A stretch of DNA of 62,500 nt from Pelagibacteraceae bacterium AG-325-E08 (GTDB taxonomy: Bacteria; Pseudomonadota; Alphaproteobacteria; Pelagibacterales; Pelagibacteraceae), in NCBI GenBank assembly GCA_003282985.1, contig QBYE01000004.1, forward strand, positions 1-62,500, written 5' to 3'. A program made the position numbers and the translations under genes. This document shows, one piece after another, positions 1 through 62,500 of the stretch. The notes below the pieces were generated by a model. It made no database searches, had not been told where the DNA came from, and saw nothing but the letters and a program-made list of their open reading frames with translations. Numbering within the stretch: position 1 is the first letter of the stretch; each line of letters starts with the position of its first letter.

Positions 1-789
1 GTTTATTACGCAGCAAAAAAACTTGGGATTAAAGAATATTATAGTCTAAGTGGAGCATCTGCGGTCATGGGATTGGCAATGGGAACAAATAAAGTTAAGG
101 CTGTAAATAAAATTGTAGGACCAGGTTCGAAGTGGGTTGCTTTGAGTAAAAAATATGTATTTCTTGAAGGTTTATGTGGGATCGAGTCAGCTAATTATGG
201 TCCCAGTGAAATTCTTTGCATAGGAGATTCTTCGTCCTCACCAGAAATAGTTGCTTCAAGCATGATTGCTCAGAGTGAACACGATGTTGATGCAATGGCA
301 ATATTATTGTCAAAAAGTAAAGAATTAATAAAAAAAACTAAATCTTCAATTAATAAACAATTAAAAAATCTTCCTAGAAAAAAAATAGCAAGTAAAAGTT
401 TAAAAAAAAATGGGCTTTTAATTTATGTCTCAAATGACAAAAATATTATCAATATAACGAACTACATAGGTCCAGAACATATTGAGGTATCATTAAAAAA
501 TTATAAAAAATATCTGAATAAGAAAATAATTGCAGGCAGTGTTTGTATTGGACCATATAGTAGCATGGCACTAAGCGACTATGGATCACAAAATCATAAT
601 TTAAGTACCCACGGAAGCTCAAAATTTTCTTCTGGCTTGGGTGTTAAAGATTTTATAACTCAAACTAGCTATAATGAACTAAGTAAAAAAGGAGTTGCAA
701 AGCTGGGAAAGATTGGCATATTGTTGAGCGAAACAGAAAGCTTAATAGGTCATAGCAGGTCTATTAAAAAAAGAATGGAAAAAAAATAA
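1..789 (+). CDS. hisD: histidinol dehydrogenase, C-terminal part (5' end outside window)
   Basis: HisD oxidises L-histidinol to L-histidine in two NAD-dependent steps, the end of histidine synthesis. The frame is open from base 1, so this is a partial gene of about 262 residues. Seen: the VGPGSKWV nucleotide/substrate segment, a GPSEIL stretch, AQSEHDVDA carrying the conserved Gln and His (zinc and general-base region), GPEHIE, and the C-terminal NHNLSTHG...SSGLGVKDF block, all in family order. infA starts one base after the stop, so the two are probably co-transcribed. Together with hisS, hisZ and hisG nearby it makes a loose histidine cluster. Nothing looks broken in the visible part. Confidence 0.95.
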
Positions 790-790
790 A

Positions 791-1009
791 TTGGCAAAAG
801 AAGAAAATATTTTAGAATTTAAAGGAAAAGTTGAGATGTTACTTCCCAACGCCATGTTTCGCGTTCTGTTGGAGAATGGACACACTGTGACCTGCGTAGC
901 GGCTGGAAAATTAAGGAAGAACAGAATAAGAGTTCTCCAAGGCGATGCCGTAACAGTTGAGGTTTCTGCTTATGACCTTCAACGCGGCCGGATTATATTT
1001 CGTGGTTAA
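791..1009 (+). CDS. infA: translation initiation factor IF-1
   Basis: IF-1 binds the 30S A site and assists IF-2 and IF-3 at initiation. The 72-residue length is exactly that of the family. The whole protein is an S1/OB fold: [17 protein letters not shown], then [20 protein letters not shown] and a C-terminal RGRIIFRG. The start is TTG at 791, one base after the hisD stop; no ATG upstream is available without running into hisD, and the residues following TTG (AKEENILEF) match the usual N-terminus. This places translation of infA under coupling with hisD. Confidence 0.97.
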
Positions 1010-1048
1010 AAATTTAATCTGTAATTTTAATAGTAACCACAAAGATAT

Positions 1049-1125
1049 GGCGTTGTAGTTCAGCCTGGTAGAACAGTACCCTGAAAAGGTATGTGTCGGT
1101 GGTTCAAATCCGCCCAACGCCACCA
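1049..1125 (+). tRNA. tRNA-Phe (GAA)
   Basis: This 77-base cloverleaf has acceptor arm GGCGTTG/CAACGCC, anticodon stem GTACC/GGTAT around loop CTGAAAA (anticodon GAA), T-arm GGTGG-TTCAAAT-CCGCC, and discriminator A with an encoded CCA at 1123-1125. It lies 39 bases after infA. Its 3' end coincides exactly with the left edge of a truncated cold-shock gene, so this tRNA is a candidate past integration site. Confidence 0.97.
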
Positions 1126-1269
1126 GAAAAAGATGTGTTTATTCACATTTCAGCTGTCAAACAAGCTGGAATTCAAAAGCTTTTTGCGGAAGATAAAATT
1201 GAATTTGAACTTTCTCAGGATCTTAAAGGCAAAGGTCCGTCAGCAACTAGTCTGAGGAAAATAGATTAA
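1126..1269 (+). pseudogene. cold-shock protein (CspA family) 3' fragment
   Basis: Reading directly from the base after the tRNA-Phe CCA gives EKDVFIHISAVKQAGI, then KIEFELSQDLKGKGPSA and a stop at 1267-1269, 47 codons in all. This matches the second half of a CspA-type OB fold: RNP2-like DVFIHIS, then the FELxxDxKGK.SA strands. The first half, including the RNP1 KGFGFI segment and any start codon, is missing because the tRNA occupies that place. CspA proteins bind single-stranded RNA or DNA; this remnant cannot do so on its own. It looks like a gene cut by recombination at the tRNA 3' end. Confidence 0.8.
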
Positions 1270-1370
1270 TTATTTTAAATATTTTAAGGGAGATATATCT
1301 ATTAATTTGATAATCGTCCTTTATTGATTTAAGGCTTGATTAATTATATTTTTAGCCTATTACAACACAC

Positions 1371-1487
1371 ATGTTGAAGAAAATGATTAAAAATTACACT
1401 ATTCAAAGTACTTTAAGAAAAGCTCTTAAAGGAATTAGCAGAGGTGTGCACAATCATCATTTCCATGCTGGCGTTGCTAGCAGGTAA
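1371..1487 (+). CDS. possible 38-residue basic small protein
   Basis: ATG at 1371 opens a 38-codon frame reading MLKKMIKNYTIQSTLRKALK and ending HNHHFHAGVASR. It is basic, with a His cluster (HNHHFH) near the C-terminus. No ribosome-binding site stands out. I do not recognise it. It is the only plausible coding frame in the stretch 1270-1574, which otherwise holds only AT-rich sequence. The compositional contrast with its flanks supports it being real, but it could be the tail of a decayed gene. Confidence 0.35.
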   Translation: MLKKMIKNYTIQSTLRKALKGISRGVHNHHFHAGVASR

Positions 1488-1539
1488 ATATTCATAATAT
1501 AATTTTAATTCCACATAAAAATAATATAAAAATAGTTAG

Positions 1540-1561
1540 GGAATGTGATTAATAACATTCC
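1540..1561. promoter_or_regulatory. inverted repeat just upstream of tRNA-His
   Basis: GGAATGT and ACATTCC form a perfect 7-bp stem around an 8-base loop, ending 13 bases before the tRNA-His gene. There is no T-run after it, so it is not a typical intrinsic terminator. It may be an operator or a precursor-RNA hairpin. Confidence 0.35.
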
Positions 1562-1574
1562 GATGACATAATGC

Positions 1575-1651
1575 GCGGTAGTAGCTTAGCTGGTTAAAGC
1601 GCCTGGTTGTGGTCCAGGAGATCGGTGATTCGAGTTCACCCTACCGTACCA
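1575..1651 (+). tRNA. tRNA-His (GTG), no encoded G-1
   Basis: The anticodon loop TTGTGGT contains GTG, flanked by stem CCTGG/CCAGG. The acceptor arm is GCGGTAG/CTACCGT with a G:U pair at 1:72, discriminator A and encoded CCA (1649-1651). The base before the acceptor is C, so the extra 5' G that almost all bacterial tRNA-His genes encode is absent. That absence is a known trait of one alphaproteobacterial group that includes Pelagibacter. hisS, encoding the enzyme that charges this tRNA, starts 29 bases downstream. Confidence 0.96.
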
Positions 1652-1680
1652 CAAGGCGTTCGCAAGAATGTTTAAATAAA

Positions 1681-3072
1681 ATGAATAAGGAAAAACAAAT
1701 AAAAGCAACTCTACCAAGTGGTTTTAAAGATAGATCAGGAGATGAGTTAGCATTAAAAAAAAAATTATTGGATATAATTGAAAAAAATTTTATCAAATTT
1801 GGATTTAGTCCATTAGAGACCAGTCCAATGGAATTAAGTTCTGTAATTGGTAATTCATTAGCCGAAGATGATGAAAATCCAATGGCAGACATTTTTACAT
1901 TTGACGATTCTGGAACTGATTTATCTCTAAGATACGATTTGTCTCAAGGATGTATTCGTTATTATAGTCAAAATTACTTAGAATTACCTAATCCTTATAA
2001 ACGCTACCAGATGGGTATAGTCTACAGGCGTGAAAAGCCAGGAAATGGTAGATTTAAATCTTTCGGTCAGTGTGATGTTGACATTATTGGTAAATTTGAC
2101 ATTAAACAGGCAAATGCTGAACTCTGCAACGTGATAGCAAGTACTTTCATCGAATGTGGACTTAAAAAATCTGAATTTGTTATTAATGTAAGTAATAGAA
2201 AAATTGTGCAGGGATTAATGAATGAACTTAAAATTGTTGATGAGAAACAAAAACAAAAAGTTTTAAGAGCTATAGACAAATTAGACAAAGAGGGATTTGG
2301 CTTTCAAGGCGTAAATGAATTATTAAGAACTGAAAGGCGAGATAGCAGTGGGGCAATAACGAAGGGAGCAAATTTATCTGATGAACAGGCTTCCAAGATT
2401 ATAGATTTTTTAAAAGTTAAAGATTTAAGTGATTTAAAAAAAAATATGATGAATCCCCTTTCTCAAGAGGGAATTAAAGAACTCGAGGATTTATTTGAAG
2501 TTTTAAAATATAGTGAATATGCTGATTTAGTAAAATTTGAACCATCTAGAATCAGGGGCCTCGACATATATAGTGGATGGATTTTAGAAACAGCTTTAAA
2601 ATTTGATGTTAAAAATCCAAAAGGAAAAGTTATAGCTCCAGGGTCACCATGTAGCGGCGGAGAATATCTAGTGACAAAGTTTAAAGGTGATCCTTTTCTT
2701 GGAACTGGTATTTCAATAGGAATTGATCGTTTAATATTCTGCCTAATGCAAAAAAAAGGTATTGATTCTAAAGAACAAAAACCAGCATTGGTTTGTATAA
2801 TGGATCCTAAATTTTTAGAGAAGTATTATGAAATATTAAATACTTTAAGAGATAACAATATTAACTCAGAAATATTTTTAGAAAGTAATAAAAAACTTTC
2901 AAAACAGTTAGATTATGCGAGTCGCAGAGGATTATCAGTTGCTATCATTTGTGGTGAAAACGAATTTAAAGATAATACGGTTACTCTTAAAAATCTTAAG
3001 GGCGCTAAAGGAGAAAATCAAATTACAATTCCAAGAGAAAACTTAATAAATGAAGTTAAAAAATATATCTAA
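1681..3072 (+). CDS. hisS: histidyl-tRNA synthetase
   Basis: HisRS is the class II synthetase that charges tRNA-His, whose gene lies directly upstream. The product has 463 residues from the ATG at 1681; the frame stays open further upstream but only through the tRNA gene. Seen: LPSGFKDRSG near the N-terminus, motif 2 region YRREKPGNGRF at about residues 115-125, the histidine-binding RGLDIYSGWILE, motif 3 GTGISIGIDRL, and a C-terminal anticodon-binding domain (LSVAIICGENE). The motif 2 loop differs from the common RHERPQ form, which fits an enzyme adapted to a tRNA without G-1. It overlaps hisZ by 23 bases, suggesting translational coupling. Confidence 0.96.
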   Translation: MNKEKQIKATLPSGFKDRSGDELALKKKLLDIIEKNFIKFGFSPLETSPMELSSVIGNSLAEDDENPMADIFTFDDSGTDLSLRYDLSQGCIRYYSQNYLELPNPYKRYQMGIVYRREKPGNGRFKSFGQCDVDIIGKFDIKQANAELCNVIASTFIECGLKKSEFVINVSNRKIVQGLMNELKIVDEKQKQKVLRAIDKLDKEGFGFQGVNELLRTERRDSSGAITKGANLSDEQASKIIDFLKVKDLSDLKKNMMNPLSQEGIKELEDLFEVLKYSEYADLVKFEPSRIRGLDIYSGWILETALKFDVKNPKGKVIAPGSPCSGGEYLVTKFKGDPFLGTGISIGIDRLIFCLMQKKGIDSKEQKPALVCIMDPKFLEKYYEILNTLRDNNINSEIFLESNKKLSKQLDYASRRGLSVAIICGENEFKDNTVTLKNLKGAKGENQITIPRENLINEVKKYI

Positions 3073-4090
3073 TATTCTTAAATCAAGCGGATTTAAGAAT
3101 ATAGAGCTTGATAGCATTATTGAATCTAATCAAGTTTTAAGGAGGTCAGGTGGAAATTTTAGACAATATTTATTCTCTTTTTATGACCAAAATTATAAAG
3201 AATGGACTTTAATTCCAGATCTTTCATTAGCCAGCGTAAAAAAATACATTGAAGGTAAGACTAATAATAAAACGAAATGGTCATACAGTGGTGAGGCATA
3301 CCGTAAACAAGATAAGAGCAATAAATCTCCAATTGTAAAGCAAACTGGATTTGAAATTTTCGGCTCCTACAATAAAGCAAAAGACGATAATGAAATAATA
3401 CAAACGTCTTTGAAAATATTTAAAAACTCAAATTTTAAAAAGTGTGAGTTAAATTTAAGTAATATGGAGATATTCAGTGTTCTTGTAGATAAGCTTTCAT
3501 TGCCACTTAGATGGAGAAAAAAAATTAAAAGACACTTTTCTAGAAAAGAATATTTTGAAGAATTATTAAAGAAATTATCAGATGATAAAGATATAAATCC
3601 AAAAATTGTTGAGGATGATAAGAGATTAGCTGAAAAATTAAGGAAAAAATATGTAAATAAAGATTATTCAGGACGAAGTTTGAAAGATATTTTAGATAGA
3701 TTTGATCTTAAAAATTACAAAGATGTACGTGATCAATCCAATAAAAGAGATATAAAAATCATAAGAGAGTACTTAAAAATTTCATGTCCTATAGAGAAAG
3801 CACCAGAGGTTTTAACTAACTTTTTTTACAAATATAATATGAATATTTTTATAAGCCCTGACTATTTCCCAATTAAAAAAAATAATATTAAAAATGTTAA
3901 AGTTCTATTCACATCTAATATTAATAGAACTGTAGAATATTACACAGGTATGAACTTTAACTTAATGGTAGATATTAAGAAAAGAAAGAAGACCCTTTTG
4001 AGTGGGGGGAGATTTGATAAATTAATTGGAAACTTAGCTTCTAAGAATATTCCAGCAGTAGGAGCGGCATTAAACTCGGATATTTTATGA
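3050..4090 (+). CDS. hisZ: ATP phosphoribosyltransferase regulatory subunit
   Basis: HisZ is a catalytically dead HisRS paralogue that associates with short-form HisG and is needed for its activity and histidine feedback. Seen: class II-like core pieces such as WTLIPDLSLASVKKYI, YSGEAYRKQD and KQTGFEIFG, then YYTGMNF and SGGRFDKLIG near the end. The HisRS anticodon-binding domain is absent, as expected for 346 residues. It begins inside hisS and its stop overlaps the hisG start by four bases (ATGA), so hisS, hisZ and hisG read as one unit. Confidence 0.93.
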   Translation: MKLKNISNILKSSGFKNIELDSIIESNQVLRRSGGNFRQYLFSFYDQNYKEWTLIPDLSLASVKKYIEGKTNNKTKWSYSGEAYRKQDKSNKSPIVKQTGFEIFGSYNKAKDDNEIIQTSLKIFKNSNFKKCELNLSNMEIFSVLVDKLSLPLRWRKKIKRHFSRKEYFEELLKKLSDDKDINPKIVEDDKRLAEKLRKKYVNKDYSGRSLKDILDRFDLKNYKDVRDQSNKRDIKIIREYLKISCPIEKAPEVLTNFFYKYNMNIFISPDYFPIKKNNIKNVKVLFTSNINRTVEYYTGMNFNLMVDIKKRKKTLLSGGRFDKLIGNLASKNIPAVGAALNSDIL

Positions 4091-4773
4091 TAAAAGAAAC
4101 AATCAACATTTTGATTCAATCTAAAGGAAGAATGGCATCTGATGTAGAAAAAGTATTTAGAAAAAATAAACTTAAAATTGTAAAACAAAATGAAAGATCG
4201 CTAGTTGGATCTATTAAAGGTCACCCAAACGTTAAAATATTATTTATGAATACTTCTGAGATATGTGAAGCTTTAGCTAAGAATGTTGGTGATATTGGCA
4301 TAAGTGGAAAAGATTTATGGAAGGAAAGTGAACCAAGTATTCAATCAAAAATCTCTCTTGCTAAAGAATACAGTTTTGGTGAAAGTTCGGTTATCGTAGC
4401 AGTTTCTAAATTCTGGTTAGATTGTGTTAACTCTGGAGATCTAGAAGACATTTCATATGAATTTTATCAAAAGAAAAAAAGGTTAATGCGGGTGGCAACT
4501 AAATTTAAAAATTTAACACGAGAATGGTTTGCTTCAAAGGGGATTACTCAATACGAGATTATTTCATCTAAAGGTGCCACTGAAGGCACTATTGAATCTG
4601 GAATTTCTGATATGTGCACAGACTTAACATCTACTGGCGAAACTCTTAGACAAAACAATTTGAAAATTATTGATACAATTCTCAAATCATCCGCTTGTCT
4701 TTTCTATTCGAAAAAATCTTTAAAAAAAAAAGGTGTGAAAAGATTGATTAAATTACTTTCGTCTAAAGATTGA
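4087..4773 (+). CDS. hisG: ATP phosphoribosyltransferase catalytic subunit, short form
   Basis: HisG joins ATP and PRPP, the first and feedback-controlled step of histidine synthesis. At 228 residues it is the short form that lacks the C-terminal regulatory domain and depends on HisZ, which is encoded immediately upstream. Seen: IQSKGRM near the N-terminus, DIGISGKDLW, and a PRPP-binding region GISDMCTDLTSTGETLRQN. It is the last core gene before the accessory island. A small opposing frame overlaps its last 21 bases. Confidence 0.95.
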   Translation: MIKETINILIQSKGRMASDVEKVFRKNKLKIVKQNERSLVGSIKGHPNVKILFMNTSEICEALAKNVGDIGISGKDLWKESEPSIQSKISLAKEYSFGESSVIVAVSKFWLDCVNSGDLEDISYEFYQKKKRLMRVATKFKNLTREWFASKGITQYEIISSKGATEGTIESGISDMCTDLTSTGETLRQNNLKIIDTILKSSACLFYSKKSLKKKGVKRLIKLLSSKD

Positions 4774-4887
4774 GTCTTTCCAATAAATCAAGATTATTTT
4801 GATAATATCCAAGTTTCTTAATATTGCGTAAGAACCAATAATTAATCCTACAATAAATAGGATTTTAAATATTAATGATACTTCCAT
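4753..4887 (-). CDS. possible 44-residue membrane peptide
   Basis: On the minus strand an ATG at 4887 opens a 44-residue frame. It starts MEVSLIFKILFIVGLIIGSY, a good single membrane helix, and ends with a basic KDSIFRRK tail. It runs into the 3' end of hisG, overlapping by 21 bases, the same convergent packing seen at other gene ends in this window. No family is recognised. It occupies most of the 177-base gap between hisG and the next gene. A chance open frame in AT-rich DNA is a real alternative. Confidence 0.3.
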   Translation of the reverse strand: MEVSLIFKILFIVGLIIGSYAILRNLDIIKIILIYWKDSIFRRK

Positions 4888-4950
4888 AAATAAATTGTCG
4901 TAATAAACTAAATTAACAATAATATATATAAATTGTAAAGATTATTAAAA

Positions 4951-5496
4951 ATGAAAAAAAAAGGTAAAGAGATCAGAACAGACAAAGATAATACTATTGA
5001 TACAAGCCCTGTTAAAACGGACGTATATAAGTACCCGCGAGGAAATAGATATAATATTGTATATGCTAAAACACCAATTAATAATCAGCATGTCAGAAGG
5101 TCAGATGAGGAACTTCAAAAAATAATTGATAGTAAGCCAAAAAATTGGACAAAAAAGGATTTTAGAGGAGAGGGTAAGCTCAACAATCAAGAAATCTTAA
5201 CTAGGAAAGAGACAGATAGAAAAACACTTACATTCTATCAAATTGGGAAAAGAATAAATATGAAAAATATTTTTGATAATTCCACTGAAGAAAGCATTCG
5301 TGAATTTAAAAAAGGTGAAATAGATTTTGAGACACTTAAAAATAGATCCTCAACGATTAAATGGTACAGCAATAAGTCTGATCAAGAAAAAAAATTATAT
5401 AATCAGAAAGTGTATGAAAATTTAACTGAAGAACAATTAGAAGCAAAAAAACAGAGACAAAGAGATTATTATGAAAAAATAACAGAGAAGAAATAA
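4951..5496 (+). CDS. hypothetical basic protein, 181 residues
   Basis: Not recognised. The protein is very hydrophilic and lysine-rich, with no signal peptide or membrane segment. The middle (about residues 40-130) reads like a folded domain (NRYNIVYAKTPINNQHVRR; LTFYQIGKRINMKNIF). The C-terminus ends in a charged helix (LTEEQLEAKKQRQRDYYEKI) like tails seen in phage and plasmid proteins. It is the first gene of the island after hisG. A methyltransferase remnant lies head-to-tail just downstream on the other strand and ends within a few dozen bases of this gene's stop, so the region was probably assembled by recombination. Confidence 0.6.
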   Translation: MKKKGKEIRTDKDNTIDTSPVKTDVYKYPRGNRYNIVYAKTPINNQHVRRSDEELQKIIDSKPKNWTKKDFRGEGKLNNQEILTRKETDRKTLTFYQIGKRINMKNIFDNSTEESIREFKKGEIDFETLKNRSSTIKWYSNKSDQEKKLYNQKVYENLTEEQLEAKKQRQRDYYEKITEKK

Positions 5497-5517
5497 AAAT
5501 GAAAAAATCAAATATTG

Positions 5518-5806
5518 TAGAAATACCAGCTCTTGAAAAAGGTTGGCAAGGAAAGCCAGCTAATAAGATATCATGATCAGGTATTTTGGAACTAATTTCA
5601 TTTTTTTTAACAGATTTTATATTTTCAATTAAAGGTGTTTGTGGGAAATTTAAATCATAAGTTTGTCTGCTGTAACTATTTATCTCTGAATAAAGTTTAC
5701 ATTCATCTTTGAGGTGTAGTCTATTTAAAGCTCTCTGTAGTGATATTCTCATACCACCTACACCTGCAAACAAATCAATTGAAGTTATTTTTTTTATTAG
5801 AATCAA
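5518..5806 (-). pseudogene. C5-cytosine DNA methyltransferase, N-terminal fragment
   Basis: On the minus strand the frame from a TTG at 5806 reads TSIDLFAGVGGMRISLQRAL (motif I, AdoMet binding), an acidic motif II-like YSEINSYSRQTY, and motif IV LLAGFPCQPFSRAG with the catalytic Pro-Cys. Recognisable sequence stops at about 5518; motifs VI-X and the target-recognition domain are absent, and the frame then runs through sequence antisense to the neighbouring gene. An alternative upstream ATG at 5879 is out of frame by one base at an A8 run (T8 at 5788-5795). No restriction endonuclease is visible. This is a dead remnant of a restriction-modification or phage methylase. Confidence 0.85.
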
Positions 5807-6001
5807 TAACTATAATATCTTTTTTTAAACAAAATTCAGTCCTAATAAAACCAACAAAGTATGATTTAACTTGAATCATGCATTGGATTTCATTCCTTTT
5901 CTTACATTTACGTTTTTTTTATTATCTTCCTTGGTACGTAGACCTCTTGATAGGAAAAGGAGTGAAGCCATTTTCAATAACAATCAACAAAAAGGAGAAC
6001 T
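5807..6001. other. intergenic stretch before the small secreted-protein cassette
   Basis: The 308 bases between the methylase fragment and the gene at 6115 hold no long frame. The part next to the fragment may be its out-of-frame 5' extension. Purine-rich AAAAGGAG and AAAAAGGAG sequences at about 5955 and 5990 look like strong ribosome-binding sites, each followed closely by GTG. I see no convincing promoter. Confidence 0.3.
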
Positions 6002-6088
6002 GTGTCTTGGTTAATATATAAAACAAAAGTGGTTGGAACATATACTTTCATTTATGCGCAAAAAGCATGGGGTTTACTACCATTTTAA
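6002..6088 (+). CDS. possible 28-residue leader peptide
   Basis: GTG at 6002 follows AAAAAGGAG at a proper distance and opens a 28-codon frame (MSWLIYKTKVVGTYTFIYAQ...) that ends 26 bases before the next gene. The ribosome-binding site is much better than most in this window. A second GTG frame (5962-6021, 19 codons) in another register also follows AAAAGGAG. Either could be a leader or small peptide tied to the downstream cassette. Function unknown. Confidence 0.3.
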   Translation: MSWLIYKTKVVGTYTFIYAQKAWGLLPF

Positions 6089-6114
6089 CAATAACTTTGA
6101 AAGGAGCCTAAATC

Positions 6115-6672
6115 ATGAAGCGTTTTCTTATCTTTATTTCATTACACTTATTTTTATTTTTACTAGTTATAGTTTATCAAACTCAAGCTTCTGAGTGGAC
6201 TATAGAAAAATATAAAACATTATCCTTCGCCCGTGTTTCTGGTGAGGTCACTCATGGAGATAACCTCAATTTTTGGATAAGAGCTGAAGATAATTGTGAA
6301 AAAGTTTATAATACATTTACTGTTTATACCTACGAGAAACCTGGAGACATTAAGCAATTATTGAATAAGAATATTCCAATTAAGATAAACGGTGAAGAAC
6401 TCACAGCATCTGTTCAGGATATAACTCCTTTTTTAATGGGTTATCGATATCATCTTAGTTTAGGCTCTTTTCCTATCCGGGAATATGTCTATTTTCTTCA
6501 AAAATTTTATGATGAGTTTCAGAAGTATGAAATCGAAATTGTCGATGGAGTTAATTTTAAATCATCAAAATATTTTGATATCAGAACTAATAGTTGGAAA
6601 TTAGAAGAACTTGTACCCTCAGTATTAGAAGCCAACAAACTCTGTAATGAGATTTCTCATAAAAAATTATGA
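6115..6672 (+). CDS. secreted or periplasmic protein of unknown function
   Basis: This 185-residue protein starts with a typical signal peptide (basic MKR, then a long hydrophobic run, with probable cleavage after QTQA at about residue 25). The mature part is mixed alpha/beta with two cysteines (DNCEKVYN and NKLCNEIS) that could pair. A good AAAGGAG precedes the ATG by about eight bases. It overlaps the next gene by four bases (ATGA) and heads a three-gene cassette. I recognise no family. Confidence 0.7.
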   Translation: MKRFLIFISLHLFLFLLVIVYQTQASEWTIEKYKTLSFARVSGEVTHGDNLNFWIRAEDNCEKVYNTFTVYTYEKPGDIKQLLNKNIPIKINGEELTASVQDITPFLMGYRYHLSLGSFPIREYVYFLQKFYDEFQKYEIEIVDGVNFKSSKYFDIRTNSWKLEELVPSVLEANKLCNEISHKKL

Positions 6673-6866
6673 TAAATGATTTTTTTAATTGGTGTGTTTT
6701 AGTTCTTGAAATTATGGCTGAATTAACTGGAATGTCTTACGAATTAATTAACATACTTATTTTTGTTATTTTTCAACCTTTATTAATTATAGTCTTTTTT
6801 TATTTGTGGCGACGGGAAACCAGGAAATATAAAGGGATTAGCGATTTTTATGATTTTCATAAATGA
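6669..6866 (+). CDS. small inner-membrane protein, 65 residues
   Basis: The protein has an N-terminal amphipathic part (INDFFNWCVLVLEIMAELTG), the short motif SYELINILIFVI, and one strong membrane helix (about residues 28-47) followed by a basic WRRETRKYK stretch that should lie in the cytoplasm. Small proteins with a similar 'LTGxSYExIN' pattern followed by a helix occur in other bacteria with no known function. It overlaps both neighbours by four bases, so all three genes are translated together. Confidence 0.65.
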   Translation: MINDFFNWCVLVLEIMAELTGMSYELINILIFVIFQPLLIIVFFYLWRRETRKYKGISDFYDFHK

Positions 6867-7237
6867 GAAAAATAATTATTTTAATTTTACTTATTTGGCC
6901 AAATATTTCAGTTGCTGATCAAGGTTTAAAAATAACATGTCTTAATCTAAAATCAGCTTTTGGCAGAAAGTATGAACCTCTTCATTTCAAACTAGAAGCT
7001 ACAGTATTTCACTATTTTGATGATCAAAAAGGTCAATTTCAAACCATAAAAACCAATGAATTAGATATAGGTGAAGATTACTTTACTGCTAAATTTGATG
7101 ATTATGAATTAGGATTTCAGATAATTTTATTTGAGGGTAAAAAAAAACCTCAAATGGTGATGTCTAAATACGATTATCATAATAACAAATTCTTAGAACA
7201 TTATGCTTGTACAGCTGTTCATGTTTATATTGATTGA
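6863..7237 (+). CDS. small secreted protein, 124 residues
   Basis: A signal peptide (MRKIIILILLIWPNISVA, cleavage probably before DQG) precedes a beta-rich domain with two cysteines (KITCLNL and HYACTAV), one near each end, that may form a disulfide in the periplasm. It is the third gene of the ATGA-linked cassette 6115-7237. No family recognised. The cassette as a whole, secreted plus membrane plus secreted, suggests a small envelope complex. Confidence 0.65.
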   Translation: MRKIIILILLIWPNISVADQGLKITCLNLKSAFGRKYEPLHFKLEATVFHYFDDQKGQFQTIKTNELDIGEDYFTAKFDDYELGFQIILFEGKKKPQMVMSKYDYHNNKFLEHYACTAVHVYID

Positions 7238-7268
7238 ATTTATATAAATAATAAAATAATTAGTGATA

Positions 7269-7955
7269 ATGAAGCTGGTTACAAAATATAATTATCCAAA
7301 ATCAATAAGAGCTTACTACAATGGTCAAAGAATGTACAACATTGGTAGTGAAAAACTTCCAAGCGTTACGACTATTCTTTCTGCAACCCAAACTGAAGAA
7401 AAGAAAGCTAGTCTTGAAGCATGGCGTAACAAAATTGGTAAAAAGTCTGCTGATTTAATCTCACGTCAATCCTTAAGCACTGGTGCTGCAATGCATGATT
7501 TCATTGAAAAGTATTGTCTGGGTAAACTAAATTTAGATTTACTAGGTGACAACTCTCTAGAAAGAAAAATGGCAGATCAAATTATTGAACATGGTTTAAA
7601 AAATCGAGTAAGCGAAATATGGGGTGTAGAAGCATGTTTATACTACCCAAACAAGTATGCGGGTGCTGCAGATCTTATTTGTATTATGGACGGCAAAGAA
7701 ACTGTTGTTGACTTCAAAAGCTCTAGATCTCCTAGAAAGGATCAATATAATTTTGATTACTACTTGCAGCTGGGTGGGTATTCGCTGGCCCATAATATTG
7801 TATATGGCACTAAAATTTATCAAGGAGCTATTTTAGTCTGCACAAAAGATCTCATGTTTCAAAGATTTATGGTTGATTCTGAAAATCTTAAAAATTATCA
7901 AAAATTATTTTTAGAACGTGTTGAACAGTATTATGATATGCAATTAAATAATTAA
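7269..7955 (+). CDS. phage-type PD-(D/E)XK exonuclease
   Basis: The N-terminus has LPSVTTILSATQTEEKKASL followed by EAWRNKIG, a signature I associate with exonucleases of T7-like marine phages (pelagiphages and cyanophages). The nuclease core is visible: GAAMHDFIEKY (an initial helix with His), then GAADLICIMDGKETVVDFKS, which supplies the D...(D)xK active site, then YYLQLGGYSLAH as the QxxxY helix. Length is about 229 residues. The ATG at 7269 is preferred to the in-frame GTG at 7263. It is probably host-borne phage cargo. Just after its stop begins the promoter of the large array. Confidence 0.8.
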   Translation: MKLVTKYNYPKSIRAYYNGQRMYNIGSEKLPSVTTILSATQTEEKKASLEAWRNKIGKKSADLISRQSLSTGAAMHDFIEKYCLGKLNLDLLGDNSLERKMADQIIEHGLKNRVSEIWGVEACLYYPNKYAGAADLICIMDGKETVVDFKSSRSPRKDQYNFDYYLQLGGYSLAHNIVYGTKIYQGAILVCTKDLMFQRFMVDSENLKNYQKLFLERVEQYYDMQLNN

Positions 7956-7964
7956 ATTTTTTAT

Positions 7965-7993
7965 TTGACTTTTATTTTCTCTTGATGTATAAA
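7965..7993 (+). promoter_or_regulatory. sigma-70-like promoter for the rmuC array
   Basis: TTGACT (7965-7970), a 17-base spacer and TATAAA (7988-7993) make a near-consensus promoter. Transcription would start near 8000, giving about 180 bases of untranslated leader before rmuC, which is unusually long for this compact genome. Confidence 0.6.
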
Positions 7994-8009
7994 GAAACTA
8001 CTAAATTTA

Positions 8010-8108
8010 AAGCTACTTGTTTAGATGCAGATTGTTTAGTTGTCACTTTCATCTCATTTTTACTCAGCATTAAATTTTTAAATACGAAGCTACTAGTTTA
8101 GATGCGGA
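8010..8108 (+). repeat. pair of 22-base direct repeats in the rmuC leader
   Basis: AAGCTACTTGTTTAGATGCA+GA (8010-8031) and AAGCTACTAGTTTAGATGCG+GA (8087-8108) match at 20 of 22 positions, 77 bases apart start to start. Both lie in the predicted leader. They could be repeated RNA motifs, operator copies or a site duplication left by an insertion. Confidence 0.6.
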
Positions 8109-8153
8109 GTAACTTTCTTTCTGTTATCCTTTCTAAACTTCCATTTAAACTAA

Positions 8154-8175
8154 CCTTCGTGAACAAATGAAGGAG
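8154..8175 (+). promoter_or_regulatory. hairpin overlapping the rmuC ribosome-binding site
   Basis: CCTTC (8154-8158) can pair with GAAGG (8169-8173), which contains most of the AAGGAG Shine-Dalgarno sequence (8170-8175) of rmuC. The stem is 5 bp with a 10-base loop. If it forms it would lower initiation at the first gene of the array. Confidence 0.35.
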
Positions 8176-8179
8176 AAAA

Positions 8180-9094
8180 GTGTTGGAATATTTAGGTTTT
8201 GGAGCATTAATTGTTTCACTAGTTTTGTTTTTTTTGGTTTACAAAAAAGCTAATAATAAAGAAAATTCATCAGAAAATGATCAAATCAGCTTAAGCGATA
8301 TTAACGAAAGATTGGGTATCATTGATAGTGCTCAACAAAATATAGAAGAATTAAATAAGAAATTAATAGATTTTGAAAACCTTTTTAGTGACAAATCTAA
8401 AAGGGGTAAACTTGGAGAAGAATATCTTGAGGATATAATTAAGGATTGTTTGGTAAAAAAACACTATGATTTTCAGCACACCTTAACAAATGGTAAGAGA
8501 GTTGATTGCTTATTGACTTTTGAGTCGGAATCCACAAATGAAAAAATTTGTATCGACTCAAAATTTGTTTGGGAAAACTATGAAAAGTTTAAACAAGAAT
8601 CAGACGAAAATACAAAAAAAAATTTATTCAAAGAGTTTGAGAAAGATGTAAATGTTCATATTAAAGTTATTTCTGAAAAATATATTATTCCAGGAGAGAC
8701 AGCAAATTTAGCTTTAATGTTCGTAGCCTCAGAAGGAGTATTTAGGGAAATTTGTGAAATTTCCGAGGATTTTATAAAAACAGCTCGTCAAAAAAATGTA
8801 ATTATTACTAGCCCTAATACTATGTGGGCATTTTTGAGAACTTATAGATTGTTAATTCAAAATAGAGAAATGTATGAACAGACCCATATAATTCAAAAAG
8901 AAGTTTCAGCATTAATACAAGTAATTAATACATTTAATACAAAGTTTAATGAATTAGAAAGTCGACATGGAAAAAATTCTCAAACTATCGAGGAATTAAA
9001 AACCTCAGTTAGTAAAATAACCAAAACATCAAATAAAATACAAAACTTAGATTTGGATGAGAAAACAGATCTTATTAACAAGAAAGTAGTATAA
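8180..9094 (+). CDS. rmuC: RmuC-family DNA recombination protein
   Basis: RmuC is a membrane-anchored PD-(D/E)XK-like nuclease family protein; in E. coli its loss raises inversion at short repeats. Seen: an N-terminal membrane helix (about residues 5-21), a short coiled coil, then the core with GKLGEEYLEDIIKD, a catalytic-looking VDCLLTF...CIDSKFVWE (D...DxK), and the ETANLALMFVASEGVF block. The start is GTG at 8180 after a clear AAGGAG; at 304 residues it is shorter than E. coli RmuC (475). It is the first gene of the co-directional array, and sbcB begins three bases after its stop. Confidence 0.9.
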   Translation: MLEYLGFGALIVSLVLFFLVYKKANNKENSSENDQISLSDINERLGIIDSAQQNIEELNKKLIDFENLFSDKSKRGKLGEEYLEDIIKDCLVKKHYDFQHTLTNGKRVDCLLTFESESTNEKICIDSKFVWENYEKFKQESDENTKKNLFKEFEKDVNVHIKVISEKYIIPGETANLALMFVASEGVFREICEISEDFIKTARQKNVIITSPNTMWAFLRTYRLLIQNREMYEQTHIIQKEVSALIQVINTFNTKFNELESRHGKNSQTIEELKTSVSKITKTSNKIQNLDLDEKTDLINKKVV

Positions 9095-9097
9095 TTA

Positions 9098-10561
9098 ATG
9101 CATTATGTAGTTTGGGATTGTGAGACAGATTCGGCCGTCACAGCGTTTGCAACTATGTTAGAGGTTGGAGCTGTTTGTTTAAATAGTGATTTTAAACAAG
9201 TAGATCAATTTGAAGCACGATGTAGATTGCCCCAAGACCGCATACCTACAGCAACAGCTCTTTGTATTAATAAATCTAATGTAGATTTGTTGACTAAAGG
9301 AAATTACTCACACTATCAAATGATAGGAGTCCTTGAACAAACATTTAGAGGATGGGCTAAAAAATATGGTCCATTAACCTTTATGGGCTATTCGTCGATA
9401 AATTTTGATGATGAAGTACTTAGGAAAGAATTTTTTAAATCACTGAGAAAACCATATCTAACAAACACTGAAGGGAATATGAGAACTGATGTTCTCAATA
9501 TTGTAAGAGCTGCGTTTGCTGTTGATGATAAAATTTTAAATACAGAATTGAATGAAAAGGGAAATGCTTCAATGAAGTTAGAAAGTTTATCAAGACTAAA
9601 TGGTATAGAGTCAATCAACGCTCACAGCGCTTTGGCAGACACTATAATGACTGTAAAAGTACTAGATTTGATTAAAAAAAAACAACCAAATTTATGGCCA
9701 GAGTATTTTAAAACTAGCAGTAAAGTAATTGTTGAAAATATTATCAAACAAGAAAAGATTATTACAATTCAAGAATCATTTTATGGAAAAAATAAATTGT
9801 TTTGTTGTGCACCCCTACATCCTAAGGCATGTGAACATCCTTATTATAAAGGCTGGTATCAAGCAGTAGATTTGAGGGCAGATATTGAATTAATTCAGAA
9901 ATTTGATTACAGTGATTTAAAGAGAGAAACAAAAAAACCACCAAAGTTTATAAGAACGGTCCGTTCTAATAAGGCCCCTATAATTTTAGATCAAAGTTAT
10001 TCAATGAAAATTGAACCTTATAATAAAATTGATCCTAATGTTTTAATGAAGCGGGCAGAATTAATGAAGACTAATGAAAAATTTTCAAATGACATCATAA
10101 ATATTTTAAAAGAAACAGCAGAAGAAAAAATGGACTCTGCTACACAAGTAGATGAAGAGCCAGAGGAAACTTTATATTCGGGAGGTTTTAAAAAATTAAA
10201 CGAGGATGCTTTTTTGTTTGATGAGTTCCACCAAGCACCCTGGAAAGACAAACTAAGTATATTAAATAAATTTAAGGATGAAAGGCTGGTTCAATTTGGT
10301 CAACAACTTATTTATAATGAAACACCTGATGTCCTTCCAAAAGAAATTCAAAAAAAAATAAAGAGAAAAATTGCAGAAAGAATTTTTAGTACCAATAATG
10401 AAAAATGGACAACCATTGAAGATTTTCATGAAGACTGGCGTAATATTTATGAAAATGAAGACAAGATGTTTTCATTTAAGTCTAATGATGAAAAAATGAA
10501 ATTCTTAGATGGCATTAAGGAATACGTAGATAACTTAGAACAAAAATATATGGACACATAA
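9098..10561 (+). CDS. sbcB: exodeoxyribonuclease I
   Basis: Exo I degrades single-stranded DNA 3' to 5'. The N-terminal half is a DEDDh exonuclease: WDCETD (Exo I motif), then SSINFDDEVLRKEFF (Exo II), and HSALADTIMT (Exo III His and Asp). A central SH3-like part and a C-terminal helical domain follow (PWKDKLSILNKFKDERLVQF), giving 487 residues, the normal Exo I size (E. coli 475). It lies three bases after rmuC and one base before the next gene. Placed beside RmuC and a DUF2130 protein, it gives the array a run of DNA-end-processing enzymes. Confidence 0.9.
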   Translation: MHYVVWDCETDSAVTAFATMLEVGAVCLNSDFKQVDQFEARCRLPQDRIPTATALCINKSNVDLLTKGNYSHYQMIGVLEQTFRGWAKKYGPLTFMGYSSINFDDEVLRKEFFKSLRKPYLTNTEGNMRTDVLNIVRAAFAVDDKILNTELNEKGNASMKLESLSRLNGIESINAHSALADTIMTVKVLDLIKKKQPNLWPEYFKTSSKVIVENIIKQEKIITIQESFYGKNKLFCCAPLHPKACEHPYYKGWYQAVDLRADIELIQKFDYSDLKRETKKPPKFIRTVRSNKAPIILDQSYSMKIEPYNKIDPNVLMKRAELMKTNEKFSNDIINILKETAEEKMDSATQVDEEPEETLYSGGFKKLNEDAFLFDEFHQAPWKDKLSILNKFKDERLVQFGQQLIYNETPDVLPKEIQKKIKRKIAERIFSTNNEKWTTIEDFHEDWRNIYENEDKMFSFKSNDEKMKFLDGIKEYVDNLEQKYMDT

Positions 10562-10562
10562 A

Positions 10563-10997
10563 ATGGTGAAAAAAATATTAAAACTATTTAAAAAAAAGTT
10601 TAAGAATAAAAAAACAATTCAAGAGCCAAAGAAAGCTGAGGTTATAAATTTTGTAAATAAATCCAAACAAAATAATAAAATCCAAACAGAAAGGATGGAA
10701 ACTAAAAAAATGGATAATTTAGCTAGAGAGGTAGTTGATAATTATTTTAATGCATCAACAAAAAGCTTTTTAGATATGGGTTATTGTTCTTATATAATTT
10801 TATATAGGCTCTTGCAGCGAATGCTTTACCATCTTAGCTATCCTGTTTATCGTCATTATTTAAATTATACCACTAAACAAATGGTTAATAATCATAAGCA
10901 ATGGTTACATGATTTTAAAGAGTGGAATGAAGCAAGTTCTGAACGTAAACTACCTGGAGAAAAAAAAGAAGATTCTGAGAATGAAACAATACACTAG
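10563..10997 (+). CDS. hypothetical protein, 144 residues
   Basis: Not recognised. A lysine-rich, probably disordered N-terminus (about residues 1-55) precedes a helical region rich in aromatic residues (YCSYIILYRLLQRMLYHLSY, PVYRHYLNYTTKQ) that could be amphipathic or membrane-associated. The end is acidic (GEKKEDSENE). Its ATG is two bases after the sbcB stop, so it is certainly in the same transcript. The basic N-terminus would suit binding of nucleic acid or membrane. Confidence 0.65.
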   Translation: MVKKILKLFKKKFKNKKTIQEPKKAEVINFVNKSKQNNKIQTERMETKKMDNLAREVVDNYFNASTKSFLDMGYCSYIILYRLLQRMLYHLSYPVYRHYLNYTTKQMVNNHKQWLHDFKEWNEASSERKLPGEKKEDSENETIH

Positions 10998-11022
10998 TAA
11001 GGTATGGGAATAAAGAAAAGAC

Positions 11023-12162
11023 ATGAAACAGCAAATTAAGTGCCCACATTGTAATAAAGAATTTACTATAGAAGAGATTGTACAACATGAAAATGAAGAG
11101 TTTAGAAAAAAGCTTGAAAAACAAGAACAGCAAAAAGCAAAAGAAAAACAAAAAGAATTAGAACAAAAACTTGCTCTTAAAATTGAGAAAGAAAAAGAAG
11201 CACATCAGAAACAATTAGAAAAAATAAAATTGGACGCTGAAAAGAAACAAAAAGAAGAAATTAAAAAACTATCTGCAGCTGAAATAGAAAAAGTAAAAAA
11301 AACAGCAAATGATTACTTAAAAAAACAAAAAGCAGATTTTGAAATTAAAGCAAAACATGACCAAGATAAAGAAAGAGAGAAATTAGAAGCCATTATTGCA
11401 GAAAAAGAAAAAGCTCATCAAATCGATTTAGATAGGATGCGTAGAAAAACAGAAGAAGCTGCGAGAATTGCTAGTCAATCTCCATCAGAACGAAAAGGGG
11501 AAATTAGAGAAGAGTTGTTAGAGGGGTTCTTAAAAAAAGAATTTCCAACAGATAAATTCATACCAATTAAAAAAGGTCAACGAGGTGCTGATGTTATACA
11601 GTCAGTAGTAATTAAAGGTGAAGCTATTGGTAATATTCTTCATGAAAGTAAAGACGTAATTAATTTTGATGAAAAGTGGGTTCAAAAATTGTTAGATGAT
11701 ATGTCAAAAGTTGATGCAACAGTTGGATTTATCTTTACAAAAGCTATGCCAAGAAAATCTAAAGGTTTTGTAGAAGAGCGAGAAAATGGCCGAGTAATAA
11801 TTTGTTCTGAATATACAATTTTAAAACAATTAGTTTCAATTACTAGAAAAATCATACAATCCGACAAAGCCAATCTTGCTATTAATGAAGATGAAATTTC
11901 ATCAAAACTTAAAAATTTATTTGATTATTTAAATAGTAATGATTTTAAAATTCAAACTAGAAAAATATTTAATGGAATTAAAAGAGATAGTGAACAAATC
12001 GATAAAGATGAAAGATCATTTGATAATCAAATTAAAAATAGAAAGAAAAGTTTAGACGAAAGTAGAAAGAATATTAATAATGTCGTAACGTCTCTTATTT
12101 CAAATGCGGATTTACCTGAAGATCTTTTAGATACAGATGATGATAACTTTTTAATAGAATAA
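11023..12162 (+). CDS. DUF2130 family nuclease-like protein
   Basis: An N-terminal half zinc ribbon (IKCPHCNKEFT) is followed by about 130 residues of lysine/glutamate coiled coil. The DUF2130 domain comes next: SPSERKGEIREELLEGFLKK, GQRGADVIQ, then ILHESKDVINFDEKW, whose D...ExK layout resembles the PD-(D/E)XK active site. I recall a link between DUF2130 and RmuC-like nucleases. At 379 residues it is close to the family's usual length. It is 25 bases after the previous gene. The second RmuC-like protein in one operon is notable. Confidence 0.85.
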   Translation: MKQQIKCPHCNKEFTIEEIVQHENEEFRKKLEKQEQQKAKEKQKELEQKLALKIEKEKEAHQKQLEKIKLDAEKKQKEEIKKLSAAEIEKVKKTANDYLKKQKADFEIKAKHDQDKEREKLEAIIAEKEKAHQIDLDRMRRKTEEAARIASQSPSERKGEIREELLEGFLKKEFPTDKFIPIKKGQRGADVIQSVVIKGEAIGNILHESKDVINFDEKWVQKLLDDMSKVDATVGFIFTKAMPRKSKGFVEERENGRVIICSEYTILKQLVSITRKIIQSDKANLAINEDEISSKLKNLFDYLNSNDFKIQTRKIFNGIKRDSEQIDKDERSFDNQIKNRKKSLDESRKNINNVVTSLISNADLPEDLLDTDDDNFLIE

Positions 12163-12179
12163 CTAAAAATTTGAGTCAA

Positions 12180-12797
12180 ATGGAAATTACTTATTTTATA
12201 TATCTTTTGTTGGTGCTACTAGCTGTCATAATTATTGCACAATTTTGGATATATAAAAAATCAAATAAAGATTTTGAGGATTTGTTTGAGGGTTTAGACG
12301 AAGAATTTAAAGAAAACGAACTACGTATAAAAAAAATGTATGATGAACTAAAGTCAGTTAATGATCTTCTTCAAACTTATAATAAGATAATTACTGAAAA
12401 ATCAGCAGAACTAGAGCATTACAAGAACGCAAACGTTGATAGTAAACAAAAAGGTCTATTCTCGAGCCTTATTAGCATTTCAGATTTTATCGATAAATTT
12501 AATCAAGATAACCCATCAATAGATGAAAAGACAAAAAGTTACTTAATCGCAATTCAGGACAAGCTTGAAATAGCATTATCCTCAACAGGAATTGAAAAAT
12601 TTGAACCAAATTTAAATGAAAATATTATGGAAGTAATTGGCTGTACTCCATCTAAAAAAACAAAAAAAACTACAGATATCAACAAAATCAACTTGATAGC
12701 TTCAGTAATAAAACCAGGGTATCGAATTTTAATTAGAGATGATAAGTTTAATTACATAAAAAATGCTGAGGTAGAAATATTTGAATTGGAAAAATAA
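12180..12797 (+). CDS. membrane-anchored GrpE-like exchange factor
   Basis: GrpE proteins release ADP from Hsp70. Here an N-terminal membrane helix (about residues 3-22, TYFIYLLLVLLAVIIIAQFW) comes first, then a long acidic coiled coil (about 28-75), a helical bundle (SSLISISDFIDKFNQDNPSI...YLIAIQDKLEIAL), and a C-terminal beta-wing-like segment VIKPGYRILI...KNAEVEIFE that parallels the GrpE ending (VLQKGYTL...RAAMVTV). The stop overlaps the Hsp70 start by one base. ATG at 12180 is preferred to a TTG at 12171. Housekeeping GrpE is soluble, so an anchored form implies a membrane-located Hsp70. The family call is by pattern and context. Confidence 0.65.
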   Translation: MEITYFIYLLLVLLAVIIIAQFWIYKKSNKDFEDLFEGLDEEFKENELRIKKMYDELKSVNDLLQTYNKIITEKSAELEHYKNANVDSKQKGLFSSLISISDFIDKFNQDNPSIDEKTKSYLIAIQDKLEIALSSTGIEKFEPNLNENIMEVIGCTPSKKTKKTTDINKINLIASVIKPGYRILIRDDKFNYIKNAEVEIFELEK

Positions 12798-14344
12798 TGA
12801 GCAAGATTATAGGAATAGATCTAGGAACAACTTATTCAGCTATTGCTCAGCTTGATGATTTAGGCAATCCAGAGGTGTTGTCATCAACTGATGAAAATAG
12901 AAAAATTACTGCAAGCACTATTTATGTTAGTGGAGATAAGGTTGTTGTTGGTGATAAAGCTTTAGATGCACTGACTGCAACACCTAAAAATGTAATTTCA
13001 GAAACAAAAAGACAAATGGAGAATGATGTTGTTTATTCTATTGATCAAGGAAAATGGGTTGAAAAAGATGAAACAGAAGAAAATAGTTATACACCTGCAC
13101 AAGTCAGTTCATTCATTTTAAGTAAACTAAAAGGTTATACATCTGAAGTTTCCAAAGCAGTAATAACAGTACCTGCATTATTTGCAGAAAAAGCAAGAGT
13201 TGCAACTTTAGATGCAGCTAAAATGGCTGGTATAGAAGTAATCGAATTAATTAATGAACCAACAGCTGCTGCTTGTTATTATGCAAGTTTACCAAATGTA
13301 GAAAAAATAAGTGGAAAAATATTAGTATTTGACCTGGGTGGGGGAACTTTTGATATAACTCTTTGTGATGTTAATGATCAAAAAGTTGATGTGATTACTT
13401 CAAGAGGAGATAAGTGGTTAGGTGGAAAAGATTTTGATCAAGAAATATTAAATTTAATTGATGAAAAATATAAAAAAGAAACTGGAAAAAATTTAGATCT
13501 AAGCGAGGGAAAGTTACAGTATTTAGAAGTTGCTGAAAGAATAAAAAGAAGTTTATCGGTAAAAAATAAACATGCAGAAGTTGTTGAAGGACTAGAAGGT
13601 CCTAAAAAGATTGAAATTTCAAGATCAGAGTTTGAACAATCAATCCAAATGCACATAGAAAAACTAAAGATGCTGTTGGAAGAATGCATTGATGGTTCCG
13701 GTCATGAAGTTGGTGAAATTAATCACACATTACTTGTAGGTGGGTCTACTAGAATACCTATTATTTCAAAAACTATTGAAAAAGTTATGGGCAAACCTCC
13801 TTTAAAAGGAGTTAATGTTGACGAGGCTGTAGCTGCAGGTGCTGCAGTTTATGCTGGATTAAAATCAAAAAATTTACTCAATACAGCACAAAAAAAAGCA
13901 ATAGGGAAAGTTCAATTAAAAGATGTTTGCAATTTTTATATGGGAACATTAATTCAAAGAGATGACCCAGTGCTTAATAGAAAGGTTACGGAGAACTTGG
14001 TGGTGATTGAAAGAGATTCAAAATTACCAGCAGAGGAAACTACAACTGTTTACACCATTTATGACGATCAACATGCAATAGATTGTTCAATTACTCAAAG
14101 TGAAGGAAGAGAGTCTAATCGAGAATTTGTAAACGTAATTCATCAAGGTGACTTGGAGTTTCCTGATAAAAAACCTAAGGGCAGAGAAATAGATATTACA
14201 TACAAATATGATACCAGTGGTGTAATGCACTGCACTTTTAAAGATGTTATTTCAGATAAAAAGTATGAAATCTCTTTAAGACCTGAATCCGCTGAGGATC
14301 TAAGAAAACAGTATGAAACTATAGAACATATAGTTATTGAATAA
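12797..14344 (+). CDS. Hsp70 (DnaK-like) ATPase without lid
   Basis: The nucleotide-binding domain is complete: GIDLGTTYS (residues 6-14), PALFAEKAR and NEPTAAACYY (about 126-162), DLGGGTFDI (179-187), WLGGKDFD, and GGSTRIP (315-321). A beta-sandwich substrate domain follows (about 372-495) ending YEISLRPESAEDLRKQYE. At 515 residues the alpha-helical lid of DnaK (638) is missing, and the usual hydrophobic inter-domain linker (DLLLLDV type) is replaced by QLKDVCNF. It is therefore not the housekeeping DnaK but a specialised paralogue. It is translationally coupled to the GrpE-like gene upstream and followed without gap by the PDZ protein. Confidence 0.92.
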   Translation: MSKIIGIDLGTTYSAIAQLDDLGNPEVLSSTDENRKITASTIYVSGDKVVVGDKALDALTATPKNVISETKRQMENDVVYSIDQGKWVEKDETEENSYTPAQVSSFILSKLKGYTSEVSKAVITVPALFAEKARVATLDAAKMAGIEVIELINEPTAAACYYASLPNVEKISGKILVFDLGGGTFDITLCDVNDQKVDVITSRGDKWLGGKDFDQEILNLIDEKYKKETGKNLDLSEGKLQYLEVAERIKRSLSVKNKHAEVVEGLEGPKKIEISRSEFEQSIQMHIEKLKMLLEECIDGSGHEVGEINHTLLVGGSTRIPIISKTIEKVMGKPPLKGVNVDEAVAAGAAVYAGLKSKNLLNTAQKKAIGKVQLKDVCNFYMGTLIQRDDPVLNRKVTENLVVIERDSKLPAEETTTVYTIYDDQHAIDCSITQSEGRESNREFVNVIHQGDLEFPDKKPKGREIDITYKYDTSGVMHCTFKDVISDKKYEISLRPESAEDLRKQYETIEHIVIE

Positions 14345-16609
14345 GTGAATATAATTAAAGATTTAGTCAAAAAATTAAAAAAAGATAAAAAAGATATAGC
14401 AATTCTTGGAATTATTCTTCCAGATGAAAAATTAGCTAAAAACAAAAAATTAAAACCAATAATATCTCAAGTTAAAGAAGATGGTCCTGCTTATGAGGTT
14501 TTAAAAGAAAATGATCAAATTCTAAAAATTAATAAAAAAAAAATTAATACTCTTCAAGATTGGAGCAATGAGCAAAAAAAATTTAAACCAAATGAAATCG
14601 TTATAATTAGGGTTAAGAGGAGAAATCAAGAACTTAATAGAGCAATAAGAACTATATCTTTAGAAGAATTCGATAAACCAAAACAAAAACATTTAGTAAG
14701 ACTTGGAATATATTTTTCTGAAGGAACGGAAGCTAAAATATTTGCAGTAGAAAAAAAATCTGTTGCTAAAAATAAATTAAAGTCTGGAGATATAATACTA
14801 GAAGTTAATGGTAAACTTATTAATAATCAAGATGAATATAGTAAGGTAACAAAAAAAGTTTTATGGGGTCAAACAATAAATTTTAAAATTTTAAGAAAAA
14901 ATAAAAAAATAAATTTTAAAATAAAATCTAATTCATTTTATCATTATAAGTTAAATCATTTAACTTTTGGAATTAAAACGAAGCTGTTTAAAAAAAAATA
15001 TTTAAAAGTAATCAATACTCAAAGTTTATATTCTGAGGGAAATTTGATCAAAAAAGGAGATATAATTATTGATTTGACTACTCAAGTGAACGGAAAACAA
15101 ATAAAAAAACAATTTATTGATGATGATGATTTATTTAGGACTATAGTTGAAAATTTTGAACCTACACAAAGAGTCAATTTCAATATTTTAAGAAAAAAAA
15201 AGGAGTTAAAAGTTGAAATAGTTTTTAAAAATTTCTTTGATTTTCTAGAAAAAAATGAAGATTTAACTAGAAACAGTGGCTTAACTAAACCCCAAGCAGA
15301 CTTTATGCTGAGAGAATATGAAAACGGGGATTATCAAGGTCTTTCTGATGAACTAAGAGCTAAAATAGTTAAAATGGACCTTCAGGAGGAATTAAGTGTA
15401 AGTGATGAAGAATCTTTGTTTATTTCATCATATGTAAAAAAAGAGAAAGTATCAGGTAAAGATTCTTTCGTTGTTTATTATGATAGTTTTCCAAGCACCT
15501 ATAATTTTGAAGAAGAGAAAGTATATTTAAAAATATATGTATTTGATGTAACTGATCTAGATCAAAAAGAATATGAAGATATTTACTACCAAACAGAGGA
15601 TTATGAAGATAATCCTAGATTAGAGAATTACATAAGGGATAATTGCAATGTTATAAAATCTAATAATTTTGATTGGAGTGAGGGCTCATCTGTTTTGGTT
15701 CAAACAAAATTATTAAACCCTTATGACGACCCACCTGAAAAAATTGCCTTTCCATATTCTGTAATGAATTTTCCTAAAGCGGGTAAAAGAAAATTAGCTT
15801 TTAGATCATTTATTTGTAAGAAAGATTTAAAATTTCATGAAACAGAAGGAAGGCCTTTAAATGGAAGTTTTATTAATTACCGTCCAGAACATTTTAAATT
15901 GGATTTATATGGAAATCCTTTTGACGAATATGGCTCCTATCCAGAAATATTAGGTTACGATTCAATTGAAATTGAAGCTGAGTATAAACAAGCAGGTTAT
16001 TTGGGGGTTAATAGACAAAAATTAGACTCATTAATTATTCCATTAGGTTATTCAATTGCCAGCATTAATAATGATTCATTAAAATCAATAGAATTAGTTA
16101 AGGATAATATTGCTTATAAAGGGGATAGAACTTTGGAAGGTGGAATTAATCAAGCTTTAAATTTAAAGATGATTTATGAGAAATCTCAAAAAAATACAAT
16201 TGATCCACAAATTTACTTAAAAGAGATTAAAAATTTTTCAAAAATAGACGAACGGTATGAGGTTATTAATTTATTATTAAATATAGCCACTCATGACAAC
16301 ACACTAACCTCTACAGAAAATAAGTTTTTAGATGATGTAGCCGAAAAATTAGAATTAAATCAATCAAAGTATTTAGAAATAAAAAAAATAGAAACTGCAT
16401 CTTTAAAATCTGTGGATTTTGGAGATAAAGCTGATGAAAGTATATTTGGTCTTTCAAAAGATATGGACGATAAAACAAAGTGTAGAATTTTAAGACAAGA
16501 GTACTCAAGATGGAATTCACAAACAAACAATAGCAATAAAGATAAAAGAGTAAGAGCTAAAGAAATGGTGAACTTAATTGCTAATTTGAGAAAGCAGTAT
16601 AATTGCTGA
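14345..16609 (+). CDS. triple-PDZ protein with TerB-like C-terminal region
   Basis: Three consecutive PDZ-like units are visible (about residues 18-100, 113-200, 205-300), each with the pattern 'xGDxIlxinxk.i' (for example LKSGDIILEVNGKLI and IKKGDIIIDLTTQVNG). A beta-rich middle region (about 380-600; CNVIKSN, YDSIEIEAEYKQ) is unassigned. Near the end EVINLLLNIATHDNTLTSTE+NKFL resembles the TerB/TerB-like helical fold, and the last 40 residues (LRQEYSRWNSQ...AKEMVNLIANLRKQY) resemble tails I associate with TerB or J-type chaperone partners. GTG start directly after the hsp70 stop. No signal peptide, so cytoplasmic. A likely adaptor between Hsp70 and the protease encoded next. Confidence 0.7.
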   Translation: MNIIKDLVKKLKKDKKDIAILGIILPDEKLAKNKKLKPIISQVKEDGPAYEVLKENDQILKINKKKINTLQDWSNEQKKFKPNEIVIIRVKRRNQELNRAIRTISLEEFDKPKQKHLVRLGIYFSEGTEAKIFAVEKKSVAKNKLKSGDIILEVNGKLINNQDEYSKVTKKVLWGQTINFKILRKNKKINFKIKSNSFYHYKLNHLTFGIKTKLFKKKYLKVINTQSLYSEGNLIKKGDIIIDLTTQVNGKQIKKQFIDDDDLFRTIVENFEPTQRVNFNILRKKKELKVEIVFKNFFDFLEKNEDLTRNSGLTKPQADFMLREYENGDYQGLSDELRAKIVKMDLQEELSVSDEESLFISSYVKKEKVSGKDSFVVYYDSFPSTYNFEEEKVYLKIYVFDVTDLDQKEYEDIYYQTEDYEDNPRLENYIRDNCNVIKSNNFDWSEGSSVLVQTKLLNPYDDPPEKIAFPYSVMNFPKAGKRKLAFRSFICKKDLKFHETEGRPLNGSFINYRPEHFKLDLYGNPFDEYGSYPEILGYDSIEIEAEYKQAGYLGVNRQKLDSLIIPLGYSIASINNDSLKSIELVKDNIAYKGDRTLEGGINQALNLKMIYEKSQKNTIDPQIYLKEIKNFSKIDERYEVINLLLNIATHDNTLTSTENKFLDDVAEKLELNQSKYLEIKKIETASLKSVDFGDKADESIFGLSKDMDDKTKCRILRQEYSRWNSQTNNSNKDKRVRAKEMVNLIANLRKQYNC

Positions 16610-17739
16610 TGAATTTTTTAGATAGATTTAGATATAGATATGATAATTTAAAAGAGTTAGATGCTAATATTTCTTCAGACAAAAAAAATTTAAATTATAA
16701 CAATCCAATTTTAAAATCATTGCTGTCTACGTCAGTGAAAGTGACACCAGAAATTTTTCCAAAAATTGATAATTGTATTCAATCTGTCTTCAAAAAATTG
16801 GAATTAAAAAATAATTTTAATTTTTTTATAACTGCTAATCATAATCAAACCCAGGCTTCATGTGCGATGATGCCAGAAAGTGACTCAGCAGAAATAATTA
16901 TAACTTCTAGGATGATTGAGTTATTAAATATTTTTGAGCTTGCTTATGTTTTGGGTCACGAAATTTCTCATCACTATTATCAACACAATATTTATCCCTC
17001 TCCAAATCAAGCAAAAAGCAAAATGGAATTATTAAAGTTATTACATTTGTCTAGAGCATCAGAGATTTCAGCAGACCGAGCAGGATTTCTTGGTTCTGGA
17101 GATATTGAAAATTCACTTAAAGCAATGCTTAAAATTGCAAGTGGTCTTAGTGAAAAACATTTAACATTTAATTTTTCATCCTATTTAGATCAATTAAGAG
17201 AATTAAAGCAGATCAAAGGGGATCAAAATCAAATGTACAGCACACACCCTTCTTTTTTAAACAGAATGCAAGCATTAGTTTGGTTTTCGATGAGTCACGA
17301 ATATCATGAATATTTTGAGACAAATAAAAAAGGTGTTTATGATTTAAAAACAGTTGATCAGAAAATTAATGAAAGCATAAAAAAAGTTATTGGCAATGAA
17401 TTAGATATATCAACTAAAGAAATTTTTAGTAATGCATTAATGTGGTGCAGTTTAAAAATCTTTATTGCAGACAATAAATTTACAAAAAAAGAGCAAAAAC
17501 TATTTGAAAAAAACTTTGGTGAAAAAAATACAGCAAGTATTCTCTCGCTTCTTAAAATTTCAAAGCCAAAATCAATAGAGGTAAAAATAAACAACGCTTT
17601 AAATGAAGCAACCAATCTATTAATGGCTGAACGTGAAAAATTATTTAATGAGTTAAAAAAACTAAATTCTATAGCCGAAAGTGATCAAAAATTAGTTCAA
17701 AGTTCATTAAAGCAAATAAAGAAAAAACTTAAAATTTAG
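16609..17739 (+). CDS. soluble M48-type zinc metallopeptidase
   Basis: The zinc site is plain: YVLGHEISHHY (HExxH at about residues 117-121) and SEISADRAG (third ligand Glu at about 152), followed by STHPSFLNRMQAL, the M48 'THP' loop. Unlike HtpX there is no membrane helix, so it is cytosolic. The C-terminal third (SNALMWCSLKIFIADNKFTK+KEQKLFEKNFG) has a TerB-like helical look similar to the preceding protein. ATG at 16609 overlaps the upstream TGA by one base; an in-frame TTG at 16603 is less likely. A protease under the control of an Hsp70/PDZ pair is suggested by position. Confidence 0.85.
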   Translation: MNFLDRFRYRYDNLKELDANISSDKKNLNYNNPILKSLLSTSVKVTPEIFPKIDNCIQSVFKKLELKNNFNFFITANHNQTQASCAMMPESDSAEIIITSRMIELLNIFELAYVLGHEISHHYYQHNIYPSPNQAKSKMELLKLLHLSRASEISADRAGFLGSGDIENSLKAMLKIASGLSEKHLTFNFSSYLDQLRELKQIKGDQNQMYSTHPSFLNRMQALVWFSMSHEYHEYFETNKKGVYDLKTVDQKINESIKKVIGNELDISTKEIFSNALMWCSLKIFIADNKFTKKEQKLFEKNFGEKNTASILSLLKISKPKSIEVKINNALNEATNLLMAEREKLFNELKKLNSIAESDQKLVQSSLKQIKKKLKI

Positions 17740-17743
17740 TTAT

Positions 17744-20700
17744 ATGAGTGATTTTTTAAGTATAAATGGAGCTTTAAGCCAAAGCTCTTTTTTAAAATTA
17801 AAAAAAAATAAGAAATTTAAGCATCTAGAAATCAGTTATGGAAATATTGATGATGATTGGAGTTCAATTGGAAACCTTCAAGATTTAAGAACTATTTCAG
17901 TCAAGGATAGTTTTATTGATTTTCAAAGTTTTTATAAAGCATTAGGTAATTTAAAAAAATTAGAAAAGATTACTTATAATTATTATTGTTATTTTAATAA
18001 AAAATCTAAAGAAGAATTAAAGGGCGTCAAAATTAGTAATAAATATTTTCAGATAGATTTTCCTGAAAATAAAAAAATAGATTTTGATTTTAATAATTAT
18101 TTAAAAGAAACATATAAAAATAAATTTCATTCATTATTTGAAATAAATAATTCTCATAAGGTTTTTAAAAATCTTTCAGAAATTTTGTTTACTAATTTTG
18201 ATACTTTCAAACAATACAGTGAAACTTTTGATAGCACTGATAAAATTTATGTTAATAAAAATATTTACTGGGGAATGGAAAGTTCAATTTTAAGAAAATT
18301 CAAATCATTAAAAAATATTACAATAAATAATGGAAGTTACATGGATATTTTAGAATTTGGATTAGAAAAATATCTAGAAGAAATTTCAAAAAAGAAACTG
18401 CCTGTATCTCTTAATAAATACTTTAAACCTCTAAATAATTATCCTGAAGATTTGAATTTACTTAACATCATTTATAGCACTGACTCTGATCAAAATAATT
18501 TTATTTTTAAAAATAAATATGAACTAGAAAAAAAAATTGAAGATATAAAAGTTCATAAATATGCTTTAACAATAAATGAAAAAAATCTCATTAAACAAAA
18601 TGACTATAACAAACCATTTACATTTTTAAAAAATAAAAAAATTAATAAGATTTTAAGTCATAAATTTGACCATATAATTTTTTCAGATTGCCATGAATTT
18701 TTAGATAATAAAAATACACATACTAATGGATTAAAAAAAGTAGAAATTTATTTAGACTTACTTAAAGATCAAAATATAAAGAATATTTTTTTTGATATAT
18801 CTAAATCTTCCACATATACTGAATGGTCTTCATCGAATTTTTCTTTTTTAATTAAATTTATTTATGAAATTAATATTAAATTTCCAAGTATAACATTTTT
18901 TTTATACCATAAAGAATTAAACCAATTACTAAAAGGAAATCAGAGTTCAGATAAATTTGAAAAACACCTTGCCTATTTGATCAATTCAATAAGCCTTAAT
19001 CATCTCCATGAAAAAGTAAAATTTATTGGAGCAGATAAAAATCAACTTAATAAGTTCTTAGAAAATTATATCAATAAAGGTGTTGACCAAATAGTTGTTG
19101 TTGATGATTTTTTATATGATGCTGCAAAAACATTACCAAATTTAGCTCTGATATATGGTGAAGACTTAGATGATATTAAGCATAAATTTCCAAAATATAA
19201 TGAGGATGAATATTACGAGAAAAGATGGAAAAATATAAATTTTTCACTCAAGGAAATATTTTGTGAAATATTAAGGATTGCAGGTTTTATTTCTGATAAT
19301 TTTCAAACAGATAATACAAAACTTTCAATGTTGGTTAAAAAAAATTATTTAGAAAAATTAGATAATTTTAAATTTAAGAAAGTATTTTACTATCTTGGTT
19401 CACCTTTACATTTAATTACACACAATATGGAGCCCAATAGAAAAAATTGGAATATTAAGAAAAATTTGAATTTATTAAAACCAAATGATGATATTCAAAA
19501 AAATGATTTAAAAGATAAAATTCTTAACTATGCAAAAAAAAGTCTAACCGAAATAAAGCAATCAATAGATATAGACTCAAATAAAATAAAAATAGATGAG
19601 AAAATATTTGATGCTCAACATTACGAAATTCTGAGAGACACTGGGATCAACACTCAAGGTTTTGAATATTTAACTCATTTGTGGATAGAAGGTGTTGTGC
19701 CTTGGCAGCAAAAATACATTAAACTGTCAAAACTAGACGAAATTATACCAACGAAAAGATTAGAAAATTTAAGATTAGGTGACTGTATTTACTTTAGCGA
19801 TCTAAAATTACCATTAATGAATAGTTTAAAGGTTCTTGAACTTCACCCAAACATAAATCATCATTATGACGAAAATGTTGGAGATAAATATAGATTGATA
19901 AGTGGATTTGAAAATTGTCCTAATTTAGAAAAATTAAAAATTGAGCATTTAAATCATTTTAACAATAAAAAATATTTTCCTCTAACATTAGGTAGTACTT
20001 TAGTCGATTGGGAGCTAAGAAAGAATGATAACTTTTCAATTATTAGATTAGATTTAAATAGATTAAACGAGCTTACGAAATTAGAAGAATTAGAAATTCA
20101 AGAAATACAAGCATCAAATGTTAGAGAAATAAAATATTTACCAAATCTAAAAAAAATTCATCTTATAATTTTTCATAATACTACAGATGATCATTTAAGT
20201 AAGTATGCTGCAGAAAAAGAAGTTACAGATAAAGATTTATTATTTTTTAAAGGAAGTAAAAAAATTAATGATATTAATTTATCCATTGGTTCAATCATTG
20301 ATAATGAAGAACCTGGCACAGAACAATGTTATTCAAGTTATGACGGTAATGGTGATTTTATAGAATATATAAATTATAAAATAGAAAATTTAACTTTATC
20401 TATAAATTTTAATTTAAAAAATCAAATTAAAATACAAGATATTATTACTAAAGTTACTAATCGTTTTTTAAATTTAAAAAAGTTAACTTTGAGATTTGCT
20501 ATAGCTGTGACTACAGATAATTTTAATTTTGAAGAAAATAGATATTATAAATCTCTTGAAACGCAAACTATTGATTTTTCTAAATTTGCAAAATTAAAAA
20601 AGTTGACCGATCTATCATTTATGGGTCAAGATCAGCATAGTTTTTTAAAATTTAAAACTATCAATTTAGACTATATTGTTAATCTTAAAAAACTTAAAAA

Positions 20701-20980
20701 TATTGATTATTGTTGGAGTTCTGTAAGTTTAGCTGAATTTAGAAAGGCAAGAATTGCGTTAAAAAATGAAAACTATGATGATCCTAAATATTATGATCCA
20801 GATTATGAATATTATGCCGAGGAAAATGAAAATTATAAAAAAAATTGGTCGCGAATGAAAGAAATAAACTCAGATTCTTGGGATTGGTATTCATTAGAAG
20901 ACAGATTTTTAGAGGTTGAAAGGGAGAAAAATAAAAAGAAATTTGAAAAAAAAACGATTATACAAAAAAAGAAAAATTAA
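17744..20980 (+). CDS. large leucine-rich-repeat-like protein
   Basis: The protein has 1078 residues with no signal peptide. Irregular LRR-like units occur in the N-terminal part (FKHLEISYGNIDDDW, IGNLQDLRTISV, LGNLKKLEKITY), in the region around 730-860 (CPNLEKLKIEHLNHF, LTKLEELEIQEI, LPNLKKIHLIIFH), and towards the end (FLNLKKLTLRFAI, FAKLKKLTDLSFM). The middle (about 320-560) is an unassigned alpha/beta region (KNIFFDISKS, VDQIVVVDDFLYDAA). It starts four bases after the M48 gene. In defence loci such repeats often recognise a protein target; that role here is inference. The C-terminus may be cut short by a homopolymer frameshift. Confidence 0.7.
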   Translation: MSDFLSINGALSQSSFLKLKKNKKFKHLEISYGNIDDDWSSIGNLQDLRTISVKDSFIDFQSFYKALGNLKKLEKITYNYYCYFNKKSKEELKGVKISNKYFQIDFPENKKIDFDFNNYLKETYKNKFHSLFEINNSHKVFKNLSEILFTNFDTFKQYSETFDSTDKIYVNKNIYWGMESSILRKFKSLKNITINNGSYMDILEFGLEKYLEEISKKKLPVSLNKYFKPLNNYPEDLNLLNIIYSTDSDQNNFIFKNKYELEKKIEDIKVHKYALTINEKNLIKQNDYNKPFTFLKNKKINKILSHKFDHIIFSDCHEFLDNKNTHTNGLKKVEIYLDLLKDQNIKNIFFDISKSSTYTEWSSSNFSFLIKFIYEINIKFPSITFFLYHKELNQLLKGNQSSDKFEKHLAYLINSISLNHLHEKVKFIGADKNQLNKFLENYINKGVDQIVVVDDFLYDAAKTLPNLALIYGEDLDDIKHKFPKYNEDEYYEKRWKNINFSLKEIFCEILRIAGFISDNFQTDNTKLSMLVKKNYLEKLDNFKFKKVFYYLGSPLHLITHNMEPNRKNWNIKKNLNLLKPNDDIQKNDLKDKILNYAKKSLTEIKQSIDIDSNKIKIDEKIFDAQHYEILRDTGINTQGFEYLTHLWIEGVVPWQQKYIKLSKLDEIIPTKRLENLRLGDCIYFSDLKLPLMNSLKVLELHPNINHHYDENVGDKYRLISGFENCPNLEKLKIEHLNHFNNKKYFPLTLGSTLVDWELRKNDNFSIIRLDLNRLNELTKLEELEIQEIQASNVREIKYLPNLKKIHLIIFHNTTDDHLSKYAAEKEVTDKDLLFFKGSKKINDINLSIGSIIDNEEPGTEQCYSSYDGNGDFIEYINYKIENLTLSINFNLKNQIKIQDIITKVTNRFLNLKKLTLRFAIAVTTDNFNFEENRYYKSLETQTIDFSKFAKLKKLTDLSFMGQDQHSFLKFKTINLDYIVNLKKLKNIDYCWSSVSLAEFRKARIALKNENYDDPKYYDPDYEYYAEENENYKKNWSRMKEINSDSWDWYSLEDRFLEVEREKNKKKFEKKTIIQKKKN

Positions 20981-21029
20981 ATATGAAGATAATCCTGAAA
21001 TGCTCGAAATAACTGAAGGTTACAATTAA
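20946..21029 (+). other. possible frameshifted C-terminal tail of the LRR-like protein
   Basis: Another register continues past the LRR gene stop and reads KYEDNPEMLEITEGYN, ending with TAA at 21027-21029. Loss of one A in either the A9 run (20946-20954) or the A7 run (20964-20970) would fuse it to the gene. The acidic, protein-like character argues that this was once coding. The remaining bases to 21086 hold nothing I can identify. Confidence 0.4.
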
Positions 21030-21086
21030 CATGTCATTGAAACATAATCTAAGTTCGAAAATCCTTAGAATATTAAATTAAGACTG

Positions 21087-24000
21087 ATGAACATAAATTT
21101 ATATTCACCAACAATGCTTGTAAAATATATTAAGTGTAATCATATCATTTCAAATGATTTTAACGAAAAAAAATTAAAGCTTAAAAAAAATACTAGAACA
21201 GTAGCTGATAAGTTAAGATTGGAAAAAGGTTTGCTGCATGAAGTATGGTATTTTAGTGAATTAAAAAAAAAATATTCAAAAGTTAAAGATATAAAAAAAC
21301 TAAAAGGTTTATCCAAAGAAGAAAAAATAAAAGAAACAATTAAAGCTTTAAAAGAAGGGTATGATCTTATTTATGGTGGTTGGTTAAAATCTGGAAATTG
21401 GAGTGGAGAGTTGGATTTTTTAGAAATTAACAAAAAAGTTAAATCTGATTTAGGATCATGGAGTTATGAAATAACTGATACTAAGCATAGTTCAAAAGTA
21501 AAAGGTGATCATATCTATCAACAGTGCATTTACACAAATTTATTAAAAGATGTGCAAGGTATATTACCTGAAAAATTTTATATTTTACTTAAAGACAAAA
21601 CAAAACAACCAATAAAAATAAAAGAAGTTTATGACACATTTTTATTTCATAAAAATTCATATGAAAAATTTTTATTAAATGGAATTTCAAAAACTAAACC
21701 TGAAAAATGTTCCTTTTGTAACTTATGTGATTGGTCAAATCATTGTGATAATGAATGGAGAAATAAAAGACATCCTAATCAGGTTTTAGGAAATAATAGA
21801 AAAAATTGTCAAAAGTTTTATCAAGCCGGTATCAAGACATATGATGAAATAGCAAAACTAGATTATAAAACTAAAATAGAAGGTTTAAGAGAAGAAACAA
21901 AAATAGAAAGAATTGAACAAGCTAAGTTACAAATAGAAGCAGAAAAAAAAGGAACTCCAATTTTTAAACCTAAAGAAGAAAATTTTGTACTCAATAAAGG
22001 CTTTAATCTTTTACCAAAAGAATCTGCTTGTGATTTATTTTTTGATATTGAAGGGGTACAAGATTATGTTTTTCCTGGAAGACTAGAATATTTATTTGGA
22101 ATTTATTATGAAGAAGATGGAGAAAAAATTTTTAAACCTTTTTGGGCCCACAACAAAAAAGAAGAAAAAAAAACTGTTATAAATTTTTTTGAATTTACTA
22201 AAAAACATTTTACAAAATATCCTCATGCAAAAATTTACCATTATGCACCCTATGAAATAACAACATTAGAGAGGTTAACCTCAATGTTAAAAGTTCATGG
22301 AGTTGATTATGATCATTATTTAAATCTTGGAAAGTTCGTTGATTTATTTAGAGTTATTAAACAAGCAATAAATGTATCTCAAAAAAGTTATTCGCTTAAA
22401 GATATAGAAAAATATTATGATTTTAAAAGATCAGGAGATATCCAAAAAGGTGATGTTTCTGAAGAGTTTTATATTCAATGGATGGAAACAAAAGATCAAA
22501 AATTATTAGATCAAATAGGTGAATATAATAAACAGGATTGTTTAAGTACTTTTAAGCTAAGAAAATGGTTGTTAAGAATTAAGCCAGAACAAACAAAATG
22601 GTTCGTACCTGAAAAAGAGCAAATTGATCTAAGACCTCATGAAGAGGTTTTATTAGAATACCAAAAAAAATTTAATGAATCAAAATTGAAAGATAAACCA
22701 ATGATTAAATTACTTTCAGATATAATAGGATATTACTTAAGGGAAATGAAACCGTCTTGGCGAGAATTTTTTGACAGAAAACATTTGTCCCACGAAGAGT
22801 TAATTGATGAAAATGAGTGTATAGGAAATATGAAATTAGTTTCACAACTTCAAGACAAGAGAAGTTTTGAATTTAAATTTTTGTTCCCACCGCAAGAATA
22901 TAAATTAAAGAAAGGAGATAGAGTCATTATTGCTAATAATAACGACCCAGATAGAGATGATAGTGCTGGTACAATTAAAGAGTTAGATCAGGTTAATAGA
23001 TCTGTAGTATTGAGAAAAGGCATTTCAAAAGAAAAAAAACAACTTCCAAGAACTTTATCGATCGGTAAGAAGTTAATGAAACATTCACTGTACGATAAAT
23101 TAAATAAAAATATATACGATTTTTGTGAAAATATTTTAGAAAATAAAAAAGGTTATGATGCTTTAAAATGTTTCCTAAATAGAGATATACCAAATATAAA
23201 AGACTTAAAATCGGGCGATAAAATTATTAAATCTGAAAATTTTATTAAAGAAATTCCTGATATAATTTCAAGATTAAACTCTAGTTGTATTTTTATTCAG
23301 GGTCCTCCAGGAACCGGAAAAACATTTCATAGTTCTAATGCTATAGTTGAATTATTAAAAAAAAATAAAAAAGTTGCTGTTACTGCAAACTCTCATAAAG
23401 TAATTCACAACTTATTAGAAAGGGTAGAAAATATAGCAACTAAGCAAGATTTTAATTTTAAAGGCCTTAAAAAAGGCAACCCAAATGATAGGGATAGTTT
23501 TTATGATGGAAAACTAATTAAAACAGAGAGCAATGAAAAGAAATATATTGACGGATTAAAAGATAATAAAATTCTACTTTATTCTGGCACAAAATTTCAT
23601 CTATCTTCATGGTATTATCGAAGTAAGATTGATTATCTCTTTATAGACGAGGCAAGCCAGTTTTCTTTAGCAGATTTAATTGCACTAGGTGGGATTACAA
23701 AGAATATTGTATTAGTTGGTGATCAACTTCAGCTGGGGCAGCCGACGCAGGGGAGCCATCCAAATTTGTCTGGATATTCAGTTTTAGATTATTTACTTGA
23801 AGGAAAAGATACAGTGCCTGCTAATATGGGTATATTTTTAACAAGAACATATAGAATGCATCCTAATATTAATGCTTTTATATCTGAAAATTTTTATGAG
23901 AATAAACTTTTGACTGATATTTCGGCTGAAAGTAGAAAAGTAAATTATCCCAAAAATTTTTTTATAAATAATGATGGTATTCATACTATTTTAATGGATC

Positions 24001-24461
24001 ACATTGATTGTAGTCAAACAAGTGAGGCAGAATTTAAAAAAATAGATGAAATTATCAAAAAATTATTAGGTCAAAAATTTATAGACTCAGACAAAACAGA
24101 AAGACCTTTAATGATATCAGATTTTTTAATTATTTCTCCGTATAATGCTCAAGTAAATTTTTTATTAGAAAGACTTCCTAAGGGCACGCGCTGTGGTACT
24201 ATAGATAGGTTTCAGGGGCAAGAAGCGCCAATTACGATAATAAGTATGACAAGTAGTGATGTGGAAAATTTACCAAGAGATAAGTCTTTCTTCTTTAACC
24301 GTAACAGATTGAACGTAGCAGTATCTCGAGCACAATGTTCATCAATAATCTTATTTAATCCTAACCTATTAGAATCTGCGCCTACAGATTATGAACAATT
24401 TAAATTAATTAATAATTTTCAAAAATTGATGAAATTCGAGGTAAAAACTGGTATCAATTAA
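21087..24461 (+). CDS. Fe-S RecB-like nuclease / RNase H-like / SF1 helicase fusion
   Basis: This 1124-residue protein is of the TM0106-type RecB-nuclease-helicase architecture. N-terminal Cas4/RecB-like nuclease: LEKGLLHEVWYF, GELDFLE, YEITDTKHS (ExDxK), QQCIYTNLL, and cysteines C208, C211, C214 and C220 suited to a 4Fe-4S cluster. Middle: an RNase H-like exonuclease domain starting CDLFFDIEG (about 315-500; YNKQDCLSTFKLR). C-terminal SF1 helicase: Walker A GPPGTGKTFHS (about 739), DEAS (about 854), VGDQLQLGQPTQG, RTYRMHPN, SPYNAQV, DRFQGQEAP and NVAVSRAQ. It most resembles Dna2-like enzymes. A 106-base gap separates it from the LRR gene. It suits DNA-end or foreign-DNA processing. Confidence 0.9.
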   Translation: MNINLYSPTMLVKYIKCNHIISNDFNEKKLKLKKNTRTVADKLRLEKGLLHEVWYFSELKKKYSKVKDIKKLKGLSKEEKIKETIKALKEGYDLIYGGWLKSGNWSGELDFLEINKKVKSDLGSWSYEITDTKHSSKVKGDHIYQQCIYTNLLKDVQGILPEKFYILLKDKTKQPIKIKEVYDTFLFHKNSYEKFLLNGISKTKPEKCSFCNLCDWSNHCDNEWRNKRHPNQVLGNNRKNCQKFYQAGIKTYDEIAKLDYKTKIEGLREETKIERIEQAKLQIEAEKKGTPIFKPKEENFVLNKGFNLLPKESACDLFFDIEGVQDYVFPGRLEYLFGIYYEEDGEKIFKPFWAHNKKEEKKTVINFFEFTKKHFTKYPHAKIYHYAPYEITTLERLTSMLKVHGVDYDHYLNLGKFVDLFRVIKQAINVSQKSYSLKDIEKYYDFKRSGDIQKGDVSEEFYIQWMETKDQKLLDQIGEYNKQDCLSTFKLRKWLLRIKPEQTKWFVPEKEQIDLRPHEEVLLEYQKKFNESKLKDKPMIKLLSDIIGYYLREMKPSWREFFDRKHLSHEELIDENECIGNMKLVSQLQDKRSFEFKFLFPPQEYKLKKGDRVIIANNNDPDRDDSAGTIKELDQVNRSVVLRKGISKEKKQLPRTLSIGKKLMKHSLYDKLNKNIYDFCENILENKKGYDALKCFLNRDIPNIKDLKSGDKIIKSENFIKEIPDIISRLNSSCIFIQGPPGTGKTFHSSNAIVELLKKNKKVAVTANSHKVIHNLLERVENIATKQDFNFKGLKKGNPNDRDSFYDGKLIKTESNEKKYIDGLKDNKILLYSGTKFHLSSWYYRSKIDYLFIDEASQFSLADLIALGGITKNIVLVGDQLQLGQPTQGSHPNLSGYSVLDYLLEGKDTVPANMGIFLTRTYRMHPNINAFISENFYENKLLTDISAESRKVNYPKNFFINNDGIHTILMDHIDCSQTSEAEFKKIDEIIKKLLGQKFIDSDKTERPLMISDFLIISPYNAQVNFLLERLPKGTRCGTIDRFQGQEAPITIISMTSSDVENLPRDKSFFFNRNRLNVAVSRAQCSSIILFNPNLLESAPTDYEQFKLINNFQKLMKFEVKTGIN

Positions 24462-24465
24462 AGTC

Positions 24466-24936
24466 ATGGATCATAACCCTTATAACTTAAAAACATTAGA
24501 TGAAAAACCTTCAGGTTATTTAGATGCACATCAGTTAATAAATTTTTTAGCCAAGAATAAGATACCCATTAAAAGGATGGATAATCTTCCACGGTTTGCT
24601 CATCAAAACAAAATAGAAATGAAAAAAATTACTAGGGATGGATCAGCTGGCTCAACTCCCACAATATATAAGACGCCAAATTCATCACAAATCAAAAAAA
24701 TTTTAGAAAGTATGAAAAAAAACAACAATAGTGTTCTAGGAAAGCAGTTATTGAAAAATAAAAAAGAAAAAATATTAGAAATATTTGATAAAGCTGAAGA
24801 CAAAAAAGAAACAAGAACATCAATTGCAGATAAAGTTGCAAAAAGCTTGGGTTTAAACTGTAATAGAAAATTAGTAAGAGCAGTTTTAGACGCTAAAAGA
24901 TCATCTAAGTTGGAGAAGCTTAAAAAAATTTCTTAA
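24466..24936 (+). CDS. small basic protein, possibly DNA-binding
   Basis: The protein has 156 residues with high lysine content. The N-terminal part (SGYLDAHQLINFLAKNKIPI+KRMDNLPRFAH) has the look of a small helix-turn-helix or winged motif, followed by a linker (GSAGSTPTIYKTPNSS) and a helical C-terminus (RTSIADKVAKSLGLNCNRKL). I cannot name a family. It begins four bases after the helicase gene and is the last gene of the island, so it may be an accessory or regulator of the helicase. Confidence 0.6.
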   Translation: MDHNPYNLKTLDEKPSGYLDAHQLINFLAKNKIPIKRMDNLPRFAHQNKIEMKKITRDGSAGSTPTIYKTPNSSQIKKILESMKKNNNSVLGKQLLKNKKEKILEIFDKAEDKKETRTSIADKVAKSLGLNCNRKLVRAVLDAKRSSKLEKLKKIS

Positions 24937-24960
24937 AAATAACAATTTTATTTATGATAA

Positions 24961-24979
24961 AAATGACTATTAGTCATTT
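24961..24979. promoter_or_regulatory. perfect 19-bp palindrome at the trxA promoter
   Basis: AAATGACTA-T-TAGTCATTT is perfectly symmetrical about a central T. It overlaps the first bases of a candidate -35 (TTGACA, 24978-24983) for trxA. No T-run follows on either side, so an operator is more likely than a terminator. It also marks the island/core boundary. Confidence 0.55.
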
Positions 24980-25032
24980 GACATTATAATAAAAAAATTT
25001 ATTACTTAATTAATAATTAGAAAGGAAAATTT

Positions 25033-25347
25033 ATGTTAAAAGAATTTAACGACAGTATGTTTGACGATTTCAAAAATGAAAGCATTTCGGTGGTCCAATA
25101 CAGCGCAGCGTGGTGCGGGCCGTGCAAGACACTTAAACCTATAATGGATAGACTCGCTTTAGAATATAAAGATCGCGCAGATTTTTTTTACGGAGATATT
25201 GAAAATGCAGCAATCAACACAGCGTCAGCAGCAGGAATTCGAGGCGTTCCGACGGTCATTATATACAAAGGTAAAACCGAAGTTGACCGTAAGGTTGGGG
25301 GCGTACCAGAGGCCGCTATGAAAGAATTTTTAGATAATAATATTTAG
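25033..25347 (+). CDS. trxA: thioredoxin
   Basis: A 104-residue single-domain thioredoxin. The redox site is AAWCGPC (Cys28 and Cys31), and the cis-proline loop is RGVPTVIIYKG. There is no signal peptide, so it acts in the cytoplasm as electron donor to reductases. AAAGGAAA precedes the ATG. Base composition looks higher in GC than the island upstream, as for other core genes here. Its stop overlaps that of the convergent folC by four bases. Confidence 0.96.
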   Translation: MLKEFNDSMFDDFKNESISVVQYSAAWCGPCKTLKPIMDRLALEYKDRADFFYGDIENAAINTASAAGIRGVPTVIIYKGKTEVDRKVGGVPEAAMKEFLDNNI

Positions 25348-26609
25348 TTTAATTTTAAAACTTCTGAAGCTAGGTATAAAGATCCTGTAATAACGACCAC
25401 ATCGTTTTTATTTAATGACAAGGATTTGATAGCTTCTTTTATGCTTTCTTTATATTGAACATTTGGGATATTTTTAAATTTTTTTAATAAATCTTTACCT
25501 TTAATAGCATTAGGCTGAGCAGTCATCTCTGTCACTGTTAAAGAGCTAATTGTTTTAAAATAGCTTATAAATTTTTCATGGTCTTTGTTACTCATCATTG
25601 AACAAATTATGTGTTTATTACAGTCGAGTGTTTCAAGATATTCGTTAAGCACTTGTGCACCATGTTCGTTATGCGAACCATCTACAATAATTCTGTTATT
25701 TTTAACCAGATCTTTTAATTTACCTGATTTTATCTCTTGAAGTCTTGCCACGCTTTTTATTTTAGTGATACCTTTTTTTATGTGATTATCACTAATACCA
25801 AGTTCCAAAGTTCTTAGTGTAGCTATAGCTGTAGAGATATTTTCTAATTGAAACTGACCTAAAACATTAGGGGTTTGTAATTTTAACCCACCAAATTTAT
25901 CTTCGTAATGCCAATATCCATTTTCTTCATTTGTGAAGCTAAAATCTTCATTGAAAAAGTATTTATTTGATTGATTTTTTGAGATAGTTTTTTTAATGCA
26001 TTCCATAGTCTCTTTATCTCTTTGTTTAGCAACAATAATATTTGAATTTAGAAGGGAAGAAGTTTTTTCAAAGACAATTCTTTCAACGGTACGATCATTT
26101 TCTGGCAACCAGTCAATGTGATCCCTTGATATGGCACAAACAACGCTAGCGAGATTATTTTTAAATACATTTGTCCCGTCGAATCTATGGAAAAGCCCGC
26201 TTTCCACTAGGCATATATTGTCTGGATATTGTGCTGCTTTATAAAGAAAACTTGCTGTGAGTATCTCAAAAACTGTAGCTGATTGGTTCCCATTAATTTC
26301 TTCAACTTCTTCAAACAGTTTTGCAAGTTCATCATCACTTAATTCTTCATTATTAAATACAAAACGTTCATTAATTTTTAGAATATGAGGACTTGTGTAT
26401 ACATTGCATTTAATATTTGCTTCTTTAAGAATTGAAAACATTCCAGCAACTGTGCTGAACTTTGCGTTAGTACCGACTACAGAAATTACTCTCATTTTAT
26501 CTTCGGGACTCCCAAGTTTTTGACAAAGAGCCTTGATTCGATCTAAGCTAAGATGAATCTCGCGTTTATGCAGTTTTTGAAAGCGACTGAGAATCTTTTG
26601 TAATTTCAT
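25344..26609 (-). CDS. folC: folylpolyglutamate / dihydrofolate synthase
   Basis: FolC adds glutamate to dihydropteroate or folate with ATP. Seen: the N-terminal P-loop VVGTNAKFS (commonly GTNGKGS, lysine kept), SPHILKINERF, SRDHIDWLPEN in place of the usual DH.xxLG segment, and the C-terminal DGSHNEHGAQVL ligase domain. It has 421 residues, normal size. The start lies 44 bases inside the end of accD, on the same strand, which implies coupling. accD-folC is a conserved pair in proteobacteria. Confidence 0.94.
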   Translation of the reverse strand: MKLQKILSRFQKLHKREIHLSLDRIKALCQKLGSPEDKMRVISVVGTNAKFSTVAGMFSILKEANIKCNVYTSPHILKINERFVFNNEELSDDELAKLFEEVEEINGNQSATVFEILTASFLYKAAQYPDNICLVESGLFHRFDGTNVFKNNLASVVCAISRDHIDWLPENDRTVERIVFEKTSSLLNSNIIVAKQRDKETMECIKKTISKNQSNKYFFNEDFSFTNEENGYWHYEDKFGGLKLQTPNVLGQFQLENISTAIATLRTLELGISDNHIKKGITKIKSVARLQEIKSGKLKDLVKNNRIIVDGSHNEHGAQVLNEYLETLDCNKHIICSMMSNKDHEKFISYFKTISSLTVTEMTAQPNAIKGKDLLKKFKNIPNVQYKESIKEAIKSLSLNKNDVVVITGSLYLASEVLKLN

Positions 26610-27501
26610 TTTCTTCTGCGCTTATAGCAGAATTTTTCTTTAACAATATCTTTAAAACAGTCATGATTTTATCATTTATCTCTTTTCTATGAAATTCGCC
26701 ATCACAGAAGCCTGTTCGAATAAGCTCACTTGATGACTGAAATGATGATGGTAACTCTTCACGAGTTTGATTTTTTACAATGTGCTGCCCAGCAAATCCG
26801 ATCATAGAAGATTTTTCTGCAAAGGCTATATCTGAAACGCCAGCGAAACTTGCACTAATTCCCCCGTAACATTTGTTAGTGTATATATTTATGTAAGGTA
26901 AATTATTTTTCTTAACCTCGTTAACTCCTAATACAGTCCTTGCCATACCTTGCAAACTTAGACCTGACTCAAACATGATTTGCCCGCCGCCTTCACTCCA
27001 AGCTATTAGAGGTGTTTGATTCTCAATAGCTACATCACAAGCTTTAAGAATTGCCTCCGCAGACTCAACACTTATTGCACCACCTATAAATGCGCTATTA
27101 ATTGCAAAAGAGGTAATTTTCATTCCTTCTCTTTCACCAAGAGCAACTAGCACGCTACATCTTTGATTGGTTGCTTTTCTAGCTGCAGCTAATTTCTTTT
27201 TATAAACATCATTCGGCCAGTTCAAAGGATCGTCGTGTAATTTTGGTGTATCAATTTCTTCCCAATTATTCTTTCCAAAAAAATGATTCATCCGATCACG
27301 AGGTGGGAATGGGAAATGTTTAGAACAGGAAGGACAAGTATTTAATTGTTCTTCATTAAAAATTGATGATTTCAAAATCGGAGTGTTTCCACAGCAAGGA
27401 GACATCCATTTCGAATTTTTAATTTGTTCTCTGGTCGCGCGTTCTCTAATTCTTTCTTTAATCTTTGATCCCGCTTTGATTAAATTCGTAAGCCAATTCA
27501 T
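26566..27501 (-). CDS. accD: acetyl-CoA carboxylase carboxyltransferase subunit beta
   Basis: AccD pairs with AccA to transfer CO2 from biotin to acetyl-CoA. An N-terminal zinc ribbon is visible (SPCCGNTPI...NTCPSCSKHF), followed by the crotonase-like core with SFAINSAFIGGAISVESAEA, AWSEGGGQIMFESG and CYGGISASFAGVSDIAFA. It has 311 residues. Its start overlaps the trpA stop by four bases. AccA is encoded separately at 48769. The acidic tail (SAEENEITKDSQSL) is coded in the same DNA as the start of folC. Confidence 0.96.
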   Translation of the reverse strand: MNWLTNLIKAGSKIKERIRERATREQIKNSKWMSPCCGNTPILKSSIFNEEQLNTCPSCSKHFPFPPRDRMNHFFGKNNWEEIDTPKLHDDPLNWPNDVYKKKLAAARKATNQRCSVLVALGEREGMKITSFAINSAFIGGAISVESAEAILKACDVAIENQTPLIAWSEGGGQIMFESGLSLQGMARTVLGVNEVKKNNLPYINIYTNKCYGGISASFAGVSDIAFAEKSSMIGFAGQHIVKNQTREELPSSFQSSSELIRTGFCDGEFHRKEINDKIMTVLKILLKKNSAISAEENEITKDSQSLSKTA

Positions 27502-28301
27502 ATAATTTTTCTTTTAAGTTTCCAAGACATCTTATCTAATTTTATGACAGGATTGTGTTTTTTTTTAATAGCATTTGTAATGATTTTTGAGTTTAATGAT
27601 CCAACCACAACCCCATTAGCTGATTTAAATTTTGATATATTTTTATCTGTGATACCAAATCCAATTACACAGTTTTTACCTTTTGCTAACTTTTGAATTT
27701 TATTATAATTTTTAAGTATATCTTTTGGAGCAACCTTCAATTTACCACCTGTAGTATTACTCTGGCTAATGTAATAAATCATTGTGTCGCTGTCCTTTAT
27801 AATTTTTTTCATTCTAGATTTAGAAGTAGTAGGGCTCAATAGTTGCACAAATACAATTCCATTTTTCTTACATTTTTTTGCAAAAGTTTTATTTTCTGGA
27901 TGGGGGAGATCTACAATAATTAAACCTGAAACACCTGATTTTTTACACATCTTTATAAATTTATTTTCATTAAACTGTAAAATTAAATTCCAATAACCCA
28001 TCAAAATTACTGGCCTTGGATATTTTGTTTTTTTAAATTTTTTTATAATCTTAAATGTTTCATTAAGATTAATACCAGCCTGTATTGCACGGTGAGCTGA
28101 CGTTTGAATATCACCACCATCTGCTATGGGTGTTGAAAACGCCATTCCAGACTCTATGATATCTACGTTCTTTGATATGGCTTTCAATATATCTAATGAT
28201 TTCTTCTTTGTCGGATCTCCAGCAACCGTATATGTTATTAGAGCAGGTCTTCCTTCAGCTTTACATTTTTTAAAAGCCTGATCTATTAAGGAAGAAGTCA
28301 T
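27498..28301 (-). CDS. trpA: tryptophan synthase alpha subunit
   Basis: TrpA cleaves indole-3-glycerol phosphate to indole, passed to TrpB. The TIM barrel is recognisable: LITYTVAGDP, DIIESGMAFSTPIADGG (with the catalytic Glu of IIESG and Asp of ADG), and VIGFGITDKN followed by GVVVGS for the phosphate site. 267 residues. Several usually fixed residues differ (FSDP to FSTP, ADGP to ADGG), so this is a divergent copy, as is its TrpB partner. It overlaps trpB by one base. Confidence 0.9.
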   Translation of the reverse strand: MTSSLIDQAFKKCKAEGRPALITYTVAGDPTKKKSLDILKAISKNVDIIESGMAFSTPIADGGDIQTSAHRAIQAGINLNETFKIIKKFKKTKYPRPVILMGYWNLILQFNENKFIKMCKKSGVSGLIIVDLPHPENKTFAKKCKKNGIVFVQLLSPTTSKSRMKKIIKDSDTMIYYISQSNTTGGKLKVAPKDILKNYNKIQKLAKGKNCVIGFGITDKNISKFKSANGVVVGSLNSKIITNAIKKKHNPVIKLDKMSWKLKRKII

Positions 28302-29539
28302 TAATATTTTCCCAACCTTTTTTTAATAATATGTTTGTCCTTCAAGGCGTCACCACAACTATTAACTACAATTATTGTATTCTTTGAAAGTTTTGGAGCA
28401 ATAGAAATTGCACGAGCAAATGCATGTGAAGGTTCGAGAGACGGATTAATTTTATTTTCAAATTTTCTAATTAATTTATATGCATTAAGAGCATCCTCAT
28501 CGGTTTGTGAAACATAAGATGCTCGCCCTGCAGTTTTTAAAAAACAATGGAGTGGCGAAACGCCTGGATAATCTAAACCAGCACTGATTGATTCTGTTTC
28601 AGCTATTTGTCCAAATTTATCCTGGCAGACCATTTGAGCTGCACCATGTAGTACTCCAATTTTAGAATTATTACTTAATGGAGCAGCATGTTTTTTTGAA
28701 TTTCTTGGCCCACCAGCTTCTATCCCTTCAAAACTAATCCGTCTTTTATCATAATCCATAAATTCACTCCATAGACCATAAGCAGATGATCCACCTCCAA
28801 CACAATTAAGTAGTTTTACCTTTTTTGGAATTTTACCAAACTCGTCAATCATTTGCTGTTTTAGTTCCCGAGAAATTTGCGCTGTAGACCAACCGCATAT
28901 CTTAACGAAAATTTTTGCAGAAACTGTTGACCCAACTCCTAAATGAGTTGTTTCATGGTTTGCAACCCAGAATCTCATGACCTCCGAAACGGCATCGACT
29001 AGAGTCTGGCTCCCTGTATAAACAGGAATTACTTCAGCACCATTTTTTTTCATTGCATCAACATTTGGTTTTTGACGGAGAACGTCTCGGTGGCCCATAA
29101 ATACTTTACACTTTAATCCAAAATGTTTGGCAGCAATAGAAAACATCTTACCGTTATAACCGGCCCCCGTGTCGGTTACAAGATAGCGTTTATTCATCTT
29201 TTTACAGAGCATTGCAGCAGTGATCGCTCCGTAAATCTTGTGAGCCCCGCCACGGGCAGCAGATACTACTTTGGCATATATTTGAGCACCACCTAAATGA
29301 TTAGTTAAATTTTGTAATTTTATAAACGGTGTTGGACCTTTGTGAACCCAGTTATTATAATAATAGTCCCTTTCAGCTAAGAATTTTTTATCTTTTCTTA
29401 ATTTTTCAAATTTGATTGTTAAATCATCTATAGGTTTTCGTAAAGTTTCAGGAATATAGGAACCACCAAATTTACCACCCCAAAAACCATGCTCGTCGTG
29501 CTGATCTATTAATGGAATACCTTTTTTAATTTTCATCAT
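28301..29539 (-). CDS. trpB: tryptophan synthase beta subunit, divergent active site
   Basis: TrpB is the PLP enzyme joining indole and serine. Fold markers are present: FWGGKFGGSYIPETL, GGAHKIYGA (PLP Lys101), CVGGGSSAYGL (phosphate cup) and SISAGLDYPGV. But the usual KREDLNHTGAHKINN is AKVVSAARGGAHKIYG, the catalytic Glu of AETGAGQHG is Asp123 (TDTGAGYNG), and VNLSGRGDKD is VNSCGDALKD. 412 residues, near normal size. It lies in trpF-trpB-trpA order, so tryptophan synthesis is the expected role. The altered pocket could mean a changed reaction or simply lineage drift. Confidence 0.85.
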   Translation of the reverse strand: MMKIKKGIPLIDQHDEHGFWGGKFGGSYIPETLRKPIDDLTIKFEKLRKDKKFLAERDYYYNNWVHKGPTPFIKLQNLTNHLGGAQIYAKVVSAARGGAHKIYGAITAAMLCKKMNKRYLVTDTGAGYNGKMFSIAAKHFGLKCKVFMGHRDVLRQKPNVDAMKKNGAEVIPVYTGSQTLVDAVSEVMRFWVANHETTHLGVGSTVSAKIFVKICGWSTAQISRELKQQMIDEFGKIPKKVKLLNCVGGGSSAYGLWSEFMDYDKRRISFEGIEAGGPRNSKKHAAPLSNNSKIGVLHGAAQMVCQDKFGQIAETESISAGLDYPGVSPLHCFLKTAGRASYVSQTDEDALNAYKLIRKFENKINPSLEPSHAFARAISIAPKLSKNTIIVVNSCGDALKDKHIIKKRLGKY

Positions 29540-30155
29540 TAACCTTTTTAATTTTATTTAAAAAGATATCTATTTTAGAAATATCTTTTACACCTGAAGA
29601 TTCAATTCCTCCTGAAATATCAATATAATTACAAATTTTTTTAAATTTATCAATATCATCGTCAAATTGAATATTTCCAGCGACCATTTTTTTAATATTA
29701 TTTGGTAAACCATTCAAGAAATTATGATCCCAACCTAGCGATTGTTGATATCCCTTGGAGTCGAACAAAATTATATCTGAAACAGAAATAAAGTCTTTAT
29801 ATTTATTTACATCTTCTTTTTTTTCTACAGTAATAGCTGAAATAATTTCTTTTTTATATTCAGTCTTAATAGATTTTATTTCGTCAGGGTTGCAATCATA
29901 AATTTGATAATAATCAAAAGGCAAATCTTTAATTTTAATTAAATCATTCTTATCTGGCTTGACTAATACTGCTGTGAATTTAGTTTTTTTTTTATTAATA
30001 TTTATTAATTTCTTAAGTTTTGCAGTTTCAACATGACGTTTAGATTTTGGAAAATTTACAATGAAACCTATAAGTGCTGGAGAATAGGGATGATCGATTG
30101 CATATTGCAATGACTTTAGATCAGAAAATCCACAAAGTTTTGACTTTAATGTCAT
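29526..30155 (-). CDS. trpF: phosphoribosylanthranilate isomerase
   Basis: TrpF rearranges phosphoribosylanthranilate in tryptophan synthesis. The N-terminus SKLCGFSDLKSLQYAI has the family's K-x-CG motif with catalytic Cys. The C-terminal phosphate site is YIDISGGIESSGVKDISKI. The 209-residue barrel is normal for the family, though the middle is divergent. It overlaps trpB by 14 bases and pyrF by one base, so it sits in the same leftward operon. Confidence 0.88.
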   Translation of the reverse strand: MTLKSKLCGFSDLKSLQYAIDHPYSPALIGFIVNFPKSKRHVETAKLKKLININKKKTKFTAVLVKPDKNDLIKIKDLPFDYYQIYDCNPDEIKSIKTEYKKEIISAITVEKKEDVNKYKDFISVSDIILFDSKGYQQSLGWDHNFLNGLPNNIKKMVAGNIQFDDDIDKFKKICNYIDISGGIESSGVKDISKIDIFLNKIKKVNDEN

Positions 30156-30844
30156 TAATTTAGATGATCTATTAATCTCTTAACATTTCTTTTTATGTTT
30201 TTTGAATTGATGATAGACCTTCCAAGAACTATTGCTGAAGCCCCAGCTTTAAAAGCAGACTTTGGAGTATTTATTCGTGATTGATCATGTGACCTATCAC
30301 CAGGTAATCTTATTCCAGGAGTAACAATAAATAAATTTTTATATTTTTTTTTAATCATTTTTGCTTCATTTGCCGATGCAACAATTCCTTTAAGACCAGC
30401 TTTTTTTATAATCCCAGCCTGTTTTAAAACCAATTTTTCAACTTTATCTTTATAACCAATTTCCCTTAAAGATTTATTATCGAGACTAGTTAAGATAGTC
30501 ACCCCACATACGATTATAGAATTATTTATCTTTTTTGCTTGTTTTTGAAAATCCTTTAATCCTTTTAAACCCACACTAGCCATAACAGTTATATATTTAA
30601 TTCTTTTCAAATCTTTCAATGAATTAAGTGCTGATGTTATAGTTTGAGGTATATCCGAAGCCTTTATGTCTAAAAAGAATTCTGACTTATAATTTTCGAG
30701 AAACTTTCTACCGTTTTTTGAATAAAAGAACTGTAATCCAAATTTTGGTATAATCTTTAATTTATCAGTTTTAGTGTCTTGGATTATTTTTTTTACCTGT
30801 TTAAGATTTGAGCTATCTACTGCAGAAAATATAATTTTATTCAT
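30155..30844 (-). CDS. pyrF: orotidine 5'-phosphate decarboxylase
   Basis: PyrF decarboxylates OMP to UMP. The catalytic tetrad region is FLDIKASDIPQTI (D-x-K-x-x-D-I-P). Also seen: FSAVDSSNLKQV at the N-terminus, a central KYITVMASVG, and VTPGIRLPGD plus ASAIVLGRSI for phosphate binding. 229 residues. It overlaps ihfB by eight bases. pyrF next to ihfB and rpsA is a frequent proteobacterial order. Confidence 0.93.
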   Translation of the reverse strand: MNKIIFSAVDSSNLKQVKKIIQDTKTDKLKIIPKFGLQFFYSKNGRKFLENYKSEFFLDIKASDIPQTITSALNSLKDLKRIKYITVMASVGLKGLKDFQKQAKKINNSIIVCGVTILTSLDNKSLREIGYKDKVEKLVLKQAGIIKKAGLKGIVASANEAKMIKKKYKNLFIVTPGIRLPGDRSHDQSRINTPKSAFKAGASAIVLGRSIINSKNIKRNVKRLIDHLN

Positions 30845-31124
30845 TATTTAACTTTTTAAACAAGTCTTTTGACATCTTCCACTTTATTACACTTTTGCTA
30901 GAAACATTAACTTTCTGACCAGTTCTAGGGTCGCGTCTAATAGATTCTTTCTGAATATTTTTGCGAAATGTTCCAAATCCTCTCAATTCGCAACCTTCAT
31001 TTCTTTTAAGGCTACTTTTAATCTCGTTAATAACCACGTCTACTAGCTTGGTTAAATCTTTAGATAAAAAATTGGGAAAGGATTTTTTAAGTTGTTTAAT
31101 AAGCTCTGATTTTACAATTGCCAA
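30837..31124 (-). CDS. ihfB: integration host factor beta-like DNA-bending protein
   Basis: A 95-residue HU/IHF family protein: VKSELIKQLKK, ELRGFGTFRKN in the DNA-contacting arm base, then RRDPRTGQKVNV, where the Pro at the arm tip intercalates in DNA. Position directly after rpsA is typical of ihfB. It bends DNA for transcription, replication and recombination. Seventeen bases separate it from rpsA. Confidence 0.9.
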   Translation of the reverse strand: MAIVKSELIKQLKKSFPNFLSKDLTKLVDVVINEIKSSLKRNEGCELRGFGTFRKNIQKESIRRDPRTGQKVNVSSKSVIKWKMSKDLFKKLNNE

Positions 31125-31141
31125 TTTAAATCTTATCTATT

Positions 31142-32890
31142 CTAATCTTCATTATCTTTCTTCTTCTTCTCTAGGGAATCTGCAAGGCTACTGAATGGGA
31201 GTGATCTACCCGAACCCTCCGTAGTTCCATACTTTTCTAATGCTTCGGCTTTTTCAAGCGTTTCAAGAAGTTTTATAGATAGTGTGATTTTCCTTTTATT
31301 ATTGCTTAAATCTTTTTCAGCAATGGCAACGTCAACAGTTTCGCCACCAACCCACCTTTCGGGACGCGCATCGGCTGGATTTATACTTATAGCTGATTTT
31401 TTTATAAGAAAATTAAGGTCTGAGCCAATTGGCTGAACTGTAAGTCCTTTCTTTTTGTCACTTGCAACTACCTTACATGATATTCGATCGTTTACATTTT
31501 TCTTTTCAAAGAAAAGAATAGGGTCTGGTCCTAACGCTTCTCTTATTCCTCCTCTAATTTTTTGATCGTCCTTATTTATTTCTAATATTTTTATTTTTAT
31601 GGAGTCATTTACTTTAAATTTAGATAATTCTTCATCAGGATTACCTTTCCAAGCGATATTGTTTGAATGAATAAATATTTCAATATCTTTAAAATCTTTA
31701 GTTGATGCAAATAATGCATACTCATTTTTTGCAACTATTTTTGCCTCAACAACATCATCAATTTTATAAGTCTTTGCAAAAGTATCGTATGGGTTTTCTT
31801 GACACATTTTTACTGAAATAGCGATTCTCTTATTGTCCTTATCTATTTCCTTGATCATAACATCTACCTCGTCATTAACAGAAAATAATTTTTTACTGGA
31901 AATATTTTTTTTAGAATGAGAGAGTTGACTCGAATGACATAGGCATATTAAGTTTTTTTCTAATTCAGCAAAAAATCCAAATTCGGCCAGCTTGACGATA
32001 CGACACTTATAAATTTTTCCAACTGAATACTTGTCTATGTTATCAAATGGATCTGGCATCAATTTTTTTAATGAGCATGAAAGCTGTAGTTTATCTAAAT
32101 TCACCTCTATTATTTTTAATTGTTTAACATCACCTTCAGACAGAATTTCATCTGGGTGACTTACCCGAGCGTAGCTGATCTCACTAGTATGTACAAGTGT
32201 ATCTAATCCGTTATCAAGTCTGAAAAATGCACCAAAATTTGTAAGCTGTTTAACGGTTCCCTTGACGATGTCACCTTCTTTAAATGCCTCAAGCAGCTTT
32301 TTTTTATCAATAGACTTTGATGACTCTATAATATGCCTTCTCGAAACAACCACGTTACCTCTTACAGTGTCCAGTTTGACGATGGCAAATTTCTGTATTT
32401 CTCCAATTAGATGGTCGAAATTTTTTAATGGTGATTCATCTATCATACTTCCAGGTAAAAATGCAACGAGCCCCAGTTCATCGATAGAAACTTCAGCACC
32501 GCCTTTAATTCGTCGTAGTATTTTCCCATTTACTGGTTCTTCATTTTTGTACATCTCAAGTATCTTATTCCAGCCAGCCAATTTGATTGCTTTCTCAGCA
32601 GAAACAATTATTTCACCAGTTTTAGGATGTTCTAAACGTTCCAGTAAAACGTTTATTTTAGAATCAACTTTAATTTTGTCTAATAGTCCTAAAACTTTTA
32701 ATTGATTTATATCTAAAATTGGTTCTTGCTTGAGGCCTTCTGATGAAAGATAACAATACTTGTCAGATAACTTTGTAACTGTGCATTCAATTATCTTACC
32801 TTCTTCTAATTTTTGATTTTTTGAAAATTGGGATTCTAATAGTTCTTTAAATTCTTCTGTTGCTGGAGTTGTTGCTGAATAAATTTCCAT
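31142..32890 (-). CDS. rpsA: 30S ribosomal protein S1
   Basis: S1 brings mRNA to the 30S subunit, important where Shine-Dalgarno sequences are weak, as here. The 582-residue protein has six S1/OB repeats, for example GKIIECTVTKLSDKYCYLS, then VNGKILRRIKGGAEVSIDEL, then IVKGTVKQLTNFGAFFRLDN with VHTSEISYARVSHP, then KCRIVKLAEFGFFAELE. It ends in an acidic/basic tail. Its start overlaps the cmk stop by one base; cmk-rpsA-ihfB is a classic order. Confidence 0.96.
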   Translation of the reverse strand: MEIYSATTPATEEFKELLESQFSKNQKLEEGKIIECTVTKLSDKYCYLSSEGLKQEPILDINQLKVLGLLDKIKVDSKINVLLERLEHPKTGEIIVSAEKAIKLAGWNKILEMYKNEEPVNGKILRRIKGGAEVSIDELGLVAFLPGSMIDESPLKNFDHLIGEIQKFAIVKLDTVRGNVVVSRRHIIESSKSIDKKKLLEAFKEGDIVKGTVKQLTNFGAFFRLDNGLDTLVHTSEISYARVSHPDEILSEGDVKQLKIIEVNLDKLQLSCSLKKLMPDPFDNIDKYSVGKIYKCRIVKLAEFGFFAELEKNLICLCHSSQLSHSKKNISSKKLFSVNDEVDVMIKEIDKDNKRIAISVKMCQENPYDTFAKTYKIDDVVEAKIVAKNEYALFASTKDFKDIEIFIHSNNIAWKGNPDEELSKFKVNDSIKIKILEINKDDQKIRGGIREALGPDPILFFEKKNVNDRISCKVVASDKKKGLTVQPIGSDLNFLIKKSAISINPADARPERWVGGETVDVAIAEKDLSNNKRKITLSIKLLETLEKAEALEKYGTTEGSGRSLPFSSLADSLEKKKKDNED

Positions 32891-33546
32891 TAACTGCTAA
32901 TTTTCCTGTCTATTATTTTTTTAATTTTTATAAAACATGAGCTTATAGACTCTGAACTTGAATTCAGCAATACCATATCTTTAGTTTTTTTAAGGGGTGA
33001 AATCTCTCTATTTTTATCACTTTTATCCCGCTTTCTAATGCTTTTTAAGACTTCTTTATACGTTATCTTTTTATTTTTTGCGTTGAGCTCTTTATATCTC
33101 CTATTAGCTCTTACTTTTAGACTAGCAGTTATGTAGAATTTTATATTTGCATCCTTTACGACTACAGAACCGCAATCCCGGCCATCTAAACATGACCCGT
33201 CATACTTCTTTGGAGGATTATAAGCACATTCTACTTGAAAAGCATGGACCAATTTTCTTATTTTTTTATCTTTTGCAATTATTGAAGCCACAGTTGCAAC
33301 TTTATCAGATGACAACTTTTTATTTTGCAAATCTTTCATCTTCAATTTATCAATTTTCTTTTTGATATATTTATAATTATATTTTGAAGGTTCAGTAATT
33401 TTAATATAGGCAACGTATCGATAGCAACGCCCTGTATCTAAGACCATAAGATTATAGTGTTTGCCAATTAGTTTTGCTTGTGTTCCAGCACCTGCTGCCG
33501 CTGGACTATCAATTGTGACCTTTAATATATCGCCCCGTTTTTTCAT
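32890..33546 (-). CDS. cmk: cytidylate kinase with altered P-loop
   Basis: Cmk phosphorylates CMP and dCMP. The N-terminus DSPAAAGAGTQAKLI corresponds to the usual GPAGSGKGT P-loop, but the Walker A lysine is alanine (residue 20). The following LDTGRCYRYVA, the nucleoside-binding DGRDCGSVVVKDANIKFYIT and the lid RRYKELNAK match the family. 218 residues. Between aroA and rpsA, its normal place, so identity is firm. Whether it retains activity without the lysine, or another basic residue substitutes, cannot be told from sequence. Confidence 0.92.
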   Translation of the reverse strand: MKKRGDILKVTIDSPAAAGAGTQAKLIGKHYNLMVLDTGRCYRYVAYIKITEPSKYNYKYIKKKIDKLKMKDLQNKKLSSDKVATVASIIAKDKKIRKLVHAFQVECAYNPPKKYDGSCLDGRDCGSVVVKDANIKFYITASLKVRANRRYKELNAKNKKITYKEVLKSIRKRDKSDKNREISPLKKTKDMVLLNSSSESISSCFIKIKKIIDRKISS

Positions 33547-34865
33547 TATTTTTTTAATACATTTATTATTTTTAAGAAATTAGGAAATGAAGTTTTTATA
33601 GATTCAGGATTTGCTATACTCCATTCCCCCCCAAAAGATAATGCAGCAATTACACTTGTCATAAATACTCTATGATCTTTTAAATAATCTTTAATAAAAA
33701 TTTTTTTATCAATTTTTAAATTTGGGTTTCCAAATATTTTAATAGAGTTATTTGTAGTAATTGTTTTAACCCCCATTTTATTTAAAATTTTTGCTCCCCA
33801 TTTCAATCTAGGACTTTCTTTTTGATTAAGCTCACCGATATCTTTAAAGTAAGAAACTCCACGACTTAAAGCTGCAACTAGAAAGATAAGAAGGAATTCA
33901 TCGATCGCTCCACTATTTAGTTTAGTTGGACAATTAATTGCTTTTAATTTTTTTGTACTTGCAATTAAAATATCAGCTACGAGTTCACCTTTATAATTCT
34001 TCTTATTCTTAAATTTGATGTTAACACCCATTTTTTTTAAAATAGTTATTATGCCAATTCTAGATGGATTAATATTTATGTTTCTAATCAATAATTTCGA
34101 ATTATTAGATAGTGCTGTTAAAACGATAAAAAAAGCAGCCGAGCTGATGTCTGACGGTATCTTATAATTTAAAGGTTTTATTTTATTAACTTTTTCAACT
34201 TCTATTAAATCATAATTTTTTTTCTTTTTAACTTTTAAAGGTAGCTTTAAATATTTGCATAAAAGTTCGGTGTGATCTCTGCTGGGTTTACATTTGATAA
34301 AAGTTTTACCTTCTGTTTTTAAGGCTGCTAAAATAATACTACTTTTTACTTGTGCAGATCCCTTGTTTTCATAATATTTAATTGGTTTTAATTTATTTGA
34401 TCCTTTAATGGTTAAGGGTAATCCATAGTTTTTATTAAGTTCAAAAGTTGCACCAAAGCCACTGAGTGGATCAGCTATTCTTTTAAAATCTCTTTTCGAT
34501 AAGCTTTTATCACCTATCATTTTAATAGGTATTGGTGTGTCTATTAATATTCCAAGAATTAATCTACCAAGTGTACCAGAGTTTTTTGCATCAATAGTAA
34601 GGTTTTTTTTATACCTATATCCATCAATTCCTTTACCATAAATTTTACACATCTTATTATTAACGATAACTTTTATTCCAAGCTTTCTTACAGCCTCTAT
34701 AGCAGCCAGAACATCTTCAGAAAAAAGTAAATTTTGAGCTTTTGATAAACCATTAGAAAGAGACGAAATTAACACCCACCTAATACTAATACTTTTATCT
34801 CCAGGGATTATAATTTTTTTATCAAATTTATTGATTTTATTTTTGATTATAATTTTGTTTGGCAT
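33546..34865 (-). CDS. aroA: 3-phosphoshikimate 1-carboxyvinyltransferase (EPSP synthase)
   Basis: AroA makes EPSP in the shikimate pathway. Seen: PGDKSISIRWVLISSLSNGL near the N-terminus (PEP/S3P site), DAKNSGTLGRLILGIL (the usual NSGTxxR), GDKSLSKRDFKRI and SAQVKSSIILAAL, and DISSAAFFI. The ATG at 34865 (MPNKIII) is chosen rather than one at 34919, because it gives 439 residues, close to the family (427), and avoids overlap with lptB. It overlaps cmk by one base. Confidence 0.94.
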   Translation of the reverse strand: MPNKIIIKNKINKFDKKIIIPGDKSISIRWVLISSLSNGLSKAQNLLFSEDVLAAIEAVRKLGIKVIVNNKMCKIYGKGIDGYRYKKNLTIDAKNSGTLGRLILGILIDTPIPIKMIGDKSLSKRDFKRIADPLSGFGATFELNKNYGLPLTIKGSNKLKPIKYYENKGSAQVKSSIILAALKTEGKTFIKCKPSRDHTELLCKYLKLPLKVKKKKNYDLIEVEKVNKIKPLNYKIPSDISSAAFFIVLTALSNNSKLLIRNININPSRIGIITILKKMGVNIKFKNKKNYKGELVADILIASTKKLKAINCPTKLNSGAIDEFLLIFLVAALSRGVSYFKDIGELNQKESPRLKWGAKILNKMGVKTITTNNSIKIFGNPNLKIDKKIFIKDYLKDHRVFMTSVIAALSFGGEWSIANPESIKTSFPNFLKIINVLKK

Positions 34866-34872
34866 TAAAAAA

Positions 34873-35649
34873 TTAGTTAATTTTGAAGTTATCTCCAAAA
34901 TAGGATTTAATCGCTCCACGGTCTTTAACTAAATTTGAAGGTGAGTCTTGAGCTACAATTTTACCATTATTAAGTATCATGGCAGAATCTGTAATCGTTA
35001 ATATTGATTTTGCATTATGATCGGTTATTAGACAAGTAATTTTTTCCTCAACCTGTAAATTTACTATTATTTCTTGCAACATTTTTATAGAAAGTAGATC
35101 AAGAGCCGACATCGGTTCGTCTAGTAACAGTATTTTAGGCTTCCCCAAAAGCGCAAGTCCAATCGTCAAGCGTCGCTTTTGACCTCCAGATAAATGCTTA
35201 AACTTTATATCTTTCACATTATCTAATTCGAATTTTGACATTAAGAAATCAATTCTTTCATCTCTTTGACTTTTATTTTCTACTACAATTTCTCCTATTG
35301 CTCTGAGATTATCTAAGGTTGTTAAGTCTGAGAATGCCCCACCGTACTGAGGGACATAACCTAAAGAGAACATTCTTGTTCTTAAATACACAGGGTAATC
35401 TGTTGCATCTTTATTATTTATAAAAATTCTACCATTTTTTGGAGATATTAAACCAGTAAGAACGTTAAAAATTGTTGACTTCCCAGCGCCGTTGGGGCCT
35501 AACAAACCAAAAATTTCCCCTTCACTAATTTTAAAACTTATATTATCCAAAATTAACCTGTTACCATATGCAAGAGATATATTTTTAAATTCAATTATAG
35601 TATTAATCTTTTTAAAAGATTTAATTCTAAATTTTTTAATTACTGCCAT
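34873..35649 (-). CDS. lptB: LPS export ABC transporter ATP-binding protein
   Basis: LptB powers extraction of lipopolysaccharide from the inner membrane. Walker A GPNGAGKST, Q-loop GYVPQYGGAFSDLT, signature LSGGQKRRLTIG, Walker B ILLLDEPMSAL and switch His (ITDHNAK) are all present. 258 residues. It begins inside the end of the LptC gene (14-base overlap). The usual lptA is not found between the two. Confidence 0.94.
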   Translation of the reverse strand: MAVIKKFRIKSFKKINTIIEFKNISLAYGNRLILDNISFKISEGEIFGLLGPNGAGKSTIFNVLTGLISPKNGRIFINNKDATDYPVYLRTRMFSLGYVPQYGGAFSDLTTLDNLRAIGEIVVENKSQRDERIDFLMSKFELDNVKDIKFKHLSGGQKRRLTIGLALLGKPKILLLDEPMSALDLLSIKMLQEIIVNLQVEEKITCLITDHNAKSILTITDSAMILNNGKIVAQDSPSNLVKDRGAIKSYFGDNFKIN

Positions 35650-36229
35650 TTTTTTTATTTAAAGATTTAATATTTATTTTTTTATTTTCTTCATACATAG
35701 AAATCTTAATATCTTTTGTCTTAATATCTACCTCAATTACATCTGCTTTTAGTGAACTTTTATTGTTTTTAAAGACTACATTTCTAGAAATTGTCATTAA
35801 ATTTTTACTTAATGAGAATTCAAGATATTCTCCCATAATTATATTATCGAGGTATTCAATTATTACATTTTTTGAAAAAATAGTATCAAAATTATCAATA
35901 TTATATTTACCAAAGTTAGATGATATATTTATAGAATTATAATCTTTTAAATCTATAGTTGCTTTAATTGAAGTTAAATAAATAATATTAGTATTATTTT
36001 GATCTATAATTCCTTCAGATGACTTTAAAGTATATTCATTACCACTGGAGTCCTTAGACCTATATTCAACATCTTTTATAATATTAGAGTTTTCTATTTC
36101 TTCTTGAACAATTTCTTTTTTTTCCTCTATTAATTCTTTATTATTTTGATTTGAATTAAAAATGATTATTATTAATAGAATTAAAACAGTAACTATAAAA
36201 GATACTCTTAAAAAAAAACTTTTCCCCAT
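35636..36229 (-). CDS. lptC: LPS transport protein LptC-like
   Basis: An N-terminal membrane anchor (about residues 6-24, FLRVSFIVTVLILLIIIIF) is followed by a periplasmic beta-jellyroll-like domain with the OstA/LptC pattern (YTLKSSEGIIDQNNTN, ATIDLKDYNSINISSNFGKY, NVVFKNNKSSLKADVIEVDI). 197 residues as in LptC. Position between kdsD and lptB supports the call. It bridges LPS from the LptBFG pump to the periplasmic chain. Sequence similarity across this family is low, so the call leans on context. Confidence 0.82.
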   Translation of the reverse strand: MGKSFFLRVSFIVTVLILLIIIIFNSNQNNKELIEEKKEIVQEEIENSNIIKDVEYRSKDSSGNEYTLKSSEGIIDQNNTNIIYLTSIKATIDLKDYNSINISSNFGKYNIDNFDTIFSKNVIIEYLDNIIMGEYLEFSLSKNLMTISRNVVFKNNKSSLKADVIEVDIKTKDIKISMYEENKKINIKSLNKKNGSN

Positions 36230-37198
36230 TTAAGATATATTCGACTGCAAAATATTGTGAATATGTAGTACGCCTATTATTTTGAGTTTATTTTTTTTAT
36301 TAAAAACACATAAATTCGTAATTTTCTTATTATTCATTACATAGAGACCTTTGGCTGCTAGTTCATTCTTATCTATTCCTATTGGACTTTTTGTCATAAT
36401 TTGCTTTACTAACAAATTATTTAAATTTTGTTTTTTTTGAGTAAATCTTCTAAAGTCTCCATCAGAAATTACTCCCTTTAATAACTTTTTTTTATCCCTT
36501 ACAATCACAAAACCTAATTTTTTCGAATTTAAAACTTTTAATGCATCTTTCATCTTCAAATTTTCATTTACAAAGGGAATAGCTTTACCTACTAGCATTA
36601 AATCTTCTACAGTTTTTAATTGTGCTCCTAAACTTCCCGCAGGATGAATTTTTTTAAAATCTTTATTGTTAAATTTTTTTTGTCTCATTGTAGCAATTGC
36701 CAAAGCATCACCCAAGGCAAGTTGAGAGGTTGTACTAGAAGTGGGAACAATACTACCTGCCTCAGTAACTTTTGGTATTAACAGTTTAATATCTGCTGAT
36801 CTGTAAAGCACAGAATCTTTTTTTGAAACAATTCCTATTAGTAAAATTTTGTTTCTATTAACATATTGTATAATATTTTTTAATTCATTTGTTTCTCCTG
36901 AGTTGCTAATTAGAATTAAAATATCTTTTTTTGAAATACTTCCTAAATCTCCATGAGAGGAGTCGCTAGCTGATAAATAAAATGAGGGAGTTCCAACAGA
37001 TGAAAATGTTGCTGCTATCTTATTTGCAATTAGTCCACTTTTTCCAACTCCACACAGGATAACTTTTGATTGGCATTTAACAATTTGTTCAACAGCTAAA
37101 TTAAATGAATTATTAATACTATTTTTTAATTTGTTTAATGCTTTAATCTCTAGATTAATTACAGCTTTTCCAATTTTGATAAATTTTTTTTTTTTCAT
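36230..37198 (-). CDS. kdsD: arabinose-5-phosphate isomerase
   Basis: KdsD (KpsF) converts ribulose 5-phosphate to arabinose 5-phosphate for KDO. SIS domain: CGVGKSGLIANKIAATFSS, SASDSSHGDLGSI, ISNSGETNEL, and the end IHPAGSLGAQL. Two CBS repeats follow (about residues 205-320; GFVIVRDKKK, GVISDGDFRRF). 322 residues. Adjacent to lptC and lptB and functionally tied to kdsB at 42247. Confidence 0.93.
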   Translation of the reverse strand: MKKKKFIKIGKAVINLEIKALNKLKNSINNSFNLAVEQIVKCQSKVILCGVGKSGLIANKIAATFSSVGTPSFYLSASDSSHGDLGSISKKDILILISNSGETNELKNIIQYVNRNKILLIGIVSKKDSVLYRSADIKLLIPKVTEAGSIVPTSSTTSQLALGDALAIATMRQKKFNNKDFKKIHPAGSLGAQLKTVEDLMLVGKAIPFVNENLKMKDALKVLNSKKLGFVIVRDKKKLLKGVISDGDFRRFTQKKQNLNNLLVKQIMTKSPIGIDKNELAAKGLYVMNNKKITNLCVFNKKNKLKIIGVLHIHNILQSNIS

Positions 37199-37810
37199 TT
37201 AATGAGACCAGATATCGTCCTTAAACTCCAATAAATCAAGTTTTATTCTAGTGTGTAAAAATTTTATACATTCACGATATAAGTCCATTCTTTTTTCTCT
37301 CTCTAAAATTTTATCTAATTCAGAGTGAATTTTATGGAGGTAGATTACATCATTGGCACAATATTTTAATTGACCTTGAGAAAGCTCTCCGCCAAAGTCA
37401 GATGTTTGAAATTGTTTACTTACGTCTACATTAGCAAATTCTTTTATTAATATTTTTAATGAATGGCTATCTGAAAAAGTACGTGCCAATTTTGATTTAA
37501 TTTTTGAACATTCAATATTGTTTACATCTGTTTTGAGATAATATTTAATATGGGTTAAATCACTTCTGGCATAGTGGAAGAGCTTTTTGATGTTTTTATC
37601 AGCTAAAATTTTAACTAAATTTGGAGCGTTGTAATTATTTCTGTCTAACTGAACAATGTGAGCATCAGAATTTCCTGATGAAAGCTGTATCAAACAAAGT
37701 GGATCCCGACGAACAGACAAGCCCATGAACTCTGAATCAATAGCTACTATAGTCCCCAGATTTAAATTTTCTGGTAAATCGGCTTTATGCAACTCAATCT
37801 TTGTATTCAT
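37199..37810 (-). CDS. rnd: ribonuclease D-like 3'-5' exonuclease
   Basis: A DEDDy exonuclease domain: AIDSEFMGLSVRRDPLCLIQ (Exo I Asp/Glu), FHYARSDLTHIKYYL (Exo II), and KYCANDVIYLHKIH (Exo III Tyr/Asp). No HRDC domain, so it is the short form common in alphaproteobacteria. ATG at 37810 (MNTKIELHK) is preferred over one 36 bases upstream, as it leaves room for a promoter shared with the divergent gene at 37837. Role in tRNA 3' maturation is inferred from the family. Confidence 0.9.
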   Translation of the reverse strand: MNTKIELHKADLPENLNLGTIVAIDSEFMGLSVRRDPLCLIQLSSGNSDAHIVQLDRNNYNAPNLVKILADKNIKKLFHYARSDLTHIKYYLKTDVNNIECSKIKSKLARTFSDSHSLKILIKEFANVDVSKQFQTSDFGGELSQGQLKYCANDVIYLHKIHSELDKILEREKRMDLYRECIKFLHTRIKLDLLEFKDDIWSH

Positions 37811-37836
37811 TTTTAATTCATATATAACAGAAAAAA

Positions 37837-38799
37837 ATGAAAGCAAAAAATGTTTTAATTTGTGGGGGATCTGGCCAAATAGGAAGACACCTGATAAGAA
37901 AGTTAACGAAAAACCACTATAGAGTTACTGTAGTAACCCGAAATATTCATCAAAAGGGCTTATTATTAAAAAGTATGGGCAATCAGGGCTGGATTAATAT
38001 CGTGGAGGCAAATATTTTTGATGAAAAAAAAATTAGAAGTCTTTTTCAAGAGGCAGATATTTGCATCAATTTAATAGGTATTTTATATGAAAAAAAAGGA
38101 AGTTCATTTAAAAATATTCATACTTTATTTCCATCAATACTAGCTAAGCTTTGTAAAGAATATAATTTAGAGCAGTTTATACATTTGTCAGCATTAGGTG
38201 TTGATAAGGCAATAGACTCAAATTATGCGAAAAGTAAATTAGAGGGTGAAAAAGAAATTTTAAAAAATTTTCCTTTATCAACAATTTTACGTCCTTCTCT
38301 AGTTTATAGTAGCTCGGATGGCTTTTCCACCTCAATGATGACACTCTTAAATAGATTACCAGTATTTCCGCTTTACTATTCTGGAAAAACTTTATTTATA
38401 CCTATTCATGCAAAAGATTTAGTGGAGATAATCTTTAATGCAGTTTCCAAGAATACAAATTCTCAGATTATTGAATGTGTAGGCCCTGAGACTATGACAT
38501 TTAAAGAGATTCTTGAGAAATTGCTAAAACTAATCGGTAAAAGAAGACTTTTATTACCCGTTCCTTTGTTTGTTGGAAAGACGATAGCAAAAGTTTTTCA
38601 ACTAATGCCAAAACCTTTGCTTACAGAGGATCAATTGAGACTTCTGAAATATGATAACGTTACTTCAGGAAAATATAAAACAAATACTGATATAGGTTTA
38701 CCAGCAAAAAGTTTGTTTGAAAAAGAAGTTGAAAAATATTGTTATATGTGGAGAGAGGGTGGTCAATTCTCAATAAACAAAAATAAAAAAAATAGTTAA
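37837..38799 (+). CDS. NAD(P)-binding complex I NDUFA9-like protein
   Basis: A Rossmann short-chain-type protein with N-terminal ICGGSGQIGRHLIRKL (GxxGxxG) and the segment VTRNIHQKGLLLKSMGNQGW+INI, a form typical of the NDUFA9-like family of alphaproteobacteria. HLSALGVD and YAKSKLEGEK give the Ser/Tyr-x3-Lys region. 320 residues. Probably a respiratory-complex assembly or quinone-related factor; exact role unclear. It is divergent from rnd with 26 bases between starts. Confidence 0.85.
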   Translation: MKAKNVLICGGSGQIGRHLIRKLTKNHYRVTVVTRNIHQKGLLLKSMGNQGWINIVEANIFDEKKIRSLFQEADICINLIGILYEKKGSSFKNIHTLFPSILAKLCKEYNLEQFIHLSALGVDKAIDSNYAKSKLEGEKEILKNFPLSTILRPSLVYSSSDGFSTSMMTLLNRLPVFPLYYSGKTLFIPIHAKDLVEIIFNAVSKNTNSQIIECVGPETMTFKEILEKLLKLIGKRRLLLPVPLFVGKTIAKVFQLMPKPLLTEDQLRLLKYDNVTSGKYKTNTDIGLPAKSLFEKEVEKYCYMWREGGQFSINKNKKNS

Positions 38800-38824
38800 A
38801 CCTAAATTAAAAACTAAATAAAAA

Positions 38825-39322
38825 CTAGGCTGATTTAATTTTTTTTTCAATAAACTCCGGAACATCCTCTTTTTCAGTTACATCTTCTTTTTTACCCTTA
38901 GGAACATAAGAATAAAGTAAATGGAGACGACAGTAACTAAAGTCTTTTACAGAAGTTCTTCCACAGAAATAAAAATCTTTTTCATTTGGATGTCCGATCG
39001 GATAGCGACAAACACCATCCTCTAACTCTTCAAGAGTTTTAGGATTTTCTGGTTCAAAATCTTTTTCAATTATTAATGATTTAAATTTGCTTCTTCGACC
39101 CTTTTTAGATTTAATATCTTTATCAATTATTGTATTTTCAAAACTTTCATTTGAAGTTGCTGTTCTTGTTTTTATTTTTGCTGATAGTCCAAGTCGGCTC
39201 GCTTTTCCAATTATACTATTTCTTGTAAAACCAGGTCCCATTTTTTCTGCTAATTCTCTAGCTGTGGCAGTCCCCCAATTTTTTTTCAGAAATTCGACAT
39301 TTTCTTTCGTCCAAGCACTCAT
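38825..39322 (-). CDS. gcrA: GcrA cell-cycle regulator
   Basis: The N-terminus SAWTKENVEFLKKNWGTATA+RELAEKMG is the GcrA DNA-binding domain (W-T-x-E-x-V-x-x-L-K-x-x-W), followed by TRNSIIGKASRLGLS. The C-terminal Cys/His part is CRYPIGHPNEKDFYFCG and YCRLH. In Caulobacter GcrA binds sigma-70 and responds to methylated GANTC sites. 165 residues. The 190-base gap to argD holds AT-rich sequence without an obvious GANTC cluster. Confidence 0.95.
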   Translation of the reverse strand: MSAWTKENVEFLKKNWGTATARELAEKMGPGFTRNSIIGKASRLGLSAKIKTRTATSNESFENTIIDKDIKSKKGRRSKFKSLIIEKDFEPENPKTLEELEDGVCRYPIGHPNEKDFYFCGRTSVKDFSYCRLHLLYSYVPKGKKEDVTEKEDVPEFIEKKIKSA

Positions 39323-39512
39323 TTTAAGTAATGTATTTTATACCCTATATATTGTATTAATATTTATTATTAACACAATATACTGATATATAGATTAAAC
39401 AAACAACGATTTTTTAGGAGTTATCAACATAAGTAAGTTAAAATTGGTTTATAGGTATTTTCAATCATAACTTGTATCTAATAATTAAAATTTATAAATA
39501 CTAATTAAAATT

Positions 39513-40679
39513 ATGAGCTATTTAGCAAAAAATTATAACAGAAAAAAAATTGCCTTTAAGTATGGAAAAGGAAGTTATCTTTTTTCAACAAATGGAAAAA
39601 AATATCTAGATTTTGTTCAAGGAATAGCGGTCAATTGTTTAGGTCATGCCCATCCAAAATTAATTCAAGCTATAAAAAAACAATCAAAAAAACTCTGGCA
39701 TGTAAGTAACGCTTTTGAGATAAATGAAAGTGAAGAATTAGCTAAAAAACTCGTAAAAAAAACTTTTGCTGATTATGTTATGTTCCAGAATTCAGGTACA
39801 GAATGTTCAGAATTATGCATTAAACTTGCTAGAAGATATTTTTTTTCAATTGGTAAACCAAACAAAAATAGAATTCTTTGCGTTCGAGGGGCCTTCCATG
39901 GAAGAACTTTGGCTGCAATATATGCAAGTGGATCAAAAAAAATGACTGAAGGATTTTCACCAGCCGTATCTGGGTTTGACCATTTTACTTTTGGGAGTCA
40001 TGAATCTCTCAAAAAAAAAATTACAAAAAAAACTGCAGCAATAATGATTGAGCCAATTTTAGGAGAAGGTGGAATTCGAGTTATACCTGACCACTGTCTA
40101 AAGGGACTAAGACAATTGTGTAATGAAAAAAAGATACTTTTAATTTGTGATGAGATTCAGACAGGATGCGCTAGGACTGGGAAATTTTTTGCTTTTGAAT
40201 ATGCAAATATAAAACCGGATATTGTACCTGTAGCCAAGGGCCTAGCAGGTGGATATCCCATAGGTGCAGTTTTAATGACTAAAAAAGTAGCAAAAGCAGT
40301 TAAACCAGGAATTCATGGAAGCACCTTTGGAGGTCAACCTTTACAAACTAAAGTTGGAAGTATTGTAATGGATATAATTTCTAAAAAGAGTTTTTTGAAT
40401 AATGTAACAAAAAACTCAAAATATTTTTTATCAAATTTAAATAAGCTTAAACAAAAATACCCTAAAATTATTAAAGAAATAAGAGGAAGAGGTTTATTAA
40501 TTGGAATTCAACTTCAAACAGATCAAACAAAGTTTATTAAAAAATTAATGGACAATAAATTATTAACTATCCGTGCCGCTGAAAATGTTGTTCGTATTTT
40601 ACCACCTCTAAATGTCAAAATTAAAGAAATAGATTTAGCATTAAAAATAATTAATAAAGTTTGCTCAGAAATAAAATAA
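39513..40679 (+). CDS. argD: acetylornithine aminotransferase
   Basis: ArgD is a PLP enzyme of arginine synthesis. Class III aminotransferase marks: GKKYLDFVQGIAVNCLGHAH, FQNSGTECSELCIKLAR, GAFHGRTLAA, EPILGEGGIR, LICDEIQTGCARTGKFFAFE, and the Schiff-base Lys in PVAKGLAGGYPIGA. 388 residues. It is followed at once by argF, the standard alphaproteobacterial pair. No strong ribosome-binding site is seen. Confidence 0.95.
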   Translation: MSYLAKNYNRKKIAFKYGKGSYLFSTNGKKYLDFVQGIAVNCLGHAHPKLIQAIKKQSKKLWHVSNAFEINESEELAKKLVKKTFADYVMFQNSGTECSELCIKLARRYFFSIGKPNKNRILCVRGAFHGRTLAAIYASGSKKMTEGFSPAVSGFDHFTFGSHESLKKKITKKTAAIMIEPILGEGGIRVIPDHCLKGLRQLCNEKKILLICDEIQTGCARTGKFFAFEYANIKPDIVPVAKGLAGGYPIGAVLMTKKVAKAVKPGIHGSTFGGQPLQTKVGSIVMDIISKKSFLNNVTKNSKYFLSNLNKLKQKYPKIIKEIRGRGLLIGIQLQTDQTKFIKKLMDNKLLTIRAAENVVRILPPLNVKIKEIDLALKIINKVCSEIK

Positions 40680-40681
40680 TC

Positions 40682-41608
40682 ATGAAACATTTCATAAATC
40701 TAAAAGATATACCTGCAAAAGATTTGAGAAAGATTATTACCGATGCTAAGAAAAGAAAAAGTTTAAGAAAAAAACTAAGTACATTAGAGGTTGATAAGGG
40801 CGCACCCTTAAAAGGAAAATTATTAATTCAAATGTTTGAAAAATCTAGTTTGCGAACTAGATTAAGCTTTTATTTAGCTATCAAACAATTAGGCGGTGGT
40901 ACTTTGACCTTGAGATCTAATGAACTGCATTTGGGTCAAGGAGGAGAAAGTATTGCTGATACTGCTAAAATTCTTTCAACCTATGGTGATGGATTTATGC
41001 TTAGAACTGATAGTGATAAAAAGGTTGAAAATTTTGCAAAATATTTATCAATACCAGTAATTAATGGTTTAAGTCCTTCATCTCATCCTACTCAGGTTTT
41101 GTCTGATGTTTTTACAGTTGAGGAAATAAAGAAGAAACCTATTTCAAAATTAAATATTTGTTGGATAGGTGACTCCAATAATGTTTTGGATAGTTTGATT
41201 GCTGCTTCAGTAAAATTTTCTTTCAAGCTAAGTATTGGCTGTCCAAAAAAATTTGAACCAGGAAAAGAGGTAAGAGCATGGGTCAAAAGAAATAATAAAA
41301 AAATTTATATTTATAATGATGCTAAAAAAGCAGTAGCTGATGCAGATGTAATTTTTTCTGACAAAGTTATTTCTTTAAATGATAAAGTTAATAAGAAGAA
41401 AAAAATTCAAGCATTTAAAAATTTTAAGATTGATAAAGAATTAATGAAATTTTCTAATAGCGGTATTTTTTTGCATTGCTTACCTCGTGGTGATGAGGTG
41501 AGTGAAGATGTTTTCTTAGGTAAAAAATCTCATGTATGGCAACAAGCTCTTAATAGAGTACATGTTCAAAAAAGTATTTTGTTATATTGTTTTGGAAAAC
41601 TAAGGTAA
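40682..41608 (+). CDS. argF: ornithine carbamoyltransferase
   Basis: ArgF converts ornithine and carbamoyl phosphate to citrulline. Seen: MFEKSSLRTRLSF (carbamoyl-phosphate site, usually STRTR, here SLRTR), SSHPTQVLSDVFT, WIGDSNNVLDSL, and FLHCLPRGDEVSEDVF. ATG at 40682 gives MKHFINLKDIPAKDL, matching family N-termini; an upstream ATG would overlap argD. 308 residues. The stop overlaps the convergent cytochrome c gene by nine bases. Confidence 0.95.
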   Translation: MKHFINLKDIPAKDLRKIITDAKKRKSLRKKLSTLEVDKGAPLKGKLLIQMFEKSSLRTRLSFYLAIKQLGGGTLTLRSNELHLGQGGESIADTAKILSTYGDGFMLRTDSDKKVENFAKYLSIPVINGLSPSSHPTQVLSDVFTVEEIKKKPISKLNICWIGDSNNVLDSLIAASVKFSFKLSIGCPKKFEPGKEVRAWVKRNNKKIYIYNDAKKAVADADVIFSDKVISLNDKVNKKKKIQAFKNFKIDKELMKFSNSGIFLHCLPRGDEVSEDVFLGKKSHVWQQALNRVHVQKSILLYCFGKLR

Positions 41609-42139
41609 AGATAAAGGACTATCCGCATTTTGGTTTAGATATTTGATAACTGAAGCTCTATCTTTTTCTTTCCTAAGTCCAGCAAAAGCCATTTTTGTTC
41701 CCTTAATCCATTTAGCAGGTTTTATAAGATAGCCATTAAGTTCTTCAAAAGTCCATGCCTTTTCATAAGCAGCTAATGCTTTTGAATATTTATAATCACT
41801 TACGGCTCCCACCTTTCTACCGACTACATTATACAAAGCTGGACCAATTTTATTTTTCCCCCCTTTTACAATAGAGTGACAAGCCGCACACTTTTTAAAT
41901 ATTTTTTCTCCACTAGCAACATCACCCATTGACATTAATGCAGCAATATCAACTACCTTTTCTATCGTTTCATTTGTGGAAGCAACAGCTGTAGTAATTT
42001 GATCTACTTCAACGCTGTAGCCAGGGGTTTCAGGCTTTTCAACATGAAAAACGACTTCAGAAATCTTACCTAATCCAATAATTAGCAAAGCAACCATCAA
42101 AATAGCTGCAATCACCTTATTAATTTCAAAAGAATCCAT
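41600..42139 (-). CDS. membrane-anchored class I cytochrome c
   Basis: An uncleaved N-terminal helix (about residues 8-24, VIAAILMVALLIIGLGK) holds a periplasmic class I cytochrome c: SGEKIFKKCAACHSI (CxxCH haem site), GPALYNVVGRK, and the methionine ligand in WIKGTKMAFAGL. 179 residues. The layout resembles CycM-type cytochromes that carry electrons between complex III and the terminal oxidase in alphaproteobacteria. Convergent with argF. Confidence 0.93.
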   Translation of the reverse strand: MDSFEINKVIAAILMVALLIIGLGKISEVVFHVEKPETPGYSVEVDQITTAVASTNETIEKVVDIAALMSMGDVASGEKIFKKCAACHSIVKGGKNKIGPALYNVVGRKVGAVSDYKYSKALAAYEKAWTFEELNGYLIKPAKWIKGTKMAFAGLRKEKDRASVIKYLNQNADSPLSLP

Positions 42140-42246
42140 TTTATAAAAATATATTTTGAACGTATAACACTATTAATTAAAAATTGCTTATATTTAAATG
42201 TACAATTTTGCCTCTGTTTATTATCTAAAACTAAATAAAAAAAAGA

Positions 42247-42984
42247 ATGAAAACATTAATTATTATTCCATCTAGATTGTCAGCAACCAGATTACCAGGC
42301 AAACCATTACTTAAAATTAATGGTTTATCAATAATTTCACATGTTTTTAAAAAGGCTGAGGAGACAAATATTGGTGAAGTCTTTGTGGCAACCCAAGATC
42401 AAGAAATTATTGATGATGTAAAAAAAAACGGTGGTCAGGCAATATTAACCAATAAAAATCATAAAACTGGCACTGATAGAATAAATGAAGCAATTAAAAA
42501 ACTTGGAAGGACTGATGTCGAATTAGTTATGAACCTTCAAGGAGATGAGCCTTTAATGAATGTGGTAGATATTCAAAAGTTGCACGCTCAAATGGTTAAA
42601 ACAAAATTTGAATTGGGTACTTTAGCATCAAATATTATAGATCAAGAAACATATGATAATTTAAATGTAGTTAAAGTTGTCACTAAAGAGAGTTTAGATA
42701 ACAATCAATTTCCAGAGGCTATTAATTTTGCAAGAAAACTTAATGATAAACCTAAAAATATTTATAAACATTTGGGCATCTATTGCTATAAATTAAAAAC
42801 TCTTGAAAAATTTGTTTCATTTAATCAATCTGTTAATGAGATTAAGTATAAATTAGAACAGTTAAGAGCATTAGATAATGAAATAAAGATTAACGTTGCA
42901 TTTGCAAAATCTTCTCCAATAGGCGTTGATACAAAAGAGGATTTTGTAGCCATAAAAAAAATAATGGAATATAAATCAAAATGA
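42247..42984 (+). CDS. kdsB: CMP-KDO synthetase
   Basis: KdsB activates KDO with CTP for lipopolysaccharide core synthesis. Family marks: IIPSRLSATRLPGKPL at the N-terminus, FVATQDQEIID, TGTDRINEA, LVMNLQGDEPLM, KHLGIYCYK, and LEQLRALDNEIKI at the end. 245 residues. It overlaps pheA by four bases. With kdsD elsewhere in the window it shows that an LPS/KDO pathway is kept. Confidence 0.95.
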   Translation: MKTLIIIPSRLSATRLPGKPLLKINGLSIISHVFKKAEETNIGEVFVATQDQEIIDDVKKNGGQAILTNKNHKTGTDRINEAIKKLGRTDVELVMNLQGDEPLMNVVDIQKLHAQMVKTKFELGTLASNIIDQETYDNLNVVKVVTKESLDNNQFPEAINFARKLNDKPKNIYKHLGIYCYKLKTLEKFVSFNQSVNEIKYKLEQLRALDNEIKINVAFAKSSPIGVDTKEDFVAIKKIMEYKSK

Positions 42985-43811
42985 ATAAAATATATTTTCA
43001 AGGAACTTTTGGAGCATATTCGCATTTAGCAGCACTATCAATTAGTCCTAAAGCAGAAATATTACCATGTAAAACTTTTGATGAATGTTTTTTAAAAGCA
43101 TCAAAGGACCCAAACTCTAAAATTATAATTCCTGAGTCAAATAGAATTACAGGCAACATTGGTATTGAGTATCTGATTTTTGAATACAGGTTAAACATTT
43201 ATTCAGAATATTTTCAAAAAGTTGAACATAATTTATTGGGTATCCCTGGTACAAAAATTTCTGACATAAAAGATGTTTATTCGCATGGACAAGCTCTTTC
43301 TCAATGTTCTAAATTTATAAAATTAAATAGTTTAGTTGAACACGTGAGAGCTGATACAGCTGGTTCTGCAGAGATGGTTTCAAAAGAAAAAGATAAATCA
43401 AAAGCTGCAATCGCATCATCATTAAGTGCCAAAACTTACAATTTAGAAATAATTAAAAAAAATGTTGAAAACGAGAAAGGTAATCTCACAAGATTTCTAG
43501 TTATGGGAAAGAAAATTTCTCAACCAGAATTTACCAATAAAAAATATGTTACATCTTTTTTATTTAAGTTAAAAAATAAAAAAGCCGCTTTGTATTCCGC
43601 ATTAGGAGGTTTTGCTATTAACGGGGTAAATTTAACAAAGTTACAAAGTTATCCAGAAAAAAATTCTTTCGATTCTTTCTTTTTTTTATGTGATTTAGAT
43701 GGGCATATTGAAGATTTAAAAGTTCAAAAGTCATTGGAAGAGTTGGGGCTTCATTGCCAAGATTTTCACGTCCTAGGTGTTTTTGAAGCAGATAAAATAA
43801 GAGAAAAATAA
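42981..43811 (+). CDS. pheA: prephenate dehydratase
   Basis: A stand-alone prephenate dehydratase with no chorismate mutase domain, making phenylpyruvate. Seen: FQGTFGAYSHLAA, VRADTAGSAEMVSKE (substrate-site TDTA-like), NLTRFLVMGK (TRF motif), and a C-terminal ACT domain (AALYSALGGFAINGVNLTKL+QSYPEK) for phenylalanine feedback. 276 residues. Coupled to kdsB by overlap. Confidence 0.94.
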   Translation: MNKIYFQGTFGAYSHLAALSISPKAEILPCKTFDECFLKASKDPNSKIIIPESNRITGNIGIEYLIFEYRLNIYSEYFQKVEHNLLGIPGTKISDIKDVYSHGQALSQCSKFIKLNSLVEHVRADTAGSAEMVSKEKDKSKAAIASSLSAKTYNLEIIKKNVENEKGNLTRFLVMGKKISQPEFTNKKYVTSFLFKLKNKKAALYSALGGFAINGVNLTKLQSYPEKNSFDSFFFLCDLDGHIEDLKVQKSLEELGLHCQDFHVLGVFEADKIREK

Positions 43812-43825
43812 AATTTAATCTTTTC

Positions 43826-43855
43826 TTGTAGACTAGAAATTATTACTGCTATAAT
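43826..43855 (+). promoter_or_regulatory. promoter of the SRP RNA gene
   Basis: TTGTAG (43826-43831), an 18-base spacer and a consensus TATAAT (43850-43855) end six bases before the RNA 5' end, at the right distance for transcription start at 43862. Confidence 0.7.
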
Positions 43856-43861
43856 ACTTTT

Positions 43862-43945
43862 GGAGGCTAGAGGTGGGTGCTGCTTGAACCCGACCAGATC
43901 TTAACGGAAGCAGTCGTAGAGACAGTTATTCAGGTTCTAGTCTCC
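43862..43945 (+). ncRNA. ffs: signal recognition particle 4.5S RNA
   Basis: The 84-base RNA folds end to end: 5' GGAGGCTAGA pairs with 3' TCTAGTCTCC. The apical part CAGATCTTAACGGAAGCAG has the length and GGAAGCAG of the Ffh-binding symmetric and asymmetric loops in helix 8. A TTTTA follows. It lies directly before dnaX, the usual order in alphaproteobacteria. Confidence 0.93.
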
Positions 43946-43955
43946 TTTTAGATAT

Positions 43956-45602
43956 ATGAATAATAACTCAAAAGTATTAGCATTAAAATACAGACCACAA
44001 ACTTTTGATCATCTTATTGGCCAAGAGGTTGTTGCTGAAACTATTACTAATTCAATTAAAGCAGACAGAATACCAAACGCTTATCTTTTTACTGGTATTC
44101 GTGGCGTTGGAAAAACAACAACTGCAAGAATTGTTGCAAAAGCGCTTAATTGTTCAAATGGGATTGATAATTTATGTAAAAATAATTTTTGTGAGAATTG
44201 TGAATCTATAATTAATTCAAGCCATATTGATGTAATGGAAATAGACGCGGCGAGTCACACCGGAATTGACAATATACGCGAACTGATAGAATTTTCGAGA
44301 TATGCCCCAACTTCAGCTAAGTATAAAATATTTATAATTGATGAAGTGCACATGTTAAGTAAACAAGCATTTGCTGGTCTCTTGAAGACATTAGAAGAAC
44401 CTCCAGAATATTGTAAATTTATATTTGCCACAACAGACATTAAAAAAATACCTGTAACGATAGTATCTAGATGCCAAAGGTTTGATTTATCAAGAATCAA
44501 ATCTTCAGAGTTATTGGATTTTATAAAAAAAATTAAGGATAAGGAAAACGGAAAAGTTACAGATGAGGCTTTAAAGCTTATAGTAAAAATTTCAGAGGGA
44601 TCTGTTAGAGATGCCTTATCTCTGTTAGATAGAGCTCTATTAAGTTTGGATAAAGGGGCTGAATTAGACTTAACTGCGGCTCAAAAAATATTTGGTTATT
44701 TTGATAAGTCACAACTAATAGATCTCTTTAAACTAATTTTTGAGGGAAATGAAAAAAAGGTTATTTTAATTTATAGAAAAATTTATGATCAGGGAGTTGA
44801 ACCAAAAATTTTTATTAATGATTTTTTAGAAATACTTTATTATTTTAAAAATATAAATTCGTTAAGTTTAGAAAGTACAAATTTTTCTTTAAATGATGAT
44901 GAATTTAAAAAGATTAAAGAAATTTCTAATAGTTTAGAAAGTCAAACACTAATTTTATTTTGGCAGTTCACTATAAAAACTCTTGAAGAGCTAGATATAG
45001 TTTCAAATCAAAATTTATCAATTGAAATGTTTTTGACAAGACTGATTCACCTTAGTTCTTTAAAATTACAAGATAATTTTGAAGAAGAAATTAAAATCGA
45101 TAATTCTATTGAAAATAAAGAAACTGATATTTCCTCTAAGATAGTTAATCAAATAAAGAATGTCTCTCAAGAAGAAAAAAGTAAGCCAGAAGTTCAAACT
45201 GAAATTAAAGCTGATAAAAATTTTATTATAAAGTCATTTAATGATTTAATTGAGATTTGTTCAAATAAAAAGGAAATAAAATTAAAATATGAGCTTGAAA
45301 AAAATGTTAATCTTGTAAAGTTTGAAAAAAATAGAATTGAAATATCTTTTAACGAAAGTTTAAATAAAGATTTTGTAAAAGAATTATCGTCTAAACTTTT
45401 TGAATGGACAAATGAAAGATGGATAATTACATTTAGTCAGTTAAAGGGTGAAAGGTCTATAAAAGATCAGCAAAAAAATATTAAAGAAAAATTAATTGAG
45501 GACTCTAAAAAATCAGAAATTTATAAAGATGTAATTAAAAATTTTCCTGATGCTGAATTAATAAATGTGAAATCGAAAGATAAAGGTAATGATTATGACT
45601 GA
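43956..45602 (+). CDS. dnaX: DNA polymerase III subunits gamma/tau
   Basis: DnaX is the clamp-loader motor. Walker A GIRGVGKTTTAR, a four-cysteine zinc module (NCSNGIDNLCKNNFCENCES), Walker B IFIIDEVHMLS, LLKTLEEPP, sensor 1 FATTDIKKIP and SRCQRFDL are present. The C-terminal tail is charged and low-complexity, as in tau forms. 548 residues. The ybaB start lies inside its end. Confidence 0.96.
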   Translation: MNNNSKVLALKYRPQTFDHLIGQEVVAETITNSIKADRIPNAYLFTGIRGVGKTTTARIVAKALNCSNGIDNLCKNNFCENCESIINSSHIDVMEIDAASHTGIDNIRELIEFSRYAPTSAKYKIFIIDEVHMLSKQAFAGLLKTLEEPPEYCKFIFATTDIKKIPVTIVSRCQRFDLSRIKSSELLDFIKKIKDKENGKVTDEALKLIVKISEGSVRDALSLLDRALLSLDKGAELDLTAAQKIFGYFDKSQLIDLFKLIFEGNEKKVILIYRKIYDQGVEPKIFINDFLEILYYFKNINSLSLESTNFSLNDDEFKKIKEISNSLESQTLILFWQFTIKTLEELDIVSNQNLSIEMFLTRLIHLSSLKLQDNFEEEIKIDNSIENKETDISSKIVNQIKNVSQEEKSKPEVQTEIKADKNFIIKSFNDLIEICSNKKEIKLKYELEKNVNLVKFEKNRIEISFNESLNKDFVKELSSKLFEWTNERWIITFSQLKGERSIKDQQKNIKEKLIEDSKKSEIYKDVIKNFPDAELINVKSKDKGNDYD

Positions 45603-45912
45603 TTTTAGTAAAATTTTAGATAAGGCTAAAGAGCTGGAAGCTAAGATGAAAGAAAGTCAAAAAAAAATTAAAGAAATAAGAGTTGAAGGTGCTTCAGGAT
45701 CAAACTCAGTAAAAATAACTCTAGATGGGGAAGGAGAGATGCAGACAATTAAGTTATCTGATGAAATTATGAAAGAGGATAAAAATATTATTGAAGATTT
45801 AATTGTTGCAGCACACGCACGTGCAAAATCTGAACTTAAATCAAAAACAAGCGAAGAAATTTCAAAAGCCACAGGAGGTTTTGGAATACCTGGTTTTAAA
45901 TGGCCTTTATAG
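45595..45912 (+). CDS. ybaB: YbaB/EbfC nucleoid-associated protein
   Basis: A small DNA-binding dimer, found with dnaX and recR. The core is AKELEAKMKESQKKIKEIRV+EGASGSNSVKITLDGEGEMQ, and the end is ATGGFGIPGFKWP, rich in Gly as usual. ATG at 45595 (MTDFSKIL) is preferred to another two codons upstream. 105 residues. recR follows after three bases. Confidence 0.95.
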   Translation: MTDFSKILDKAKELEAKMKESQKKIKEIRVEGASGSNSVKITLDGEGEMQTIKLSDEIMKEDKNIIEDLIVAAHARAKSELKSKTSEEISKATGGFGIPGFKWPL

Positions 45913-45915
45913 GAA

Positions 45916-46527
45916 ATGCAAAATATTAGTGAGATTGAAGAACTTATAAAATTAATTTCTAGACTTCCAGGTTTGGGTCCTAAATCAGCTAAACGTATTG
46001 TCTTAAAATTAATTAATAATCGTGATGAATTGGTTAAGCCAATAGCTAATGTATTGGCCACAGTTTATAAGAATGTGAATAGATGTAATTCTTGTGGATC
46101 ATTAAAGTCAAATTCAACAGGTTGTATTAATTGTGATAGTTCAAAAAATAAATATACAAAAATCTGTGTAGTCGAAGATATTGCTGATCAATGGTCAATT
46201 GAAACTTCAAATATTTATCAAGGATACTTTCATATTTTAGGTGGTACGATTACCTCTGTGGGCCAGAGAAAGGAAGATCTTTTGATTAATTCATTAGTCG
46301 AAAGGGTCAATAGAGATAATATTGAAGAGGTAATTTTAGCAACTAGTGCAACTGTTGAAGGTCAAACTACTGCATATTATGTTCAAGATAGTCTTAAAAA
46401 TACTAAAGTTAAGGTCACAAAGCTTGCTCAAGGATTGCCAGTTGGAGGAGAGATTGAAAGTTTAGATGATGGAACTTTATTTTCAGCTTTCAAAAATAGG
46501 TCAAAATTAAATTCTAATTCTGATTAG
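45916..46527 (+). CDS. recR: recombination protein RecR
   Basis: RecR works with RecO and RecF to load RecA at gaps. Seen: helix-hairpin-helix [16 protein letters not shown], the zinc site [17 protein letters not shown], and a Toprim domain with [18 protein letters not shown] and [15 protein letters not shown]. 203 residues. Third gene after ffs; its end overlaps the convergent glcB by 14 bases. Confidence 0.96.
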
Positions 46528-48676
46528 ATTTTTTTAAAATTCTATTTAAATGCAGAAGTGGCTCTGTATAGCCAGATGGTTGTTTCTTACCTTTAAAAAT
46601 TAAATCACAGGCAGCCTTAAAAGCGATTGAGTTTTCAAAATCATCACTCATCTTCACATATTTTTTATCACCTTCATTTTGTTTATCCACAATTTTTGCC
46701 ATCTGTTTCATTATTTCCAAGACCTGAATTTTTGTAGTGACACCATGGTGTAACCAATTTGCAATGTGTTGAGATGATATTCTGAGTGTAGCTCTATCTT
46801 CCATCAGGAATGTATTACTTATGTCAGGTACTTTTGAACATCCAATACCTTGATCAATCCATCTTACTACGTAGCCTAATAAAGTTTGTGCAGAATTTGA
46901 AATTTCAGAATTAATTTCTTCAACTGACCAATTCGGTCTATTTGCTACAGGTATAGTTAGAAGATCGTCTAATTTTGCTGGAGGTCTAGTGGTTAATTTT
47001 TTTTGAACATCAAAAACATTTATTTGATGATAGTGTAAAGCATGCAAAGATGCAGCTGTTGGTGAAGGAACCCATGCGCAATTTGCCCCTGCTTTTAAAT
47101 GTCCAATTTTTTCTTCCAACATTTTTTTCATCTCATCAGGTGCAGCCCACATTCCCTTACCGACCTGCGCAACGCCTGAAAAACCACATTTTAAACCTAA
47201 ATCAACATTATTATTTTCATAAGCTTGTATCCATTTAGAGGACTTCATATCACCTTTTTTAATCATTGGACCAGCTTCCATAGATGTATGCATTTCATCA
47301 CCCGTGCGGTCAAGAAATCCTGTATTAACGAAAAAAACTCTATTTTTTAAAGCTCTTATACATTCTTTTAAATTTACTGAGGTTCTTCTTTCTTCATCCA
47401 TTATTGCACATTTTAAACTAAAATTTTTTATTCCTAATACTCCCTCAACTTTTGAAAAAATTAAGTTAGTAAAAGCACACTCATCTGGTCCGTGCATTTT
47501 CGGTTTTACGATGTAAATTGATCCAGTTCTTGAATTCTTTTTTTTCTTTAAATCATGTAAGGCAGCAGCTGTTGTAATAAATGCATCCATAATGCCTTCA
47601 GGGACCTCACTGTCATCTTTTAAAAGGATAGAAGGATTTGTCATTAAATGACCTACATTTCTAATTAACAACAAGCTTCTTCCATGAAGCTTTAAACCTT
47701 TACCATCTTTTGAAATATAACTTCTGTCAGGATTTAATTTTCTTTCTAAATTTTTACCATTTTTTTCAAATTGAACTTTGAGGTCACCTTTCATTAAACC
47801 TAACCAATTTCTATAACAAGCAACTTTATCTTCAGCATCTACAGCGGCAACACTATCCTCATTATCACAAATAGTTGAAACGGCGGACTCTGCTATTACA
47901 TCACTTATTCCTGCTATGTCATGTGCTGCACTAAAAGCCTTTGGGTTAATGATGATCTCAAAATGGAGATTGTTATTTTTTAATATAACAGCCTCAGGTT
48001 TGTTTGCATCACCTCTATGACCTATAAATTTATCTGAATCTTTAAGTTTATATTCTTTATTGTCTTTAAGGATAATTAGTTCTTTGCCAACTATTTTTAA
48101 TCCAGCTATGTTTTTCCAGCTTGTTCCATCAATCGGAATATATTTATCAAAAAACTCTCTTACGTATTTAATTACTTCTTGTCCACGATTTGGGTCATAT
48201 CTTTCACTTCCACCTTCCTCAGACTCAATTATGTCAGTGCCATACAAACTATCATATAAACTAACCCATCTTGCATTTGCTGCATTTAGGGCGTATCGCG
48301 CATTCATTATGGGCACAACTAATTGTGGACCAGCTATTTTTGAGATTTCATCATCAACATTTTTTGTCTCAATTTTAAAATCAGGTCCTTCATCTTTTAA
48401 ATAACCTATCTCTTTTAAAAATTTTTTATATTCCTCAATATTGATTTCATTTCCTTTATTTTTAATATGCCAGTCATCAATTTTTTTTTGTAAATCTTCT
48501 CTTATTTGGATTAATTCTTTATTTTTTGGTGCTAGTTCGTGTACTGCATTGTCAAAACCTGACCAGAATTTTTCAGGAGAAATTTCTAAACCTTTCAATA
48601 ATTCATTATTTACAAAAGAGAGTAATTCTTGAGAAATTTTCAAATTATTCACGTTTTGATAGTTTTTAGACATCAA
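46514..48676 (-). CDS. glcB: malate synthase G
   Basis: Malate synthase G condenses glyoxylate and acetyl-CoA to malate. The 720-residue length matches the large G form. Motifs: [20 protein letters not shown], a central [31 protein letters not shown], and [20 protein letters not shown] near the active site, with a late Cys-rich [10 protein letters not shown] region. In cultured SAR11 this gene is reported to sit behind a glycine riboswitch; I see none in the 92 bases upstream here. No isocitrate lyase gene is in the window. Confidence 0.96.
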
Positions 48677-48768
48677 TAATATCTAAAACCCCTGCAAAAC
48701 TAAGTCAATTAATTAATAGTAGCATTGACATTTTATTGTCATTTTCCATAGTTAATTAAAAATTTAAT

Positions 48769-49863
48769 ATGAAAAATTATCTCAATTTTGAAACTGATAT
48801 TAAAGAATTAGAAACAGAAATAGAAAAATTAAAAGACCCTTTTAATCAAAGTGGAGTTTCTGAGGTTGACACACAAAAAATTTCCAAAATTCAAAGTGAC
48901 CTAGATGAAAAATTGGAAATGATTTATTCTAATCTTGACCCATGGCAAACTACAATGGTAGCTAGACATGAAGATAGACCAAAATCAAAATTTTTTATCG
49001 ATAATTTATTTGAAGATTTTATTCCACTGTCTGGTGATCGACATTATGGTGAAGACAATGCAGTCTTAACTGGTTTTGCCAAATTTGAAGGTCAATCAGT
49101 TTTAGTTATAGGCCAAGAAAAAGGAGATGATTTAGATACTAGAATTAAAAGAAATTTTGGGATGATGAGACCCGAGGGTTACAGAAAGACTATTCGTTTA
49201 ATGGAATTAGCTAATAAATTTAACTTACCAATAATATCTTTTATTGACACTCCTGGAGCTTATCCGGGTGTAGGAGCGGAAGAAAGAGGTCAAGCAGAAG
49301 CTATAGCTAAATCAATTGAATGTTGTATGAAATTAAAAGTTCCTACAATTGCTATAATAATTGGGGAAGGTGGTTCTGGAGGAGCAATTGCTTTAGCATC
49401 TTCTAATAAAGTAGTAATGTTAGAAAATGCAATTTATTCTGTGATTTCACCTGAAGGATGTGCCACTATTTTATGGAGAGATCCAAAAAAAATGTTAGAT
49501 GCAGCCAAAGCGATGAAACTTTCAGCAAAAGATCTATTAAACCTAGAAATTATTGATGAGATAATTCCTGAACCACTTGGTGGTGCACATAGAGATAAAG
49601 ATTTAATGCTAAAGAATCTTAAAATATCAATAAGTAAAAACTTAGAAGATTTTAAAATAATGACACCAGATGAAATATATAATGATAGAAAAAATAAATT
49701 TTTAAAAATAGGTAGAGGCAAAGGTTTCACTTCTAATTTAGATAGTTTAAGCACTTCAAGATTAGATAAAAACTTTAATCAAATTTTTAAATCAAAAAAA
49801 ACATTGATAATAGCTCTTGGAGTGTCAGTAATTTTATTAACTTCACTAATTTATTTTTTATAA
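48769..49863 (+). CDS. accA: acetyl-CoA carboxylase carboxyltransferase subunit alpha, with C-terminal membrane anchor
   Basis: AccA pairs with AccD. Core: FETDIKELETEIEKLK, RPKSKFFIDNLFEDFIPLSG, RNFGMMRPEGYRKTIRLMEL, FIDTPGAYPGVGAEERGQAE, GEGGSGGAIALA and SVISPEGCATILWRD. The family usually ends near residue 320. Here about 45 residues are added, ending KKTLIIALGVSVILLTSLIY+FL, a convincing membrane helix at the C-terminus (about 343-364). This would tether the enzyme to the inner membrane. A possible -35 TTGACA lies at 48725. Convergent with secA (6-base overlap). Confidence 0.93.
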   Translation: MKNYLNFETDIKELETEIEKLKDPFNQSGVSEVDTQKISKIQSDLDEKLEMIYSNLDPWQTTMVARHEDRPKSKFFIDNLFEDFIPLSGDRHYGEDNAVLTGFAKFEGQSVLVIGQEKGDDLDTRIKRNFGMMRPEGYRKTIRLMELANKFNLPIISFIDTPGAYPGVGAEERGQAEAIAKSIECCMKLKVPTIAIIIGEGGSGGAIALASSNKVVMLENAIYSVISPEGCATILWRDPKKMLDAAKAMKLSAKDLLNLEIIDEIIPEPLGGAHRDKDLMLKNLKISISKNLEDFKIMTPDEIYNDRKNKFLKIGRGKGFTSNLDSLSTSRLDKNFNQIFKSKKTLIIALGVSVILLTSLIYFL

Positions 49864-52413
49864 TGCACCACAACAATTTTTAAACTTTTTTCCTGTTGCT
49901 TCACATTTCTCATTTCTAGAAATCTTTTTACCCTCATGTATCACCAATAAACATTTGGGGTCATTTGAATTAATTTTGGTCTTCTCTACACGTGGAGTTT
50001 CCTGAACTATTTTTAAATTCATTAAAATTGTTATAAAGTCAAATTTTAGTTTATTTAATAAATTTTCAAATAAATAGAATGCTTCTTTTTTATACTCAAC
50101 TAAAGGATCTCTCTGTCCATAAGATCTTAGTCCTATAACTTGTCTTAATTGTTCTAAATATTGAATATGTGATTTCCAATTAATATCAATTGATTGTAAA
50201 AAAATCCTTTTTTCTATATCCTTTGCTTGATCTTCACCTAAAAGTTTTATTCTTTCATTTCTTACTTCATTAAATTTAGTATTTAATATTTCTTTTAGTT
50301 CTTTATCACTACATTCGTTCAATCTTTTTAAATCAGACTCTAAAAAATCCTTACCTAAAATCCCCTTAATTTTATTGTCAAAATCAGAACTTTTAGGATT
50401 AGATTTTTTCAGTATTTTTAATGGTATTAAACTTTCAACTATCTCATTTAAAAAATCTATAGAATATTGAAAAATTTTATCACTATTCATAGCATCTTTT
50501 CTTTGAGAAAAAATTACATATCTTTGGTCATTCAATACATTATCGAATTTTATTAAAGTCTTTCTAATATCAAAGTTTCTTGCCTCAACTTTTTGTTGTG
50601 CTCTTTCTAATGCTTTATTTATCCAGGGGTGATCAATACTTTCACCATCTTTCAAACCAAGTTTCTCTAAAATATTATTCATAGACTCTGATCCAAAAAT
50701 TCTCATTAGATCATCTTCGAGACTTACATAAAAAATTGAGCTACCTTCATCACCCTGTCTTCCTGATCTTCCTCTAGCTTGATTGTCTACTCTTCTAGAC
50801 TCCATTCTTTCGGTGCCAATGACGTACAAACCTCCGAGAGATTTTATCTTTTCCTTATTTATTTTAAGCTGATCTTCATCTATCGACCCTTTCTTTCCAC
50901 CTAGTTGAATATCTACTCCTCTACCAGAAATACTAGTTGTAATTATTACAGAATTTTCTTTTCCAGCATTAGCAATTATTTCAGCTTCATTTTCGTGGTT
51001 TTTTGCATTAAGTACCTGATGTTTAATATTTTCTGTTTTTAAAAGATTAGAATATATTTCTGATTTATTTACACTTGATGTAAATACCAATAATGGCTGT
51101 CCTTTTTTATGACATTCTTTTATCTTTAAAATTATAGCATTATTTTTTTCATTCTCAGTTCTAAAAATTTGATCATTAAAATCATTTCTAATCATCTTTT
51201 TGTTAGTTGGAATAACTACTACTGGTAAATTATATATTTCAAAAAATTCTTGTGACTCTGTTACTGCAGTACCTGTACAACCAGAAATTTTTTTATAAAG
51301 TTTAAAGTAATTTTGATATGTAATTGATGCTAAAGTTTGATTTTCAACTGCAATATGGACTCTCTCCTTAGCTTCTAGAGCCTGATGTAAACCATCTCCA
51401 AATCTTCTCCCTTCCAAAATTCTACCAGTTAATTCATCAATAATTTTTAATTCATCGTTTTGAATAATATAATCTTTACCTTTTTGGAATAGATGATTGG
51501 CTCTTAAAGCTTGATTGACATGATGAACTAAACTTAAATTTTCAGGATCATAAAAATTATTATTTTTTAAAATACCAGCATTTGAAAAAATTTTCTCAAC
51601 ATTATTTATTCCCTCATTAGTTAAAAGGATATTTTTTTCCTTTTCATCTATTTCATAATCTTTTTCATTTAAGTTTCTTATTAATTTATCAATAGCAAGA
51701 TATTGAGTGGTTCTATCTTCTGCCTCTCCAGAGATTATTAAAGGAGTTCTAGCTTCATCTATTAAACAAGAATCTATTTCATCTACAATTGAAAAAAAAT
51801 GTTCTCTTTGAACCATTTCTTCATTTGAATATTTCATATTATCTCTTAGATAATCAAATCCGAGCTCACTGTTAGTTGCATAGGTTATGTCGCAATTATA
51901 ATTTTTTTTTCTTTGCTGATCATCTTGATCGTTGTTTATATAACCAGATGTGAGCCCAAGAAAATTATATATAACTCCCATTTCTTGCGAGTCTCTTTTA
52001 GCCAAATAATCATTTACGGTAACTATATGCACACCCTTTTCACAAAGAGCATTTAAATATGCAGCGAGCGTTATAGTTAAAGTTTTACCTTCTCCAGTTT
52101 TCATCTCAGCAATTTTGGCTTGATGCAAAACTACACCACCAACCAATTGAACATCAAAGTGCCTTTCTTTTCTCATTCTTCTGGAAGCATCTCTCACGAG
52201 GGCAAAAGCCTCTGGAAGTACCTCATCAAGAGTTTCGCCATTTTTTATTTTTTGTTTTAATTCAAGAGTTTTTTTTGGGAAATCCGAATCAACCAGTTTT
52301 TTTGTAGACTCTTCCAGAGAATTAATTTTTTGTACAATTTTTTCTATCCTATCTAATTCTCTTTGATTGCTAGATTTAATGAATTTTGAGAATAAGTTGA
52401 GAGGGTTTAACAT
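49858..52413 (-). CDS. secA: preprotein translocase ATPase SecA
   Basis: SecA drives protein export through SecYEG. Seen: MRKERHFDVQLVGGVVLHQA, AEMKTGEGKTLTITLAAYLN (Walker A), VDEIDSCLIDEARTPLIISG (DEAD box), a second nucleotide domain with TTSISGRGVDIQLGG, QARGRSGRQGDEGSS, and a helical scaffold (INWKSHIQYLEQLRQVIGLR). 851 residues. The C-terminal SEC-C zinc motif is degenerate: SRNEKCEATGKKFKNCCG lacks the normal CxC pair. Strand and position are opposite to accA. Confidence 0.96.
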   Translation of the reverse strand: MLNPLNLFSKFIKSSNQRELDRIEKIVQKINSLEESTKKLVDSDFPKKTLELKQKIKNGETLDEVLPEAFALVRDASRRMRKERHFDVQLVGGVVLHQAKIAEMKTGEGKTLTITLAAYLNALCEKGVHIVTVNDYLAKRDSQEMGVIYNFLGLTSGYINNDQDDQQRKKNYNCDITYATNSELGFDYLRDNMKYSNEEMVQREHFFSIVDEIDSCLIDEARTPLIISGEAEDRTTQYLAIDKLIRNLNEKDYEIDEKEKNILLTNEGINNVEKIFSNAGILKNNNFYDPENLSLVHHVNQALRANHLFQKGKDYIIQNDELKIIDELTGRILEGRRFGDGLHQALEAKERVHIAVENQTLASITYQNYFKLYKKISGCTGTAVTESQEFFEIYNLPVVVIPTNKKMIRNDFNDQIFRTENEKNNAIILKIKECHKKGQPLLVFTSSVNKSEIYSNLLKTENIKHQVLNAKNHENEAEIIANAGKENSVIITTSISGRGVDIQLGGKKGSIDEDQLKINKEKIKSLGGLYVIGTERMESRRVDNQARGRSGRQGDEGSSIFYVSLEDDLMRIFGSESMNNILEKLGLKDGESIDHPWINKALERAQQKVEARNFDIRKTLIKFDNVLNDQRYVIFSQRKDAMNSDKIFQYSIDFLNEIVESLIPLKILKKSNPKSSDFDNKIKGILGKDFLESDLKRLNECSDKELKEILNTKFNEVRNERIKLLGEDQAKDIEKRIFLQSIDINWKSHIQYLEQLRQVIGLRSYGQRDPLVEYKKEAFYLFENLLNKLKFDFITILMNLKIVQETPRVEKTKINSNDPKCLLVIHEGKKISRNEKCEATGKKFKNCCGAL

Positions 52414-52478
52414 GACTTTTTGATATATTATTTACATATATCCTTTAATATAATTATGAAATAATTATTTTAAATACT

Positions 52479-53780
52479 ATGGGTATTAATTTAACTAATT
52501 TTTTAGTTTCTAAATCAAAAAGTAAGAGAATGATGCAATTTCAAGATTTAGATCATATTGATGGTGTATCAATTTCAACAGTTAGCGCAAATTTGTACAA
52601 TAATTCGAGAGATGATTTGGTTATGTTTTATTTCAGGGATGGGGCAAATAGTGCCTCGGTATATACTCAGTCAAAAATAATATCTGAAAATATTAAATGG
52701 AATTTAAATCAAAAAGCTAAAAGAATATATTCATTATTAATTAACACAAGAAATGCTAACTGTTTTACCGGAAGGCAAGGTTACAAAAGTTTAGAAAAAA
52801 TTGCTGAGATAACTTCTCAAAAATTAACAGAAAAACAAAAAGAAGATGAAGATGAACCAAAAAAAATTAAATCAAAAGAGGTAATTTTTGGATGCACTGG
52901 CACAATTGGAGAGAATTTTCCAGAAGAAAAAATAAAATCTAAAATACCTGAGTTGATAAGTAAAATAAAATATACTCAAAACAAATTAATATGGATGAAG
53001 GCAGCTCTAGGAATAATGACAACTGATACTCAACCAAAGATGGCAATGGAGAAATGTTTTATTGGAAATAATGAGATAAAAATATTTGGAGTTGCAAAAG
53101 GTTCTGGCATGATCCAGCCAAATATGGCAACCACTTTAGGATATATATTTACAGATGCAGATATCAAAAATGATATTTTAAAGAAACTTTTAAAGAAAAA
53201 TATAGACACAACATTTAATGCAATTACTTGTGATAGTGATACCAGTACAAATGATATGGTTTCTATTTTTTCAACAGGAAAATCAAAACATCCTAAGATA
53301 ATCAGTTTAAATGATGAAAAACTTAAAGACTTTGATAATTCACTTAATAAAGTTTTATTAAATTTAGCTAAAAGAGTTGTAGCTGATGGAGAAGGAGCAT
53401 CCAAATTTATCACAGTTAATATTCAAGAATGTAAGAGTGATGCTGAAGCTAGAAAAATTGCTTTTTCGATATCTAATTCTCCTTTAGTAAAAACAGCAAT
53501 AGCTGGTGAAGATCCCAATTGGGGAAGAATTATTATGGCAATAGGAAAAGCAGGTGTTCATCTAAATTACGAAAAATTGTCTATTAAATTTGGAACTATA
53601 ACGATAGTTCAAAATGGTAAAGTTAATCCTAATTATAAAGAGGAGGAAGCAGCAGAGTATATGAAAAATGATAGTATTGATATTTTTGTAAATATCTCAA
53701 GTGGATCAAAAAATTTTACAGCATATACAATGGATCTAACTAAAAAATATATTGAAATTAATGCAGATTATAGAAGCTAA
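52479..53780 (+). CDS. argJ: glutamate N-acetyltransferase / amino-acid acetyltransferase
   Basis: ArgJ recycles the acetyl group in arginine synthesis. Seen: NARNANCFTGRQGYKSL-like N-terminal part, MAKGSGMIQPNMATTLGYIF-like region (AKGSGMIQPNMATTLGY, the autocleavage Thr follows MAT), DSDTSTNDMV, and AIAGEDPNWGRIIMAIGKAG. 433 residues. The enzyme is normally cut into alpha and beta chains at that threonine. It starts 65 bases from the divergent secA. Confidence 0.93.
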   Translation: MGINLTNFLVSKSKSKRMMQFQDLDHIDGVSISTVSANLYNNSRDDLVMFYFRDGANSASVYTQSKIISENIKWNLNQKAKRIYSLLINTRNANCFTGRQGYKSLEKIAEITSQKLTEKQKEDEDEPKKIKSKEVIFGCTGTIGENFPEEKIKSKIPELISKIKYTQNKLIWMKAALGIMTTDTQPKMAMEKCFIGNNEIKIFGVAKGSGMIQPNMATTLGYIFTDADIKNDILKKLLKKNIDTTFNAITCDSDTSTNDMVSIFSTGKSKHPKIISLNDEKLKDFDNSLNKVLLNLAKRVVADGEGASKFITVNIQECKSDAEARKIAFSISNSPLVKTAIAGEDPNWGRIIMAIGKAGVHLNYEKLSIKFGTITIVQNGKVNPNYKEEEAAEYMKNDSIDIFVNISSGSKNFTAYTMDLTKKYIEINADYRS

Positions 53781-53825
53781 GATAAATTTGATTGAATTCT
53801 TAAAAAGAATTATTAAATATAAATC

Positions 53826-54251
53826 ATGATTAAATACAAACTTAGTTGTAAAAATTGCGAAATCTCATTTGATAGTTGGTTTGCCTCATCAAAAGAATAT
53901 GAGAAACTCAAAAAAAAAAATTTGTTAAACTGCCATGTTTGTAATTCATGGCAAATAGAAAAATCTTTGATGGCACCAAAATTTATAAATAAACCTATTT
54001 CAAAAAGTTTTGATAATCAAAATTTGAAATTAAAAAAAATTAGTAATAAAATTAAAGAATACCAAAATTTTATTAAAAATAATTTCGAGTTTGTTGGTAA
54101 AAATTTTGCATATGAGGCAAGATCTATTCATTACAATAGTAAAAAAAATAATAAAGGTATTTATGGAGAAGCTACAAAAGAAGAAATTAAAGAACTTAAG
54201 GAAGAAGGTGTTAAAACAGAAATAATACCCTGGATAGAAGAAAGTAACTAG
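53826..54251 (+). CDS. DUF1178 family protein
   Basis: A 141-residue protein with a small zinc-ribbon-like N-terminus (KLSCKNCEISFDSWFASSKE and LNCHVCNSWQIEKSLMAP), the hallmark of DUF1178, then a helical part and EATKEEIKELKEEGVKTEII+PW at the end. Function unknown; common in alphaproteobacteria. Its stop overlaps ubiG by four bases, tail to tail. Confidence 0.9.
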   Translation: MIKYKLSCKNCEISFDSWFASSKEYEKLKKKNLLNCHVCNSWQIEKSLMAPKFINKPISKSFDNQNLKLKKISNKIKEYQNFIKNNFEFVGKNFAYEARSIHYNSKKNNKGIYGEATKEEIKELKEEGVKTEIIPWIEESN

Positions 54252-54976
54252 TCTTTGACAAATTTTCCAATATAATTGACAGACTTGTCTGAACTAATAG
54301 ACCACTGATCTTTTATTAAATTGAATTTCATCCCATTTAATTTTTCAAGAGATAGATTATATTTTTTTAAAATTTTAGTTAGATCTTCTGGTATCACAAA
54401 CTTTTCCCATTCATGCGTTCCAATAGGAAGCCATCTCATAACGTATTCTGCACCTATAATTGCAAATACATAAGATTTTAGAGTTTTATTGATTGTTGCA
54501 ACAAACATTATACCCTCTTTCTTTAAAAGTTTAGCGCATGATTTTAAAAAAAAATCTACATCCTCAACATGTTCAACGATTTCCATATTTAGAATCACGT
54601 CAAATTTTGTATTGGTAATAAAATTTTCTGGTGAAGTGCAATGATATTTAATATTTAAACCGTTTTTTTTTGCATGTAGTTTTGCAACTTGAATATTTTT
54701 TTCTGAAGCATCAATTCCAACTACCTCTGCACCTAATCTACTCATTGGCTCAGATAACAATCCTCCTCCACAGCCTATGTCTAAAATTTTAATCTTTTCG
54801 AGAGGTTTTCTTTTATTTTTAAGTTTAAAAGAGCTTGTTATATTATCTCTAATGTATGAAATTCTTATGGGATTAAATTTGTGTAATGGTTTGAATTTAC
54901 CTGTTGGATTCCACCATTCCTCTGCGATTTTTGAAAATTTTTCTATTTCTTCTTTATTAATTGTGTTATTTTTCAT
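54248..54976 (-). CDS. ubiG: ubiquinone biosynthesis O-methyltransferase
   Basis: UbiG methylates the ring hydroxyls in ubiquinone synthesis. SAM-binding ILDIGCGGGLLSEPMSRLGA, VGIDASEKNI, NMEIVEHVEDV and the EWWNPTGKFKPLHKFNPIRI N-terminal block are standard for the family. 242 residues. 68 bases separate its start from the divergent lysC. Confidence 0.95.
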   Translation of the reverse strand: MKNNTINKEEIEKFSKIAEEWWNPTGKFKPLHKFNPIRISYIRDNITSSFKLKNKRKPLEKIKILDIGCGGGLLSEPMSRLGAEVVGIDASEKNIQVAKLHAKKNGLNIKYHCTSPENFITNTKFDVILNMEIVEHVEDVDFFLKSCAKLLKKEGIMFVATINKTLKSYVFAIIGAEYVMRWLPIGTHEWEKFVIPEDLTKILKKYNLSLEKLNGMKFNLIKDQWSISSDKSVNYIGKFVKD

Positions 54977-55044
54977 TAGAAATTTGACTTTATATTCAAG
55001 ATGTATTTTATCAATATATTTTAACTTTAAGATAATATTTTATC

Positions 55045-56259
55045 ATGAAAATTGTAGTACTTAAATTTGGTGGGACATCAGTTGGGACAATAGAAAAAAT
55101 TAAAAAAGTTTCCCGTATTATTGGTGAATTTAGAAAAAAAAAATACAAAGTTATCGTGGTTTCATCAGCAATGAGTGGTGTGACAAATGAGTTAGTTAAA
55201 AAATCTAGACTTATAAGTGAAAATTTTTCTGAAAATGAGTACGATGTTTTAGTCTCCTCTGGTGAACAAATGGCCTGCTCTCTTATAGCGGGGAGATTAA
55301 TCAATAATGGATTTAAATCTAGATCTTGGTTAGGATGGCAGTTACCAATATTTACTTATGGTCCTCATAAAAACTCTAGAATTTATCAAATAAACAAAAA
55401 TAAAATTATTAAATATTTAAGAGAAGGAGGAATTCCAATAATTGCTGGTTTTCAAGGAATAAATAAAGAAAACAGAATTACGACAATTGGAAGAGGGGGA
55501 TCAGATGCAAGCGCTATAATGCTTGCAAAGTTTTTTAAAGCTAAAAGATGTATAATTTACACTGATGTGGAAGGTGTATTTACAACCGACCCCAATAAAC
55601 TAAGTAAAGCAAAAAAAATTAAAGTTATTTCATATGAAGAGATGCTAGAAATGGCATCTTTAGGCGCAAAAGTTATGCAACCAGTTTCAATTCAAGATGC
55701 AAGATTAAATAGAATTGATATTGAGGTTAAATCATCTTTTACAAATAGACCAGGAACATTAATTACAAAAAAGTCAAATATTACAAAAAATAAAATTATA
55801 ACTGGAATTTCTTCGACCCACAATGACTCAAAAGTAACTTTAGTTGGAGTAAAAGATAGACCAGGTGTTGCAGCATCTATATTTAAACCATTGTCAATTA
55901 ATTCAATAAATGTAGACATGGTAGTTCAAAATATTTCTGCTAATGGTAAGGAAACAGATCTTACTTTTACTATTAAAACAGATGATCTCAATAAAACAAA
56001 AAGAATAATTAAGGAAAACAAAAAAATTAATTTTAGAAAAATATTGTTTGAAAAGGGAGTTTCTAAAATCTCTATAATAGGCGTTGGTATGATTACTACA
56101 CCCGGAGTTACTTTCAGAATGTTTCAATCTTTATCAAGTAAAAATATCAATATACAAGTAATCTCTACTTCAGAAATTAAAATTTCAGTTTTGATAAACA
56201 GTAAAGATGTTAAAAAGGCTTTAATAGTTTTACATAAAGAATTTAAGTTAGATAAATAA
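55045..56259 (+). CDS. lysC: aspartate kinase
   Basis: LysC phosphorylates aspartate, the first step to lysine, threonine and methionine. Seen: [72 protein letters not shown], then two ACT domains for feedback ([37 protein letters not shown]). 404 residues. ispG begins three bases after the stop. Confidence 0.96.
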
Positions 56260-56261
56260 AA

Positions 56262-57359
56262 ATGAGCATTAGACCATTTAGAGATATTAAGAGAAGGAAA
56301 ACAAAAACAATAAATTTAGGAAATGTTAAAGTAGGTGGTGATAACCCTATATCAGTTCAGTCCATGACTAATACATTGACAACTGATGTAAAAGGTACCA
56401 TTAAACAAATTAATGAAATTCAAAATGAAGGTGCTGATTTAGTTAGGGTGTCATGTCCAGATGAGGCTTCATCAAAAGCTTTAAAAGAAATTGTAAGAAA
56501 TGTGGATGTACCAATAATAGCTGATATTCATTTTCACTATAAAAGAGCTATTGAAGCTGCCGAAAGTGGAGCAAGCTGTTTAAGAATAAATCCAGGAAAT
56601 ATTGGTGATAAAAAAAAAATAAAAGAGGTTATTGCAGCCGCAAAAGATCATAATTGCTCAATTAGAGTTGGTGTAAATGCCGGATCTCTAGAAAAAGACA
56701 TTTTAGAAAAATTTAAGGAACCTTGCCCTGAAGCCTTAGTTGAAAGTGCGATTAGAAATATCAAAATTTTAGAGGATGAAGATTTTTTTAACCTAAAGGT
56801 AAGCGTTAAATCATCAGATGTTTTCTTGACAATTCAAGCTTATAGACAACTTTCAAAAGCAATAGACTACCCACTTCATTTAGGTATTACAGAAGCAGGT
56901 AGTTATGTATCTGGAAGTATAAAATCTTCTATAGGTATAGGAACATTACTTTTAGAAGGCATAGGTGATACCATCAGAATTTCATTATCTGATGATCCAG
57001 TTCAAGAAATAAAAATTGGAAATGAAATATTAAAGTCTTTGAATTTGCGAAATAGAGGTGTAAAGATTATTTCCTGTCCCTCATGCGCAAGACAAGGTTT
57101 TGAGGTAATTGAAACAGTTAAATTATTAGAGGAAAAACTCTCTCATATTAAGACACCAATAACTTTGTCAGTTATAGGATGTGTTGTAAATGGCCCAGGG
57201 GAGGCTGCACTTACAGATGTAGGCATTACAGGGGGCAGAAATGGAAATAATATGCTCTATTTATCTGGTATGCAAAAAGAAAAAGTTTTAACCAAGGACA
57301 TGATAAATAGAGTGGTCAGTGAAGTTGAAAAAAAAGTCTCTGAAATAGAAAATAGCTAA
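56262..57359 (+). CDS. ispG: 4-hydroxy-3-methylbut-2-enyl diphosphate synthase (GcpE)
   Basis: IspG is the 4Fe-4S enzyme of the non-mevalonate isoprenoid path. Seen: [41 protein letters not shown], and the cluster ligands [12 protein letters not shown] and [12 protein letters not shown]. 365 residues, the short bacterial form. It lies in a tight lysC-ispG-prfA-prmC run. Confidence 0.96.
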
Positions 57360-57361
57360 AA

Positions 57362-58432
57362 ATGATACCTGAAAAAACAATTAAGGAATTGATTAATAAA
57401 CATTCCATTTTAGAAAAAGATTTATCCTCTGGCACAATTGATAAAAAAATTTTTGCTGAAAAATCAAAAGAATATTCAGATTTAAATGAAATAGTAGAGT
57501 ATGCAAAAAAATATATTACTTATGATAAAGATAAGATTGAATTAGAAAAAATTTTAGAAGATCAAAATACAGATCAAGAATTAATTAATATGGCACAAAC
57601 TGAATTAATCAATCTAAAAACACAGTACGAAAAAAATGAAAAAAAATTAAAATTATTTTTATTGCCAAAAGATGAAGCCGATAAAAAAAATGCTATTATA
57701 GAAATTAGAGCTGGAACTGGAGGATTAGAAGCAAGCTTATTTGCTGCTGATCTTTTTAAAATGTATGAAAAAATAAGCCATAAAAAAAAATGGTTTTTAG
57801 AATTGATATCAATTTCAAAAAGTGAAGCTGGAGGATTGAAAGAAGTAATTGCTTCTATTAAAGGAACAAATATTTACTCGACTTTAAAATATGAAAGTGG
57901 AGTTCATAGAGTTCAGCGTGTTCCTGACACTGAAACTCAAGGAAGAGTTCATACATCAGCTGCTACAGTTGCAGTTTTACCTGAAGCAGAAGAAGTTGAT
58001 TTAAAAATAAATGAGTCTGATTTAAGAATTGATGTTTTTCGAGCTGGAGGTCCGGGTGGTCAATCAGTGAATACAACTGATAGTGCTGTAAGAATTACAC
58101 ATATACCATCAGGGTTATCAGTGTCACAACAAGATGAAAAATCTCAACATAAAAATAAAGCTAAAGGAATGAAAATATTAAGAGCAAGACTTTATGAACT
58201 TGAAAGATCAAGAATAGATCAGGAAAGATCTGAAGATAGAAAAAGTAAAATTGGAACTGGTGATAGATCAGAAAGAATAAGGACTTACAATTTTCCTCAA
58301 GGCAGGGTAACGGATCACCGAATAAATTTTACATTGCATAAATTAGAAGAATTTTTAGAGGGAGAGGCATTTGATGAAATAATTGAGTCTTTATCTTTAA
58401 AAGCTCAAGAAGAAAGTCTTAGTAAACTTTAA
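57362..58432 (+). CDS. prfA: peptide chain release factor 1
   Basis: RF1 ends translation at UAA and UAG. The GGQ motif is in [20 protein letters not shown]. Other marks: [19 protein letters not shown] and [14 protein letters not shown]. 356 residues. prmC, the methylase acting on the GGQ glutamine, is encoded two bases downstream, the usual pairing. Confidence 0.96.
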
Positions 58433-58434
58433 TT

Positions 58435-59277
58435 ATGAATATTCAAACTGCTGTTCAGAAAGCGCAACTATTTCTAAAAAAAAAAAATATAAAAACCCCA
58501 GTTTTAGATAGTCAAATTTTAATGTCTGAAGCGATTAAAAAAGAAAAAGAATTTATAATTTTTAATTTTGATAAAGAAATTTCAAACAAAAGCCTTGAAT
58601 ATTTTAACAAACTCATTCATCAACGTGCTAGGGGTGAACCAGTAGCTTACTTGGTTAAAAAAAAATATTTTTGGAAATATCAATTTTCTGTAAATAAAGA
58701 TGTTTTAATTCCCAGACCAGATACTGAGATTTTGATTGAGGAGGTTTTAAAGTTAACAAAAAATAAAGATAATTTAAATTTATTAGATGTAGGGGTTGGT
58801 TCAGGCTGTATACTTATTTCAATTTTAAAGGATAAAAAAAATTTTTATGGTACAGGAATTGATATAAGCAAAAAATCATTAGATACTTGTAAGATTAACA
58901 GCAAAAATCTTGGGGTTATTAATAGATTAAAATTGTACAAATCAGATATTGACAATTTTCATTTTCGCAAATATGATTTAATTATATCTAATCCTCCTTA
59001 TATTGAAAAAAGTAAGCTTAAATATTTGGAAAAAGATGTAATTGGTTTTGAACCTAAGCATGCTTTAGATGGAGGAATAGAGGGATTATCAGAAATCAGT
59101 AAAGTTATAAATAGATCATCTGAACTGATAAAAAAAAATGGTTTTTTGATTTTAGAAATTGGCTTTGATCAAAAATGGAAAGTTAAAAAAATATTAGAAA
59201 ATAAAGGATTTTATATTAAAAAGGTTGTAAAAGATTTATCTAACAATGATCGCTGCATAGTCAGTAAAAAAATTTAA
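58435..59277 (+). CDS. prmC: release-factor glutamine methyltransferase
   Basis: PrmC (HemK) methylates the GGQ glutamine of release factors. N-terminal helical domain, then SAM motif LLDVGVGSGCILISILKD, and the NPPY motif in LIISNPPYIEKSKL, followed by EPKHALDGGIEGLSEI. 280 residues. Directly after prfA. Confidence 0.95.
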   Translation: MNIQTAVQKAQLFLKKKNIKTPVLDSQILMSEAIKKEKEFIIFNFDKEISNKSLEYFNKLIHQRARGEPVAYLVKKKYFWKYQFSVNKDVLIPRPDTEILIEEVLKLTKNKDNLNLLDVGVGSGCILISILKDKKNFYGTGIDISKKSLDTCKINSKNLGVINRLKLYKSDIDNFHFRKYDLIISNPPYIEKSKLKYLEKDVIGFEPKHALDGGIEGLSEISKVINRSSELIKKNGFLILEIGFDQKWKVKKILENKGFYIKKVVKDLSNNDRCIVSKKI

Positions 59278-59286
59278 AATAATACA

Positions 59287-59697
59287 ATGGTTACATTTAG
59301 AAATAACAACAACGGTAGAAGAAATAGTTTTAGAAGGAATGATAGAAATTATAAATCTAATGGTGACAGGAATAAATTTAGTAATAACTTTTCAAATAGC
59401 GATAATTTTCAAAGAAAAGTTCCAGGAAGAAATAACCATAATGCCCCAAAACTAATTGAAAAATATAATAATTTAGCAAGGGAGGCTTTATCTGGTGGTG
59501 ATAAAATTTTATCAGAGAATTATTTTCAGCATGCAGATCATTTTACAAGAATTTTAAATGAAAAAGAAATTCAAAAAAAATTTTTTAATGATAAAAGTTC
59601 TGCTGACCAAAATAATTCTGCCGATAATCTAGAAAATAAAAGTTCTTCTGATAAAGTTGTTAGTAACTTAAATGAGACGCAGTCAGAGTCTAATTAA
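59287..59697 (+). CDS. DUF4167 domain protein
   Basis: The N-terminal 50 residues are Arg/Asn-rich and disordered (FRNNNNGRRNSFRRND). The conserved core KLIEKYNNLAREALSGGDKI+LSENYFQHADHFTRIL is DUF4167, and a Ser/Asp/Asn-rich tail follows. 136 residues. The composition suggests RNA binding. It often follows prmC in alphaproteobacteria. Four-base overlap with the convergent peptidase gene. Confidence 0.92.
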   Translation: MVTFRNNNNGRRNSFRRNDRNYKSNGDRNKFSNNFSNSDNFQRKVPGRNNHNAPKLIEKYNNLAREALSGGDKILSENYFQHADHFTRILNEKEIQKKFFNDKSSADQNNSADNLENKSSSDKVVSNLNETQSESN

Positions 59698-60986
59698 TTT
59701 AATCCTATTATCTTTTCCGATTTAAGAACATCTAACTTAATTTTTTTAGTTTCAAAAAGTTTTCTCTCCGCATCCTTCAAAATTTTACCAGATGGTAATT
59801 TAAGCTTTTGGGAATTTACTTTTTTACCATTAATAATAACTTCATAATGTAAGTGAGGACCTGTAGATTTTCCAGTTGAGCCAACGTATCCAATAGTTTG
59901 ACCCTGTTTAACCCTAACACCACTTCTTATACCTTTGGCAAATTTAGACATATGAGCATAAACTGTTTGATATGTAGAGTTATGTTTTATAACAATACAA
60001 TTTCCTCCTCCACCACACCATCCAGCTTTTTTTATTTTTCCGTTACCAGATGCCATTATAGGTGTGCCCATCGGAGCCGCAAAATCAGTTCCTCTATGCA
60101 TTTTATTAAAACCGTCAATTGGATGTTTTCTCATGCCGAATGATGAGGATAATCTTGCACCATTTATAGGTGTTTTCATTAAAGCCTTTTGAACACTCCT
60201 TCCATTTTTATCGTAATGTCCTTCACTATCTTTTAAGTCAAAATAATATAAAGAATTATTTTCACCACTTAACTTTAAATTTGCGTAAAGAATATTTCCT
60301 GTTTCAATGATATTTTTTTTGTCGTCAAAAAAAACTTCATACATAATTTGAAAACCATCTTTTTTTCTAATATCTCTTTGAAAATCGACCTGAAACCCAT
60401 AAATCCTAGCAAATTCAATAATTATATTTGCAGGAATTTTCTCCTCTACAGCTGATTTATAAAGGCTTTCTAATATAATATTTTCATCATAAATGATTTT
60501 TTTATTAAGTTTAGTAACTACAATTTTTTGATTAAAATTGTTATCAAAATTATTTCTACTTAAAAAGATTTTTTCTGTTTTAGAAACCTGAAATATAAAT
60601 TCTTTAACTAAAGAACTTGTTTGGTCTACTGTAAAATGAAACTTTTGATTAAGTTTAAGTCTGTTGATATCTATTTTTTTTGATAATTCACTCTTGATTT
60701 GTTGAATTTCAAATCTATTAACAGAATATTGTTCTAATATGATGTCAAAAGTTTCTCCAACATCTACAATGTGTTCAATTTTTTTAAATCTAGGTTCTAA
60801 ATTATTAAATAAATGATTTATAGATTTTTTAAAATAAATGTTGTTTAACAAATCACTGTAGCTGTTTGTAATTTTTTTTTTATTATAATTATAATAAGAG
60901 GTAAAAGTTGCTGTAATTAGCAATACTAAAATTAAGCTAAAAATTTCTAAATTTTTTTTAATTTTTGTTTTTATTTTTTTTACCAT
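59694..60986 (-). CDS. M23 family peptidoglycan endopeptidase
   Basis: A 430-residue protein with an N-terminal membrane anchor or signal (about residues 13-31), a long periplasmic spacer including a LysM-like or opacity-type segment (HIVDVGETFDIILEQYSVNR), and the C-terminal lysostaphin-type domain: MRKHPIDGFNKMHRGTDFAA (H...D zinc ligands), YAHMSKF, and GPHLHYEV (HxH). It cleaves peptidoglycan cross-bridges by family. It is transcribed away from the rRNA operon. Confidence 0.93.
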   Translation of the reverse strand: MVKKIKTKIKKNLEIFSLILVLLITATFTSYYNYNKKKITNSYSDLLNNIYFKKSINHLFNNLEPRFKKIEHIVDVGETFDIILEQYSVNRFEIQQIKSELSKKIDINRLKLNQKFHFTVDQTSSLVKEFIFQVSKTEKIFLSRNNFDNNFNQKIVVTKLNKKIIYDENIILESLYKSAVEEKIPANIIIEFARIYGFQVDFQRDIRKKDGFQIMYEVFFDDKKNIIETGNILYANLKLSGENNSLYYFDLKDSEGHYDKNGRSVQKALMKTPINGARLSSSFGMRKHPIDGFNKMHRGTDFAAPMGTPIMASGNGKIKKAGWCGGGGNCIVIKHNSTYQTVYAHMSKFAKGIRSGVRVKQGQTIGYVGSTGKSTGPHLHYEVIINGKKVNSQKLKLPSGKILKDAERKLFETKKIKLDVLKSEKIIGLN

Positions 60987-61088
60987 TAGATTTTATTGTG
61001 AGCAGTATTATTAGTTTAGGATTTATCAAAAATCAAAAAAAACCCTTTAAAAATGAGGCTTTTAATCGATTTTTTTAACCATAAAAGC

Positions 61089-61116
61089 TTGATTTCCTAA
61101 AATTTTAGCCTATAAG
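61089..61116 (+). promoter_or_regulatory. probable rRNA operon promoter with palindromic spacer
   Basis: TTGATT (61089-61094), a 16-base spacer and TATAAG (61111-61116) form a good promoter about 205 bases before 16S. The spacer contains the perfect palindrome CTAAAATTTTAG (61097-61108). The stretch 60987-61088 upstream is AT-rich with no gene. Confidence 0.5.
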
Positions 61117-61167
61117 CATCGAACTTTCTCAATAAAATTATTGTTTTACAATAAAATAAACGAGATT

Positions 61168-61187
61168 ATTGAGCCTTTTTGCTCAAT
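61168..61187 (+). promoter_or_regulatory. rRNA leader hairpin 1
   Basis: ATTGAGC/GCTCAAT, a perfect 7-bp stem with loop CTTTTT. It lies in the 16S leader. An 8-base partner for the left part (CTCAATAA, 61127-61134) upstream gives an alternative pairing. Confidence 0.4.
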
Positions 61188-61218
61188 TAGCTATTTAAAA
61201 AGTCAAAATTTAAGAAGA

Positions 61219-61263
61219 GAAGTGTGGACGGTTAAGGTTACCAAAATTTGTCGTACACACTTC
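61219..61263 (+). promoter_or_regulatory. rRNA leader hairpin 2
   Basis: GAAGTGTGGACG pairs with CGTACACACTTC (11 of 12) around a 21-base loop. A processing or antitermination structure in the 16S leader is likely. Confidence 0.45.
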
Positions 61264-61269
61264 AATATT

Positions 61270-61297
61270 ATATAAATTTTATTCTTAGAATTTATAT
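61270..61297 (+). promoter_or_regulatory. rRNA leader hairpin 3
   Basis: ATATAAATT/AATTTATAT, a perfect 9-bp stem with a 10-base loop, 23 bases before the 16S 5' end. Confidence 0.4.
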
Positions 61298-61320
61298 AGA
61301 AGCTAGTGTGCGCCGTTTTT

Positions 61321-62500
<1,180 letters not shown>

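What the first reader, a model, noticed from the sequence alone, without database searches (positions are those of the whole stretch)
7965..24936. Chaperone-protease-nuclease array: candidate undescribed defence or DNA-stress system
One near-consensus promoter is followed by eleven co-directional genes, with gaps mostly of 0-25 bases: rmuC, sbcB, unknown, DUF2130, anchored GrpE-like, lid-less Hsp70, PDZ/TerB-like, soluble M48, LRR-like, RecB/RNaseH/SF1 fusion, small basic protein. At least four products process DNA ends and five look like a sense-and-cleave protein module. The array sits between core genes (hisG, trxA), next to a dead methylase and a phage-type nuclease. No described system I can recall has this full set; Shango (TerB-like, ATPase, helicase) shares only parts. 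In a streamlined SAR11 genome, about 17 kb of such genes must earn its keep. Anti-phage function is inference.
Basis: partly seen in the sequence, partly recalled or inferred. Interest (0 to 1): 0.9.

Follow-up and report, generated by a model that had tools for sequence, protein, structure and literature searches.

The report
Insulated Hsp70–metalloprotease cassette in SAR11
An insertion in an ocean bacterium carries a recurring four-gene unit that pairs a private, rewired Hsp70 chaperone machine with a protein-cutting enzyme; it is probably a mobile stress or virus-defence device, but the eleven-gene array it was reported in is not one system.

Summary
The genes are real, but the unit was drawn wrongly. 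rmuC, sbcB and the nearby PD-(D/E)XK gene belong to the SAR11 backbone. Genes 3-11 are a 14.5-kb insert between sbcB and trxA; 27 of 29 other congeners with both genes have only 37-138 bp there. The insert is mosaic: its flank genes and TM0106-type RecB-helicase occur elsewhere without the rest. Inside lies the novelty, a linked cassette: membrane-anchored GrpE-like protein, lidless Hsp70, TerB protein, soluble M48 protease. I found 12 loci, 8 of them outside SAR11, those without the window's nuclease or LRR-like genes. Its Hsp70 keeps the ATPase residues but has lost both DnaK residues that grip a J-domain's HPD (R167 replaced in 10 of 10, Q378 in 11 of 11; both kept in 17 of 17 other Hsp70s). 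Its partner ends in a J-like domain without HPD (12 of 12). I read it as an insulated Hsp70 machine coupled to a protease. Three giant proteins fuse M48 (and TerB) to a defence-type helicase-nuclease, one beside Gabija. Anti-phage function is plausible but unproven.

The parts
7263..7955 (+). PD-(D/E)XK nuclease; SAR11 backbone gene, not part of the insert
   Evidence: Homologue in the rmuC-sbcB block of 12 of 15 fetched relatives; weak Pfam PDDEXK_1
7965..8179 (+). Leader of rmuC: promoter-like TTGACT-17-TATAAA and two copies of AGCTACTNGTTTAGATGC (8011-8028, 8088-8105)
8180..9094 (+). rmuC; only RmuC found in this (88.7% complete) genome, backbone position, divergent form shared with G012
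9098..10561 (+). sbcB (exonuclease I), backbone gene; left boundary of the insert
   Evidence: 53 of 61 genomes incl. own, next to trxA in most congeners
10563..10997 (+). Gene 3, unknown; insert flank gene shared with G012 (62%) and G022 (31%)
11023..12162 (+). DUF2130 protein; shared with G012 (70%), distant copy (27%) in the G015 locus
12171..12797 (+). Cassette gene 1: membrane-anchored GrpE-like protein (predicted nucleotide-exchange factor)
   Evidence: Pfam GrpE 2e-5, just under cut-off; alignment A7; hydrophobic N-terminal segment
12797..14344 (+). Cassette gene 2: lidless Hsp70, ATPase residues kept, J-contact residues lost
14345..16609 (+). Cassette gene 3: three PDZ domains (this copy only), beta-rich region, TerB region, C-terminal J-like domain without HPD
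16603..17739 (+). Cassette gene 4: soluble M48 metalloprotease, HExxH and third-ligand motif intact
17744..20980 (+). Large LRR-like protein, fast evolving; LRR nature unproven
   Evidence: Weak Pfam; distant homologue beside the G015 cassette; model poor
21087..24461 (+). TM0106-family RecB-like nuclease / RNase H-like / SF1 helicase; ordinary family, separate from the cassette
24466..24936 (+). Small basic protein, unknown; insert flank gene shared with G012 (62%) and G022 (55%)
25033..25347 (+). trxA; backbone gene, right boundary of the insert

Best explanation
Window 12171-17739 is a transferable four-gene cassette, inserted with unrelated accessory genes between sbcB and trxA. It encodes an insulated Hsp70 machine coupled to a protease. 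SHOWN: conserved linkage and order; intact ATPase and zinc-protease motifs; loss of both Hsp70 residues that hold a J-domain's HPD, and absence of HPD in the partner; hydrophobic N-terminal segments in the GrpE-like and most TerB proteins; no lid. INFERRED: the Hsp70 ignores the cell's DnaJ-type proteins and is driven only by its own TerB/J-like partner through a rewired contact, with the anchored GrpE-like protein resetting it at the inner membrane. Without a lid it would hold folded or transient clients briefly rather than refold them. The TerB/J-like adaptor would hand the client to, or unleash, the soluble M48 protease, which cuts it or a downstream target. The trigger is most likely an invader- or stress-derived protein at the membrane. 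In SAR11 the LRR-like protein may add recognition. The most likely role is intracellular conflict (phage defence).
For: Linkage: TerB protein precedes M48 in 12 of 12 loci; Hsp70 precedes TerB in 11 of 11 where the contig reaches (one truncated, one split by a frameshift); a GrpE-like gene precedes Hsp70 in 8. Nearly empty site (37-138 bp) in 27 of 29 other congeners with both flank genes. R167 replaced (E,E,E,E,N,Y,Y,Y,Y,Q) in 10 of 10 and Q378 replaced by Y in 11 of 11 evaluable cassette Hsp70s; linker leucines 390 and 392 polar or glycine in 11 of 11. All four positions kept in 17 of 17 other Hsp70s (5 SAR11-order DnaKs, 12 from five cassette carriers and three related genomes). PMC8215388 (passages): D35 of HPD binds R167 and Q378 of DnaK. 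J-like domain: no HPD in 12 of 12; HHalign P 9.6e-5 to ten DjlA-type J-domains and 0.0019 to four DnaJ ones, against 0.18-0.84 in 20 column shuffles; the highest-scoring solved structure confined to that segment is co-chaperone P58(IPK), rmsd 1.9 A over 57 residues, Z 7.0; TerB part matches the TerB part of DjlA-type proteins (P 2e-11; those proteins had been retrieved with this family's profile). HExxH and ExxxD in 12 of 12. Defence links: three giant fusions of M48, TerB (below cut-off in two) and a DUF4011/SF1/MTES_1575 helicase-nuclease (PADLOC PDC-S37 E <= 6e-150), one beside GajA/GajB; PbeA/PbeC or OLD-type ATPases close to rmuC in 3 of the 4 relatives whose neighbours I scanned.
Against: PADLOC has no hit at E <= 0.1 for the window's GrpE-like, Hsp70, TerB and M48 proteins; of three G886 cassette proteins only M48 gave a marginal capP match. 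The PADLOC hits near SAR11 backbone genes lie on the hisG side of the block, not in the sbcB-trxA slot, and I scanned only 4 of 15 fetched relatives. Several alphaproteobacterial cassettes sit among what I read as housekeeping genes (not searched); one is truncated and one split, which fits dispensability, not specifically defence. No match on plasmids or viral contigs. The J-domain assignment is moderate: HHalign probability 58% and 14%; Z 7 is within what the tool calls common arrangements for helices, and a designed helical protein (6.2) and 14-3-3 proteins (5.9) follow close behind. Foldseek gave nothing at E <= 0.001. The fusions link M48-TerB, not Hsp70, to defence. Clients, trigger and protease targets are unknown. 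Two of 11 complete TerB proteins, the window's among them, lack the N-terminal hydrophobic segment.
Confidence: 0.5

Rival explanations
1. The cassette is an envelope or proteotoxic-stress quality-control unit, like HscC with membrane-anchored DjlB/DjlC, that removes damaged membrane or newly exported proteins; its place near defence-type genes only reflects a shared variable region.
For: Hydrophobic segments in GrpE-like and most TerB proteins; apparently housekeeping surroundings in several carriers (my reading); HscC/DjlC precedent at the plasma membrane (PMC8215388 passages); weak NCBIfam similarity of the M48 protein to HtpX and LoiP.
Against: Patchy: 3 of 101 SAR11-order genomes, 6 of 384 others of the class; M48-TerB is fused to defence-type helicase-nucleases in three genomes.
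Confidence: 0.38
2. All nine inserted genes (10563-24936) act as one defence system, in which LRR-like recognition triggers the Hsp70-protease part, which releases the RecB-helicase nuclease.
For: One directional run with short gaps; G015 also has an LRR-like gene, a DUF2130 gene and a DUF2779/Cas4-like protein around its cassette; M48-TerB fused to SF1 helicase-nucleases elsewhere.
Against: G012 has gene 3, a weakly LRR-like protein, DUF2130 and the basic gene without the cassette; G022 has the helicase (82%), gene 3 and the basic gene without it; 106-bp gap before the helicase; three helicase homologues on plasmids have other neighbours.
Confidence: 0.1
3. The Hsp70 is a degenerating DnaK paralogue with no function of its own.
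For: One cassette Hsp70 is truncated and one frameshifted.
Against: Catalytic K70, E171, T199 and D201 kept in every sequence that covers them, protease motif kept 12 of 12, gene order kept across two classes.
Confidence: 0.04

Closest known systems
HscC-DjlB/DjlC and HscA-HscB specialised Hsp70 machines (PMC8215388, passages)
   Same: Dedicated bacterial Hsp70 with private co-chaperones, sporadic distribution, membrane link for HscC
   Different: Cassette Hsp70 has no lid, its own anchored GrpE-like protein, a partner without HPD, and a protease; four second-copy Hsp70s that look HscA-like (recalled) keep R167 and Q378. HscC itself was not compared.
DjlA (TerB plus J-domain co-chaperone)
   Same: TerB then J-like domain; a profile of the cassette proteins retrieves DjlA-type proteins
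   Different: No HPD, added beta-rich region, encoded with its own Hsp70 and protease; one member reaches only 23.9 of 162 bits on the NCBIfam DjlA model
GAP1-N2 GTPase conflict systems with HSP70, GrpE and DnaJ-FNIII (PMC7159879, passages)
   Same: A private Hsp70-GrpE-J set in a predicted conflict system
   Different: GTPase-centred; the words TerB and M48 do not occur in that text
CoCoNuT CnuD Hsp70-like proteins (PMC11090510, passages)
   Same: Hsp70-like NBD/SBD in a predicted defence system
   Different: CnuD is described as having degenerate ATPase motifs; here the residues checked are intact; no McrBC-type gene in the window's insert
Shango and Bunzi (PMC10250203, PMC10952713, passages)
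   Same: TerB domain; Shango also has a helicase and an ATPase
   Different: Described without Hsp70, GrpE or M48 in the passages seen; the window's TerB protein hits no PADLOC model (whether that release holds Shango was not checked)
RRDM island M48 (PMC12255303, passages)
   Same: M48 metallopeptidase in a functional anti-phage island
   Different: Type I RM, DarTG and a repressor; no chaperone gene among its seven ORFs
PDC-S37/Hhe-type SF1 helicase-nucleases (PADLOC models)
   Same: Three such proteins carry an N-terminal M48 plus TerB part
   Different: Single giant protein; no Hsp70, GrpE-like or TerB cassette gene matched beside them

Membership tests
DnaK/HscA-type Hsp70 machine | J-contact residues R167 and Q378 and hydrophobic linker | tested here: not met
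   Replaced in all evaluable cassette Hsp70s; kept in 17 of 17 others
DnaK/HscA-type Hsp70 machine | Full length with alpha-helical lid; passes a DnaK or HscA cut-off | tested here: not met
   About 500 aa, no lid; two members score at most 318 bits against DnaK and HscA cut-offs of 620 and more
Hsp70 superfamily | Actin-like ATPase with intact phosphate motifs plus substrate domain | tested here: met
   Pfam HSP70 2e-86; catalytic residues kept
GrpE nucleotide-exchange factors | GrpE model at curated cut-off | tested here: inconclusive
   24.6 bits against 25.8; the G886 gene has no Pfam hit; conserved C-terminal pattern in A7
J-domain proteins (DjlA type) | HPD motif in a J-domain | tested here: not met
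   HPD absent in 12 of 12
J-domain proteins (DjlA type) | J-domain fold after TerB | tested here: inconclusive
   Moderate profile and structure support
M48 metalloproteases | HExxH and downstream Glu ligand | tested here: met
   12 of 12
Shango | TerB protein with ATPase and DEAD/DEAH helicase genes | tested here: inconclusive
   No PADLOC hit for the TerB protein; the 8 non-SAR11 loci show no match to the window's helicase, but their neighbours were not scanned for other helicases
Anti-phage defence system | Reduces phage infection | not testable with these tools
   Only neighbourhood and fusion evidence
TM0106 RecB-like nuclease-helicase | TIGR03491 domain above cut-off plus SF1 helicase | tested here: met
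   224 bits against 97; AAA_12

The most novel reading that the evidence does not exclude
A further class of bacterial Hsp70 machine: an orthogonal chaperone-protease immune switch, in which the HPD-R167/Q378 contact has been rewired on both sides so that phage or host perturbation of DnaK/DnaJ cannot reach it, and in which the chaperone cycle gates an M48 protease at the membrane; the M48-TerB half has also been captured by helicase-nuclease immune proteins.
Probability: 0.3. Interest if true: 0.9.

Novelty: new variant of a known kind. Interest (0 to 1): 0.72.

Why it matters
The contact of a J-domain's HPD with Hsp70 is the standard way these machines are driven. A conserved family that has lost it on both sides while keeping the ATPase site would show how an Hsp70 machine can be insulated from the cell's other chaperones, and would make a chaperone-gated protease directly testable. 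It would also show that SAR11, with a streamlined genome, has a definable slot (sbcB-trxA) where such modules are swapped.

Tried and rejected
Single eleven-gene system: rejected on synteny. M48 C-terminal part as a TerB domain: HHalign P 0.08 and 0.009, not supported. LRR-like structure: pLDDT 40.7, inconclusive; a viral-contig scan for that protein found nothing. Foldseek on the TerB/J model: no hit at E <= 0.001; best by probability is 2h5n (PG1108). Plasmid searches for M48, TerB and the fusion N-terminus and viral-contig scans for M48: none. Rfam on 4700-26000: none at gathering score. Solo M48 proteins in 12 genomes (most about 400 aa) showed no cassette gene beside them by blastp, some on short contigs; one (G953, L118) has a 171-aa ORF with a weak TerB match (7e-5) about 1.3 kb away on the other strand. 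Literature: searches in an open-licence library listed no paper that, by its title and abstract start or by the passages I read in seven papers, describes a GrpE-Hsp70-TerB-M48 unit; the 2012 Ter-system paper I recalled (10.1039/c2mb25239b) is not held, so an earlier mention cannot be excluded.

Dropped rows and limits: L043 (G159; Hsp70 split by a frameshift; only its C-terminal piece used, both pieces left out), L044 (G230; Hsp70 N-terminus missing; left out), L030 (contig ends before Hsp70). GrpE-like N-termini of L043, L047 and L109 are uncertain: I cut L043 and L047 inside longer ORFs and used the whole 403-aa ORF for L109. The L046 GrpE-like gene did not match by blastp; it is assigned by position and alignment. 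In some searches at most 5-7 candidates per genome were scored, so carriers may be missed. One search gave 22 genomes besides G000; they were not counted as carriers because the matches covered only the TerB and J part, and ten of them that I read carry HPD. In one search, 24 of 27 matching genomes match only the PDZ part and were not counted. In one search, G022's sbcB hit is a distant, inverted copy.


Full report
WHAT IS THERE. The helicase fusion is the TM0106 family (TIGR03491). The window is contig C4 of genome G000, 1.02 Mb in 34 contigs, 88.7% complete. Its nearest cassette relatives are uncultured Pelagibacteraceae single-cell genomes.

THE UNIT WAS DRAWN WRONGLY. sbcB is found in 53 of 61 genomes and trxA (or another thioredoxin) in 55 of 61, the window's own included. 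Of 29 other congeners with both hits, 27 have only 37-138 bp between them; G012 has 4.2 kb, G022 6.7 kb (its sbcB hit is a distant, inverted copy); the window has 14.5 kb. In the other family sampled the gap is 1.08-1.23 kb in 20 of 21, which in the one of these I fetched (G061) is rmuC, and 4.3 kb in G067. The usual congener order is hisG-rmuC-PD-(D/E)XK-sbcB-trxA-folC-accD. So rmuC, sbcB and the PD-(D/E)XK gene are backbone, and genes 3-11 are inserted. One RmuC was found in this genome; its form is the one shared with G012 (77%) rather than the commoner one (20-26% identity).

THE INSERT IS A MOSAIC. G012 carries gene 3 (62%), a weakly LRR-like 694-aa protein, DUF2130 (70%) and the basic gene (62%), but no chaperone genes. 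G022 carries the RecB-helicase (82%), gene 3 (31%) and the basic gene (55%). The helicase occurs in 3 of 60 other relatives at E <= 1e-30 and on 68 plasmid records, in 60 of them over at least 80% of its length. The three plasmid neighbourhoods I opened hold, between them, SIR2, DUF4062, multiubiquitin-ThiF-E2, WYL, dynamin and RmuC genes. On the hisG side of the same backbone block, G012 has PbeA (4e-133), PbeC (5e-13) and a PglW-like gene, and G004 and G003 have OLD/AriA-like ATPases next to rmuC; I scanned selected neighbours of 4 of the 15 relatives fetched, and G022's scanned gene gave nothing.

THE REAL FINDING: A FOUR-GENE CASSETTE. Starting from the TerB and M48 proteins I found 12 loci: the window; AG-414-L03 (G015); AG-435-J18; a Caspian MAG; AG-914-B16 (G090; contig ends); the genomes G332, G159, G230, G101, G313 and G134 of the same class; and G886 of another, unnamed class of the phylum. 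TerB precedes M48 in 12 of 12. Hsp70 precedes TerB in 11 of 11 that can be read (split by a frameshift in G159, truncated in G230). A GrpE-like gene precedes Hsp70 in 8, was not found in AG-414-L03 and the decayed G230 locus, and is not readable in two. The Hsp70 paralogue stands out from core DnaK in 2 of 101 SAR11-order genomes, TerB in 3 of 101. Outside SAR11 the 8 loci showed no match to the window's nuclease, DUF2130 or LRR-like genes in the flank examined. In G313 a C5 methylase lies nearby, with what I read as a recombinase; in G101 transposase-like genes (my reading).

ANATOMY. GrpE-like: hydrophobic N-terminal segment in 7 of 8 (the eighth was cut by me), coiled region and GrpE-like C-terminus. 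Hsp70: NBD and SBD-beta, no lid, a hydrophobic-acidic tail. TerB protein: hydrophobic N-terminal segment in 9 of 11 complete ones; the window copy has three PDZ domains instead; then a beta-rich part, TerB helices (Pfam TerB in 11 of 11 scanned; and in G886) and a C-terminal J-like hairpin. M48: no hydrophobic segment in 11 of 12; HExxH and ExxxD in 12 of 12.

THE J CONTACT IS GONE ON BOTH SIDES. In DnaK, R167 and Q378 bind D35 of the J-domain's HPD (PMC8215388, passages). In cassette Hsp70s R167 is replaced in 10 of 10 and Q378 is Y in 11 of 11; linker leucines 390 and 392 are polar or glycine in 11 of 11. Catalytic K70, E171, T199 and D201 are kept wherever covered. All 17 comparison Hsp70s keep R, Q and LLLD: five SAR11-order DnaKs and 12 from five carriers (G886, G101, G313, G134, G332) and three related genomes (G646, G978, G980), four of these 12 being second copies that look HscA-like (recalled). 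HscC was not compared. The partner's J-like end lacks HPD in 12 of 12. That it is J-like rests on HHalign (P 9.6e-5 to ten DjlA-type J-domains, 0.0019 to four DnaJ ones, 20 shuffles 0.18-0.84, and 0.19 against a TerB control), the order TerB then J as in DjlA, retrieval of DjlA-type proteins by the profile, and VIA-align (P58(IPK) residues 393-450, which I recall as its J-domain, Z 7.0, rmsd 1.9 A over 57 residues; unrelated helical proteins follow at 6.2 and 5.9). This is moderate support. Two readings remain: the contact was rewired (my choice) or J-coupling was lost.

LINK TO DEFENCE. Three giant proteins (1896-2073 aa) in three families fuse M48, a TerB match (1e-5, 3e-4, 9e-3; the last two under the cut-off), DUF4011, an SF1 helicase and an MTES_1575 nuclease; PADLOC matches PDC-S37 at E <= 6e-150 and Hhe. 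One lies beside GajA (2e-185) and GajB (3e-182), that is, Gabija. This is evidence for M48-TerB, not for the Hsp70 part. PADLOC hits none of the four window cassette proteins. Precedents: private Hsp70-GrpE-DnaJ sets in GAP1-N2 conflict systems (PMC7159879, passages), DnaJ-dependent phage sensing by bNACHT25 (PMC12169576, passages), an M48 gene in the RRDM defence island (PMC12255303, passages), TerB in Shango and Bunzi (PMC10952713, passage; PMC10250203, passages).

TREES. Nine cassette Hsp70s form one side against five DnaKs (100/100), and SAR11 plus Caspian sequences group apart from the other carriers, among which the G886 sequence falls, in both the Hsp70 and M48 trees. This suggests transfer between classes but does not date it.

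VERDICT. The reported array is not one system. The four-gene cassette within it is a coherent unit for which I found no description in the library searched. My confidence that it is a functional unit is about 0.9; that it works as an insulated chaperone-protease machine about 0.5; that its natural role is phage defence about 0.4.

Noticed in passing
window 8011-8028 and 8088-8105: Two copies of AGCTACTNGTTTAGATGC in the rmuC leader, both also exact in G012; an exact copy occurs in 16 of 61 genus genomes (own included), in at least seven of them 50-90 bp upstream of sbcB. Probably a regulatory element of the nuclease genes; no Rfam match.
   Followed up: partly
window 5357-5806: Truncated C5-cytosine methylase fragment on the minus strand, overlapping an unknown + strand ORF (4951-5496) whose homologue sits beside a distant sbcB copy in G022.
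   Followed up: partly
L065 5725-11946, L120 2546-8407, L123 8701-14391: Giant M48-(TerB)-DUF4011-SF1-MTES_1575 proteins, the first beside Gabija; the N-terminal protease part on PDC-S37/Hhe-type proteins may be an immune architecture of its own.
   Followed up: partly
window 12797-14344 and cassette relatives: Cassette Hsp70s end in a hydrophobic-acidic C-terminal tail in most sequences, possibly a docking peptide for the protease or adaptor; the G886 ORF ends differently.
   Followed up: no
L048 11979-18649: The complete SAR11 genome G012 carries PbeA, PbeC and a PglW-like gene beside the same backbone genes.
   Followed up: no
L118 (G953) 9833-13512: A solo M48 gene lies near a weak TerB match (7e-5) and what look to me like TerD-type genes; perhaps a tellurite-type locus with the same protease family.
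   Followed up: no
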